This document shows positions 1 to 64,000 of a stretch of DNA of 64,000 nucleotides, in pieces. The notes below the pieces were generated by a model, which saw only the letters and a list, made by a program, of their open reading frames with translations, was not told where the DNA came from and did not search any database. A program made the translations under genes and the position numbers. The DNA is taken from the NCBI GenBank assembly GCA_034509925.1, contig CM067529.1, positions 9,442,501-9,506,500 on the forward strand, given 5' to 3'. Position 1 is the first letter of the stretch. The number at the start of each line of letters is the position of its first letter. This DNA comes from Hirudinaria manillensis (lineage: Eukaryota; Annelida; Clitellata; Hirudinida; Hirudinidae).

Positions 1-61
1 TGAGAAATTGAACGGTCCCAAATATCCCAGCAAACTCAGCCCGGTGGACCCGCCAGGGTTG

Positions 62-473
62 AAGGCGGATTGCCAGTCTTGCCCGCGCCAGCTAAATAAT
101 TTTGATGCTGTTCAGTTTGAAAATTCTCGTTAAATTAATCGTTGGTGCAGACGATGTTATTTAACGTGAATGTGCTCACTGAAGAACATTTGGAGCTATT
201 TAGCGAGAATTTTCACGAATTAACGGCTAAATAAATGGACGGAGCCATGCATGACGAAGTGCTGTCTTTCTGAAGCCGTACTCAGAATAGAGGGCTGGTT
301 GCCCGTCTTGCCTGAATTAGTTAAACCAGCTATTGATGTTATTTTGATTGAAAATTCACGCTAAATAAGTTGTTGGAGCGGATGATGCTATTTAGCATGA
401 ATGTGCTTACTAAATAGCGTTTGGAGCTATTTATCGTGAATAAATGACTAAAATAGGCGGAGCGTGATTAGGC
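62..473. repeat. imperfect direct duplication, two copies of about 0.2 kb
   Basis: Two diverged copies lie head to tail, roughly 62-257 and 293-473, offset by about 230 bp. Shared landmarks in the same order are a gccNgtcttgcc block (about 70 and 301), a ttgatg...ttgaaaattc block, a gatgatgctattta-like block, tttggagctattta, and a final ggcggagc-like block. The copies differ by many substitutions, so the duplication is old. There is no coding potential. It could be part of an unrecognised interspersed repeat; I see no terminal inverted repeats. Confidence 0.6.
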
Positions 474-588
474 GCGGTTCTCTGTAAGACAGGAGTCTTT
501 GTCTCATTGTCTGCATTTGTTGGAGATAGTTTGGAGGTGACTGGGATTTGTGTTATTATTAATACTTTGCTGATTGAACTTCAAAATA

Positions 589-1600
589 CAGTCAAATCTC
601 TTTACACCTCGCTATTACGCCACTTTTGCTCGGTCCCGACAAAATTCAATACCAAATAAATTTATTATGACACCAGGGTCCTAATAATGTTTATCTAATC
701 TATGAAGTTAAGGACATATTCCCGGTCGGGGAAGTAATTAAGAGACATTATCTTGTACTTTTCATTAATTAAGACACATTACCTTGTACTTTTAAGTCTT
801 GATCAGGTTAATACTTTCCCAGGATTTGTTGGTGAGGTATGATTAAGGAAGGTGATGGAACATTCCATGGAATTGTATTTGTGCAATGGACAAAGTTGAA
901 ATAGGAATGAGAATGAATGTGAAGGTTTTTATGTGAAATTGCGAGTTGGTGTGAAGATTAGCAAAGGTCATCTCAGAAACGCAGGCGAACCGACTTTATG
1001 CTGAAGGAGAAGGGGATCATCGATGAAGAAGGAGCCAAATCATTCCAATCTGGCCAGGGAGATTAGCAAGAAATGGGGCGTCGAAGTTAAGAGAACCACT
1101 TTGAAAGGCATTCTCAGAAAGAATTCAATCGACGCTGCAATCCAAACTGGAGTTCCATCGAAGAGAACGAAGCTGACGCAGGCTCACTACCCGAAGCTCG
1201 GTGAGGGAATGCTCATGTGGCTGAAGCAAGCAAGAGGACAGAATCTGCCTATCAGAGGCGATGAAACTGGCCGAGTTGATGCACATCCCGAAGTTCATGG
1301 CGAGCGACGGTTGGCTGGGCAATTTCAAGAAGCGCCACGGCATCACGTTCAAGAAAATGCAGGGCGAAGCTGGAGGGGTGGATTCGCAATCCCTTCTTGA
1401 GTGGCAACGTGCCCTTGCTCGGGCAGTTCTCCGCGGACGACGTTTTCAACCTGGACGAGACTGGAATCTGCTTCCGAACAAGATCATGGCTTTCGAGGGT
1501 GTACTGGAGGAACGAAAAGCAAGCAAAGGATCACTCATCAAAGACTCTGTTCGGAAAATTCCTGTAGATTTCTTCGCTTTTTTTTATATTTGAATATCAA
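589..1600 (+). mobile_element. degenerate Tigger/pogo-like DNA transposon, 5' part
   Basis: A terminal-repeat-like sequence starts at 589 (cagtcaaatctctttacacc) directly after a TA dinucleotide at 587-588, the expected Tc1/mariner-pogo target site. It contains the ggtcccgac block common in Tigger-type ends. A broken transposase follows. I found no matching right terminal repeat, so the right end is lost or too diverged. The neighbouring SENP-type gene starts its 3' region at about 2.3 kb. Confidence 0.6.
1023..1575 (+). pseudogene. Tigger/CENP-B-type transposase remnant
   Basis: The reading alternates between frames. Residues read from 1023 contain a psq/CENP-B N-terminal helix-turn-helix (NLAREISKKWGVEVKRTTLKGILRKN) and the start of the Tc5/CENP-B DNA-binding domain ending in WLKQARGQNLPI. 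A frameshift near 1258 moves the match to the next frame, which carries the rest of that domain (ASDGWLGNFKKRHGI). A further shift near 1400 exposes VFNLDETG, the motif holding the first catalytic Asp of the DDE domain, and then a lysine-rich segment (EERKASKG) in yet another frame. The remaining DDE domain is missing. At least three frame changes make it non-functional. Confidence 0.75.
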
Positions 1601-2294
1601 CTAAAACCACTAAACCGGGTGTGATACACGTTTCTATAAAAAAAATAATTTTATTTTTTCCGTACATTATAAAGAATTTATAATTTCAAAAGTGAGTACT
1701 CAGTTTTCGCGTGTTGCTTTTTTTTTATATTTCTAGGGAATCCGAATCGTAGCAGGCAGGATTTCTAAAAAGCAAACGCCACTTCTACCAAAACGTATAA
1801 AATGAATTTAAGCTGCGTTACATGCTCAGACAACTTCAGAGATCACCTCATTCGTCCCCATACTTGCCCGCATTCCTGCCACTAGCAGAAGTAAATCACA
1901 ATATTCGAGACATTAACTTGATTCCATACAGTAGAGATAAATATTTATTTATCTTGCATTCAGCACAACCAAATGAGCATTGGCAGTGCACCAAGTGCGT
2001 TGCAGCCATAAATCATACTAGAGTTGACAAATGTCATTGAGTCCTTCCGTAACCATGTGACTCCCACTCAACTTTCTACGGGTGATGAAGAATATCAGTC
2101 ATGAAACATTCAATATGAAATCCCATTTTGGTTTTTTGCAGATTTCGATAGCATCATAAGATCTGCTCAGTTTATGGGTGTCAAATGCTTTCAAAAAGTC
2201 TTGTATTAAGAACTACAAAAAAGAAGACATTGTTGGAACTTGTCTACACAAAATTTAATTACATGCTGTTGTACTTGAAATGCCCTCCCAAGGT
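1601..2294. other. intergenic DNA, 3' flank of the SENP6/7-type gene
   Basis: AT-rich sequence with no convincing coding match on either strand. On the minus strand an AATAAA lies at 1944-1949 (tttatt on plus), about 350 bases after the stop codon of the SENP6/7-type gene; it is a reasonable but unproven poly(A) signal. Short open frames here look random. Confidence 0.5.
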
Positions 2295-5200
2295 TTATTG
2301 GCCCGGTTTGCTCTGCTCATCCGTAAATAGTACTTTGACTTCCTGCCCATCATCATCCAAACTGGTAGATACTGCTTTGCACAATTCTGCTGGAGATTTA
2401 TCTGGACACCTCTCATAAGGAAGGTCATCATTTTCATCGTTGGGGATGTCATCATCCATTACATTGTTGTTCTCACTCTGAGGTTTATCATCTTTCTTCT
2501 CAACATCACCTGCCTTGTCATCGGTTTTGTTGTCCTCCTCTTCATTGTAATCATCATGATCTCCATCGTCGTCGTCGTCGTCAGAAAGAATCGGATCTAT
2601 GTTGAAGCACCCGTCGCCATTAGGATCGTAACCGAGAGAGGGATTCAAATCGTCTTTCAGCTTCATTACCAGCTTTGCCAGTTGGTATCTCTTTGACATG
2701 GCAACTTTACTTGTGAACCAATCAGCAAGTGACAGTGGCAGAGTGAAGTCTTTGATTGGATTCTGGAATCGTACAAGTACACTAGAATATAGGTCCGGGA
2801 CCCTCGAAATAGAAGAGAATCGCGACTCACCAAAAAGAAGGACTCGACAAACTGCAGCACGTAAATGCCACAGTCCGAGGAGTTTGGCTGCTGAGGACAG
2901 GTAACCATGGAACCCTTCATGGTTGTCTTGTCAAACGTTCTTTTGCCATTTGTGGCGCATTTCTTTTGATTCCATTCAACTTGAAGATACCTGTATCATC
3001 AAATGGAAGGTGATATTCGAATTAACAGCTGGCATTTTCTTTATAAAACTACATTTCTAAGAAATAAAATACATTCAGTCAAGTACTGTTACAAATATGT
3101 ATCTATGAGGATAATAAATATATTATTAACTACATATGGTTGTGTATAATAAGTATATTATTAACTACATAACAACGATTTGAGATGAATTTAAATATCT
3201 GAAAATATAATTTAAAAAAAAAATGCCTGAAAGCATCCCAAGATATTGACATAAAGTAGAGATTGTTTAAAGTTATTAATATTATTATTAAGTTATTATT
3301 ATTATTATTACTCAAAACATTGTAATGATAAACTCACTGCCTGAGAATGTTAGCAACATCATATCGACTCTCTCCTTTCAGCGAATCGAATATGAGAATG
3401 CACGGACTGAAAGTCATTAAGCGAGTTGTCAGTTAGTTTCAATTGAAAATAAATAAATAAATAATCTGCCGATATTAAAATTAATATTCACTTTCTCGGG
3501 TTGCACTCTTCCTCGATCTCCTGTTTCTCTCCATCCCTCTAAAAAAAGAATCAAAGTTTCAAAAATAGTTTCGTCTCGTTTATTGAATTTAAGAAGTTAA
3601 TCAACTTACATTTGCTAAGTCTTCATCTGTCAACTCTGAGCAGGGTTTGTTTGTGACCTCGTTTGCTTTGAGTTGATCGGAATTGGGACAGGAAGCATCG
3701 CCATCTTCATCGTCGTCGTCATCACCACATTCCGAGTTGATTTCCATCAGGATGTCGTCCTCGATTGCGTCCTCACTGCCCCCGTCATTTGCATCCTTCG
3801 TCACTTCTGCAACAACATGCAATCCTTGAGAGAGAAATTAATTAATGCACAAATTCTGTTTAACGCATTTTCTCAACATGCATGCGAGCAGGCCAATCTG
3901 AGTCTATGCAGGCAATTTAAAACTGTACCAAACTATTGACAAGTTTAGACGAGCAGATCAAGTAAAATCAAGTTACCTTCTTTCACCGACGATACGCAAG
4001 GAGTCGCTTCGCTTTCCATGGCCTCGCATTTTGATGGTTCGTGAATAACTTTGTCGTCTGGCAACAGTTGGCTCTCGGTCCGTGGCAGGTCTGTCGAGCA
4101 GGACGCGGGAGATTCGATATGCGATCGGTCTGGCAGAGTGTCCATGCATTCTTCGGAGTCTTCCTCTTTTTTTGCATCTCCATCCGCAGGCGGTTCCGTA
4201 GAAGACGAATCGGCAGAGGCTCGGAACGAGTCCGACGGGGCAGGTTCTCCAGCTTTCACTTCCTGTTGGATGCAGGATGCAGCTTCTGGCGATGACTTGA
4301 CTTGATGAGTCGAGTCAGGTACGTTCGGATCCTTTTTAATTTCTTGGTACGATTTATACTTTGTGACTCCTCGTACATTTGGGAAGCAAATGATTGCTAG
4401 GAACCAGTGGTAACTAATAGTAAATTGTCAAAGTTAACAAGGCTAATGTACAATTGAACAAAACATCACGGTAAAACATCACCTCTCGTTGATTGGAACG
4501 ATGATAAAATCTTTTGAGAAGATGTCTACGTGTCGTGTCCAGGTCTTTACCTTGGCATGACGCTGTTCTTCAGGGCTGGAGGTGACGTATAATAAAGACA
4601 ATGTTAGTGGCAGTAGTTGGTGTCAAGATATCTTAACTGGAGCTAACCTGAGACTACTGGAAGCATCTTGTGCATTTCCTGACATGAGGTGTCCATAAAA
4701 AAAGGAACTGAAAACATGGGTCCTCTGTTTATCTTCAGCTGATATCATCTCTTCCATGAGATATCTGCAATCGAGGTGCCATTCAATTATGTCGTTCCTG
4801 ATAATTCATCAACTTACAGATAAACTCACTTGAGGTAGAAGTCGATGATGACGTCGTTCAGGTATTCTCCGTCGTTTAAGCAGAAGAGATCCTCGTTGGT
4901 CACGTTGATCCCACCTTTTGAGTTTGGTGGTTTGTAAGTGAATAATCTGTAAGGGAGGAAATGTGTGAAAACATTGGAGCTGCTTGCTCTGCTGTCATTG
5001 GTTAATGTTCAACAATCTTATATAATACACATCTTATTAAATAACGATATTGTACATGTTGCTGTTACTTCCCAAACAAATTTTGTGCAAAACCTGCACA
5101 AAGGAACATTTGATTCTTGTGCTCCATTAGATATTTAATGTTTATATTGGCATTATCACTCCTTATCAGACCTTCCTTCACTCATAATCCAATGACAATA

Positions 5201-8200
5201 AAACAATGGTAAACATGATAAAGAACAAAACATCAACAAAAACAAACTTTGTTATCGTTCCTTGAAATCCACTGGTAACGTAAACTGGCGACTGCTGTTC
5301 CGAATGAACCCTGTCGAACCACTGCCCGCTCTGGAGGTGGTGATGATGATGATGATGACTAGCCGACATGACGCCCACGTTGGGAGAATGTTGAAGGTGG
5401 CCCATGGGGAATGCGTTGAGACTCATCGAGGAGGAATTGAGGAATTCACTTCCTCCCATGTACGACTGACTGTAGTAATTGTGTGTCGATTGGTAACAAC
5501 TCTGAGACGCACGGGGGGGCACGGCCCACCGACCGCTGCCTGCGACGTCAGCCCGGTATTCGGAACCGGTGCAATAATCTTCTTCGTTTTCCTTTAAGTA
5601 GTCGTTCCGTTTCTTTTCAAAATTTTCTACTTTTTTGAGGTACGGCCACTTTGGAGGCCTGTAGTAAGAAAACTTAGAAGGGGCTCGACACGACCTGAAG
5701 ATCTTCACGGAGTACGGATGTGCACTCCTTCTCGCCTTCCTCTTTGACCTGTCGCGACCGACCATCTTGCGCCTCGTGTCGGGAATCGAGAACGAAGACT
5801 TTCCGCGATTTTGATCCTCGTAGTCGTGCCAAGTGGCACTCCTGGCAAACAAGTTGTTGTTGAAAAAATGGTGAAAGTTGTTCTTCAGAGACGGGCCGAC
5901 AAATCGAGCCTCAAAGTAAATCCTCATCATCACCGGCGGAAATCTGAGGTAACCTGAAAAAAAAGTGCAAGGTCAAAAGCAACATCGACAATACTGACCA
6001 GAAACAGAAAAAGAGGTGCCCACCTCTGGTAATCTTTAACGGAGGCACTTGAAAGAATGTCATGAGAGCTTCATGGCAGCCGGTCATGTTGAGAGTGATT
6101 TCTAAGACCAGACCTCCAAACATGGGCACCCATTGGTGAGACTCCAACGATTGTGCATGCACCACAACCTCCCTCAAAACTGCAAAGTTCATCAAGTGAA
6201 CTGTAAACAAATCATTATCATCAATTCCTGTCTTTGGTCGTTAAGAGCACTTCCTCATTAATTTGGTAAAAGGGCAGATCTTGCCAAAAATTGTTTTCAT
6301 GATTTGATATTAAGGAAACCCTTTTGACTGGCAATGGTCATATCCACTACATATGAATCAATTTTTGGTAATTTCAGTTTTATTCCAGCTGTGCATTCAG
6401 CAAATGCTTATTTGCTCTTTTTATAGTATTAATACAGGTTATGCTAAATATAATATAGTAATATTATCTATGAAATTTAAACAAAAGTCTGAAATTAGTC
6501 AGATCTTTAGTAGATGTTACCAAAGATTTGACAACTAACCTTCTTGGGTGATGTGGTTGTTAAGATCCTTGAAGAAGATGCAACTGTGGCTTGGAAAACA
6601 TGAAATGGGACCTCCCTTCATGGCAGAAACATTTAACTCTACGACATCCATGGTTATCATGGAGCATATGTGATCTCCTGTAGGACTCGTCTGCTTCATT
6701 GGTTCATCTTTGCTTTGCTTTTAAAAATCGTCAGGTTGTATCAAAAATACAAACAAAAAACAAACAAAAGAACCTTAAACAACAATCTAATTATCTTTAA
6801 AGGAAGGAATTTAAAAAAACATAAATGATAAAAATTGATAAAATACAAACTGCAAATAACGAGTGAACAGATTCTTCGTCATCACCGTTGTCTTCCTCCA
6901 TGTCATCGTCGTCTTCTTCTTCGTCGCTTGATGAAATTTGCACAACATCACAGGATGACTCTGTGAACATCATTAAAACAAATATTTAAGTCTCTCACAA
7001 AATAACTAGACAAACTTTAAAAAAGAAAAAAGGTATAAATCTTTACCTTTAAAAAAAGATATAAATCTTAATCATTGTTACATGACAAATGATAATTTAT
7101 TACACAATTATTGTGAAAGGTTAAGACGATAATTAGTTTATATTTTAAGAGTGACATGCCTTACAAACAAATTGAATCCAAAGATAGAATAAGTGGTCAA
7201 TTCCATGAGCTTGTAAATATTTTTATACCAATATAATTGCTTTTTTAACAATATCATGTAAATAAGCATTTATTTAGATTATTTTATTATATTATTATAT
7301 TAAATGGATTAAAGAATTTATTTAATAGAGAGTTAATAATCTAATTGAAATTATTCCAAATTTGTTTCAAGCATGTCCTTTTTCCAATGGTATTACTATG
7401 CATTTAAAAGGCACTGAATTATAAAATAAAAATCAACAACATTAACAAACAAATTTTGGCAAAATAAGATTAAATAATTTTAAAAAGAAATCTTAATCGC
7501 CAGAAATATAAAAGTACTTGATCAATCCCTCACCATTTTTTTTGCAATGGCTTTTGTACCTGCCATCTTTAATGCCGTGCGTAAACCTCGAATTGTGATC
7601 AAAGTGGACGTTCTTCTCGTATTCCACCTCGATGTCGGACGTGTTGTGAGGAGCTTCGACCACCTCGTCGTCTTCTTCATCGTCGTCGTGCATCTGATGT
7701 ACAGAAAAGAAGAAAAAGAATCAAGTCTTGGGGAGGTCGTGAATATTCGGAAAGATAATTATAATAAATAATTATTTTGCAAGTTTGCGTGGCAAAATGG
7801 CAGAGAATTTACAAATAAGGAATGTTGTTTAAAGGATTTCAAAAGAATATAACGGGTAATTTATCATTTTCAATTGATTGATTGCAACCACAAAAAAAAT
7901 ATGTGGATATGACAAATGCCTTTGTTGCATTCATTGAAATTGTACTCACATTATTATCACTTTCCAGCACAATGTCCGACTGTCCATCTAAAAAACAAAC
8001 AAAAACAATCATAATCTTTACTTCTAATTGAATACTTTATCATCCAATAATCAAAACATTTTACTTTATAAGGTTTAACGGTTACTTAATCATACATTTC
8101 AGCAAAACTCACTGTCTATAAACCAGACATTCATACTATTCACATCATCAAAATTAGACCTACATAACTAAATGAACCTAAGAATAACAATCAAAGTGAT

Positions 8201-8830
8201 AACTAAAATTGTTGATATACCCTGCTTTGTTGATGATCCCTTTTCACAGAGAGATTCAAAAGAAGAGTCGTGATCAACTTTCGAGATCGATATCAGAGGA
8301 TCTGGTTTTCCAAAATACGAACAGCTCGAGATCTCGCAAACTTTCACCGAACTTTCATTCTGATTCTGGCAATTTAAAGCTGGATTGCTCGATTCATCGT
8401 TTGTAATTAATACGGGGTCGTCGATATCTTCTGTCTCGTCAATAACGTCGCCGGCACAAGTATCGTCCTCGTTTGGATCTTCATCGATTTCTATAGTGTT
8501 GGGTGGATAAGCCAGAGGATCCTCCGCGATTGATACTTTGTCTTCTTGCCCGTTTTCGATTGCATTTACTGTAGTTTCAACCACTTCAGCTTCTCCATTT
8601 CCATTCGATGACGAAGTTGCAATATTTTCTGGAGTAGAGGCAACATGCCTCGTATTCACGATGTCTGTGTCGTCTGACTTACCGTTATCGGTCAAGCAGT
8701 TTTCGTTTGTTATGATTTCATCTTTTGAGCTTTCCCATACTTCTTTCCAAGTATTATTTTGCTTGTTTTCAATTATCAACGATAACTTATTATCGAACCG
8801 TTGCTTGCAAACAGTATCCATTTCGGACAT
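2295..8830 (-). CDS. SENP6/7: SENP6/SENP7-type SUMO-specific cysteine protease (Ulp1/C48 family)
   Basis: Joined exons, 5' to 3' on the minus strand: 8830-8221, 7987-7950, 7693-7534, 6960-6851, 6717-6540, 6200-6024, 5953-5248, 4946-4830, 4764-4648, 4575-4483, 4413-3977, 3806-3610, 3538-3492, 3406-3338, 2990-2831, 2762-2295. They total 3684 nt in one frame, 1227 residues. The C-terminal half is a split Ulp1 peptidase: [17 protein letters not shown] (about 685), [10 protein letters not shown], the catalytic His771 in [11 protein letters not shown], Asp1003 in PCILIFDSL, and Cys1059 in [15 protein letters not shown] with Gln1053 nearby. About 230 mostly acidic residues separate His from Asp, which is typical of SENP6/7 and not of SENP1/2. 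This family trims poly-SUMO chains in the nucleus. The N-terminal half has acidic runs, a SUMO-interaction-like [13 protein letters not shown] at about 274, and seven histidines at 624-630. An Asp/Glu-rich tail of about 100 residues follows. Exon borders are manual; donors at 6850 and 5247 (gtttgt) are the weakest. Confidence 0.93.
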
Positions 8831-9699
8831 CGGTCTTTTGTGTAGAAGGATTTAAATTATCCGCAATAGATTAAGTGACAATTGTAGTACACAACATATG
8901 CAAAATCAGCACAATATCCAGGCAGCGCTCATGTATAATGAAGATATCACTCGTTATCTGTTCGAAACTATTGTCCAGCTTGTAAATAAAGCTAATCATA
9001 AATTAAAATAAATAGCATCATTCGCTTTTTGATGAAAATGCGATTGCTTTAAATTTAATTAAAAAATTAATAAATTTATCATTTGAGTGAAATTTATAAA
9101 TGATTAAAATTTAAATAAAAGACATTAGCGGCAGAAATAAAAAAAATTAATAGATACTTTTATTAACAACAAATATATCTAGTTATTATTATTTTTTTTG
9201 TATTAACTGAATACACAAAGTATATCTAATGTAAATTTATTAAATATGAAATAACTAATTAATAGTTGTACAGAAGATATTCTGGAAAATATTTAAGTTT
9301 TCTATTGTTGTATTCTGCGAACGAAAATAAGTTATCTGTTCCATCTGGTTTTTATAATATTGGTATAAAATTGCAACTTTTGTAATCTGGTATGTTGTCA
9401 TTATTCGTAATTTATTTTGAAAGATGTTAGACAAATTATACAATTATAATTGTGACAAGTATTTACAACAAGAATTTGAGACGAATTAATAATGATTACA
9501 TGGACGCACTTTGGTAAAAGAGGTTTCTTAGCAGCCACAATATGACAATTTCGGATGGTTTGCAATATGCCTGTTGCAATGAGATGCTATTTTAAATGCT
9601 TAGAAGTGATAGTTTATTCAATTATTTATGTTGCCATTTAGGTTTTTATTGGTTCCACGATTATTATCTAACATCAAACCTGTTAATAGGTAAATCATT
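8831..9699. promoter_or_regulatory. shared intergenic region between two divergent genes
   Basis: These 869 bases separate the first codon of the minus-strand SENP6/7-type gene (8830) from the first codon of plus-strand ELP1 (9700). They must hold both 5' untranslated regions and both promoters unless upstream noncoding exons exist. The sequence is strongly AT-rich, with no clear TATA box at a sensible distance from either start, no CpG-rich core and no credible ORF. Head-to-head placement suggests, but does not show, a bidirectional promoter. Confidence 0.5.
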
Positions 9700-12600
9700 A
9701 TGAAGAACCTCCAACTGTTGACTGGCTGTGAATTTGATGAGTGTCCATTGCTATCAGAATGTTCACTATTGAGCATGAATGTCGACAATGGCATTTTGTA
9801 TGGAGCATCAAAAAGTCATATTTTTGCTTTTGAATGCAAAGAAGATGTTGAGGTTTGTTTCCAATGGCACTGAAATACTATCTGTTTTAAGCATTGGTTG
9901 AAATGTTATGATGATGTTTACAGCTGATAGCAGAAGTATCTCTGAAAGATGAGGTTCTGCTTGGTGATGATCACAGCATAGTTTCCATCCAGTATGTTCC
10001 AGACCAATTCTGCCTATCCGTTGCAACTTCTAATGGTGAATTAATCCTATGTAATCCGAACAACACACCACATGTGAGTCACATTAAGGGCCAAGAACTT
10101 TTAGTTTTTCATTATTAAATAATGATGCTTTAACTTAAAAATAGTTTGAGAATGTTGGTTCAGTGGAAAGTGGAATCTGTGATATGAGCTGGAGTCATGA
10201 CTTTGAACTGCTTGTCCTTGCAACTGGTGAGTTATTTAGCAACCGCTTGATATGCCCATTTACGTTGTTAGGAGTTAGTCTTACTTTGATTTATCCTATT
10301 GCCTTATTAGGATATCCTGCTAGATTTTATCAACTGCTCTGATGATATTTTAAGTAATCACACTTTCTAGGCAAGAAATCGATGATATTGATGACAAGAG
10401 ATTTTGAACCAATCACTGAATGCCAATTAGATTCTTCACAGTTTGGTGAAGGTGAGTTTGTAGTCAGTCACTGTGTGTATACAAACATTCATCGTTGAAT
10501 TTGCATTGAAGCTGAACTCGTGACTGTTGGATGGGGCAAAAAAGAAACTCAGTTCCATGGATCTGAGGGCAAGGCTGCTGCAACAAAGAAATCTGAGGTG
10601 AATTTTGAATTATTAATCTTTTTAATTCCTCGATGATGATCACTGAAATAGTAATTTCAAACATTTTCAGTGCTCAACATGCATATTCGATTGGGATGAC
10701 AAGAAGCCTCGAATAACTTGGAGGGGTGACAATGAATATTTTGCAGTTCATTATGTGGATGAATCATTGAGTTAGCATTATTTGTTTTATTGATTTCCAT
10801 GTTGAATTCTCCATGCATATTTGAATAATTTGTTTATTAATCTTAATTACAGACACGAGAAATTTTAAAATTTGGACGAGAGAAGGAAAGCTACATTCGA
10901 CTTCTGCACCGACAAATGGACTTGCTCAGGCGATTTCCTTCAGGTTACCATGGAAAATAAACAATCATTTGAAACATTTGTAACAAATACCTAGCACAAC
11001 AATGCCTACATCAATGCTACTATGTCTAGCACTAAATTACTTGTTTACATTAAATCATTTCCAACAACAGAACTCAAGGGAACCTCTTGGCCTGTACAAG
11101 TTTTCATCAAAATGAACACAAAGTTCTCTTCTTTGAAAAAAATGGCCTACAACATGGAGAGTACATCCTTCCATTGTCTGGTGACAACTCAAAGGTTGTT
11201 ATTGATTTTTAGGGTTTATTCCATGAAATTTCATCAAAATCTTCAATTAGGTCAAAGAATTATCTTGGAACATGGACTCCTCTGTACTTGCTGTGTTCTG
11301 TGAAATTGGTGGAAATGCCACTCAGGGTTAGCAAAGATGAAGCCTTTGAAATTAATATTATTTCTATTTAAAATTTATGTTTTCTGACATTTGATATATT
11401 AAAATTTAATATATTGCCATTTATCAAATCAAACTTTTAATACTTGGCAGTTCAACTGTGGACCAGTTCAAATTACCATTGGTACATGAAGCAATGCCTA
11501 GTTTTCTCTGGTGATGACAGGATCTCCTGCTTCATCTGGGACCAGGAATGTCCCCTCAAGATGCACCTCATCACCTCCAGTGGCAAACATTTCAAGTACA
11601 CCTGGACGTTCGCCATCAACAAGAGCCCGACCATTTCAGATGAAAACGACGTCAATGTCGGAGTGATTGACGGAGGTCAGTGTAGCCTGACAAGCTAGAA
11701 GAGCATTGTTGTTGTTGTTACTGATGTGGTTGTTTGATATTACTGAATATCAATTTCATATTGAATTTGAATCTGTAGGTGAATTCACTGAACACTCCTT
11801 CGTTTACAGCAACCTTGAACGTGACGCCATTTGCATGTTGTGCTGTTCCTCCGCCAATGTCTGCTTACACGTTGAACGTTTCTTTTCCAATTCATTCTGC
11901 CACGTTCGGAAGTGGGGAGAGAGTAAACGACATCCTGGTTCTTTCCATAGATGGATCACTCCATTGGTTCAGCCATCTTTCAGGTGCATTGATGATGTTG
12001 CCAACACATTTACAAATATGTGACAGTATTTTTTATCTTATTTCAAACTATGATCTGGTTTGCTGTTGGGTTAAGTGTGATCTGATATCATTGAAATTTT
12101 TAATTCATGACAGAACCAATGGATAGCGTCTCAAAATATGGAGGAGCAACCGTAGCAACGGATGCTATGGGAGGGAATGGTTTCAGAATTCAGTGTCCTC
12201 TGCCAACCCTGAGAGCTCAGGCCAAGTGATAATAATATTACATCTGTATTAATAAAAAGTTATAATATTATTACAATACGATAACAAATTAAATATTTCA
12301 TGAGCGGCAAAATAAATTGTTTTATTAATAACTAATTTGCTTATTAATTAAGTTTAAATTAGGTTGACTGATTAATGGAATTACACAGATTCACAGTCGA
12401 TGGCAGCACTCCACTGAATGACCACCACTTTATGTGGATCAATGCAAATGAATTGGTAGCCTGTGGAATTTTCCACAGCAAACAAACCCTGAAACATTAC
12501 CATGTTTCCTGGGAGACTGGCATGGTTGTGGAGAAGTTTGTATATTTAAGTTTTTGCTGAGTTTTATGACATACAAATATATACAAAGACGAACATACAC

Positions 12601-15600
12601 CAAGACAAACATATACAAAGACAATCATAAATACAGATTTTATTTGTTACAATGGCAAACGTACACAAAGACATTTTATTTCAGGGCATCCATTGATGTT
12701 CCATTTGGAAAATATGTTCTTGCAACGGATTTCAACCCCAAGTCAAGGGTTGCACTCATTGAAATGAATGATGGAAGCTGCTATAGACTTGAAGTTGGTT
12801 AGTATCAATAAATAAATAAATTTATAAATAAATAAATAAAAATAAATAAATAAATAAATGACTCATTGTTTAGATTAATTATAACAAATTTTACTTTTAT
12901 TTTAAATTAGATTATTTTAATTTAGTCGGAAATCATTTCAGATGAGATGATACTGTCACCATGGTCTGAGATGATGGACGGCCATTTTGCATTCCCAAGA
13001 CCTTGCCAAAAAGTGTCTCTAATTTGCTATGAAGATAAGGTTGCTTATAAACATTCGTTATTTAATAATTATTATTATTATTATTGTTGTTTATTTACTA
13101 CTTATTTATTGTTATTCTATTTATAACTCATATCCATTCATTGTATCAGGAAATTTTGCTAGGCCTGACGGAGCAGTTTAGATTTTTCACGAATGGAAAT
13201 GAGGTTTGTTAGAGTTTGTTGCATGCTCATAATTTCATGAATATTAATTCAGTTTTGTTATTGCAGTTGGCCCAGGATTGTACATCTTACGAAGTTCATA
13301 AGAACTTTGTTCTTCTGACAACTCATTCTCATATACTAAGGAGTCTCCATCTTAAGGATATCCTCACAAGTATGATAATTAAAATAATATATTCTTAATT
13401 AACATTAATATTCACATGAACATTTCCATACACATTTTTTTCAGACGACCTGTCTCTCAGCGTGGGAGAGTCGACAAGAACTTTGGAGAGAGGCTCCAAA
13501 CTGGTTTGTCTCATTCCAAAGGAAACGAAGGTCGTCCTTCAAATGCCGAGAGGTAACTTGGAGGTCATCCATCCCAGGTCACTCCTCATGGAGGCCATCC
13601 AATCGAACATCGACAGGTGGTGAAACGACGGATTTGTTGTCATCATCGGTTGCTTTGAATCTAACGAAATGAATTTCATTGGCTCAGGGTGGATTACAAG
13701 CAGGCATTTGAGCTGTGCAGGAAGCATCGAGTCAACATGAACGTACTTGTTGACCACGACATCAGAGCCTTCGTTCGTCACGTCGCGGACGTCATTGAAC
13801 AGCTCGAGACGACTCACAACATCAACTTACTGATGAGTGACCTTCAGTGAGTTTTAAGTTTTTCTATATCCTTTTTTTAGCATCCATAGTTTCTTGGAAT
13901 TATCGATTATGAACTAACGAATTAACTTGCTAATTAATTGAAAATGAAATCAAAGGGAGCAGGATTACACAAAGTCGATGTACTCGAGTTATTACAAGAA
14001 CAAACAACAAGAGAAGTTCGAGAGTTCAAAAGTCGACGTTGTTTGCGGAGCTTTCAAGGAGGAGATGGAGAAGAAGGATGAAAAGAAGTGAGTTTCTCAT
14101 CTTCCATCTGTCCTTCTGTCGTCGATTTTAAAGTCGTCTATTGACTTCTTTCAGATTCTTTCTCTCCATCCTCATGACCTATTTGAAGAGGTCACCACCG
14201 AACTTAGAAGGGGCACTGATCGAAGTCAAAAGGATGAAAGGTATTCATTGTCGAAAACGAGTCGGAATGATTTCAAGATTTGCTTTAACTTAATTAATTG
14301 GAAAATATTTGCAGACAAGTTGCATGACAACCTGAAGTTCACAGATGATGCTCTCAAATTCCTGACTTACATGGTCGAAGTGAACATCTTGTACGACGTT
14401 GCGCTCGGAACGTACGACCTCAAACTGGCTCTGATGGTCGCCGAAAAGTCTCAGAAAGTTCGTTCGAATTTGCGTTTGATGTTACAAAATGCTTTATTTC
14501 CGTGTGAATGAATTGATTTAAATATTATTGCTATTTATTCAAATTGTCACTATCAGGATCCTAAAGAATACTTGCCTTATTTGAACGAACTGAAGGCAAT
14601 GCCCGCAGATCTGATGAAGTACACGATCGACTTGAAACTCAAAAGATATTCAAAAGCTCTTCACCACATCAGTCATTTGGGTTAATTAATTTCTTAATTA
14701 ATTAATATTAATTAGTTGATATTCATTAATTGATTTAATCACGAGGTACTACCGACTGATGGCTCAGTAGGCTATAGCAATTTATTTCTAACTTTTCCAA
14801 AACAGGTGCCGAGCATTTTGATGAATGCAAGAAGTTGGTCGTCGAACAAAAGTTGTACGCAGAGGCTTTGGATTTGTATGCGGTTGGCACGCAAGAATAC
14901 AAAGTAATTAGAAAATCTGTGCTGAAATCTTTTAATGTTAAGCAGATCCAACGGTTCAGTTGGTTGGTCCCAGCCGATTGGTCTGCACGATGTTTATAAA
15001 ATGGCCACTATTTATTACCACACAATTAATTATTACAACACAAAAGATTATTCATCATGAAAGTTACAGACGCATACGTTTTCCAGGAAATGGCATTGGC
15101 CTATGCGGAGTATTTGGAGTCGCAGAGGAAATACGACGAGTCGGGCATGATGATGTTCAAGGCTGGAGATTTCGATGGAGCTTTGAAAATGTTTGAGGAA
15201 TCCAAGAATTGGAGGTTTGCCTTCTGCTGTGCATCCAACTTGAACTTCAAAGCTGTTGAGGTTGTGGAACTGGCCAGAAAATTTGCAGGTGGGTTTGATG
15301 CACGTCTGAGTGCAAAAAGTTTTTTGCAAGTTTTGATTTTTTATTATTTTATTTGTATTTGAGCTGTATTTTGTCATTCTTTTGAATGCTTCATGTATCC
15401 TAATGGAATCCTTTATATGTTTTATCATTTAATGAACATCTACTTGAATGTGTTCCACAATGAACATTGCCTTTTTAAATTCAATTCAGGATAGTATAAT
15501 ACAACCATAGTATATAATATATTATTCCATTTAATTTATTATTAAATGGAATATTACCCCATAATACATTGTTAATAGTAACTGATTTTATTTTAAAGGT

Positions 15601-17198
15601 CTCTTAATAGATGCACACAGATATCTTGAAGCTGCTCAAATTTTGGAAATTTATGCTGATGTGAGTCACCACTTTCATAACTTCTTGACAAGTTGACCAT
15701 TGAAAATTCAGGCTAATTGAATATTGTTGGCTAATTAGAATAATTTGTTATTAGTAACATGAGCTAATTAGATTACTGAATTAGTGAATATATAATATCA
15801 GCTAATTGAGTTATTTACCAGGATTATGAGGAGGCAGTCATGGCTCTGATTTCTGGTCACAATTGGGATGAGGCCCTGAGGATTGTAAGTTTTGCCAATG
15901 TGCTTTTCATTGGTCATCCTAAAATCAATTGATTGATTGATTGATTGTTCCAGATTTACAAGCATAAGAGGATGGATTTGTTGGAGGTGAATTTCAAACC
16001 ATCCCTGTTGTCGTCTGCTACCGGTTTCCTCGAGTCGATCGAAAAGACGCACGATGACTTCATTATGCACAGGGATCGACTGATGGATGTTCGGAGGACG
16101 AAAGAAATGCAGTCGGACCTGACGAGAGGTTGCTGTTCCATTGATTACTTTGTTTTTTCTTTGTAATTTTTAAAATTTGTGGAACTTTACATTCAGAAGG
16201 AGGAGATGCAAGAGGAAATTGTGACTTGTATTCGGATACTTCGAGCGTTGCTGATGGGGAAAGCATCGCTTCTTCCTCCATCTCGACTGACAGCAGATCT
16301 TCAAGGAAAACAGGGTATTTTGAGATGTTCTAGTGATTTTACTTGTAACATATTTCAATAATAACATTAACATAATGGTGATACATGTAATAATTATAAT
16401 AATAGTATAGCATGTTTATCATTAGTTTTAATATATTCAAAAGGAAAAGTTCAAAGAGTCGTCAGAAACTGGCGAGAAAGAAGTGGAGCCTCAGGAAGGG
16501 CGGACCAACAGAGGAATTTGCATTGATCGAAGTTTTGCATAAAATGGCCACCATGGTGCATGGCTGGAAAGGTTTGTAGTTGTTACTGTTATTACTAAAT
16601 TATATTAATTAAGTGATATTGATTAAATATAATTAAGTGATAAAGATTAATATAACTGGCTATCTTGTTAATACGTTGCAGCTGAAATGGGGGTTTTGTT
16701 GAGGACCTTGTTTATGTTCAATGAGGAAAAGAAGGCACGAACCTTGCAGACGAGCTTGAATGGTGTCATTGAGTGCATTGATCAAGCAATTCCACAAATA
16801 TGGACCTGCCAAAACTCTTCCTCAAGCAACGATTCGGATATGGTTGGAGCCTTTTTTTAATAAATCATTGTCTGTGGATTTGATGATTGCAATTTAATTT
16901 GTCCATTACAGGTTTATGGACCTCACATGTCTTCAAATTCCATTGTCCAAGCGAGATCTGTTGTGGATAATTTGACACCCATGCCAAAAGGTTATCTTTA
17001 AGAAATAATTTTATATATTTATATATATATTATTTATATTTTATGTAATAAAATTTATAATAATTTATATATTATGTATTGTGATCAACTGACTTAAATT
17101 TAACTGCTTCAGATCCAATCCTTACCACTCCTCCATTGTTTGATAAGAAAGATTCTGCATGGAAGCTCAGTATTCTAGAATTTAATCTCGGCAGTTGA
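9700..17198 (+). CDS. ELP1: Elongator complex protein 1 (IKAP/ELP1)
   Basis: 33 exons: 9700-9852, 9924-10073, 10145-10226, 10371-10451, 10512-10597, 10671-10770, 10853-10943, 11071-11194, 11251-11326, 11451-11675, 11810-11983, 12114-12225, 12389-12535, 12685-12797, 12942-13039, 13150-13203, 13267-13369, 13445-13616, 13688-13846, 13956-14087, 14155-14240, 14315-14457, 14557-14680, 14806-14903, 15087-15288, 15599-15660, 15822-15884, 15954-16128, 16197-16314, 16444-16571, 16682-16842, 16912-16990, 17113-17198. They total 3957 nt in frame, 1318 residues (human about 1332). ELP1 is the scaffold of Elongator, which modifies wobble uridines of tRNAs in the cytoplasm. The N-terminal half fits the two beta-propellers ([14 protein letters not shown]). 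The C-terminal half fits the helical repeats ([16 protein letters not shown]). A basic stretch at about 1169-1187 ([19 protein letters not shown]) matches the tRNA-binding segment, and the end WKLSILEF matches the conserved terminus. The exon 11 acceptor at 11809 was chosen over one at 11779 because only it keeps the frame. Confidence 0.95.
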
Positions 17199-17419
17199 AT
17201 GTTTTGTGCAGTGAAGAACCAAAGTTACTAATAATGCCGTCATTGAGATAACAAATAAATTTAAACAAATCAAAAATAATGTTGCAGTTGTTGATATTGA
17301 TGAAAAATATTGCTACAGCTTTTGAAAGCTTCGCTTATGCTTTGCAAGCAGTTACAGAGTGAAAATAAAGCGGTTCCACTAAATATTGTTGAAACTCATC
17401 TTTTCATAATTAATATTCA
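17199..17419 (+). terminator. ELP1 3' flank with poly(A) signals
   Basis: An AATAAA lies at 17254-17259, 56 bases after the ELP1 stop codon, and a second in aaaataaagc near 17362. No coding potential is visible before the LINE remnant begins around 17.42 kb, so the ELP1 transcript probably ends here. Confidence 0.55.
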
Positions 17420-18102
17420 TGAGATCGTTGACACCCCGTGAAAGTGCGCCGATTTTGTCGCGAATGATTTCGACTTAACTTTGAGGGAAGATCGTCATCA
17501 GCACCCGAAGGAAACTTTGAATTTTTTTTTGGAATGGATTTAATAATCTGTTTACATGGTTCGTCAGAAAGTAGGAGTCTCAGATCGCCATGGATACGAA
17601 AGGAAATCCATAATTTCATTGCAATTGTTTTGGGATTGTCGTGATTTTGAACTAAAATTATTATTATTAATGATTTTAACAATTTTTATTTCTCGTTATT
17701 TTAACTTCCTCAAATGCAGTCTCCTAGGACAAGAAAACAGTGACAATGCCAAAGCCTTGAGCGAGACGTTTTCAAATGTAAAGGTATGGACAAGACTGGG
17801 CATCAAGTGAACATTGAGTATGTAGAGGCGTCGACATGGTTTGAGAGAGGCTCTTGAAATAGCATTCAGAGTTTTCTGAAGATTTTCCTGTACAGATATA
17901 ACTTTGAATCGTGAACCGACTTCTATTTCTTATAAATTTTGGGAGATATCTATTGTTCGAATATCTGTTGCTGAATTTTAAGATATGGAATGAAATTGAG
18001 TTTCTGTCTGCTGTGGGTATCGGTTCGTAGCGAAGCACATTTGAGTGGGTTCATTCCATCTGCTCCATCAATCTTTTCATTCCTAGGCCGTCGATGGCCT
18101 CA

Positions 18103-18110
18103 GCACAAGG
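18103..18110. repeat. left 8-bp target-site duplication of the hAT element
   Basis: gcacaagg, identical to 19190-19197 on the other side of the element. Exact conservation indicates a fairly recent insertion compared with the decayed LINE around it. Confidence 0.92.
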
Positions 18111-19189
18111 TAGTGATCGACCGGGGCGACAATTTTAGCCGGGACCGGGGTTCAGGCGGGCCGGGGTTAGCCGGGGCCGGGGTTGAAGCCGGGGTTTGGG
18201 AGGACATCTATAATAACGTTAACTAACGGTGCTTTTATTCTCTAAACATGTTGTAAACGTCAAATAATATATAAGTATGCTTATTATGTCAAAGAGATTC
18301 TGTAAAACCTGTAATAAAAAAAAAATTTCACAACGACAACTATTCCACGCTCCGTTGCGAAAACTTAGAAAAACATTAAATCGTTGATGGAATCTTATGA
18401 AAATCAAATCTTATTGAATACTAATTGATTACTGTTTTGTGAACGCAATAGTGATGAAAGTTAAACGGTAATTTTTTTAAAACTCATAGTTTTAAGGACA
18501 TCATTCCAGGTTCCAGTCGATGATATTTATTTAACTCCATCGAGTTAAGGAAACTTTCTCAGGCTCCTTTTGATGGGAGGGTGCCTGCATCTTGTTCAGG
18601 AACAGAGGAGGGTCATTCAAGCAAGGACAACGACCTGTGGGAAGAAGTATTGAGAGAAGAAGCTTCCGAAATTACGGGAAAGAAAGCACCCGAAGCAGAG
18701 AGGGAATTGGAGGCTTACCTCTCAAAAAAGCGCATAAATAGAACGGATGACCCACTGGCCTACTGGAAAATTTACAGGAGCGAATAACCAGGCTTGGCGA
18801 AGCTGGCAAGGATTTACCTAAGCCCACCTCCCAGTTCAAGTGATAGTGAACGGGAGTTTAAAGTGGCACAGTCTATTCAAAAAGGGAGAATTAGACTGTT
18901 GCCCAAAAATGTTGAAACTTTAGTATTCATTAAGTATAACTTAAGAGCTCTATCGTACTCCACTAATTTGCCGGCTGTACCTGAGGACTTTAACTCTCCG
19001 AACGATATATTTTATGATTCATCGGATGATGAATAAATTTTATTTAAGTTGACAAAGCTAAAAATTCGACTTTTGTTTACCCCCGGCTAAACCCCGGTTG
19101 AATTTAAGCCGGGGCGGGACCGGGGCCGGGACCCCGGTGGTAAAAAAGGCCGGGGTTCAGCCGGATCCGGGGTCCCTGGTCGTTCACTA
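18111..19189 (+). mobile_element. hAT-family DNA transposon, internally deleted
   Basis: The ends are imperfect 16-base inverted repeats: tagtgatcgaccgggg at 18111 and, on the other strand from 19189, tagtgaacgaccaggg. They start with TAGTG, fitting the hAT end consensus. The element is flanked by an exact 8-bp target-site duplication, gcacaagg, at 18103-18110 and 19190-19197, the length hAT elements make. Both subterminal regions (about 18120-18205 and 19080-19170) are dense in ccgggg-type motifs. Only the C-terminal end of a transposase remains inside, so the 1079-bp element is a non-autonomous deletion derivative. It landed inside the LINE and is therefore younger. Confidence 0.92.
18581..19036 (+). 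pseudogene. hAT transposase C-terminal fragment
   Basis: The frame encodes the end of a ZBED/hAT-type transposase: DPLAYWKIYRSE, then a TAA stop at 18785-18787, then in the same frame PGLAKLARIYLSPPPSSSDS and RIRLLPKNVETLVFIKYNL. This is the hAT C-terminal dimerisation region, recognised by the S-x-x-x-E-R-x-F stretch and the R-x-x-L-P-x-x-x-x-x-L-x-F-I-x-x-N-L ending. The N-terminal zinc finger and the catalytic DDE part are absent. The internal stop and missing catalytic domain make it inactive. Confidence 0.85.
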
Positions 19190-19197
19190 GCACAAGG
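19190..19197. repeat. right 8-bp target-site duplication of the hAT element
   Basis: gcacaagg, the partner of 18103-18110. Removing the element and one copy rejoins the LINE reading DLVL to CAEAIDGLG. Confidence 0.92.
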
Positions 19198-20200
19198 TCG
19201 ACAGCAAAGACGAGATAGTTTCAATTGGACGACTATCCTCTTCCTATTGAAATTCCAATTGTTTGGTATAATTCACTCGTAATCATTTCTATTACTGCAT
19301 TGAACAGCATGGGAGACATTGGGTCTCCTTGACGTACTCCTGTATAACGACACCAAGTTACTGAGATCGCAACCAACTCTCATTCCTCCCTGATACAAAT
19401 CTGATATTTAGTTTAGTAGAAGGGACGGAGTTCCGTGTCTGGACGCTGCCCTGAAAATAGGTTTTTACGAAACAGAATCAAAAGCTTTGCTGCTGTCGAC
19501 AAATGTTAGGTTCAACTTTTGAAGTTCAATTCTTTTCTTCTGCAATATCGATTTGATCAGAAAGATGTTCTGTCACATCGTCTCCTGGACAAAAAGCCTT
19601 CTGCCTTATTGACAATGACCAATGTGTGGTCATTCTACCTGCAAGGATGCGATGGAACCGACTGTAATGGGTTGTAGTCACCAGGGGAAGACGCTTCTCT
19701 GCTTCATGGAATGAGTGTTACCAATCCCACTTTGAAGGATATGGGGTGGGATGCCCGTTAACAGCCAAAGGGACATGGACATAGGTAAATCGTTATACCT
19801 GAATTCTTTGAGATAACATTTCCTGATGCCATTTTTTCCTGGACTGCTGTTTTTTTAACCGTCGGAAAGCGATTTCAACTTCCCATTTCTTAACATGGTT
19901 TTGCATACTTGAAATGCCGTACCTTGTTTTTGTTACGAGTCTTTCGTCATCCACTGATATTTCCTCAAGAACTTCGGTCCAATAGTCCGCTATGTTACAA
20001 GATGGATCTGGCCTTTGGTCTTCATAATTTTCTTGAAGAACAATCTGAGCAGCTTCTGAAGGCTACTTCCTGAACAAGGCTTGACGTTTAGCATAATGTT
20101 TTGTACGCTTAGCCATTTTCTCCTTCCTTTTTGATATATGAATTCTTTCTTTGTGGAAGTTTCTCCGGACTGCACTGTTATCAACACTATTTTCAATTGG

Positions 20201-21225
20201 AGTCCTTTGTGAGATTGTGACTGTGTTTTTAATTTAAGTTTAATTTAACTTTTTTGAGATTTTTGTTTTCTATCCATTTTCATGTCAATTTTTCTCAGTC
20301 AATCATTTCCCTTTTCTCGCCCACGAGGTCCGACATATCCTCGCAACTCTTCTTAATTGCACCATAGTTAGGTCTAGGAAATATTTGGTCAGAGACAATC
20401 TCTTTCTTTCCCAAACAATTCAATTCTTTCTCATTTTCAGAGATCTTTCTCTATAATTCGTTGGCATGAGATAATCCTTCTTCAATCAGAATCTCCATCA
20501 GCATCATAACTATAGCCTTGATTTTGTGAACCAGATGACTCTGCTGTTTCAAAATTGTTCCCAGAAACATTGTAGGCAAGCAGGAGATTCTTATATTCTG
20601 TGACTACTGATGGCGGCCAACGATCGATACTGAAATTTTTTGCGAAATTCAATGATGATGCTGACTTGTAGTTTCAGCTCAAGCTCCGTTATTGTCACGA
20701 TAAAATTATTATTATTTTTTTAAATTTTCTCGGCCTCATACGCAAAACACAAACAACAAGATAATCCGGCGGCCTCTCCAAAGTTTAGTGTCCGCACTAG
20801 GGTCCGAGATCACCTTGGACATTAGGTTGGAAGGTGAGGTCAAAATCGACTGCCAATGTCAGTGAGAATTCGCAGTCCGAAAAAGTGAATCTGACCTTGG
20901 AAGAGGGCACTTATGACCTCTCCAGATTTTGTAACTGTGACTGAGAGCACCACCTACGTTAGACTCGTCTTTGAACTCCGCACTCTATAAGAATCCAATC
21001 GTGAACATCTTTAATGTCGTACTTGGAAATCTTGCTCTCGAGACACTTATCTAAATCATAATCATCGGATGCAATGACAACATCAGACACTTTATAGAGG
21101 TCACCTCACCCTGCACACAAATACGGAATTTTCAAACACTTCTCTGTGGGAATACAGGGCTTTATTAATGTAGTATAGCCACTTTTTTTGTAGTTCCAAT
21201 TCTAATTCCATAACGAGAGTGTTGA
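20201..21225. other. decayed sequence of unknown origin between the LINE and the tandem array
   Basis: I see no intact gene. Two short stretches look like former protein-coding DNA. On plus, about 20815-20865 reads LDIRLEGEVKIDCQCQ, then after a frameshift SENSQSEKVNLTLEEGTYDL to about 20940. On minus, about 20970-21105 reads KVSDVVIASDDYDLDKCLES followed by KISKYDIKDVHDWILIECG. I do not recognise either. The last bases before 21226 are ordinary AT-rich sequence that does not belong to the array unit. Confidence 0.4.
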
Positions 21226-21488
21226 ACCCGGATCTAGCCAACAAAACCGACGTCTTGTGGAGGGACCTCTTAAGCCGCGATTGTCCGAAACATGGTGGAC
21301 TCGTGGGCTGCGCGTCTTGGAAAGAACTTTACGGGCAAGAAAAACGGCTCGAGAAGGAGAAGATGGAAGTAAGTAAAATTAACTTCGAGGCGAGACATAG
21401 GGAGGCGTTGGCGAACGTCCACAAATCTCGAGTGGTAAGCGTCCAGCCGTTATCCAAAAAGGCCATCTCGGCAATGAGAAAAAGGTGA
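21226..21488 (+). pseudogene. 5'-truncated Elongin A-like copy at the left edge of the array
   Basis: Homology to the unit begins abruptly at 21226 (acccggatct), matching codon 256 of the full gene, and continues in frame to the TGA at 21486-21488. The promoter and first 255 codons are absent. Two G-to-A differences from every other copy lie in the first 20 bases: ctg to cta (silent) and agc to aac (Ser to Asn). A diverged, truncated edge copy is what unequal exchange leaves at an array end. Confidence 0.9.
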
Positions 21489-21830
21489 ACCATGTTTTCG
21501 TTCTTTAAATTTTTTTTATCCCTCGTTCAATAAATTATAACGTTAAAAAAAAAAACAAACACTCTTTTCGATAAAACACAAACAAACAAACAAACAATTT
21601 TGTTCGATAAAATAGGGTAAAACAATATCGTTGTAATCTAAGCAGATATTCCAAAAATCGTTCAATAAAGTAAAAAATTTATAAAAAAAAAAAAAACAAA
21701 AAAAAAACACTCGTTTCGATAAAACATTCAAAAAAAAAATTTATTCGATAAAATAGGATTATTTATCAATTTATTTATCAATTTAAAATAAAATAGGATT
21801 ATTTATCAATACGATTATTATGCTCGGCGC

Positions 21831-21984
21831 ATCTAGCCCGCGCGCGCAGAATTGGCGCTTTGCCAGCGATACAGGTGCGTGAGGCGCGCCTCGCGAGCCT
21901 ATATAAAGGCGAAAGTCGCTCTAGTAGTCATTTCGATCGTCGCAGCCGCCCGTGAAGCATCTCCGAGAACAGCGTTATTTCCAA
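21831..21984 (+). promoter_or_regulatory. unit promoter: GC-rich block, TATA box, initiator, short 5' UTR (copy 1)
   Basis: The same block precedes all 28 copies. It contains gcccgcgcgcgc (from about 21836), a perfect 12-base palindrome gaggcgcgcctc (21881-21892), a TATA box tatataaa (21900-21907) and an initiator-like tcattt whose A is at 21930, 30 bases after the first T of the TATA box. That spacing is the standard one for RNA polymerase II. It predicts a 5' UTR of about 55 bases before the ATG at 21985. No downstream promoter element was seen at +28. The palindrome could be a dimeric factor site; that is inference. Confidence 0.75.
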
Positions 21985-23013
21985 ATGGCCTCAGCTTCAG
22001 CTACAAACGTCCTGAAAGAGTTGAACGAACGACTCGTCCTGTCGTCGTCGTCGAACGACGTTCAAGAGATTTTGAAGGTAATCAAAGAAATCTCTTCCAA
22101 GACCGTTCCTTATGCGATGTATAAGGAATCTGGTCTAGAAAAATCCATTGCCGTTCTGAGCAGTAGGAGCGGCGGAGCGAAACTCGCCGCTACCAGATTG
22201 AAAAACAAACTGGCAAAATTTCACGCATCTACTGCACTGGCCAAAAGCATCCAGTCGGCCAAGAGCAGGGTCGTCGTCGATCCAAAAGAAGCGGCCGGAT
22301 TCGCTAAAAAGCGTAAGGCGGAAGAGGAGCCGCAAATCGAGGAGCCTCCTCGAAAAGTGGCCAGGCAGGAAACGGTCGACGACACCACTAGCGTGGAAGT
22401 CCAAGAGACTTCGACGGTCCACGTGCCAAAAGAGGAATGCGGTTTAGAAGCCGATGTTGTGAAGCGCCTCGATGAGATTTGCACGGTCCTCGAGGAGAGG
22501 AGCAAGTCTCCTGCGACGTCGGAGCTCAAGTTCGGCGTTCGCGCGAGCTTCGCAAAGACGGCCTGTTTCGGAAACATGAGAAAAAACCGGACGGCCGTCC
22601 GAGGTGGGGTGCTGGACAGGTTCAGCGACCTCTTTTTCAAGAGCTTCGAAGCTGGCCGGATCGAGGGCTTGCTGCAATTGCCCTACGAGATTATCGAGCC
22701 GACTCTCGCCAAGCTCGACGCTCGACGATTGAACGCTTTCGAAAAGATGTACCCGGATCTGGCCAGCAAAACCGACGTCTTGTGGAGGGACCTCTTAAGC
22801 CGCGATTGTCCGAAACATGGTGGACTCGTGGGCTGCGCGTCTTGGAAAGAACTTTACGGGCAAGAAAAACGGCTCGAGAAGGAGAAGATGGAAGTAAGTA
22901 AAATTAACTTCGAGGCGAGACATAGGGAGGCGTTGGCGAACGTCCACAAATCTCGAGTGGTAAGCGTCCAGCCGTTATCCAAAAAGGCCATCTCGGCAAT
23001 GAGAAAAAGGTGA
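21985..23013 (+). CDS. ELOA-like: Elongin A-like protein, array copy 1
   Basis: The gene is a single exon of 342 codons. In the cell Elongin A works in the nucleus with Elongins B and C, speeds RNA polymerase II elongation, and serves as the substrate receptor of a Cullin-5 ubiquitin ligase acting on stalled polymerase. Residues 6-79 match the TFIIS N-terminal/LW domain (VLKELNERL, EILKVIKEIS, KESGLEKSIAVL). Residues 80-200 are charged and low in order, with an NLS-like KKRK at 108-111. Residues 207-330 match the Elongin-A domain: LPYEIIEPTL at 232, DVLWRDLLSRDC at 264, SWKELY at 286, then a basic tail. In the BC-box-like VLDRFSDLFF (209-218) the usual Cys is Ser214. Human ELOA has about 770 residues; the shortening is in the middle. 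I chose the ATG at 21985 because upstream in-frame extension would need a non-ATG start. A consensus donor (gtaagt) lies at codons 304-305. Confidence 0.88.
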   Translation: MASASATNVLKELNERLVLSSSSNDVQEILKVIKEISSKTVPYAMYKESGLEKSIAVLSSRSGGAKLAATRLKNKLAKFHASTALAKSIQSAKSRVVVDPKEAAGFAKKRKAEEEPQIEEPPRKVARQETVDDTTSVEVQETSTVHVPKEECGLEADVVKRLDEICTVLEERSKSPATSELKFGVRASFAKTACFGNMRKNRTAVRGGVLDRFSDLFFKSFEAGRIEGLLQLPYEIIEPTLAKLDARRLNAFEKMYPDLASKTDVLWRDLLSRDCPKHGGLVGCASWKELYGQEKRLEKEKMEVSKINFEARHREALANVHKSRVVSVQPLSKKAISAMRKR

Positions 23014-23047
23014 ACCATGTTTTCGTTCTTTAAATTTTTTTTATCCC

Positions 23048-23277
23048 TCGTTCAATAAATTATAACGTTAAAAAAAAAACAAACACTCTTTTCGATAAAA
23101 CACAAACAAACAAACAAACAATTTTGTTCGATAAAATAGGGTAAAACAATATCGTTGTAATCTAAGCAGATATTCCAAAAATCGTTCAATAAAGTAAAAA
23201 ATTTATAAAAAAAAAAAACAAAAAAAAACACTCGTTTCGATAAAACATTCAAAAAAAAATTTATTCGATAAAATAGG
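23048..23277 (+). terminator. duplicated poly(A)-signal region in the unit spacer (copy 1)
   Basis: The spacer after the stop codon carries two diverged copies of one block, offset by 134 bp. Each runs from tcgttcaataaa (23048 and 23182) through an A-rich stretch to cgataaaaca and ttcgataaaatagg. Each therefore has an AATAAA (23054-23059 and 23188-23193), the first 41 bases after the stop. TTCGATAAAA occurs at 23091, 23127, 23236 and 23264. A smaller direct repeat of aaataggattatttatcaat follows at 23271 and 23311. The structure recurs in every unit. The first AATAAA is the likeliest poly(A) signal. Confidence 0.7.
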
Positions 23278-23504
23278 ATTATTTATCAATTTATTTATCA
23301 ATTTAAAATAAAATAGGATTATTTATCAATACGATTATTATGCTCGGCGCATCTAGCCCGCGCGCGCAGAATTGGCGCTTTGCCAGCGATACAGGTGCGT
23401 GAGGCGCGCCTCGCGAGCCTATATAAAGGCGAAAGTCGCTCTAGTAGTCATTTCGATCGTCGCAGCCGCCCGTGAAGCATCTCCGAGAACAGCGTTATTT
23501 CCAA

Positions 23505-24533
23505 ATGGCCTCAGCTTCAGCTACAAACGTCCTGAAAGAGTTGAACGAACGACTCGTCCTGTCGTCGTCGTCGAACGACGTTCAAGAGATTTTGAAGGTA
23601 ATCAAAGAAATCTCTTCCAAGACCGTTCCTTATGCGATGTATAAGGAATCTGGTCTAGAAAAATCCATTGCCGTTCTGAGCAGTAGGAGCGGCGGAGCGA
23701 AACTCGCCGCTACCAGATTGAAAAACAAACTGGCAAAATTTCACGCATCTACTGCACTGGCCAAAAGCATCCAGTCGGCCAAGAGCAGGGTCGTCGTCGA
23801 TCCAAAAGAAGCGGCCGGATTCGCTAAAAAGCGTAAGGCGGAAGAGGAGCCGCAAATCGAGGAGCCTCCTCGAAAAGTGGCCAGGCAGGAAACGGTCGAC
23901 GACACCACTAGCGTGGAAGTCCAAGAGACTTCGACGGTCCACGTGCCAAAAGAGGAATGCGGTTTAGAAGCCGATGTTGTGAAGCGCCTCGATGAGATTT
24001 GCACGGTCCTCGAGGAGAGGAGCAAGTCTCCTGCGACGTCGGAGCTCAAGTTCGGCGTTCGCGCGAGCTTCGCAAAGACGGCCTGTTTCGGAAACATGAG
24101 AAAAAACCGGACGGCCGTCCGAGGTGGGGTGCTGGACAGGTTCAGCGACCTCTTTTTCAAGAGCTTCGAAGCTGGCCGGATCGAGGGCTTGCTGCAATTG
24201 CCCTACGAGATTATCGAGCCGACTCTCGCCAAGCTCGACGCTCGACGATTGAACGCTTTCGAAAAGATGTACCCGGATCTGGCCAGCAAAACCGACGTCT
24301 TGTGGAGGGACCTCTTAAGCCGCGATTGTCCGAAACATGGTGGACTCGTGGGCTGCGCGTCTTGGAAAGAACTTTACGGGCAAGAAAAACGGCTCGAGAA
24401 GGAGAAGATGGAAGTAAGTAAAATTAACTTCGAGGCGAGACATAGGGAGGCGTTGGCGAACGTCCACAAATCTCGAGTGGTAAGCGTCCAGCCGTTATCC
24501 AAAAAGGCCATCTCGGCAATGAGAAAAAGGTGA
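23505..24533 (+). CDS. ELOA-like: Elongin A-like protein, array copy 2
   Basis: Protein identical to copy 1 over all 342 residues. Next copy starts 1518 bp later. Confidence 0.87.
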   Translation: MASASATNVLKELNERLVLSSSSNDVQEILKVIKEISSKTVPYAMYKESGLEKSIAVLSSRSGGAKLAATRLKNKLAKFHASTALAKSIQSAKSRVVVDPKEAAGFAKKRKAEEEPQIEEPPRKVARQETVDDTTSVEVQETSTVHVPKEECGLEADVVKRLDEICTVLEERSKSPATSELKFGVRASFAKTACFGNMRKNRTAVRGGVLDRFSDLFFKSFEAGRIEGLLQLPYEIIEPTLAKLDARRLNAFEKMYPDLASKTDVLWRDLLSRDCPKHGGLVGCASWKELYGQEKRLEKEKMEVSKINFEARHREALANVHKSRVVSVQPLSKKAISAMRKR

Positions 24534-25022
24534 ACCATGTTTTCGTTCTTTAAATTTTTTTTATCCCTCGTTCAATAAATTATAACGTTAAAAAAAAAAC
24601 AAACACTCTTTTCGATAAAACACAAACAAACAAACAAACAATTTTGTTCGATAAAATAGGGTAAAACAATATCGTTGTAATCTAAGCAGATATTCCAAAA
24701 ATCGTTCAATAAAGTAAAAAATTTATAAAAAAAAACAAAAAAAAAACACTCGTTTCGATAAAACATTCAAAAAAAAATTTATTCGATAAAATAGGATTAT
24801 TTATCAATTTATTTATCAATTTAAAATAAAATAGGATTATTTATCAATACGATTATTATGCTCGGCGCATCTAGCCCGCGCGCGCAGAATTGGCGCTTTG
24901 CCAGCGATACAGGTGCGTGAGGCGCGCCTCGCGAGCCTATATAAAGGCGAAAGTCGCTCTAGTAGTCATTTCGATCGTCGCAGCCGCCCGTGAAGCATCT
25001 CCGAGAACAGCGTTATTTCCAA

Positions 25023-26051
25023 ATGGCCTCAGCTTCAGCTACAAACGTCCTGAAAGAGTTGAACGAACGACTCGTCCTGTCGTCGTCGTCGAACGACGTT
25101 CAAGAGATTTTGAAGGTAATCAAAGAAATCTCTTCCAAGACCGTTCCTTATGCGATGTATAAGGAATCTGGTCTAGAAAAATCCATTGCCGTTCTGAGCA
25201 GTAGGAGCGGCGGAGCGAAACTCGCCGCTACCAGATTGAAAAACAAACTGGCAAAATTTCACGCATCTACTGCACTGGCCAAAAGCATCCAGTCGGCCAA
25301 GAGCAGGGTCGTCGTCGATCCAAAAGAAGCGGCCGGATTCGCTAAAAAGCGTAAGGCGGAAGAGGAGCCGCAAATCGAGGAGCCTCCTCGAAAAGTGGCC
25401 AGGCAGGAAACGGTCGACGACACCACTAGCGTGGAAGTCCAAGAGACTTCGACGGTCCACGTGCCAAAAGAGGAATGCGGTTTAGAAGCCGATGTTGTGA
25501 AGCGCCTCGATGAGATTTGCACGGTCCTCGAGGAGAGGAGCAAGTCTCCTGCGACGTCGGAGCTCAAGTTCGGCGTTCGCGCGAGCTTCGCAAAGACGGC
25601 CTGTTTCGGAAACATGAGAAAAAACCGGACGGCCGTCCGAGGTGGGGTGCTGGACAGGTTCAGCGACCTCTTTTTCAAGAGCTTCGAAGCTGGCCGGATC
25701 GAGGGCTTGCTGCAATTGCCCTACGAGATTATCGAGCCGACTCTCGCCAAGCTCGACGCTCGACGATTGAACGCTTTCGAAAAGATGTACCCGGATCTGG
25801 CCAGCAAAACCGACGTCTTGTGGAGGGACCTCTTAAGCCGCGATTGTCCGAAACATGGTGGACTCGTGGGCTGCGCGTCTTGGAAAGAACTTTACGGGCA
25901 AGAAAAACGGCTCGAGAAGGAGAAGATGGAAGTAAGTAAAATTAACTTCGAGGCGAGACATAGGGAGGCGTTGGCGAACGTCCACAAATCTCGAGTGGTA
26001 AGCGTCCAGCCGTTATCCAAAAAGGCCATCTCGGCAATGAGAAAAAGGTGA
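25023..26051 (+). CDS. ELOA-like: Elongin A-like protein, array copy 3
   Basis: Protein identical to copy 1. Period to the next copy 1517 bp, among the shorter values because of short A-runs in the spacer. Confidence 0.87.
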   Translation: MASASATNVLKELNERLVLSSSSNDVQEILKVIKEISSKTVPYAMYKESGLEKSIAVLSSRSGGAKLAATRLKNKLAKFHASTALAKSIQSAKSRVVVDPKEAAGFAKKRKAEEEPQIEEPPRKVARQETVDDTTSVEVQETSTVHVPKEECGLEADVVKRLDEICTVLEERSKSPATSELKFGVRASFAKTACFGNMRKNRTAVRGGVLDRFSDLFFKSFEAGRIEGLLQLPYEIIEPTLAKLDARRLNAFEKMYPDLASKTDVLWRDLLSRDCPKHGGLVGCASWKELYGQEKRLEKEKMEVSKINFEARHREALANVHKSRVVSVQPLSKKAISAMRKR

Positions 26052-26539
26052 ACCATGTTTTCGTTCTTTAAATTTTTTTTATCCCTCGTTCAATAAATTA
26101 TAACGTTAAAAAAAAAACAAACACTCTTTTCGATAAAACACAAACAAACAAACAAACAATTTTGTTCGATAAAATAGGGTAAAACAATATCGTTGTAATC
26201 TAAGCAGATATTCCAAAAATCGTTCAATAAAGTAAAAAATTTATAAAAAAAAACAAAAAAAAACACTCGTTTCGATAAAACATTCAAAAAAAAATTTATT
26301 CGATAAAATAGGATTATTTATCAATTTATTTATCAATTTAAAATAAAATAGGATTATTTATCAATACGATTATTATGCTCGGCGCATCTAGCCCGCGCGC
26401 GCAGAATTGGCGCTTTGCCAGCGATACAGGTGCGTGAGGCGCGCCTCGCGAGCCTATATAAAGGCGAAAGTCGCTCTAGTAGTCATTTCGATCGTCGCAG
26501 CCGCCCGTGAAGCATCTCCGAGAACAGCGTTATTTCCAA

Positions 26540-27568
26540 ATGGCCTCAGCTTCAGCTACAAACGTCCTGAAAGAGTTGAACGAACGACTCGTCCTGTCGT
26601 CGTCGTCGAACGACGTTCAAGAGATTTTGAAGGTAATCAAAGAAATCTCTTCCAAGACCGTTCCTTATGCGATGTATAAGGAATCTGGTCTAGAAAAATC
26701 CATTGCCGTTCTGAGCAGTAGGAGCGGCGGAGCGAAACTCGCCGCTACCAGATTGAAAAACAAACTGGCAAAATTTCACGCATCTACTGCACTGGCCAAA
26801 AGCATCCAGTCGGCCAAGAGCAGGGTCGTCGTCGATCCAAAAGAAGCGGCCGGATTCGCTAAAAAGCGTAAGGCGGAAGAGGAGCCGCAAATCGAGGAGC
26901 CTCCTCGAAAAGTGGCCAGGCAGGAAACGGTCGACGACACCACTAGCGTGGAAGTCCAAGAGACTTCGACGGTCCACGTGCCAAAAGAGGAATGCGGTTT
27001 AGAAGCCGATGTTGTGAAGCGCCTCGATGAGATTTGCACGGTCCTCGAGGAGAGGAGCAAGTCTCCTGCGACGTCGGAGCTCAAGTTCGGCGTTCGCGCG
27101 AGCTTCGCAAAGACGGCCTGTTTCGGAAACATGAGAAAAAACCGGACGGCCGTCCGAGGTGGGGTGCTGGACAGGTTCAGCGACCTCTTTTTCAAGAGCT
27201 TCGAAGCTGGCCGGATCGAGGGCTTGCTGCAATTGCCCTACGAGATTATCGAGCCGACTCTCGCCAAGCTCGACGCTCGACGATTGAACGCTTTCGAAAA
27301 GATGTACCCGGATCTGGCCAGCAAAACCGACGTCTTGTGGAGGGACCTCTTAAGCCGCGATTGTCCGAAACATGGTGGACTCGTGGGCTGCGCGTCTTGG
27401 AAAGAACTTTACGGGCAAGAAAAACGGCTCGAGAAGGAGAAGATGGAAGTAAGTAAAATTAACTTCGAGGCGAGACATAGGGAGGCGTTGGCGAACGTCC
27501 ACAAATCTCGAGTGGTAAGCGTCCAGCCGTTATCCAAAAAGGCCATCTCGGCAATGAGAAAAAGGTGA
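26540..27568 (+). CDS. ELOA-like: Elongin A-like protein, array copy 4
   Basis: Protein identical to copy 1. Period to the next copy 1520 bp. Confidence 0.87.
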   Translation: MASASATNVLKELNERLVLSSSSNDVQEILKVIKEISSKTVPYAMYKESGLEKSIAVLSSRSGGAKLAATRLKNKLAKFHASTALAKSIQSAKSRVVVDPKEAAGFAKKRKAEEEPQIEEPPRKVARQETVDDTTSVEVQETSTVHVPKEECGLEADVVKRLDEICTVLEERSKSPATSELKFGVRASFAKTACFGNMRKNRTAVRGGVLDRFSDLFFKSFEAGRIEGLLQLPYEIIEPTLAKLDARRLNAFEKMYPDLASKTDVLWRDLLSRDCPKHGGLVGCASWKELYGQEKRLEKEKMEVSKINFEARHREALANVHKSRVVSVQPLSKKAISAMRKR

Positions 27569-28059
27569 ACCATGTTTTCGTTCTTTAAATTTTTTTTATC
27601 CCTCGTTCAATAAATTATAACGTTAAAAAAAAAACAAACACTCTTTTCGATAAAACACAAACAAACAAACAAACAATTTTGTTCGATAAAATAGGGTAAA
27701 ACAATATCGTTGTAATCTAAGCAGATATTCCAAAAATCGTTCAATAAAGTAAAAAATTTATAAAAAAAAAAACAAAAAAAAACACTCGTTTCGATAAAAC
27801 ATTCAAAAAAAAAATTTATTCGATAAAATAGGATTATTTATCAATTTATTTATCAATTTAAAATAAAATAGGATTATTTATCAATACGATTATTATGCTC
27901 GGCGCATCTAGCCCGCGCGCGCAGAATTGGCGCTTTGCCAGCGATACAGGTGCGTGAGGCGCGCCTCGCGAGCCTATATAAAGGCGAAAGTCGCTCTAGT
28001 AGTCATTTCGATCGTCGCAGCCGCCCGTGAAGCATCTCCGAGAACAGCGTTATTTCCAA

Positions 28060-29088
28060 ATGGCCTCAGCTTCAGCTACAAACGTCCTGAAAGAGTTGAA
28101 CGAACGACTCGTCCTGTCGTCGTCGTCGAACGACGTTCAAGAGATTTTGAAGGTAATCAAAGAAATCTCTTCCAAGACCGTTCCTTATGCGATGTATAAG
28201 GAATCTGGTCTAGAAAAATCCATTGCCGTTCTGAGCAGTAGGAGCGGCGGAGCGAAACTCGCCGCTACCAGATTGAAAAACAAACTGGCAAAATTTCACG
28301 CATCTACTGCACTGGCCAAAAGCATCCAGTCGGCCAAGAGCAGGGTCGTCGTCGATCCAAAAGAAGCGGCCGGATTCGCTAAAAAGCGTAAGGCGGAAGA
28401 GGAGCCGCAAATCGAGGAGCCTCCTCGAAAAGTGGCCAGGCAGGAAACGGTCGACGACACCACTAGCGTGGAAGTCCAAGAGACTTCGACGGTCCACGTG
28501 CCAAAAGAGGAATGCGGTTTAGAAGCCGATGTTGTGAAGCGCCTCGATGAGATTTGCACGGTCCTCGAGGAGAGGAGCAAGTCTCCTGCGACGTCGGAGC
28601 TCAAGTTCGGCGTTCGCGCGAGCTTCGCAAAGACGGCCTGTTTCGGAAACATGAGAAAAAACCGGACGGCCGTCCGAGGTGGGGTGCTGGACAGGTTCAG
28701 CGACCTCTTTTTCAAGAGCTTCGAAGCTGGCCGGATCGAGGGCTTGCTGCAATTGCCCTACGAGATTATCGAGCCGACTCTCGCCAAGCTCGACGCTCGA
28801 CGATTGAACGCTTTCGAAAAGATGTACCCGGATCTGGCCAGCAAAACCGACGTCTTGTGGAGGGACCTCTTAAGCCGCGATTGTCCGAAACATGGTGGAC
28901 TCGTGGGCTGCGCGTCTTGGAAAGAACTTTACGGGCAAGAAAAACGGCTCGAGAAGGAGAAGATGGAAGTAAGTAAAATTAACTTCGAGGCGAGACATAG
29001 GGAGGCGTTGGCGAACGTCCACAAATCTCGAGTGGTAAGCGTCCAGCCGTTATCCAAAAAGGCCATCTCGGCAATGAGAAAAAGGTGA
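28060..29088 (+). CDS. ELOA-like: Elongin A-like protein, array copy 5
   Basis: Protein identical to copy 1. Period to the next copy 1517 bp. Confidence 0.87.
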   Translation: MASASATNVLKELNERLVLSSSSNDVQEILKVIKEISSKTVPYAMYKESGLEKSIAVLSSRSGGAKLAATRLKNKLAKFHASTALAKSIQSAKSRVVVDPKEAAGFAKKRKAEEEPQIEEPPRKVARQETVDDTTSVEVQETSTVHVPKEECGLEADVVKRLDEICTVLEERSKSPATSELKFGVRASFAKTACFGNMRKNRTAVRGGVLDRFSDLFFKSFEAGRIEGLLQLPYEIIEPTLAKLDARRLNAFEKMYPDLASKTDVLWRDLLSRDCPKHGGLVGCASWKELYGQEKRLEKEKMEVSKINFEARHREALANVHKSRVVSVQPLSKKAISAMRKR

Positions 29089-29576
29089 ACCATGTTTTCG
29101 TTCTTTAAATTTTTTTTATCCCTCGTTCAATAAATTATAACGTTAAAAAAAAAACAAACACTCTTTTCGATAAAACACAAACAAACAAACAAACAATTTT
29201 GTTCGATAAAATAGGGTAAAACAATATCGTTGTAATCTAAGCAGATATTCCAAAAATCGTTCAATAAAGTAAAAAATTTATAAAAAAAAAACAAAAAAAA
29301 CACTCGTTTCGATAAAACATTCAAAAAAAAATTTATTCGATAAAATAGGATTATTTATCAATTTATTTATCAATTTAAAATAAAATAGGATTATTTATCA
29401 ATACGATTATTATGCTCGGCGCATCTAGCCCGCGCGCGCAGAATTGGCGCTTTGCCAGCGATACAGGTGCGTGAGGCGCGCCTCGCGAGCCTATATAAAG
29501 GCGAAAGTCGCTCTAGTAGTCATTTCGATCGTCGCAGCCGCCCGTGAAGCATCTCCGAGAACAGCGTTATTTCCAA

Positions 29577-30605
29577 ATGGCCTCAGCTTCAGCTACAAAC
29601 GTCCTGAAAGAGTTGAACGAACGACTCGTCCTGTCGTCGTCGTCGAACGACGTTCAAGAGATTTTGAAGGTAATCAAAGAAATCTCTTCCAAGACCGTTC
29701 CTTATGCGATGTATAAGGAATCTGGTCTAGAAAAATCCATTGCCGTTCTGAGCAGTAGGAGCGGCGGAGCGAAACTCGCCGCTACCAGATTGAAAAACAA
29801 ACTGGCAAAATTTCACGCATCTACTGCACTGGCCAAAAGCATCCAGTCGGCCAAGAGCAGGGTCGTCGTCGATCCAAAAGAAGCGGCCGGATTCGCTAAA
29901 AAGCGTAAGGCGGAAGAGGAGCCGCAAATCGAGGAGCCTCCTCGAAAAGTGGCCAGGCAGGAAACGGTCGACGACACCACTAGCGTGGAAGTCCAAGAGA
30001 CTTCGACGGTCCACGTGCCAAAAGAGGAATGCGGTTTAGAAGCCGATGTTGTGAAGCGCCTCGATGAGATTTGCACGGTCCTCGAGGAGAGGAGCAAGTC
30101 TCCTGCGACGTCGGAGCTCAAGTTCGGCGTTCGCGCGAGCTTCGCAAAGACGGCCTGTTTCGGAAACATGAGAAAAAACCGGACGGCCGTCCGAGGTGGG
30201 GTGCTGGACAGGTTCAGCGACCTCTTTTTCAAGAGCTTCGAAGCTGGCCGGATCGAGGGCTTGCTGCAATTGCCCTACGAGATTATCGAGCCGACTCTCG
30301 CCAAGCTCGACGCTCGACGATTGAACGCTTTCGAAAAGATGTACCCGGATCTGGCCAGCAAAACCGACGTCTTGTGGAGGGACCTCTTAAGCCGCGATTG
30401 TCCGAAACATGGTGGACTCGTGGGCTGCGCGTCTTGGAAAGAACTTTACGGGCAAGAAAAACGGCTCGAGAAGGAGAAGATGGAAGTAAGTAAAATTAAC
30501 TTCGAGGCGAGACATAGGGAGGCGTTGGCGAACGTCCACAAATCTCGAGTGGTAAGCGTCCAGCCGTTATCCAAAAAGGCCATCTCGGCAATGAGAAAAA
30601 GGTGA
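29577..30605 (+). CDS. ELOA-like: Elongin A-like protein, array copy 6
   Basis: Protein identical to copy 1. Period to the next copy 1519 bp. Confidence 0.87.
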   Translation: MASASATNVLKELNERLVLSSSSNDVQEILKVIKEISSKTVPYAMYKESGLEKSIAVLSSRSGGAKLAATRLKNKLAKFHASTALAKSIQSAKSRVVVDPKEAAGFAKKRKAEEEPQIEEPPRKVARQETVDDTTSVEVQETSTVHVPKEECGLEADVVKRLDEICTVLEERSKSPATSELKFGVRASFAKTACFGNMRKNRTAVRGGVLDRFSDLFFKSFEAGRIEGLLQLPYEIIEPTLAKLDARRLNAFEKMYPDLASKTDVLWRDLLSRDCPKHGGLVGCASWKELYGQEKRLEKEKMEVSKINFEARHREALANVHKSRVVSVQPLSKKAISAMRKR

Positions 30606-31095
30606 ACCATGTTTTCGTTCTTTAAATTTTTTTTATCCCTCGTTCAATAAATTATAACGTTAAAAAAAAAAACAAACACTCTTTTCGATAAAACACAAAC
30701 AAACAAACAAACAATTTTGTTCGATAAAATAGGGTAAAACAATATCGTTGTAATCTAAGCAGATATTCCAAAAATCGTTCAATAAAGTAAAAAATTTATA
30801 AAAAAAAACAAAAAAAAACACTCGTTTCGATAAAACATTCAAAAAAAAAATTTATTCGATAAAATAGGATTATTTATCAATTTATTTATCAATTTAAAAT
30901 AAAATAGGATTATTTATCAATACGATTATTATGCTCGGCGCATCTAGCCCGCGCGCGCAGAATTGGCGCTTTGCCAGCGATACAGGTGCGTGAGGCGCGC
31001 CTCGCGAGCCTATATAAAGGCGAAAGTCGCTCTAGTAGTCATTTCGATCGTCGCAGCCGCCCGTGAAGCATCTCCGAGAACAGCGTTATTTCCAA

Positions 31096-32124
31096 ATGGC
31101 CTCAGCTTCAGCTACAAACGTCCTGAAAGAGTTGAACGAACGACTCGTCCTGTCGTCGTCGTCGAACGACGTTCAAGAGATTTTGAAGGTAATCAAAGAA
31201 ATCTCTTCCAAGACCGTTCCTTATGCGATGTATAAGGAATCTGGTCTAGAAAAATCCATTGCCGTTCTGAGCAGTAGGAGCGGCGGAGCGAAACTCGCCG
31301 CTACCAGATTGAAAAACAAACTGGCAAAATTTCACGCATCTACTGCACTGGCCAAAAGCATCCAGTCGGCCAAGAGCAGGGTCGTCGTCGATCCAAAAGA
31401 AGCGGCCGGATTCGCTAAAAAGCGTAAGGCGGAAGAGGAGCCGCAAATCGAGGAGCCTCCTCGAAAAGTGGCCAGGCAGGAAACGGTCGACGACACCACT
31501 AGCGTGGAAGTCCAAGAGACTTCGACGGTCCACGTGCCAAAAGAGGAATGCGGTTTAGAAGCCGATGTTGTGAAGCGCCTCGATGAGATTTGCACGGTCC
31601 TCGAGGAGAGGAGCAAGTCTCCTGCGACGTCGGAGCTCAAGTTCGGCGTTCGCGCGAGCTTCGCAAAGACGGCCTGTTTCGGAAACATGAGAAAAAACCG
31701 GACGGCCGTCCGAGGTGGGGTGCTGGACAGGTTCAGCGACCTCTTTTTCAAGAGCTTCGAAGCTGGCCGGATCGAGGGCTTGCTGCAATTGCCCTACGAG
31801 ATTATCGAGCCGACTCTCGCCAAGCTCGACGCTCGACGATTGAACGCTTTCGAAAAGATGTACCCGGATCTGGCCAGCAAAACCGACGTCTTGTGGAGGG
31901 ACCTCTTAAGCCGCGATTGTCCGAAACATGGTGGACTCGTGGGCTGCGCGTCTTGGAAAGAACTTTACGGGCAAGAAAAACGGCTCGAGAAGGAGAAGAT
32001 GGAAGTAAGTAAAATTAACTTCGAGGCGAGACATAGGGAGGCGTTGGCGAACGTCCACAAATCTCGAGTGGTAAGCGTCCAGCCGTTATCCAAAAAGGCC
32101 ATCTCGGCAATGAGAAAAAGGTGA
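31096..32124 (+). CDS. ELOA-like: Elongin A-like protein, array copy 7
   Basis: Protein identical to copy 1. Period to the next copy 1521 bp. Confidence 0.87.
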   Translation: MASASATNVLKELNERLVLSSSSNDVQEILKVIKEISSKTVPYAMYKESGLEKSIAVLSSRSGGAKLAATRLKNKLAKFHASTALAKSIQSAKSRVVVDPKEAAGFAKKRKAEEEPQIEEPPRKVARQETVDDTTSVEVQETSTVHVPKEECGLEADVVKRLDEICTVLEERSKSPATSELKFGVRASFAKTACFGNMRKNRTAVRGGVLDRFSDLFFKSFEAGRIEGLLQLPYEIIEPTLAKLDARRLNAFEKMYPDLASKTDVLWRDLLSRDCPKHGGLVGCASWKELYGQEKRLEKEKMEVSKINFEARHREALANVHKSRVVSVQPLSKKAISAMRKR

Positions 32125-32616
32125 ACCATGTTTTCGTTCTTTAAATTTTTTTTATCCCTCGTTCAATAAATTATAACGTTAAAAAAAAAAACAAACACTC
32201 TTTTCGATAAAACACAAACAAACAAACAAACAATTTTGTTCGATAAAATAGGGTAAAACAATATCGTTGTAATCTAAGCAGATATTCCAAAAATCGTTCA
32301 ATAAAGTAAAAAATTTATAAAAAAAAAAACAAAAAAAAACACTCGTTTCGATAAAACATTCAAAAAAAAAATTTATTCGATAAAATAGGATTATTTATCA
32401 ATTTATTTATCAATTTAAAATAAAATAGGATTATTTATCAATACGATTATTATGCTCGGCGCATCTAGCCCGCGCGCGCAGAATTGGCGCTTTGCCAGCG
32501 ATACAGGTGCGTGAGGCGCGCCTCGCGAGCCTATATAAAGGCGAAAGTCGCTCTAGTAGTCATTTCGATCGTCGCAGCCGCCCGTGAAGCATCTCCGAGA
32601 ACAGCGTTATTTCCAA

Positions 32617-33645
32617 ATGGCCTCAGCTTCAGCTACAAACGTCCTGAAAGAGTTGAACGAACGACTCGTCCTGTCGTCGTCGTCGAACGACGTTCAAGAG
32701 ATTTTGAAGGTAATCAAAGAAATCTCTTCCAAGACCGTTCCTTATGCGATGTATAAGGAATCTGGTCTAGAAAAATCCATTGCCGTTCTGAGCAGTAGGA
32801 GCGGCGGAGCGAAACTCGCCGCTACCAGATTGAAAAACAAACTGGCAAAATTTCACGCATCTACTGCACTGGCCAAAAGCATCCAGTCGGCCAAGAGCAG
32901 GGTCGTCGTCGATCCAAAAGAAGCGGCCGGATTCGCTAAAAAGCGTAAGGCGGAAGAGGAGCCGCAAATCGAGGAGCCTCCTCGAAAAGTGGCCAGGCAG
33001 GAAACGGTCGACGACACCACTAGCGTGGAAGTCCAAGAGACTTCGACGGTCCACGTGCCAAAAGAGGAATGCGGTTTAGAAGCCGATGTTGTGAAGCGCC
33101 TCGATGAGATTTGCACGGTCCTCGAGGAGAGGAGCAAGTCTCCTGCGACGTCGGAGCTCAAGTTCGGCGTTCGCGCGAGCTTCGCAAAGACGGCCTGTTT
33201 CGGAAACATGAGAAAAAACCGGACGGCCGTCCGAGGTGGGGTGCTGGACAGGTTCAGCGACCTCTTTTTCAAGAGCTTCGAAGCTGGCCGGATCGAGGGC
33301 TTGCTGCAATTGCCCTACGAGATTATCGAGCCGACTCTCGCCAAGCTCGACGCTCGACGATTGAACGCTTTCGAAAAGATGTACCCGGATCTGGCCAGCA
33401 AAACCGACGTCTTGTGGAGGGACCTCTTAAGCCGCGATTGTCCGAAACATGGTGGACTCGTGGGCTGCGCGTCTTGGAAAGAACTTTACGGGCAAGAAAA
33501 ACGGCTCGAGAAGGAGAAGATGGAAGTAAGTAAAATTAACTTCGAGGCGAGACATAGGGAGGCGTTGGCGAACGTCCACAAATCTCGAGTGGTAAGCGTC
33601 CAGCCGTTATCCAAAAAGGCCATCTCGGCAATGAGAAAAAGGTGA
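32617..33645 (+). CDS. ELOA-like: Elongin A-like protein, array copy 8
   Basis: Protein identical to copy 1. Period to the next copy 1519 bp. Confidence 0.87.
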   Translation: MASASATNVLKELNERLVLSSSSNDVQEILKVIKEISSKTVPYAMYKESGLEKSIAVLSSRSGGAKLAATRLKNKLAKFHASTALAKSIQSAKSRVVVDPKEAAGFAKKRKAEEEPQIEEPPRKVARQETVDDTTSVEVQETSTVHVPKEECGLEADVVKRLDEICTVLEERSKSPATSELKFGVRASFAKTACFGNMRKNRTAVRGGVLDRFSDLFFKSFEAGRIEGLLQLPYEIIEPTLAKLDARRLNAFEKMYPDLASKTDVLWRDLLSRDCPKHGGLVGCASWKELYGQEKRLEKEKMEVSKINFEARHREALANVHKSRVVSVQPLSKKAISAMRKR

Positions 33646-34135
33646 ACCATGTTTTCGTTCTTTAAATTTTTTTTATCCCTCGTTCAATAAATTATAACGT
33701 TAAAAAAAAAACAAACACTCTTTTCGATAAAACACAAACAAACAAACAAACAATTTTGTTCGATAAAATAGGGTAAAACAATATCGTTGTAATCTAAGCA
33801 GATATTCCAAAAATCGTTCAATAAAGTAAAAAATTTATAAAAAAAAAACAAAAAAAAACACTCGTTTCGATAAAACATTCAAAAAAAAAATTTATTCGAT
33901 AAAATAGGATTATTTATCAATTTATTTATCAATTTAAAATAAAATAGGATTATTTATCAATACGATTATTATGCTCGGCGCATCTAGCCCGCGCGCGCAG
34001 AATTGGCGCTTTGCCAGCGATACAGGTGCGTGAGGCGCGCCTCGCGAGCCTATATAAAGGCGAAAGTCGCTCTAGTAGTCATTTCGATCGTCGCAGCCGC
34101 CCGTGAAGCATCTCCGAGAACAGCGTTATTTCCAA

Positions 34136-35164
34136 ATGGCCTCAGCTTCAGCTACAAACGTCCTGAAAGAGTTGAACGAACGACTCGTCCTGTCGTCGTC
34201 GTCGAACGACGTTCAAGAGATTTTGAAGGTAATCAAAGAAATCTCTTCCAAGACCGTTCCTTATGCGATGTATAAGGAATCTGGTCTAGAAAAATCCATT
34301 GCCGTTCTGAGCAGTAGGAGCGGCGGAGCGAAACTCGCCGCTACCAGATTGAAAAACAAACTGGCAAAATTTCACGCATCTACTGCACTGGCCAAAAGCA
34401 TCCAGTCGGCCAAGAGCAGGGTCGTCGTCGATCCAAAAGAAGCGGCCGGATTCGCTAAAAAGCGTAAGGCGGAAGAGGAGCCGCAAATCGAGGAGCCTCC
34501 TCGAAAAGTGGCCAGGCAGGAAACGGTCGACGACACCACTAGCGTGGAAGTCCAAGAGACTTCGACGGTCCACGTGCCAAAAGAGGAATGCGGTTTAGAA
34601 GCCGATGTTGTGAAGCGCCTCGATGAGATTTGCACGGTCCTCGAGGAGAGGAGCAAGTCTCCTGCGACGTCGGAGCTCAAGTTCGGCGTTCGCGCGAGCT
34701 TCGCAAAGACGGCCTGTTTCGGAAACATGAGAAAAAACCGGACGGCCGTCCGAGGTGGGGTGCTGGACAGGTTCAGCGACCTCTTTTTCAAGAGCTTCGA
34801 AGCTGGCCGGATCGAGGGCTTGCTGCAATTGCCCTACGAGATTATCGAGCCGACTCTCGCCAAGCTCGACGCTCGACGATTGAACGCTTTCGAAAAGATG
34901 TACCCGGATCTGGCCAGCAAAACCGACGTCTTGTGGAGGGACCTCTTAAGCCGCGATTGTCCGAAACATGGTGGACTCGTGGGCTGCGCGTCTTGGAAAG
35001 AACTTTACGGGCAAGAAAAACGGCTCGAGAAGGAGAAGATGGAAGTAAGTAAAATTAACTTCGAGGCGAGACATAGGGAGGCGTTGGCGAACGTCCACAA
35101 ATCTCGAGTGGTAAGCGTCCAGCCGTTATCCAAAAAGGCCATCTCGGCAATGAGAAAAAGGTGA
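34136..35164 (+). CDS. ELOA-like: Elongin A-like protein, array copy 9
   Basis: Protein identical to copy 1. The following spacer has a seven-T run instead of eight just after the stop, and a CC interruption in the later A-tract, a variant shared with the spacer after copy 19. Period 1522 bp. Confidence 0.87.
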   Translation: MASASATNVLKELNERLVLSSSSNDVQEILKVIKEISSKTVPYAMYKESGLEKSIAVLSSRSGGAKLAATRLKNKLAKFHASTALAKSIQSAKSRVVVDPKEAAGFAKKRKAEEEPQIEEPPRKVARQETVDDTTSVEVQETSTVHVPKEECGLEADVVKRLDEICTVLEERSKSPATSELKFGVRASFAKTACFGNMRKNRTAVRGGVLDRFSDLFFKSFEAGRIEGLLQLPYEIIEPTLAKLDARRLNAFEKMYPDLASKTDVLWRDLLSRDCPKHGGLVGCASWKELYGQEKRLEKEKMEVSKINFEARHREALANVHKSRVVSVQPLSKKAISAMRKR

Positions 35165-35657
35165 ACCATGTTTTCGTTCTTTAAATTTTTTTATCCCTCG
35201 TTCAATAAATTATAACGTTAAAAAAAAAAACAAACACTCTTTTCGATAAAACACAAACAAACAAACAAACAATTTTGTTCGATAAAATAGGGTAAAACAA
35301 TATCGTTGTAATCTAAGCAGATATTCCAAAAATCGTTCAATAAAGTAAAAAATTTATAAAAAAAAAAACCAAAAAAAAAACACTCGTTTCGATAAAACAT
35401 TCAAAAAAAAAATTTATTCGATAAAATAGGATTATTTATCAATTTATTTATCAATTTAAAATAAAATAGGATTATTTATCAATACGATTATTATGCTCGG
35501 CGCATCTAGCCCGCGCGCGCAGAATTGGCGCTTTGCCAGCGATACAGGTGCGTGAGGCGCGCCTCGCGAGCCTATATAAAGGCGAAAGTCGCTCTAGTAG
35601 TCATTTCGATCGTCGCAGCCGCCCGTGAAGCATCTCCGAGAACAGCGTTATTTCCAA

Positions 35658-36686
35658 ATGGCCTCAGCTTCAGCTACAAACGTCCTGAAAGAGTTGAACG
35701 AACGACTCGTCCTGTCGTCGTCGTCGAACGACGTTCAAGAGATTTTGAAGGTAATCAAAGAAATCTCTTCCAAGACCGTTCCTTATGCGATGTATAAGGA
35801 ATCTGGTCTAGAAAAATCCATTGCCGTTCTGAGCAGTAGGAGCGGCGGAGCGAAACTCGCCGCTACCAGATTGAAAAACAAACTGGCAAAATTTCACGCA
35901 TCTACTGCACTGGCCAAAAGCATCCAGTCGGCCAAGAGCAGGGTCGTCGTCGATCCAAAAGAAGCGGCCGGATTCGCTAAAAAGCGTAAGGCGGAAGAGG
36001 AGCCGCAAATCGAGGAGCCTCCTCGAAAAGTGGCCAGGCAGGAAACGGTCGACGACACCACTAGCGTGGAAGTCCAAGAGACTTCGACGGTCCACGTGCC
36101 AAAAGAGGAATGCGGTTTAGAAGCCGATGTTGTGAAGCGCCTCGATGAGATTTGCACGGTCCTCGAGGAGAGGAGCAAGTCTCCTGCGACGTCGGAGCTC
36201 AAGTTCGGCGTTCGCGCGAGCTTCGCAAAGACGGCCTGTTTCGGAAACATGAGAAAAAACCGGACGGCCGTCCGAGGTGGGGTGCTGGACAGGTTCAGCG
36301 ACCTCTTTTTCAAGAGCTTCGAAGCTGGCCGGATCGAGGGCTTGCTGCAATTGCCCTACGAGATTATCGAGCCGACTCTCGCCAAGCTCGACGCTCGACG
36401 ATTGAACGCTTTCGAAAAGATGTACCCGGATCTGGCCAGCAAAACCGACGTCTTGTGGAGGGACCTCTTAAGCCGCGATTGTCCGAAACATGGTGGACTC
36501 GTGGGCTGCGCGTCTTGGAAAGAACTTTACGGGCAAGAAAAACGGCTCGAGAAGGAGAAGATGGAAGTAAGTAAAATTAACTTCGAGGCGAGACATAGGG
36601 AGGCGTTGGCGAACGTCCACAAATCTCGAGTGGTAAGCGTCCAGCCGTTATCCAAAAAGGCCATCTCGGCAATGAGAAAAAGGTGA
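35658..36686 (+). CDS. ELOA-like: Elongin A-like protein, array copy 10
   Basis: Protein identical to copy 1. Period to the next copy 1517 bp. Confidence 0.87.
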   Translation: MASASATNVLKELNERLVLSSSSNDVQEILKVIKEISSKTVPYAMYKESGLEKSIAVLSSRSGGAKLAATRLKNKLAKFHASTALAKSIQSAKSRVVVDPKEAAGFAKKRKAEEEPQIEEPPRKVARQETVDDTTSVEVQETSTVHVPKEECGLEADVVKRLDEICTVLEERSKSPATSELKFGVRASFAKTACFGNMRKNRTAVRGGVLDRFSDLFFKSFEAGRIEGLLQLPYEIIEPTLAKLDARRLNAFEKMYPDLASKTDVLWRDLLSRDCPKHGGLVGCASWKELYGQEKRLEKEKMEVSKINFEARHREALANVHKSRVVSVQPLSKKAISAMRKR

Positions 36687-37174
36687 ACCATGTTTTCGTT
36701 CTTTAAATTTTTTTTATCCCTCGTTCAATAAATTATAACGTTAAAAAAAAAACAAACACTCTTTTCGATAAAACACAAACAAACAAACAAACAATTTTGT
36801 TCGATAAAATAGGGTAAAACAATATCGTTGTAATCTAAGCAGATATTCCAAAAATCGTTCAATAAAGTAAAAAATTTATAAAAAAAAACAAAAAAAAACA
36901 CTCGTTTCGATAAAACATTCAAAAAAAAATTTATTCGATAAAATAGGATTATTTATCAATTTATTTATCAATTTAAAATAAAATAGGATTATTTATCAAT
37001 ACGATTATTATGCTCGGCGCATCTAGCCCGCGCGCGCAGAATTGGCGCTTTGCCAGCGATACAGGTGCGTGAGGCGCGCCTCGCGAGCCTATATAAAGGC
37101 GAAAGTCGCTCTAGTAGTCATTTCGATCGTCGCAGCCGCCCGTGAAGCATCTCCGAGAACAGCGTTATTTCCAA

Positions 37175-38203
37175 ATGGCCTCAGCTTCAGCTACAAACGT
37201 CCTGAAAGAGTTGAACGAACGACTCGTCCTGTCGTCGTCGTCGAACGACGTTCAAGAGATTTTGAAGGTAATCAAAGAAATCTCTTCCAAGACCGTTCCT
37301 TATGCGATGTATAAGGAATCTGGTCTAGAAAAATCCATTGCCGTTCTGAGCAGTAGGAGCGGCGGAGCGAAACTCGCCGCTACCAGATTGAAAAACAAAC
37401 TGGCAAAATTTCACGCATCTACTGCACTGGCCAAAAGCATCCAGTCGGCCAAGAGCAGGGTCGTCGTCGATCCAAAAGAAGCGGCCGGATTCGCTAAAAA
37501 GCGTAAGGCGGAAGAGGAGCCGCAAATCGAGGAGCCTCCTCGAAAAGTGGCCAGGCAGGAAACGGTCGACGACACCACTAGCGTGGAAGTCCAAGAGACT
37601 TCGACGGTCCACGTGCCAAAAGAGGAATGCGGTTTAGAAGCCGATGTTGTGAAGCGCCTCGATGAGATTTGCACGGTCCTCGAGGAGAGGAGCAAGTCTC
37701 CTGCGACGTCGGAGCTCAAGTTCGGCGTTCGCGCGAGCTTCGCAAAGACGGCCTGTTTCGGAAACATGAGAAAAAACCGGACGGCCGTCCGAGGTGGGGT
37801 GCTGGACAGGTTCAGCGACCTCTTTTTCAAGAGCTTCGAAGCTGGCCGGATCGAGGGCTTGCTGCAATTGCCCTACGAGATTATCGAGCCGACTCTCGCC
37901 AAGCTCGACGCTCGACGATTGAACGCTTTCGAAAAGATGTACCCGGATCTGGCCAGCAAAACCGACGTCTTGTGGAGGGACCTCTTAAGCCGCGATTGTC
38001 CGAAACATGGTGGACTCGTGGGCTGCGCGTCTTGGAAAGAACTTTACGGGCAAGAAAAACGGCTCGAGAAGGAGAAGATGGAAGTAAGTAAAATTAACTT
38101 CGAGGCGAGACATAGGGAGGCGTTGGCGAACGTCCACAAATCTCGAGTGGTAAGCGTCCAGCCGTTATCCAAAAAGGCCATCTCGGCAATGAGAAAAAGG
38201 TGA
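37175..38203 (+). CDS. ELOA-like: Elongin A-like protein, array copy 11
   Basis: Protein identical to copy 1. Period to the next copy 1519 bp. Confidence 0.87.
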   Translation: MASASATNVLKELNERLVLSSSSNDVQEILKVIKEISSKTVPYAMYKESGLEKSIAVLSSRSGGAKLAATRLKNKLAKFHASTALAKSIQSAKSRVVVDPKEAAGFAKKRKAEEEPQIEEPPRKVARQETVDDTTSVEVQETSTVHVPKEECGLEADVVKRLDEICTVLEERSKSPATSELKFGVRASFAKTACFGNMRKNRTAVRGGVLDRFSDLFFKSFEAGRIEGLLQLPYEIIEPTLAKLDARRLNAFEKMYPDLASKTDVLWRDLLSRDCPKHGGLVGCASWKELYGQEKRLEKEKMEVSKINFEARHREALANVHKSRVVSVQPLSKKAISAMRKR

Positions 38204-38693
38204 ACCATGTTTTCGTTCTTTAAATTTTTTTTATCCCTCGTTCAATAAATTATAACGTTAAAAAAAAAAACAAACACTCTTTTCGATAAAACACAAACAA
38301 ACAAACAAACAATTTTGTTCGATAAAATAGGGTAAAACAATATCGTTGTAATCTAAGCAGATATTCCAAAAATCGTTCAATAAAGTAAAAAATTTATAAA
38401 AAAAAAACAAAAAAAAACACTCGTTTCGATAAAACATTCAAAAAAAAATTTATTCGATAAAATAGGATTATTTATCAATTTATTTATCAATTTAAAATAA
38501 AATAGGATTATTTATCAATACGATTATTATGCTCGGCGCATCTAGCCCGCGCGCGCAGAATTGGCGCTTTGCCAGCGATACAGGTGCGTGAGGCGCGCCT
38601 CGCGAGCCTATATAAAGGCGAAAGTCGCTCTAGTAGTCATTTCGATCGTCGCAGCCGCCCGTGAAGCATCTCCGAGAACAGCGTTATTTCCAA

Positions 38694-39722
38694 ATGGCCT
38701 CAGCTTCAGCTACAAACGTCCTGAAAGAGTTGAACGAACGACTCGTCCTGTCGTCGTCGTCGAACGACGTTCAAGAGATTTTGAAGGTAATCAAAGAAAT
38801 CTCTTCCAAGACCGTTCCTTATGCGATGTATAAGGAATCTGGTCTAGAAAAATCCATTGCCGTTCTGAGCAGTAGGAGCGGCGGAGCGAAACTCGCCGCT
38901 ACCAGATTGAAAAACAAACTGGCAAAATTTCACGCATCTACTGCACTGGCCAAAAGCATCCAGTCGGCCAAGAGCAGGGTCGTCGTCGATCCAAAAGAAG
39001 CGGCCGGATTCGCTAAAAAGCGTAAGGCGGAAGAGGAGCCGCAAATCGAGGAGCCTCCTCGAAAAGTGGCCAGGCAGGAAACGGTCGACGACACCACTAG
39101 CGTGGAAGTCCAAGAGACTTCGACGGTCCACGTGCCAAAAGAGGAATGCGGTTTAGAAGCCGATGTTGTGAAGCGCCTCGATGAGATTTGCACGGTCCTC
39201 GAGGAGAGGAGCAAGTCTCCTGCGACGTCGGAGCTCAAGTTCGGCGTTCGCGCGAGCTTCGCAAAGACGGCCTGTTTCGGAAACATGAGAAAAAACCGGA
39301 CGGCCGTCCGAGGTGGGGTGCTGGACAGGTTCAGCGACCTCTTTTTCAAGAGCTTCGAAGCTGGCCGGATCGAGGGCTTGCTGCAATTGCCCTACGAGAT
39401 TATCGAGCCGACTCTCGCCAAGCTCGACGCTCGACGATTGAACGCTTTCGAAAAGATGTACCCGGATCTGGCCAGCAAAACCGACGTCTTGTGGAGGGAC
39501 CTCTTAAGCCGCGATTGTCCGAAACATGGTGGACTCGTGGGCTGCGCGTCTTGGAAAGAACTTTACGGGCAAGAAAAACGGCTCGAGAAGGAGAAGATGG
39601 AAGTAAGTAAAATTAACTTCGAGGCGAGACATAGGGAGGCGTTGGCGAACGTCCACAAATCTCGAGTGGTAAGCGTCCAGCCGTTATCCAAAAAGGCCAT
39701 CTCGGCAATGAGAAAAAGGTGA
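38694..39722 (+). CDS. ELOA-like: Elongin A-like protein, array copy 12
   Basis: Protein identical to copy 1. Period to the next copy 1519 bp. Confidence 0.87.
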   Translation: MASASATNVLKELNERLVLSSSSNDVQEILKVIKEISSKTVPYAMYKESGLEKSIAVLSSRSGGAKLAATRLKNKLAKFHASTALAKSIQSAKSRVVVDPKEAAGFAKKRKAEEEPQIEEPPRKVARQETVDDTTSVEVQETSTVHVPKEECGLEADVVKRLDEICTVLEERSKSPATSELKFGVRASFAKTACFGNMRKNRTAVRGGVLDRFSDLFFKSFEAGRIEGLLQLPYEIIEPTLAKLDARRLNAFEKMYPDLASKTDVLWRDLLSRDCPKHGGLVGCASWKELYGQEKRLEKEKMEVSKINFEARHREALANVHKSRVVSVQPLSKKAISAMRKR

Positions 39723-40212
39723 ACCATGTTTTCGTTCTTTAAATTTTTTTTATCCCTCGTTCAATAAATTATAACGTTAAAAAAAAAACAAACACTCTTT
39801 TCGATAAAACACAAACAAACAAACAAACAATTTTGTTCGATAAAATAGGGTAAAACAATATCGTTGTAATCTAAGCAGATATTCCAAAAATCGTTCAATA
39901 AAGTAAAAAATTTATAAAAAAAAAAACAAAAAAAAACACTCGTTTCGATAAAACATTCAAAAAAAAATTTATTCGATAAAATAGGATTATTTATCAATTT
40001 ATTTATCAATTTAAAATAAAATAGGATTATTTATCAATACGATTATTATGCTCGGCGCATCTAGCCCGCGCGCGCAGAATTGGCGCTTTGCCAGCGATAC
40101 AGGTGCGTGAGGCGCGCCTCGCGAGCCTATATAAAGGCGAAAGTCGCTCTAGTAGTCATTTCGATCGTCGCAGCCGCCCGTGAAGCATCTCCGAGAACAG
40201 CGTTATTTCCAA

Positions 40213-41241
40213 ATGGCCTCAGCTTCAGCTACAAACGTCCTGAAAGAGTTGAACGAACGACTCGTCCTGTCGTCGTCGTCGAACGACGTTCAAGAGATTT
40301 TGAAGGTAATCAAAGAAATCTCTTCCAAGACCGTTCCTTATGCGATGTATAAGGAATCTGGTCTAGAAAAATCCATTGCCGTTCTGAGCAGTAGGAGCGG
40401 CGGAGCGAAACTCGCCGCTACCAGATTGAAAAACAAACTGGCAAAATTTCACGCATCTACTGCACTGGCCAAAAGCATCCAGTCGGCCAAGAGCAGGGTC
40501 GTCGTCGATCCAAAAGAAGCGGCCGGATTCGCTAAAAAGCGTAAGGCGGAAGAGGAGCCGCAAATCGAGGAGCCTCCTCGAAAAGTGGCCAGGCAGGAAA
40601 CGGTCGACGACACCACTAGCGTGGAAGTCCAAGAGACTTCGACGGTCCACGTGCCAAAAGAGGAATGCGGTTTAGAAGCCGATGTTGTGAAGCGCCTCGA
40701 TGAGATTTGCACGGTCCTCGAGGAGAGGAGCAAGTCTCCTGCGACGTCGGAGCTCAAGTTCGGCGTTCGCGCGAGCTTCGCAAAGACGGCCTGTTTCGGA
40801 AACATGAGAAAAAACCGGACGGCCGTCCGAGGTGGGGTGCTGGACAGGTTCAGCGACCTCTTTTTCAAGAGCTTCGAAGCTGGCCGGATCGAGGGCTTGC
40901 TGCAATTGCCCTACGAGATTATCGAGCCGACTCTCGCCAAGCTCGACGCTCGACGATTGAACGCTTTCGAAAAGATGTACCCGGATCTGGCCAGCAAAAC
41001 CGACGTCTTGTGGAGGGACCTCTTAAGCCGCGATTGTCCGAAACATGGTGGACTCGTGGGCTGCGCGTCTTGGAAAGAACTTTACGGGCAAGAAAAACGG
41101 CTCGAGAAGGAGAAGATGGAAGTAAGTAAAATTAACTTCGAGGCGAGACATAGGGAGGCGTTGGCGAACGTCCACAAATCTCGAGTGGTAAGCGTCCAGC
41201 CGTTATCCAAAAAGGCCATCTCGGCAATGAGAAAAAGGTGA
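40213..41241 (+). CDS. ELOA-like: Elongin A-like protein, array copy 13
   Basis: Protein identical to copy 1. Period to the next copy 1517 bp. Confidence 0.87.
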   Translation: MASASATNVLKELNERLVLSSSSNDVQEILKVIKEISSKTVPYAMYKESGLEKSIAVLSSRSGGAKLAATRLKNKLAKFHASTALAKSIQSAKSRVVVDPKEAAGFAKKRKAEEEPQIEEPPRKVARQETVDDTTSVEVQETSTVHVPKEECGLEADVVKRLDEICTVLEERSKSPATSELKFGVRASFAKTACFGNMRKNRTAVRGGVLDRFSDLFFKSFEAGRIEGLLQLPYEIIEPTLAKLDARRLNAFEKMYPDLASKTDVLWRDLLSRDCPKHGGLVGCASWKELYGQEKRLEKEKMEVSKINFEARHREALANVHKSRVVSVQPLSKKAISAMRKR

Positions 41242-41729
41242 ACCATGTTTTCGTTCTTTAAATTTTTTTTATCCCTCGTTCAATAAATTATAACGTTAAA
41301 AAAAAAACAAACACTCTTTTCGATAAAACACAAACAAACAAACAAACAATTTTGTTCGATAAAATAGGGTAAAACAATATCGTTGTAATCTAAGCAGATA
41401 TTCCAAAAATCGTTCAATAAAGTAAAAAATTTATAAAAAAAAACAAAAAAAAACACTCGTTTCGATAAAACATTCAAAAAAAAATTTATTCGATAAAATA
41501 GGATTATTTATCAATTTATTTATCAATTTAAAATAAAATAGGATTATTTATCAATACGATTATTATGCTCGGCGCATCTAGCCCGCGCGCGCAGAATTGG
41601 CGCTTTGCCAGCGATACAGGTGCGTGAGGCGCGCCTCGCGAGCCTATATAAAGGCGAAAGTCGCTCTAGTAGTCATTTCGATCGTCGCAGCCGCCCGTGA
41701 AGCATCTCCGAGAACAGCGTTATTTCCAA

Positions 41730-42758
41730 ATGGCCTCAGCTTCAGCTACAAACGTCCTGAAAGAGTTGAACGAACGACTCGTCCTGTCGTCGTCGTCGAA
41801 CGACGTTCAAGAGATTTTGAAGGTAATCAAAGAAATCTCTTCCAAGACCGTTCCTTATGCGATGTATAAGGAATCTGGTCTAGAAAAATCCATTGCCGTT
41901 CTGAGCAGTAGGAGCGGCGGAGCGAAACTCGCCGCTACCAGATTGAAAAACAAACTGGCAAAATTTCACGCATCTACTGCACTGGCCAAAAGCATCCAGT
42001 CGGCCAAGAGCAGGGTCGTCGTCGATCCAAAAGAAGCGGCCGGATTCGCTAAAAAGCGTAAGGCGGAAGAGGAGCCGCAAATCGAGGAGCCTCCTCGAAA
42101 AGTGGCCAGGCAGGAAACGGTCGACGACACCACTAGCGTGGAAGTCCAAGAGACTTCGACGGTCCACGTGCCAAAAGAGGAATGCGGTTTAGAAGCCGAT
42201 GTTGTGAAGCGCCTCGATGAGATTTGCACGGTCCTCGAGGAGAGGAGCAAGTCTCCTGCGACGTCGGAGCTCAAGTTCGGCGTTCGCGCGAGCTTCGCAA
42301 AGACGGCCTGTTTCGGAAACATGAGAAAAAACCGGACGGCCGTCCGAGGTGGGGTGCTGGACAGGTTCAGCGACCTCTTTTTCAAGAGCTTCGAAGCTGG
42401 CCGGATCGAGGGCTTGCTGCAATTGCCCTACGAGATTATCGAGCCGACTCTCGCCAAGCTCGACGCTCGACGATTGAACGCTTTCGAAAAGATGTACCCG
42501 GATCTGGCCAGCAAAACCGACGTCTTGTGGAGGGACCTCTTAAGCCGCGATTGTCCGAAACATGGTGGACTCGTGGGCTGCGCGTCTTGGAAAGAACTTT
42601 ACGGGCAAGAAAAACGGCTCGAGAAGGAGAAGATGGAAGTAAGTAAAATTAACTTCGAGGCGAGACATAGGGAGGCGTTGGCGAACGTCCACAAATCTCG
42701 AGTGGTAAGCGTCCAGCCGTTATCCAAAAAGGCCATCTCGGCAATGAGAAAAAGGTGA
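41730..42758 (+). CDS. ELOA-like: Elongin A-like protein, array copy 14
   Basis: Protein identical to copy 1. The following spacer has lost one CAAA repeat near 42850, giving a period of 1514 bp. Confidence 0.87.
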   Translation: MASASATNVLKELNERLVLSSSSNDVQEILKVIKEISSKTVPYAMYKESGLEKSIAVLSSRSGGAKLAATRLKNKLAKFHASTALAKSIQSAKSRVVVDPKEAAGFAKKRKAEEEPQIEEPPRKVARQETVDDTTSVEVQETSTVHVPKEECGLEADVVKRLDEICTVLEERSKSPATSELKFGVRASFAKTACFGNMRKNRTAVRGGVLDRFSDLFFKSFEAGRIEGLLQLPYEIIEPTLAKLDARRLNAFEKMYPDLASKTDVLWRDLLSRDCPKHGGLVGCASWKELYGQEKRLEKEKMEVSKINFEARHREALANVHKSRVVSVQPLSKKAISAMRKR

Positions 42759-43243
42759 ACCATGTTTTCGTTCTTTAAATTTTTTTTATCCCTCGTTCAA
42801 TAAATTATAACGTTAAAAAAAAAAACAAACACTCTTTTCGATAAAACACAAACAAACAAACAATTTTGTTCGATAAAATAGGGTAAAACAATATCGTTGT
42901 AATCTAAGCAGATATTCCAAAAATCGTTCAATAAAGTAAAAAATTTATAAAAAAAAACAAAAAAAAACACTCGTTTCGATAAAACATTCAAAAAAAAATT
43001 TATTCGATAAAATAGGATTATTTATCAATTTATTTATCAATTTAAAATAAAATAGGATTATTTATCAATACGATTATTATGCTCGGCGCATCTAGCCCGC
43101 GCGCGCAGAATTGGCGCTTTGCCAGCGATACAGGTGCGTGAGGCGCGCCTCGCGAGCCTATATAAAGGCGAAAGTCGCTCTAGTAGTCATTTCGATCGTC
43201 GCAGCCGCCCGTGAAGCATCTCCGAGAACAGCGTTATTTCCAA

Positions 43244-44272
43244 ATGGCCTCAGCTTCAGCTACAAACGTCCTGAAAGAGTTGAACGAACGACTCGTCCTG
43301 TCGTCGTCGTCGAACGACGTTCAAGAGATTTTGAAGGTAATCAAAGAAATCTCTTCCAAGACCGTTCCTTATGCGATGTATAAGGAATCTGGTCTAGAAA
43401 AATCCATTGCCGTTCTGAGCAGTAGGAGCGGCGGAGCGAAACTCGCCGCTACCAGATTGAAAAACAAACTGGCAAAATTTCACGCATCTACTGCACTGGC
43501 CAAAAGCATCCAGTCGGCCAAGAGCAGGGTCGTCGTCGATCCAAAAGAAGCGGCCGGATTCGCTAAAAAGCGTAAGGCGGAAGAGGAGCCGCAAATCGAG
43601 GAGCCTCCTCGAAAAGTGGCCAGGCAGGAAACGGTCGACGACACCACTAGCGTGGAAGTCCAAGAGACTTCGACGGTCCACGTGCCAAAAGAGGAATGCG
43701 GTTTAGAAGCCGATGTTGTGAAGCGCCTCGATGAGATTTGCACGGTCCTCGAGGAGAGGAGCAAGTCTCCTGCGACGTCGGAGCTCAAGTTCGGCGTTCG
43801 CGCGAGCTTCGCAAAGACGGCCTGTTTCGGAAACATGAGAAAAAACCGGACGGCCGTCCGAGGTGGGGTGCTGGACAGGTTCAGCGACCTCTTTTTCAAG
43901 AGCTTCGAAGCTGGCCGGATCGAGGGCTTGCTGCAATTGCCCTACGAGATTATCGAGCCGACTCTCGCCAAGCTCGACGCTCGACGATTGAACGCTTTCG
44001 AAAAGATGTACCCGGATCTGGCCAGCAAAACCGACGTCTTGTGGAGGGACCTCTTAAGCCGCGATTGTCCGAAACATGGTGGACTCGTGGGCTGCGCGTC
44101 TTGGAAAGAACTTTACGGGCAAGAAAAACGGCTCGAGAAGGAGAAGATGGAAGTAAGTAAAATTAACTTCGAGGCGAGACATAGGGAGGCGTTGGCGAAC
44201 GTCCACAAATCTCGAGTGGTAAGCGTCCAGCCGTTATCCAAAAAGGCCATCTCGGCAATGAGAAAAAGGTGA
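43244..44272 (+). CDS. ELOA-like: Elongin A-like protein, array copy 15
   Basis: Protein identical to copy 1. Period to the next copy 1518 bp. Confidence 0.87.
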   Translation: MASASATNVLKELNERLVLSSSSNDVQEILKVIKEISSKTVPYAMYKESGLEKSIAVLSSRSGGAKLAATRLKNKLAKFHASTALAKSIQSAKSRVVVDPKEAAGFAKKRKAEEEPQIEEPPRKVARQETVDDTTSVEVQETSTVHVPKEECGLEADVVKRLDEICTVLEERSKSPATSELKFGVRASFAKTACFGNMRKNRTAVRGGVLDRFSDLFFKSFEAGRIEGLLQLPYEIIEPTLAKLDARRLNAFEKMYPDLASKTDVLWRDLLSRDCPKHGGLVGCASWKELYGQEKRLEKEKMEVSKINFEARHREALANVHKSRVVSVQPLSKKAISAMRKR

Positions 44273-44761
44273 ACCATGTTTTCGTTCTTTAAATTTTTTT
44301 TATCCCTCGTTCAATAAATTATAACGTTAAAAAAAAAAACAAACACTCTTTTCGATAAAACACAAACAAACAAACAAACAATTTTGTTCGATAAAATAGG
44401 GTAAAACAATATCGTTGTAATCTAAGCAGATATTCCAAAAATCGTTCAATAAAGTAAAAAATTTATAAAAAAAAACAAAAAAAAACACTCGTTTCGATAA
44501 AACATTCAAAAAAAAATTTATTCGATAAAATAGGATTATTTATCAATTTATTTATCAATTTAAAATAAAATAGGATTATTTATCAATACGATTATTATGC
44601 TCGGCGCATCTAGCCCGCGCGCGCAGAATTGGCGCTTTGCCAGCGATACAGGTGCGTGAGGCGCGCCTCGCGAGCCTATATAAAGGCGAAAGTCGCTCTA
44701 GTAGTCATTTCGATCGTCGCAGCCGCCCGTGAAGCATCTCCGAGAACAGCGTTATTTCCAA

Positions 44762-45790
44762 ATGGCCTCAGCTTCAGCTACAAACGTCCTGAAAGAGTTG
44801 AACGAACGACTCGTCCTGTCGTCGTCGTCGAACGACGTTCAAGAGATTTTGAAGGTAATCAAAGAAATCTCTTCCAAGACCGTTCCTTATGCGATGTATA
44901 AGGAATCTGGTCTAGAAAAATCCATTGCCGTTCTGAGCAGTAGGAGCGGCGGAGCGAAACTCGCCGCTACCAGATTGAAAAACAAACTGGCAAAATTTCA
45001 CGCATCTACTGCACTGGCCAAAAGCATCCAGTCGGCCAAGAGCAGGGTCGTCGTCGATCCAAAAGAAGCGGCCGGATTCGCTAAAAAGCGTAAGGCGGAA
45101 GAGGAGCCGCAAATCGAGGAGCCTCCTCGAAAAGTGGCCAGGCAGGAAACGGTCGACGACACCACTAGCGTGGAAGTCCAAGAGACTTCGACGGTCCACG
45201 TGCCAAAAGAGGAATGCGGTTTAGAAGCCGATGTTGTGAAGCGCCTCGATGAGATTTGCACGGTCCTCGAGGAGAGGAGCAAGTCTCCTGCGACGTCGGA
45301 GCTCAAGTTCGGCGTTCGCGCGAGCTTCGCAAAGACGGCCTGTTTCGGAAACATGAGAAAAAACCGGACGGCCGTCCGAGGTGGGGTGCTGGACAGGTTC
45401 AGCGACCTCTTTTTCAAGAGCTTCGAAGCTGGCCGGATCGAGGGCTTGCTGCAATTGCCCTACGAGATTATCGAGCCGACTCTCGCCAAGCTCGACGCTC
45501 GACGATTGAACGCTTTCGAAAAGATGTACCCGGATCTGGCCAGCAAAACCGACGTCTTGTGGAGGGACCTCTTAAGCCGCGATTGTCCGAAACATGGTGG
45601 ACTCGTGGGCTGCGCGTCTTGGAAAGAACTTTACGGGCAAGAAAAACGGCTCGAGAAGGAGAAGATGGAAGTAAGTAAAATTAACTTCGAGGCGAGACAT
45701 AGGGAGGCGTTGGCGAACGTCCACAAATCTCGAGTGGTAAGCGTCCAGCCGTTATCCAAAAAGGCCATCTCGGCAATGAGAAAAAGGTGA
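44762..45790 (+). CDS. ELOA-like: Elongin A-like protein, array copy 16
   Basis: Protein identical to copy 1. In the following spacer (about 45983) the A-tract lacks the usual interrupting C and forms one uninterrupted run. Period 1518 bp. Confidence 0.87.
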   Translation: MASASATNVLKELNERLVLSSSSNDVQEILKVIKEISSKTVPYAMYKESGLEKSIAVLSSRSGGAKLAATRLKNKLAKFHASTALAKSIQSAKSRVVVDPKEAAGFAKKRKAEEEPQIEEPPRKVARQETVDDTTSVEVQETSTVHVPKEECGLEADVVKRLDEICTVLEERSKSPATSELKFGVRASFAKTACFGNMRKNRTAVRGGVLDRFSDLFFKSFEAGRIEGLLQLPYEIIEPTLAKLDARRLNAFEKMYPDLASKTDVLWRDLLSRDCPKHGGLVGCASWKELYGQEKRLEKEKMEVSKINFEARHREALANVHKSRVVSVQPLSKKAISAMRKR

Positions 45791-46279
45791 ACCATGTTTT
45801 CGTTCTTTAAATTTTTTTTATCCCTCGTTCAATAAATTATAACGTTAAAAAAAAAAACAAACACTCTTTTCGATAAAACACAAACAAACAAACAAACAAT
45901 TTTGTTCGATAAAATAGGGTAAAACAATATCGTTGTAATCTAAGCAGATATTCCAAAAATCGTTCAATAAAGTAAAAAATTTATAAAAAAAAAAAAAAAA
46001 AACACTCGTTTCGATAAAACATTCAAAAAAAAAATTTATTCGATAAAATAGGATTATTTATCAATTTATTTATCAATTTAAAATAAAATAGGATTATTTA
46101 TCAATACGATTATTATGCTCGGCGCATCTAGCCCGCGCGCGCAGAATTGGCGCTTTGCCAGCGATACAGGTGCGTGAGGCGCGCCTCGCGAGCCTATATA
46201 AAGGCGAAAGTCGCTCTAGTAGTCATTTCGATCGTCGCAGCCGCCCGTGAAGCATCTCCGAGAACAGCGTTATTTCCAA

Positions 46280-47308
46280 ATGGCCTCAGCTTCAGCTACA
46301 AACGTCCTGAAAGAGTTGAACGAACGACTCGTCCTGTCGTCGTCGTCGAACGACGTTCAAGAGATTTTGAAGGTAATCAAAGAAATCTCTTCCAAGACCG
46401 TTCCTTATGCGATGTATAAGGAATCTGGTCTAGAAAAATCCATTGCCGTTCTGAGCAGTAGGAGCGGCGGAGCGAAACTCGCCGCTACCAGATTGAAAAA
46501 CAAACTGGCAAAATTTCACGCATCTACTGCACTGGCCAAAAGCATCCAGTCGGCCAAGAGCAGGGTCGTCGTCGATCCAAAAGAAGCGGCCGGATTCGCT
46601 AAAAAGCGTAAGGCGGAAGAGGAGCCGCAAATCGAGGAGCCTCCTCGAAAAGTGGCCAGGCAGGAAACGGTCGACGACACCACTAGCGTGGAAGTCCAAG
46701 AGACTTCGACGGTCCACGTGCCAAAAGAGGAATGCGGTTTAGAAGCCGATGTTGTGAAGCGCCTCGATGAGATTTGCACGGTCCTCGAGGAGAGGAGCAA
46801 GTCTCCTGCGACGTCGGAGCTCAAGTTCGGCGTTCGCGCGAGCTTCGCAAAGACGGCCTGTTTCGGAAACATGAGAAAAAACCGGACGGCCGTCCGAGGT
46901 GGGGTGCTGGACAGGTTCAGCGACCTCTTTTTCAAGAGCTTCGAAGCTGGCCGGATCGAGGGCTTGCTGCAATTGCCCTACGAGATTATCGAGCCGACTC
47001 TCGCCAAGCTCGACGCTCGACGATTGAACGCTTTCGAAAAGATGTACCCGGATCTGGCCAGCAAAACCGACGTCTTGTGGAGGGACCTCTTAAGCCGCGA
47101 TTGTCCGAAACATGGTGGACTCGTGGGCTGCGCGTCTTGGAAAGAACTTTACGGGCAAGAAAAACGGCTCGAGAAGGAGAAGATGGAAGTAAGTAAAATT
47201 AACTTCGAGGCGAGACATAGGGAGGCGTTGGCGAACGTCCACAAATCTCGAGTGGTAAGCGTCCAGCCGTTATCCAAAAAGGCCATCTCGGCAATGAGAA
47301 AAAGGTGA
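46280..47308 (+). CDS. ELOA-like: Elongin A-like protein, array copy 17
   Basis: Protein identical to copy 1. The following spacer has some of the longest A-runs, giving the longest period in the window, 1525 bp. Confidence 0.87.
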   Translation: MASASATNVLKELNERLVLSSSSNDVQEILKVIKEISSKTVPYAMYKESGLEKSIAVLSSRSGGAKLAATRLKNKLAKFHASTALAKSIQSAKSRVVVDPKEAAGFAKKRKAEEEPQIEEPPRKVARQETVDDTTSVEVQETSTVHVPKEECGLEADVVKRLDEICTVLEERSKSPATSELKFGVRASFAKTACFGNMRKNRTAVRGGVLDRFSDLFFKSFEAGRIEGLLQLPYEIIEPTLAKLDARRLNAFEKMYPDLASKTDVLWRDLLSRDCPKHGGLVGCASWKELYGQEKRLEKEKMEVSKINFEARHREALANVHKSRVVSVQPLSKKAISAMRKR

Positions 47309-47804
47309 ACCATGTTTTCGTTCTTTAAATTTTTTTTATCCCTCGTTCAATAAATTATAACGTTAAAAAAAAAAACAAACACTCTTTTCGATAAAACACA
47401 AACAAACAAACAAACAATTTTGTTCGATAAAATAGGGTAAAACAATATCGTTGTAATCTAAGCAGATATTCCAAAAATCGTTCAATAAAGTAAAAAATTT
47501 ATAAAAAAAAAAAAAACAAAAAAAAAACACTCGTTTCGATAAAACATTCAAAAAAAAAATTTATTCGATAAAATAGGATTATTTATCAATTTATTTATCA
47601 ATTTAAAATAAAATAGGATTATTTATCAATACGATTATTATGCTCGGCGCATCTAGCCCGCGCGCGCAGAATTGGCGCTTTGCCAGCGATACAGGTGCGT
47701 GAGGCGCGCCTCGCGAGCCTATATAAAGGCGAAAGTCGCTCTAGTAGTCATTTCGATCGTCGCAGCCGCCCGTGAAGCATCTCCGAGAACAGCGTTATTT
47801 CCAA

Positions 47805-48833
47805 ATGGCCTCAGCTTCAGCTACAAACGTCCTGAAAGAGTTGAACGAACGACTCGTCCTGTCGTCGTCGTCGAACGACGTTCAAGAGATTTTGAAGGTA
47901 ATCAAAGAAATCTCTTCCAAGACCGTTCCTTATGCGATGTATAAGGAATCTGGTCTAGAAAAATCCATTGCCGTTCTGAGCAGTAGGAGCGGCGGAGCGA
48001 AACTCGCCGCTACCAGATTGAAAAACAAACTGGCAAAATTTCACGCATCTACTGCACTGGCCAAAAGCATCCAGTCGGCCAAGAGCAGGGTCGTCGTCGA
48101 TCCAAAAGAAGCGGCCGGATTCGCTAAAAAGCGTAAGGCGGAAGAGGAGCCGCAAATCGAGGAGCCTCCTCGAAAAGTGGCCAGGCAGGAAACGGTCGAC
48201 GACACCACTAGCGTGGAAGTCCAAGAGACTTCGACGGTCCACGTGCCAAAAGAGGAATGCGGTTTAGAAGCCGATGTTGTGAAGCGCCTCGATGAGATTT
48301 GCACGGTCCTCGAGGAGAGGAGCAAGTCTCCTGCGACGTCGGAGCTCAAGTTCGGCGTTCGCGCGAGCTTCGCAAAGACGGCCTGTTTCGGAAACATGAG
48401 AAAAAACCGGACGGCCGTCCGAGGTGGGGTGCTGGACAGGTTCAGCGACCTCTTTTTCAAGAGCTTCGAAGCTGGCCGGATCGAGGGCTTGCTGCAATTG
48501 CCCTACGAGATTATCGAGCCGACTCTCGCCAAGCTCGACGCTCGACGATTGAACGCTTTCGAAAAGATGTACCCGGATCTGGCCAGCAAAACCGACGTCT
48601 TGTGGAGGGACCTCTTAAGCCGCGATTGTCCGAAACATGGTGGACTCGTGGGCTGCGCGTCTTGGAAAGAACTTTACGGGCAAGAAAAACGGCTCGAGAA
48701 GGAGAAGATGGAAGTAAGTAAAATTAACTTCGAGGCGAGACATAGGGAGGCGTTGGCGAACGTCCACAAATCTCGAGTGGTAAGCGTCCAGCCGTTATCC
48801 AAAAAGGCCATCTCGGCAATGAGAAAAAGGTGA
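47805..48833 (+). CDS. ELOA-like: Elongin A-like protein, array copy 18
   Basis: Protein identical to copy 1. The following spacer (about 49028) has T in place of C inside the A-tract and ends aaaattattcg instead of aaatttattcg, a variant otherwise seen only after copies 25-27. Period 1520 bp. Confidence 0.87.
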   Translation: MASASATNVLKELNERLVLSSSSNDVQEILKVIKEISSKTVPYAMYKESGLEKSIAVLSSRSGGAKLAATRLKNKLAKFHASTALAKSIQSAKSRVVVDPKEAAGFAKKRKAEEEPQIEEPPRKVARQETVDDTTSVEVQETSTVHVPKEECGLEADVVKRLDEICTVLEERSKSPATSELKFGVRASFAKTACFGNMRKNRTAVRGGVLDRFSDLFFKSFEAGRIEGLLQLPYEIIEPTLAKLDARRLNAFEKMYPDLASKTDVLWRDLLSRDCPKHGGLVGCASWKELYGQEKRLEKEKMEVSKINFEARHREALANVHKSRVVSVQPLSKKAISAMRKR

Positions 48834-49324
48834 ACCATGTTTTCGTTCTTTAAATTTTTTTTATCCCTCGTTCAATAAATTATAACGTTAAAAAAAAAAA
48901 CAAACACTCTTTTCGATAAAACACAAACAAACAAACAAACAATTTTGTTCGATAAAATAGGGTAAAACAATATCGTTGTAATCTAAGCAGATATTCCAAA
49001 AATCGTTCAATAAAGTAAAAAATTTATAAAAAAAATAAAAAAAAAAAACACTCGTTTCGATAAAACATTCAAAAAAAAAATTATTCGATAAAATAGGATT
49101 ATTTATCAATTTATTTATCAATTTAAAATAAAATAGGATTATTTATCAATACGATTATTATGCTCGGCGCATCTAGCCCGCGCGCGCAGAATTGGCGCTT
49201 TGCCAGCGATACAGGTGCGTGAGGCGCGCCTCGCGAGCCTATATAAAGGCGAAAGTCGCTCTAGTAGTCATTTCGATCGTCGCAGCCGCCCGTGAAGCAT
49301 CTCCGAGAACAGCGTTATTTCCAA

Positions 49325-50353
49325 ATGGCCTCAGCTTCAGCTACAAACGTCCTGAAAGAGTTGAACGAACGACTCGTCCTGTCGTCGTCGTCGAACGACG
49401 TTCAAGAGATTTTGAAGGTAATCAAAGAAATCTCTTCCAAGACCGTTCCTTATGCGATGTATAAGGAATCTGGTCTAGAAAAATCCATTGCCGTTCTGAG
49501 CAGTAGGAGCGGCGGAGCGAAACTCGCCGCTACCAGATTGAAAAACAAACTGGCAAAATTTCACGCATCTACTGCACTGGCCAAAAGCATCCAGTCGGCC
49601 AAGAGCAGGGTCGTCGTCGATCCAAAAGAAGCGGCCGGATTCGCTAAAAAGCGTAAGGCGGAAGAGGAGCCGCAAATCGAGGAGCCTCCTCGAAAAGTGG
49701 CCAGGCAGGAAACGGTCGACGACACCACTAGCGTGGAAGTCCAAGAGACTTCGACGGTCCACGTGCCAAAAGAGGAATGCGGTTTAGAAGCCGATGTTGT
49801 GAAGCGCCTCGATGAGATTTGCACGGTCCTCGAGGAGAGGAGCAAGTCTCCTGCGACGTCGGAGCTCAAGTTCGGCGTTCGCGCGAGCTTCGCAAAGACG
49901 GCCTGTTTCGGAAACATGAGAAAAAACCGGACGGCCGTCCGAGGTGGGGTGCTGGACAGGTTCAGCGACCTCTTTTTCAAGAGCTTCGAAGCTGGCCGGA
50001 TCGAGGGCTTGCTGCAATTGCCCTACGAGATTATCGAGCCGACTCTCGCCAAGCTCGACGCTCGACGATTGAACGCTTTCGAAAAGATGTACCCGGATCT
50101 GGCCAGCAAAACCGACGTCTTGTGGAGGGACCTCTTAAGCCGCGATTGTCCGAAACATGGTGGACTCGTGGGCTGCGCGTCTTGGAAAGAACTTTACGGG
50201 CAAGAAAAACGGCTCGAGAAGGAGAAGATGGAAGTAAGTAAAATTAACTTCGAGGCGAGACATAGGGAGGCGTTGGCGAACGTCCACAAATCTCGAGTGG
50301 TAAGCGTCCAGCCGTTATCCAAAAAGGCCATCTCGGCAATGAGAAAAAGGTGA
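49325..50353 (+). CDS. ELOA-like: Elongin A-like protein, array copy 19
   Basis: Protein identical to copy 1. The following spacer has the CC-interrupted A-tract shared with the spacer after copy 9. Period 1523 bp. Confidence 0.87.
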   Translation: MASASATNVLKELNERLVLSSSSNDVQEILKVIKEISSKTVPYAMYKESGLEKSIAVLSSRSGGAKLAATRLKNKLAKFHASTALAKSIQSAKSRVVVDPKEAAGFAKKRKAEEEPQIEEPPRKVARQETVDDTTSVEVQETSTVHVPKEECGLEADVVKRLDEICTVLEERSKSPATSELKFGVRASFAKTACFGNMRKNRTAVRGGVLDRFSDLFFKSFEAGRIEGLLQLPYEIIEPTLAKLDARRLNAFEKMYPDLASKTDVLWRDLLSRDCPKHGGLVGCASWKELYGQEKRLEKEKMEVSKINFEARHREALANVHKSRVVSVQPLSKKAISAMRKR

Positions 50354-50847
50354 ACCATGTTTTCGTTCTTTAAATTTTTTTTATCCCTCGTTCAATAAAT
50401 TATAACGTTAAAAAAAAAAAACAAACACTCTTTTCGATAAAACACAAACAAACAAACAAACAATTTTGTTCGATAAAATAGGGTAAAACAATATCGTTGT
50501 AATCTAAGCAGATATTCCAAAAATCGTTCAATAAAGTAAAAAATTTATAAAAAAAAAACCAAAAAAAAAACACTCGTTTCGATAAAACATTCAAAAAAAA
50601 AATTTATTCGATAAAATAGGATTATTTATCAATTTATTTATCAATTTAAAATAAAATAGGATTATTTATCAATACGATTATTATGCTCGGCGCATCTAGC
50701 CCGCGCGCGCAGAATTGGCGCTTTGCCAGCGATACAGGTGCGTGAGGCGCGCCTCGCGAGCCTATATAAAGGCGAAAGTCGCTCTAGTAGTCATTTCGAT
50801 CGTCGCAGCCGCCCGTGAAGCATCTCCGAGAACAGCGTTATTTCCAA

Positions 50848-51876
50848 ATGGCCTCAGCTTCAGCTACAAACGTCCTGAAAGAGTTGAACGAACGACTCGT
50901 CCTGTCGTCGTCGTCGAACGACGTTCAAGAGATTTTGAAGGTAATCAAAGAAATCTCTTCCAAGACCGTTCCTTATGCGATGTATAAGGAATCTGGTCTA
51001 GAAAAATCCATTGCCGTTCTGAGCAGTAGGAGCGGCGGAGCGAAACTCGCCGCTACCAGATTGAAAAACAAACTGGCAAAATTTCACGCATCTACTGCAC
51101 TGGCCAAAAGCATCCAGTCGGCCAAGAGCAGGGTCGTCGTCGATCCAAAAGAAGCGGCCGGATTCGCTAAAAAGCGTAAGGCGGAAGAGGAGCCGCAAAT
51201 CGAGGAGCCTCCTCGAAAAGTGGCCAGGCAGGAAACGGTCGACGACACCACTAGCGTGGAAGTCCAAGAGACTTCGACGGTCCACGTGCCAAAAGAGGAA
51301 TGCGGTTTAGAAGCCGATGTTGTGAAGCGCCTCGATGAGATTTGCACGGTCCTCGAGGAGAGGAGCAAGTCTCCTGCGACGTCGGAGCTCAAGTTCGGCG
51401 TTCGCGCGAGCTTCGCAAAGACGGCCTGTTTCGGAAACATGAGAAAAAACCGGACGGCCGTCCGAGGTGGGGTGCTGGACAGGTTCAGCGACCTCTTTTT
51501 CAAGAGCTTCGAAGCTGGCCGGATCGAGGGCTTGCTGCAATTGCCCTACGAGATTATCGAGCCGACTCTCGCCAAGCTCGACGCTCGACGATTGAACGCT
51601 TTCGAAAAGATGTACCCGGATCTGGCCAGCAAAACCGACGTCTTGTGGAGGGACCTCTTAAGCCGCGATTGTCCGAAACATGGTGGACTCGTGGGCTGCG
51701 CGTCTTGGAAAGAACTTTACGGGCAAGAAAAACGGCTCGAGAAGGAGAAGATGGAAGTAAGTAAAATTAACTTCGAGGCGAGACATAGGGAGGCGTTGGC
51801 GAACGTCCACAAATCTCGAGTGGTAAGCGTCCAGCCGTTATCCAAAAAGGCCATCTCGGCAATGAGAAAAAGGTGA
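50848..51876 (+). CDS. ELOA-like: Elongin A-like protein, array copy 20
   Basis: Protein identical to copy 1. Period to the next copy 1521 bp. Confidence 0.87.
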   Translation: MASASATNVLKELNERLVLSSSSNDVQEILKVIKEISSKTVPYAMYKESGLEKSIAVLSSRSGGAKLAATRLKNKLAKFHASTALAKSIQSAKSRVVVDPKEAAGFAKKRKAEEEPQIEEPPRKVARQETVDDTTSVEVQETSTVHVPKEECGLEADVVKRLDEICTVLEERSKSPATSELKFGVRASFAKTACFGNMRKNRTAVRGGVLDRFSDLFFKSFEAGRIEGLLQLPYEIIEPTLAKLDARRLNAFEKMYPDLASKTDVLWRDLLSRDCPKHGGLVGCASWKELYGQEKRLEKEKMEVSKINFEARHREALANVHKSRVVSVQPLSKKAISAMRKR

Positions 51877-52368
51877 ACCATGTTTTCGTTCTTTAAATTT
51901 TTTTTATCCCTCGTTCAATAAATTATAACGTTAAAAAAAAAAACAAACACTCTTTTCGATAAAACACAAACAAACAAACAAACAATTTTGTTCGATAAAA
52001 TAGGGTAAAACAATATCGTTGTAATCTAAGCAGATATTCCAAAAATCGTTCAATAAAGTAAAAAATTTATAAAAAAAAAAAACAAAAAAAAACACTCGTT
52101 TCGATAAAACATTCAAAAAAAAATTTATTCGATAAAATAGGATTATTTATCAATTTATTTATCAATTTAAAATAAAATAGGATTATTTATCAATACGATT
52201 ATTATGCTCGGCGCATCTAGCCCGCGCGCGCAGAATTGGCGCTTTGCCAGCGATACAGGTGCGTGAGGCGCGCCTCGCGAGCCTATATAAAGGCGAAAGT
52301 CGCTCTAGTAGTCATTTCGATCGTCGCAGCCGCCCGTGAAGCATCTCCGAGAACAGCGTTATTTCCAA

Positions 52369-53397
52369 ATGGCCTCAGCTTCAGCTACAAACGTCCTGAA
52401 AGAGTTGAACGAACGACTCGTCCTGTCGTCGTCGTCGAACGACGTTCAAGAGATTTTGAAGGTAATCAAAGAAATCTCTTCCAAGACCGTTCCTTATGCG
52501 ATGTATAAGGAATCTGGTCTAGAAAAATCCATTGCCGTTCTGAGCAGTAGGAGCGGCGGAGCGAAACTCGCCGCTACCAGATTGAAAAACAAACTGGCAA
52601 AATTTCACGCATCTACTGCACTGGCCAAAAGCATCCAGTCGGCCAAGAGCAGGGTCGTCGTCGATCCAAAAGAAGCGGCCGGATTCGCTAAAAAGCGTAA
52701 GGCGGAAGAGGAGCCGCAAATCGAGGAGCCTCCTCGAAAAGTGGCCAGGCAGGAAACGGTCGACGACACCACTAGCGTGGAAGTCCAAGAGACTTCGACG
52801 GTCCACGTGCCAAAAGAGGAATGCGGTTTAGAAGCCGATGTTGTGAAGCGCCTCGATGAGATTTGCACGGTCCTCGAGGAGAGGAGCAAGTCTCCTGCGA
52901 CGTCGGAGCTCAAGTTCGGCGTTCGCGCGAGCTTCGCAAAGACGGCCTGTTTCGGAAACATGAGAAAAAACCGGACGGCCGTCCGAGGTGGGGTGCTGGA
53001 CAGGTTCAGCGACCTCTTTTTCAAGAGCTTCGAAGCTGGCCGGATCGAGGGCTTGCTGCAATTGCCCTACGAGATTATCGAGCCGACTCTCGCCAAGCTC
53101 GACGCTCGACGATTGAACGCTTTCGAAAAGATGTACCCGGATCTGGCCAGCAAAACCGACGTCTTGTGGAGGGACCTCTTAAGCCGCGATTGTCCGAAAC
53201 ATGGTGGACTCGTGGGCTGCGCGTCTTGGAAAGAACTTTACGGGCAAGAAAAACGGCTCGAGAAGGAGAAGATGGAAGTAAGTAAAATTAACTTCGAGGC
53301 GAGACATAGGGAGGCGTTGGCGAACGTCCACAAATCTCGAGTGGTAAGCGTCCAGCCGTTATCCAAAAAGGCCATCTCGGCAATGAGAAAAAGGTGA
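52369..53397 (+). CDS. ELOA-like: Elongin A-like protein, array copy 21
   Basis: Protein identical to copy 1. Seven-T run after the stop, as after copy 9. Period 1517 bp. Confidence 0.87.
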   Translation: MASASATNVLKELNERLVLSSSSNDVQEILKVIKEISSKTVPYAMYKESGLEKSIAVLSSRSGGAKLAATRLKNKLAKFHASTALAKSIQSAKSRVVVDPKEAAGFAKKRKAEEEPQIEEPPRKVARQETVDDTTSVEVQETSTVHVPKEECGLEADVVKRLDEICTVLEERSKSPATSELKFGVRASFAKTACFGNMRKNRTAVRGGVLDRFSDLFFKSFEAGRIEGLLQLPYEIIEPTLAKLDARRLNAFEKMYPDLASKTDVLWRDLLSRDCPKHGGLVGCASWKELYGQEKRLEKEKMEVSKINFEARHREALANVHKSRVVSVQPLSKKAISAMRKR

Positions 53398-53885
53398 ACC
53401 ATGTTTTCGTTCTTTAAATTTTTTTATCCCTCGTTCAATAAATTATAACGTTAAAAAAAAAACAAACACTCTTTTCGATAAAACACAAACAAACAAACAA
53501 ACAATTTTGTTCGATAAAATAGGGTAAAACAATATCGTTGTAATCTAAGCAGATATTCCAAAAATCGTTCAATAAAGTAAAAAATTTATAAAAAAAAAAC
53601 AAAAAAAAACACTCGTTTCGATAAAACATTCAAAAAAAAATTTATTCGATAAAATAGGATTATTTATCAATTTATTTATCAATTTAAAATAAAATAGGAT
53701 TATTTATCAATACGATTATTATGCTCGGCGCATCTAGCCCGCGCGCGCAGAATTGGCGCTTTGCCAGCGATACAGGTGCGTGAGGCGCGCCTCGCGAGCC
53801 TATATAAAGGCGAAAGTCGCTCTAGTAGTCATTTCGATCGTCGCAGCCGCCCGTGAAGCATCTCCGAGAACAGCGTTATTTCCAA

Positions 53886-54914
53886 ATGGCCTCAGCTTCA
53901 GCTACAAACGTCCTGAAAGAGTTGAACGAACGACTCGTCCTGTCGTCGTCGTCGAACGACGTTCAAGAGATTTTGAAGGTAATCAAAGAAATCTCTTCCA
54001 AGACCGTTCCTTATGCGATGTATAAGGAATCTGGTCTAGAAAAATCCATTGCCGTTCTGAGCAGTAGGAGCGGCGGAGCGAAACTCGCCGCTACCAGATT
54101 GAAAAACAAACTGGCAAAATTTCACGCATCTACTGCACTGGCCAAAAGCATCCAGTCGGCCAAGAGCAGGGTCGTCGTCGATCCAAAAGAAGCGGCCGGA
54201 TTCGCTAAAAAGCGTAAGGCGGAAGAGGAGCCGCAAATCGAGGAGCCTCCTCGAAAAGTGGCCAGGCAGGAAACGGTCGACGACACCACTAGCGTGGAAG
54301 TCCAAGAGACTTCGACGGTCCACGTGCCAAAAGAGGAATGCGGTTTAGAAGCCGATGTTGTGAAGCGCCTCGATGAGATTTGCACGGTCCTCGAGGAGAG
54401 GAGCAAGTCTCCTGCGACGTCGGAGCTCAAGTTCGGCGTTCGCGCGAGCTTCGCAAAGACGGCCTGTTTCGGAAACATGAGAAAAAACCGGACGGCCGTC
54501 CGAGGTGGGGTGCTGGACAGGTTCAGCGACCTCTTTTTCAAGAGCTTCGAAGCTGGCCGGATCGAGGGCTTGCTGCAATTGCCCTACGAGATTATCGAGC
54601 CGACTCTCGCCAAGCTCGACGCTCGACGATTGAACGCTTTCGAAAAGATGTACCCGGATCTGGCCAGCAAAACCGACGTCTTGTGGAGGGACCTCTTAAG
54701 CCGCGATTGTCCGAAACATGGTGGACTCGTGGGCTGCGCGTCTTGGAAAGAACTTTACGGGCAAGAAAAACGGCTCGAGAAGGAGAAGATGGAAGTAAGT
54801 AAAATTAACTTCGAGGCGAGACATAGGGAGGCGTTGGCGAACGTCCACAAATCTCGAGTGGTAAGCGTCCAGCCGTTATCCAAAAAGGCCATCTCGGCAA
54901 TGAGAAAAAGGTGA
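53886..54914 (+). CDS. ELOA-like: Elongin A-like protein, array copy 22
   Basis: Protein identical to copy 1. Period to the next copy 1519 bp. Confidence 0.87.
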   Translation: MASASATNVLKELNERLVLSSSSNDVQEILKVIKEISSKTVPYAMYKESGLEKSIAVLSSRSGGAKLAATRLKNKLAKFHASTALAKSIQSAKSRVVVDPKEAAGFAKKRKAEEEPQIEEPPRKVARQETVDDTTSVEVQETSTVHVPKEECGLEADVVKRLDEICTVLEERSKSPATSELKFGVRASFAKTACFGNMRKNRTAVRGGVLDRFSDLFFKSFEAGRIEGLLQLPYEIIEPTLAKLDARRLNAFEKMYPDLASKTDVLWRDLLSRDCPKHGGLVGCASWKELYGQEKRLEKEKMEVSKINFEARHREALANVHKSRVVSVQPLSKKAISAMRKR

Positions 54915-55404
54915 ACCATGTTTTCGTTCTTTAAATTTTTTTTATCCCTCGTTCAATAAATTATAACGTTAAAAAAAAAACAAACACTCTTTTCGATAAA
55001 ACACAAACAAACAAACAAACAATTTTGTTCGATAAAATAGGGTAAAACAATATCGTTGTAATCTAAGCAGATATTCCAAAAATCGTTCAATAAAGTAAAA
55101 AATTTATAAAAAAAAAACAAAAAAAAACACTCGTTTCGATAAAACATTCAAAAAAAAAATTTATTCGATAAAATAGGATTATTTATCAATTTATTTATCA
55201 ATTTAAAATAAAATAGGATTATTTATCAATACGATTATTATGCTCGGCGCATCTAGCCCGCGCGCGCAGAATTGGCGCTTTGCCAGCGATACAGGTGCGT
55301 GAGGCGCGCCTCGCGAGCCTATATAAAGGCGAAAGTCGCTCTAGTAGTCATTTCGATCGTCGCAGCCGCCCGTGAAGCATCTCCGAGAACAGCGTTATTT
55401 CCAA

Positions 55405-56433
55405 ATGGCCTCAGCTTCAGCTACAAACGTCCTGAAAGAGTTGAACGAACGACTCGTCCTGTCGTCGTCGTCGAACGACGTTCAAGAGATTTTGAAGGTA
55501 ATCAAAGAAATCTCTTCCAAGACCGTTCCTTATGCGATGTATAAGGAATCTGGTCTAGAAAAATCCATTGCCGTTCTGAGCAGTAGGAGCGGCGGAGCGA
55601 AACTCGCCGCTACCAGATTGAAAAACAAACTGGCAAAATTTCACGCATCTACTGCACTGGCCAAAAGCATCCAGTCGGCCAAGAGCAGGGTCGTCGTCGA
55701 TCCAAAAGAAGCGGCCGGATTCGCTAAAAAGCGTAAGGCGGAAGAGGAGCCGCAAATCGAGGAGCCTCCTCGAAAAGTGGCCAGGCAGGAAACGGTCGAC
55801 GACACCACTAGCGTGGAAGTCCAAGAGACTTCGACGGTCCACGTGCCAAAAGAGGAATGCGGTTTAGAAGCCGATGTTGTGAAGCGCCTCGATGAGATTT
55901 GCACGGTCCTCGAGGAGAGGAGCAAGTCTCCTGCGACGTCGGAGCTCAAGTTCGGCGTTCGCGCGAGCTTCGCAAAGACGGCCTGTTTCGGAAACATGAG
56001 AAAAAACCGGACGGCCGTCCGAGGTGGGGTGCTGGACAGGTTCAGCGACCTCTTTTTCAAGAGCTTCGAAGCTGGCCGGATCGAGGGCTTGCTGCAATTG
56101 CCCTACGAGATTATCGAGCCGACTCTCGCCAAGCTCGACGCTCGACGATTGAACGCTTTCGAAAAGATGTACCCGGATCTGGCCAGCAAAACCGACGTCT
56201 TGTGGAGGGACCTCTTAAGCCGCGATTGTCCGAAACATGGTGGACTCGTGGGCTGCGCGTCTTGGAAAGAACTTTACGGGCAAGAAAAACGGCTCGAGAA
56301 GGAGAAGATGGAAGTAAGTAAAATTAACTTCGAGGCGAGACATAGGGAGGCGTTGGCGAACGTCCACAAATCTCGAGTGGTAAGCGTCCAGCCGTTATCC
56401 AAAAAGGCCATCTCGGCAATGAGAAAAAGGTGA
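55405..56433 (+). CDS. ELOA-like: Elongin A-like protein, array copy 23
   Basis: Protein identical to copy 1. The following spacer has an extra A in the caaacactc motif near 56500. Period 1518 bp. Confidence 0.87.
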   Translation: MASASATNVLKELNERLVLSSSSNDVQEILKVIKEISSKTVPYAMYKESGLEKSIAVLSSRSGGAKLAATRLKNKLAKFHASTALAKSIQSAKSRVVVDPKEAAGFAKKRKAEEEPQIEEPPRKVARQETVDDTTSVEVQETSTVHVPKEECGLEADVVKRLDEICTVLEERSKSPATSELKFGVRASFAKTACFGNMRKNRTAVRGGVLDRFSDLFFKSFEAGRIEGLLQLPYEIIEPTLAKLDARRLNAFEKMYPDLASKTDVLWRDLLSRDCPKHGGLVGCASWKELYGQEKRLEKEKMEVSKINFEARHREALANVHKSRVVSVQPLSKKAISAMRKR

Positions 56434-56922
56434 ACCATGTTTTCGTTCTTTAAATTTTTTTTATCCCTCGTTCAATAAATTATAACGTTAAAAAAAAAAC
56501 AAAACACTCTTTTCGATAAAACACAAACAAACAAACAAACAATTTTGTTCGATAAAATAGGGTAAAACAATATCGTTGTAATCTAAGCAGATATTCCAAA
56601 AATCGTTCAATAAAGTAAAAAATTTATAAAAAAAAACAAAAAAAAACACTCGTTTCGATAAAACATTCAAAAAAAAATTTATTCGATAAAATAGGATTAT
56701 TTATCAATTTATTTATCAATTTAAAATAAAATAGGATTATTTATCAATACGATTATTATGCTCGGCGCATCTAGCCCGCGCGCGCAGAATTGGCGCTTTG
56801 CCAGCGATACAGGTGCGTGAGGCGCGCCTCGCGAGCCTATATAAAGGCGAAAGTCGCTCTAGTAGTCATTTCGATCGTCGCAGCCGCCCGTGAAGCATCT
56901 CCGAGAACAGCGTTATTTCCAA

Positions 56923-57951
56923 ATGGCCTCAGCTTCAGCTACAAACGTCCTGAAAGAGTTGAACGAACGACTCGTCCTGTCGTCGTCGTCGAACGACGTT
57001 CAAGAGATTTTGAAGGTAATCAAAGAAATCTCTTCCAAGACCGTTCCTTATGCGATGTATAAGGAATCTGGTCTAGAAAAATCCATTGCCGTTCTGAGCA
57101 GTAGGAGCGGCGGAGCGAAACTCGCCGCTACCAGATTGAAAAACAAACTGGCAAAATTTCACGCATCTACTGCACTGGCCAAAAGCATCCAGTCGGCCAA
57201 GAGCAGGGTCGTCGTCGATCCAAAAGAAGCGGCCGGATTCGCTAAAAAGCGTAAGGCGGAAGAGGAGCCGCAAATCGAGGAGCCTCCTCGAAAAGTGGCC
57301 AGGCAGGAAACGGTCGACGACACCACTAGCGTGGAAGTCCAAGAGACTTCGACGGTCCACGTGCCAAAAGAGGAATGCGGTTTAGAAGCCGATGTTGTGA
57401 AGCGCCTCGATGAGATTTGCACGGTCCTCGAGGAGAGGAGCAAGTCTCCTGCGACGTCGGAGCTCAAGTTCGGCGTTCGCGCGAGCTTCGCAAAGACGGC
57501 CTGTTTCGGAAACATGAGAAAAAACCGGACGGCCGTCCGAGGTGGGGTGCTGGACAGGTTCAGCGACCTCTTTTTCAAGAGCTTCGAAGCTGGCCGGATC
57601 GAGGGCTTGCTGCAATTGCCCTACGAGATTATCGAGCCGACTCTCGCCAAGCTCGACGCTCGACGATTGAACGCTTTCGAAAAGATGTACCCGGATCTGG
57701 CCAGCAAAACCGACGTCTTGTGGAGGGACCTCTTAAGCCGCGATTGTCCGAAACATGGTGGACTCGTGGGCTGCGCGTCTTGGAAAGAACTTTACGGGCA
57801 AGAAAAACGGCTCGAGAAGGAGAAGATGGAAGTAAGTAAAATTAACTTCGAGGCGAGACATAGGGAGGCGTTGGCGAACGTCCACAAATCTCGAGTGGTA
57901 AGCGTCCAGCCGTTATCCAAAAAGGCCATCTCGGCAATGAGAAAAAGGTGA
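56923..57951 (+). CDS. ELOA-like: Elongin A-like protein, array copy 24
   Basis: Protein identical to copy 1. Period to the next copy 1521 bp. Confidence 0.87.
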   Translation: MASASATNVLKELNERLVLSSSSNDVQEILKVIKEISSKTVPYAMYKESGLEKSIAVLSSRSGGAKLAATRLKNKLAKFHASTALAKSIQSAKSRVVVDPKEAAGFAKKRKAEEEPQIEEPPRKVARQETVDDTTSVEVQETSTVHVPKEECGLEADVVKRLDEICTVLEERSKSPATSELKFGVRASFAKTACFGNMRKNRTAVRGGVLDRFSDLFFKSFEAGRIEGLLQLPYEIIEPTLAKLDARRLNAFEKMYPDLASKTDVLWRDLLSRDCPKHGGLVGCASWKELYGQEKRLEKEKMEVSKINFEARHREALANVHKSRVVSVQPLSKKAISAMRKR

Positions 57952-58443
57952 ACCATGTTTTCGTTCTTTAAATTTTTTTTATCCCTCGTTCAATAAATTA
58001 TAACGTTAAAAAAAAAACAAACACTCTTTTCGATAAAACACAAACAAACAAACAAACAATTTTGTTCGATAAAATAGGGTAAAACAATATCGTTGTAATC
58101 TAAGCAGATATTCCAAAAATCGTTCAATAAAGTAAAAAATTTATAAAAAAAAAAAACAAAAAAAAACACTCGTTTCGATAAAACATTCAAAAAAAAAATT
58201 TATTCGATAAAATAGGATTATTTATCAATTTATTTATCAATTTAAAATAAAATAGGATTATTTATCAATACGATTATTATGCTCGGCGCATCTAGCCCGC
58301 GCGCGCAGAATTGGCGCTTTGCCAGCGATACAGGTGCGTGAGGCGCGCCTCGCGAGCCTATATAAAGGCGAAAGTCGCTCTAGTAGTCATTTCGATCGTC
58401 GCAGCCGCCCGTGAAGCATCTCCGAGAACAGCGTTATTTCCAA

Positions 58444-59473
58444 ATGGCCTCAGCTTCAGCTACAAACGTCCTGAAAGAGTTGAACGAACGACTCGTCCTG
58501 TCGTCGTCGTCGAACGACGTTCAAGAGATTTTGAAGGTAATCAAAGAAATCTCTTCCAAGACCGTTCCTTATGCGATGTATAAGGAATCTGGTCTAGAAA
58601 AATCCATTGCCGTTCTGAGCAGTAGGAGCGGCGGAGCGAAACTCGCCGCTACCAGATTGAAAAACAAACTGGCAAAATTTCACGCATCTACTGCACTGGC
58701 CAAAAGCATCCAGTCGGCCAAGAGCAGGGTCGTCGTCGATCCAAAAGAAGCGGCCGGATTCGCTAAAAAGCGTAAGGCGGAAGAGGAGCCGCAAATCGAG
58801 GAGCCTCCTCGAAAAGTGGCCAGGCAGGAAACGGTCGACGACACCACTAGCGTGGAAGTCCAAGAGACTTCGACGGTCCACGTGCCAAAAGAGGAATGCG
58901 GTTTAGAAGCCGATGTTGTGAAGCGCCTCGATGAGATTTGCACGGTCCTCGAGGAGAGGAGCAAGTCTCCTGCGACGTCGGAGCTCAAGTTCGGCGTTCG
59001 CGCGAGCTTCGCAAAGACGGCCTGTTTCGGAAACATGAGAAAAAAACCGGACGGCCGTCCGAGGTGGGGTGCTGGACAGGTTCAGCGACCTCTTTTTCAA
59101 GAGCTTCGAAGCTGGCCGGATCGAGGGCTTGCTGCAATTGCCCTACGAGATTATCGAGCCGACTCTCGCCAAGCTCGACGCTCGACGATTGAACGCTTTC
59201 GAAAAGATGTACCCGGATCTGGCCAGCAAAACCGACGTCTTGTGGAGGGACCTCTTAAGCCGCGATTGTCCGAAACATGGTGGACTCGTGGGCTGCGCGT
59301 CTTGGAAAGAACTTTACGGGCAAGAAAAACGGCTCGAGAAGGAGAAGATGGAAGTAAGTAAAATTAACTTCGAGGCGAGACATAGGGAGGCGTTGGCGAA
59401 CGTCCACAAATCTCGAGTGGTAAGCGTCCAGCCGTTATCCAAAAAGGCCATCTCGGCAATGAGAAAAAGGTGA
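58444..59473 (+). pseudogene. ELOA-like: Elongin A-like array copy 25, +1 frameshift
   Basis: Identical to the other copies except for one extra A in a run after the codons for GNMR (seven A at 59040-59046, six elsewhere). The frame changes after about residue 199. Translation runs on in the wrong frame to a stop ending at 59361, giving about 305 residues without the Elongin-A domain. The original frame reopens downstream and reaches the normal TGA at 59473. The promoter is intact. The change sits in a homopolymer, so a base-calling error is a real alternative to a true mutation. Confidence 0.85.
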
Positions 59474-59965
59474 ACCATGTTTTCGTTCTTTAAATTTTTT
59501 TTATCCCTCGTTCAATAAATTATAACGTTAAAAAAAAAAACAAACACTCTTTTCGATAAAACACAAACAAACAAACAAACAATTTTGTTCGATAAAATAG
59601 GGTAAAACAATATCGTTGTAATCTAAGCAGATATTCCAAAAATCGTTCAATAAAGTAAAAAATTTATAAAAAAAATAAAAAAAAAAAACACTCGTTTCGA
59701 TAAAACATTCAAAAAAAAAAATTATTCGATAAAATAGGATTATTTATCAAATTATTTATCAATTTAAAATAAAATAGGATTATTAATCAATACGATTATT
59801 ATGCTCGGCGCATCTAGCCCGCGCGCGCAGAATTGGCGCTTTGCCAGCGATACAGGTGCGTGAGGCGCGCCTCGCGAGCCTATATAAAGGCGAAAGTCGC
59901 TCTAGTAGTCATTTCGATCGTCGCAGCCGCCCGTGAAGCATCTCCGAGAACAGCGTTATTTCCAA

Positions 59966-60994
59966 ATGGCCTCAGCTTCAGCTACAAACGTCCTGAAAGA
60001 GTTGAACGAACGACTCGTCCTGTCGTCGTCGTCGAACGACGTTCAAGAGATTTTGAAGGTAATCAAAGAAATCTCTTCCAAGACCGTTCCTTATGCGATG
60101 TATAAGGAATCTGGTCTAGAAAAATCCATTGCCGTTCTGAGCAGTAGGAGCGGCGGAGCGAAACTCGCCGCTACCAGATTGAAAAACAAACTGGCAAAAT
60201 TTCACGCATCTACTGCACTGGCCAAAAGCATCCAGTCGGCCAAGAGCAGGGTCGTCGTCGATCCAAAAGAAGCGGCCGGATTCGCTAAAAAGCGTAAGGC
60301 GGAAGAGGAGCCGCAAATCGAGGAGCCTCCTCGAAAAGTGGCCAGGCAGGAAACGGTCGACGACACCACTAGCGTGGAAGTCCAAGAGACTTCGACGGTC
60401 CACGTGCCAAAAGAGGAATGCGGTTTAGAAGCCGATGTTGTGAAGCGCCTCGATGAGATTTGCACGGTCCTCGAGGAGAGGAGCAAGTCTCCTGCGACGT
60501 CGGAGCTCAAGTTCGGCGTTCGCGCGAGCTTCGCAAAGACGGCCTGTTTCGGAAACATGAGAAAAAACCGGACGGCCGTCCGAGGTGGGGTGCTGGACAG
60601 GTTCAGCGACCTCTTTTTCAAGAGCTTCGAAGCTGGCCGGATCGAGGGCTTGCTGCAATTGCCCTACGAGATTATCGAGCCGACTCTCGCCAAGCTCGAC
60701 GCTCGACGATTGAACGCTTTCGAAAAGATGTACCCGGATCTGGCCAGCAAAACCGACGTCTTGTGGAGGGACCTCTTAAGCCGCGATTGTCCGAAACATG
60801 GTGGACTCGTGGGCTGCGCGTCTTGGAAAGAACTTTACGGGCAAGAAAAACGGCTCGAGAAGGAGAAGATGGAAGTAAGTAAAATTAACTTCGAGGCGAG
60901 ACATAGGGAGGCGTTGGCGAACGTCCACAAATCTCGAGTGGTAAGCGTCCAGCCGTTATCCAAAAAGGCCATCTCGGCAATGAGAAAAAGGTGA
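59966..60994 (+). CDS. ELOA-like: Elongin A-like protein, array copy 26
   Basis: Protein identical to copy 1. The upstream spacer carries the T-interrupted A-tract plus two extra T-to-A changes (tatcaaattattta and attattaatcaat near 59747-59787). Its own downstream spacer has a 12-bp deletion in the ttatttatcaat repeat, giving the shortest period, 1507 bp. Confidence 0.87.
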   Translation: MASASATNVLKELNERLVLSSSSNDVQEILKVIKEISSKTVPYAMYKESGLEKSIAVLSSRSGGAKLAATRLKNKLAKFHASTALAKSIQSAKSRVVVDPKEAAGFAKKRKAEEEPQIEEPPRKVARQETVDDTTSVEVQETSTVHVPKEECGLEADVVKRLDEICTVLEERSKSPATSELKFGVRASFAKTACFGNMRKNRTAVRGGVLDRFSDLFFKSFEAGRIEGLLQLPYEIIEPTLAKLDARRLNAFEKMYPDLASKTDVLWRDLLSRDCPKHGGLVGCASWKELYGQEKRLEKEKMEVSKINFEARHREALANVHKSRVVSVQPLSKKAISAMRKR

Positions 60995-61472
60995 ACCATG
61001 TTTTCGTTCTTTAAATTTTTTTTATCCCTCGTTCAATAAATTATAACGTTAAAAAAAAAACAAACACTCTTTTCGATAAAACACAAACAAACAAACAAAC
61101 AATTTTGTTCGATAAAATAGGGTAAAACAATATCGTTGTAATCTAAGCAGATATTCCAAAAATCGTTCAATAAAGTAAAAAATTTATAAAAAAAATAAAA
61201 AAAAAAAACACTCGTTTCGATAAAACATTCAAAAAAAAAATTATTCGATAAAATAGGATTATTTATCAATTTAAAATAAAATAGGATTATTTATCAATAC
61301 GATTATTATGCTCGGCGCATCTAGCCCGCGCGCGCAGAATTGGCGCTTTGCCAGCGATACAGGTGCGTGAGGCGCGCCTCGCGAGCCTATATAAAGGCGA
61401 AAGTCGCTCTAGTAGTCATTTCGATCGTCGCAGCCGCCCGTGAAGCATCTCCGAGAACAGCGTTATTTCCAA

Positions 61473-62501
61473 ATGGCCTCAGCTTCAGCTACAAACGTCC
61501 TGAAAGAGTTGAACGAACGACTCGTCCTGTCGTCGTCGTCGAACGACGTTCAAGAGATTTTGAAGGTAATCAAAGAAATCTCTTCCAAGACCGTTCCTTA
61601 TGCGATGTATAAGGAATCTGGTCTAGAAAAATCCATTGCCGTTCTGAGCAGTAGGAGCGGCGGAGCGAAACTCGCCGCTACCAGATTGAAAAACAAACTG
61701 GCAAAATTTCACGCATCTACTGCACTGGCCAAAAGCATCCAGTCGGCCAAGAGCAGGGTCGTCGTCGATCCAAAAGAAGCGGCCGGATTCGCTAAAAAGC
61801 GTAAGGCGGAAGAGGAGCCGCAAATCGAGGAGCCTCCTCGAAAAGTGGCCAGGCAGGAAACGGTCGACGACACCACTAGCGTGGAAGTCCAAGAGACTTC
61901 GACGGTCCACGTGCCAAAAGAGGAATGCGGTTTAGAAGCCGATGTTGTGAAGCGCCTCGATGAGATTTGCACGGTCCTCGAGGAGAGGAGCAAGTCTCCT
62001 GCGACGTCGGAGCTCAAGTTCGGCGTTCGCGCGAGCTTCGCAAAGACGGCCTGTTTCGGAAACATGAGAAAAAACCGGACGGCCGTCCGAGGTGGGGTGC
62101 TGGACAGGTTCAGCGACCTCTTTTTCAAGAGCTTCGAAGCTGGCCGGATCGAGGGCTTGCTGCAATTGCCCTACGAGATTATCGAGCCGACTCTCGCCAA
62201 GCTCGACGCTCGACGATTGAACGCTTTCGAAAAGATGTACCCGGATCTGGCCAGCAAAACCGACGTCTTGTGGAGGGACCTCTTAAGCCGCGATTGTCCG
62301 AAACATGGTGGACTCGTGGGCTGCGCGTCTTGGAAAGAACTTTACGGGCAAGAAAAACGGCTCGAGAAGGAGAAGATGGAAGTAAGTAAAATTAACTTCG
62401 AGGCGAGACATAGGGAGGCGTTGGCGAACGTCCACAAATCTCGAGTGGTAAGCGTCCAGCCGTTATCCAAAAAGGCCATCTCGGCAATGAGAAAAAGGTG
62501 A
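61473..62501 (+). CDS. ELOA-like: Elongin A-like protein, array copy 27
   Basis: Protein identical to copy 1. The following spacer has the T-interrupted A-tract and a 2-bp deletion in the tatcaat repeat near 62777. Period 1517 bp. Confidence 0.87.
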   Translation: MASASATNVLKELNERLVLSSSSNDVQEILKVIKEISSKTVPYAMYKESGLEKSIAVLSSRSGGAKLAATRLKNKLAKFHASTALAKSIQSAKSRVVVDPKEAAGFAKKRKAEEEPQIEEPPRKVARQETVDDTTSVEVQETSTVHVPKEECGLEADVVKRLDEICTVLEERSKSPATSELKFGVRASFAKTACFGNMRKNRTAVRGGVLDRFSDLFFKSFEAGRIEGLLQLPYEIIEPTLAKLDARRLNAFEKMYPDLASKTDVLWRDLLSRDCPKHGGLVGCASWKELYGQEKRLEKEKMEVSKINFEARHREALANVHKSRVVSVQPLSKKAISAMRKR

Positions 62502-62989
62502 ACCATGTTTTCGTTCTTTAAATTTTTTTTATCCCTCGTTCAATAAATTATAACGTTAAAAAAAAAACAAACACTCTTTTCGATAAAACACAAACAAACA
62601 AACAAACAATTTTGTTCGATAAAATAGGGTAAAACAATATCGTTGTAATCTAAGCAGATATTCCAAAAATCGTTCAATAAAGTAAAAAATTTATAAAAAA
62701 AATAAAAAAAAAAAACACTCGTTTCGATAAAACATTCAAAAAAAAAATTATTCGATAAAATAGGATTATTTATCAATATTTATCAATTTAAAATAAAATA
62801 GGATTATTTATCAATACGATTATTATGCTCGGCGCATCTAGCCCGCGCGCGCAGAATTGGCGCTTTGCCAGCGATACAGGTGCGTGAGGCGCGCCTCGCG
62901 AGCCTATATAAAGGCGAAAGTCGCTCTAGTAGTCATTTCGATCGTCGCAGCCGCCCGTGAAGCATCTCCGAGAACAGCGTTATTTCCAA

Positions 62990-64000
62990 ATGGCCTCAGC
63001 TTCAGCTACAAACGTCCTGAAAGAGTTGAACGAACGACTCGTCCTGTCGTCGTCGTCGAACGACGTTCAAGAGATTTTGAAGGTAATCAAAGAAATCTCT
63101 TCCAAGACCGTTCCTTATGCGATGTATAAGGAATCTGGTCTAGAAAAATCCATTGCCGTTCTGAGCAGTAGGAGCGGCGGAGCGAAACTCGCCGCTACCA
63201 GATTGAAAAACAAACTGGCAAAATTTCACGCATCTACTGCACTGGCCAAAAGCATCCAGTCGGCCAAGAGCAGGGTCGTCGTCGATCCAAAAGAAGCGGC
63301 CGGATTCGCTAAAAAGCGTAAGGCGGAAGAGGAGCCGCAAATCGAGGAGCCTCCTCGAAAAGTGGCCAGGCAGGAAACGGTCGACGACACCACTAGCGTG
63401 GAAGTCCAAGAGACTTCGACGGTCCACGTGCCAAAAGAGGAATGCGGTTTAGAAGCCGATGTTGTGAAGCGCCTCGATGAGATTTGCACGGTCCTCGAGG
63501 AGAGGAGCAAGTCTCCTGCGACGTCGGAGCTCAAGTTCGGCGTTCGCGCGAGCTTCGCAAAGACGGCCTGTTTCGGAAACATGAGAAAAAACCGGACGGC
63601 CGTCCGAGGTGGGGTGCTGGACAGGTTCAGCGACCTCTTTTTCAAGAGCTTCGAAGCTGGCCGGATCGAGGGCTTGCTGCAATTGCCCTACGAGATTATC
63701 GAGCCGACTCTCGCCAAGCTCGACGCTCGACGATTGAACGCTTTCGAAAAGATGTACCCGGATCTGGCCAGCAAAACCGACGTCTTGTGGAGGGACCTCT
63801 TAAGCCGCGATTGTCCGAAACATGGTGGACTCGTGGGCTGCGCGTCTTGGAAAGAACTTTACGGGCAAGAAAAACGGCTCGAGAAGGAGAAGATGGAAGT
63901 AAGTAAAATTAACTTCGAGGCGAGACATAGGGAGGCGTTGGCGAACGTCCACAAATCTCGAGTGGTAAGCGTCCAGCCGTTATCCAAAAAGGCCATCTCG
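62990..64000 (+). CDS. ELOA-like: Elongin A-like protein, array copy 28 (cut by window end)
   Basis: Complete promoter and first 337 codons, identical to copy 1. The last few codons and stop lie beyond the window, so the array extends further right. Confidence 0.85.
   Translation, partial: MASASATNVLKELNERLVLSSSSNDVQEILKVIKEISSKTVPYAMYKESGLEKSIAVLSSRSGGAKLAATRLKNKLAKFHASTALAKSIQSAKSRVVVDPKEAAGFAKKRKAEEEPQIEEPPRKVARQETVDDTTSVEVQETSTVHVPKEECGLEADVVKRLDEICTVLEERSKSPATSELKFGVRASFAKTACFGNMRKNRTAVRGGVLDRFSDLFFKSFEAGRIEGLLQLPYEIIEPTLAKLDARRLNAFEKMYPDLASKTDVLWRDLLSRDCPKHGGLVGCASWKELYGQEKRLEKEKMEVSKINFEARHREALANVHKSRVVSVQPLSKKAIS

Follow-up and report, generated by a model that had tools for sequence, protein, structure and literature searches.

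Elongin A has a BC box whose consensus carries a cysteine, and the human genome holds a cluster of Elongin A paralogues, ELOA3, on chromosome 18. In the sections of its description drawn on here, ELOA3 is reported from primates only, and when the protein was purified from human cells, ELOB and ELOC were near background (PMC10664989). Earlier in vitro work, recounted in the same sections and given in an extract of PMC7948402, had found that Elongin A3 binds Elongin BC. For human Elongin A itself, a structure with Pol II includes the latch (residues 553-564, with R555 and K559), the BC box, the Elongin_A domain and a C-terminal linker, and the stimulation of elongation by human Elongin requires the latch and the linker (PMC10716050, in the portion consulted). 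No publication on annelid or leech Elongin A was found in the open-licence literature, and among the publications listed the one ELOA array was that of primates.

The DNA considered here, from the buffalo leech Hirudinaria manillensis (the window, that is, the whole stretch analysed, 64,000 nucleotides in length) contains a genuine tandem array, array 1, and a search of the remainder of the genome led to a sister, array 2. Taken together, the arrays of the leech appear to form another case of an ELOA array, separate from the primate one and doubled in one genome. New in this analysis are array 2, two multi-exon ELOA genes, three relics, signs of purifying selection and a phenylalanine in the BC box. 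Our reading, which we hold to be rather probable, is that array 1 repeats in tandem a retrogene-like gene, complete in itself, for a compact ELOA paralogue, and that it supplies a Pol II elongation factor in bulk, is subject to concerted evolution and is convergent with primate ELOA3.

The array in the window

Array 1 runs head to tail in units of 1.51-1.53 kb, each with a single intron-free open frame, and its autocorrelation is maximal at 1517-1519 bp. The features needed for what follows are these:

21223..64000, plus strand: tandem array 1 (Elongin A-like megasatellite), 28 units and a truncated 5' copy, running about 296 bp beyond the window end
21223..21488, plus strand: truncated first copy, the 3' part of the CDS only and then a full spacer
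21900..21907, plus strand: TATA box of unit 1 (TATATAAA), 85 bp 5' of the ATG
21985..23013, plus strand: CDS of unit 1, 342 codons and a stop, intron-free
23054..23059, plus strand: poly(A) signal (AATAAA) in unit 1, some 40 bp 3' of the stop codon and followed by an A-run
23505..24533, plus strand: CDS of unit 2, the reference copy in the protein analyses
58444..59473, plus strand: unit 25, the sole broken full copy, in which an A-run near coding nucleotide 600 is longer by one A and the frame is lost after about residue 200
62990..64000, plus strand: unit 28, incomplete at the end of the window, completed downstream and identical to the others

The window holds 28 same-frame starts at a spacing of 1507-1525 bp, far above chance, and in all 28 units TATATAAA stands at exactly 85 bp from the ATG, in keeping with the sequence-only reading of 28 promoter-bearing units of about 1.52 kb on one strand. 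AATAAA was found about 40 bp 3' of the stop codon in each of the 27 units in which that region is visible. The same reading had credited 26 units with an identical 342-residue protein, and indeed, of the 27 coding sequences that lie whole within the window, 26 agree at all 1029 nt, a count that becomes 27 of 28 once the last is completed from downstream. It had placed the start of the array at 21226, three letters away from the position at which the truncated copy begins, 21223, and had taken the array as unfinished, which did not hold: the repeat stops about 296 bp past the window and non-array sequence follows.

Differences among the spacers are mostly in A-run length, and it is chiefly through A-run length that 24 of the 27 full units are distinct; in addition, unit 18 has a spacer variant in common with units 25-27, of which 26 and 27 also carry deletions. 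This variation bears on whether the assembler multiplied one or a few real copies, an explanation that we regard as very improbable. The HiFi reads of the source genome, with a mean of 18.73 kb (PMC10671345, in the part consulted), are too short for an array of 43 kb, and the A-runs that make up most of the unit differences are also a site of sequencing errors. Against such inflation stand the 24 distinct units, even if distinct largely by A-runs, the spacer variant with its extra deletions, the non-array sequence that adjoins array 1 at both ends on its contig (C4, 13.6 Mb, with the array at 9.46-9.51 Mb), and the real base differences among the copies of array 2, which lies on another contig. 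The copy number of array 1 is an assembly estimate and its exact figure is uncertain. Its uniformity could also stem partly from polishing with short reads, which can smooth repeats; the assembly was polished in this manner with NextPolish, according to the same part of PMC10671345. That text also states that de novo repeats were masked ahead of gene prediction, a step that may have hidden the array units from annotation.

In the one unit measured, the CpG observed/expected ratio was 1.31 in the coding part and 2.51 in the spacer, compared with 0.82 in the left flank; undepleted CpG in this unit fits an unmethylated, possibly germline-active locus.

Elongin A identity and the wider family

That the encoded protein belongs to Elongin A was supported by a match of array 1 residues 231-315 to Pfam PF06881 (Elongin_A) at 41.8 bits, with the cut-off at 29.8, and by two PDB matches with modest E-values (0.003 and 0.009), both of which, 4hfx and 8oev, are entries for Elongin A; the original assignment, made from the letters alone, was thereby borne out. 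On the reference copy, the parts of the protein map as follows:

23505..23789, plus strand: unit 2 residues 1-95, probable TFIIS N-terminal-like helical bundle (TND), from weak alignments and a model
24048..24092, plus strand: unit 2 residues 182-196, segment aligned via array 2 to the Elongin latch, with Arg186 at the place of human R555 under an inferred numbering offset
24126..24155, plus strand: unit 2 residues 208-217, BC-box-aligned segment, with Phe213 instead of Cys
24195..24449, plus strand: unit 2 residues 231-315, Pfam Elongin_A domain, from the profile match

The first 95 residues of the array 1 protein are probably a TFIIS N-terminal domain, each of the matches being singly non-significant. 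They align with the start of the 8oev Elongin-A, match 6zuz weakly (E 0.56) and give a weak alignment (E about 0.01) with ELOA-b, a multi-exon leech gene described below. A predicted model of this part alone reached a pLDDT of 73.5, and a Foldseek search with it placed the human Elongin-A TND second (probability 0.99, E 0.21, singly non-significant); in another ranking, a yeast LW (TFIIS-type) domain came first, helical folds tying widely. A Pfam match for a TFIIS-N domain was not found in the array 1 protein.

The genome was searched with the array 1 protein and the PF06881 profile, and the best candidates were scored; further weak family members may be present. Among the matches listed were two multi-exon genes, ELOA-a and ELOA-b, about 52 kb apart on C9, so that the intron-containing ELOA whose presence the sequence-only reading had proposed checking does exist in the same genome, twice. 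By its splice borders, all of them GT-AG, ELOA-b has 8 exons, and ELOA-a has 7, one of its borders having been adjusted by eye and its last donor being uncertain, both counts being made without a traced 3' end. Each passes the Elongin_A cut-off (54.3 bits for ELOA-b, 52.5 for ELOA-a). ELOA-b matches the 8oev Elongin-A with an E-value of 2.2e-24 and carries a TFIIS-N (Med26) domain at 38.7 bits, and the corresponding match in ELOA-a, at 11.6 bits, is below the cut-off. The C9 genes are not arrayed. The second array and the relics are as follows:

C13, 4.53-4.54 Mb, minus strand: array 2, period 1306 bp, 10 intact 230-codon frames and two partial copies
C4:9955 kb: relic of about 1.48 kb at 96% identity, bearing deletions of 7 and 8 bp
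C4:9272 kb: relic, from the protein search of the genome
C6:3890.8-3891.1 kb: relic, from the profile/protein search of the genome

The array 2 protein has 230 residues, is without the N-terminal (TND-like) part, scores 52.2 bits with PF06881 (cut-off 29.8) and is 41% identical to the array 1 protein over 225 residues. Its 10 intact copies include 7 distinct coding sequences, the copies showing real base differences, and two-unit stretches of the array are 98.9-100% alike (seven matches of the full 2.6-kb length). Both leech arrays thus consist of homogenised head-to-tail units, as an ELOA3-like tandem retrogene array does, and the suggestion that this family is prone to array formation is strengthened by the second one. 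The roles put forward with that suggestion, in dosage, in the germline or in genetic conflict, are candidates.

Among the four leech proteins, the closest match of each array protein is the other array protein, at the 41% identity given above; identity to the C9 proteins is 24-33% in the longer blastp alignments, and with ELOA-a array 1 also gave one 43-residue blastp piece at 37%. This greater similarity between the two array proteins suggests one intron-free ancestor common to both arrays. The genome also holds, as expected of an ELOA3-like array, intron-free copies together with an intron-bearing gene of the parent type, and it is because the multi-exon ELOA genes exist in the same genome that the arrays are called retrogene-like, a term that refers to the absence of introns and, in array 1, to the A-run after AATAAA, in a spacer that is A-rich throughout.

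Selection, the latch and the BC box

The truncated 5' edge copy of array 1 and the internal partial copies of array 2 are what unequal exchange would be expected to leave, and in the ELOA3 cluster variable copies likewise lie at the edges, as stated in the sections used of PMC10664989. The relic at C4:9955 kb contains the end of one unit, the spacer and most of the next CDS, and because it spans two units it must come from an array; array 1 is therefore older than the divergence of the relic, and has been uniform since then or has been re-homogenised. Unequal exchange without selection on number would account for the near identity of the units, the shortened copy at the edge, the partial ones in array 2 and the relics, and these could be read as a neutral or selfish megasatellite, its copy number set by unequal exchange alone and its gene a passenger. 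We think this unlikely, given the state of the coding part. Full frames are intact in 37 of the 38 copies (27 of 28 in array 1, 10 of 10 in array 2), and between the arrays, over 219 codons, dN was 0.53 and dS 1.44 for a dN/dS of about 0.37, from a purpose-written Nei-Gojobori-type count in which silent sites are near saturation. Coding variation is also below spacer variation: array 2 has 11 substituted columns in 8 spacers (610-620 bp, of 9 intervals) versus 6 in 10 coding copies (693 bp), and array 1 has zero coding substitutions, with more than one base in 11 of 501 spacer columns, several of them in A-runs where the alignment is arbitrary. The coding variants of array 2 comprise 4 silent and 2 replacement changes, where neutrality would predict a replacement fraction of 0.80 (P 0.018, from small counts). 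Furthermore, drift alone would not easily give a pair of sister-gene arrays within a single genome. The counts, small but agreeing in direction, point towards purifying selection of the coding sequence.

The direction of selection is also relevant to an antagonistic role, in which a shortened elongin would compete with the true Elongin A on Pol II, for instance as a germline drive or its suppressor. Conflict systems often show multi-copy homogenised arrays, and both the absence of the N-terminal domain from array 2 and the strong divergence between the array proteins and their multi-exon counterparts (24-33% identity in the longer blastp alignments) would suit such a protein; yet selection appears purifying and not diversifying, and both C9 ELOA genes are un-arrayed, and we consider this role quite improbable.

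For the preferred reading, an elongation factor made in bulk, the residues of the latch and BC box are pertinent. In the HMMER alignment, the array 2 residue that falls on R555 is an Arg and the one in the BC-box Cys column is a Phe, and the alignment of array 2 with array 1 gives the same Arg and Phe there; the latch numbering takes the chain as the paper's plus 3, from the R-to-K spacing. The K559 column is non-basic in the arrays, with a K or R one residue later, as read by eye. The Phe also occupies the Cys column in ELOA-b (HMMER alignment) and in ELOA-a, and a BC box with the Elongin A cysteine is thus found in neither array and in neither multi-exon ELOA. Because ELOA-a and ELOA-b share the Phe, the Cys-to-Phe change probably predates the arrays, and a loss of BC binding would therefore not be array-specific; a Phe-bearing BC box might still bind Elongin BC. 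For the array proteins, what would be expected from these residues is that Pol II binding is kept and that coupling to Elongin BC-Cul5 is weak.

The course of events that we envisage begins with one processed ELOA copy that would have founded an intron-free lineage, which would then have split into two loci, each becoming or staying an array homogenised by unequal crossing-over and gene conversion. By retaining the Elongin_A domain (a Pol II contact in human) and the latch Arg, the array protein would have a role in Pol II elongation, and in the absence of the canonical BC-box Cys its coupling to Elongin BC-Cul5 would be weak or none. The array would allow much of the protein to be made within a short time, most plausibly in the germline or early embryo, fast-burst expression being suggested because the genes are short, intron-free, TATA-driven and many-copy.

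A broader proposal can be put forward tentatively, as a possibility that we ourselves think rather unlikely: that in animals homogenised tandem retrogene arrays arose from the Elongin A family on two or more occasions, once in primates and once in leeches, where two loci were involved. Such arrays would give a burst of a Pol II elongation factor no longer tied to the ubiquitin-ligase arm of Elongin BC, probably in the germline or early embryo. Because ELOA3 purifications show near-background ELOB and ELOC, array formation and the loss of BC coupling may go together. Counted against a BC-free burst are the in vitro binding of Elongin A3 to BC (PMC7948402, in the extract used) and the leech Phe, which is not confined to the arrays.

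Comparison with known systems

Like metazoan Elongin A, the leech array proteins have an Elongin_A domain above the cut-off and an aligned latch Arg, and array 1 probably has the TFIIS N-terminal domain as well. They differ from it in size, with 342 or 230 residues compared with 801 in PDB chain 8oev_M and most of the middle region missing, in the Phe that replaces the BC-box Cys, and in being intron-free and multicopy.

Multi-copy arrays of short nuclear-protein genes are also known from D4Z4/DUX4, Obox and LEUTX, which are tied to early genome activation, DUX4 being a retrogene. Unlike the leech arrays, these encode DNA-binding factors.

The closest system is primate ELOA3 (TCEB3C). In the sections of PMC10664989 consulted, it too is an intron-free ELOA paralogue in a head-to-tail array, with copies that are uniform in any one species and truncated at the array edges, with purifying selection of modest strength and with a multi-exon ELOA elsewhere in the genome. 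The animal phylum is different, and the leech units measure 1.5 and 1.3 kb. Human ELOA3 units carry HSMAR2, Alu and Charlie elements (same sections of PMC10664989), whereas each leech array 1 unit has a TATA box, and it is only in the leech that there are two sister-gene arrays and short proteins of 342 and 230 residues. Since the ELOA3 paper finds the gene only in primates, the leech arrays are taken as having a separate origin and as not being its orthologues; the annelid genome and the best match of the leech arrays to each other (41%) likewise point away from orthology. The invertebrate amplification, independent of the primate one, that had been proposed from the window is in agreement with this, the genome being that of an annelid and ELOA3 being described in primates only. 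In the readable part of its mitochondrial contig the order is cox1, cox2, cox3, trnQ, nad6 and cob, the protein genes being recognised by eye, and this is the ground pattern of annelids.

Both cases raise the question of why dozens of identical copies of a Pol II factor would be needed. In the leech, a single genome of 148 Mb contains the two sister arrays together with two multi-exon ELOA genes and the relics, and this allows dosage, homogenisation and functional change to be compared side by side, and convergent arrays in primates and an annelid would turn what has been an oddity of ELOA3 into a testable pattern.

The left flank of the array

Upstream of the head-to-tail array of intron-free Elongin A-like units, Pfam profile matches (scores in bits) and a repeat mark four features of the window:

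2669-2995, minus strand: exon of a Ulp1/SENP-type protease (Peptidase_C48, 35.3 bits)
14092-15362, plus strand: exons of the gene for ELP1 (IKAP, an Elongator subunit), from domain matches (alpha-solenoid 55.3 bits, TPR 28.3 bits)
18135-18194: short tandem repeat with a 16-bp unit, TTAGCCGGGGCCGGGG
18788-19033, plus strand: hAT transposase dimerisation domain (32.8 bits)

The hAT match lies between the ELP1 exons and the array. The tandem repeat is GC-rich and sits in an AT-rich flank.

An escaped fragment, and partial copies in the second array

L040 5221-6679: the C4:9955-kb relic, a fragment that escaped from an array
C13:4540865-4541819: two partial copies within array 2, the array of the sister gene

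By eye, the relic seems to differ little from array 1 over the 5' coding part, with differences more closely packed over the 3' part and the spacer, an unevenness that could mean that the relic was partially converted by the array. In array 2, the two partial copies break the regular period.

The multi-exon ELOA pair

Two multi-exon ELOA genes, ELOA-a and ELOA-b, are located on C9 at these positions:

L045 4453-6565, minus strand
L046 4578-6299, minus strand

A putative CTP-synthase-like gene, recognised by eye, adjoins ELOA-a. The pair, ~52 kb apart, is 34% identical and, as derived from exon lengths, has five intron phases in common (2, 1, 1, 0, 0), with one extra early intron in ELOA-b relative to ELOA-a.
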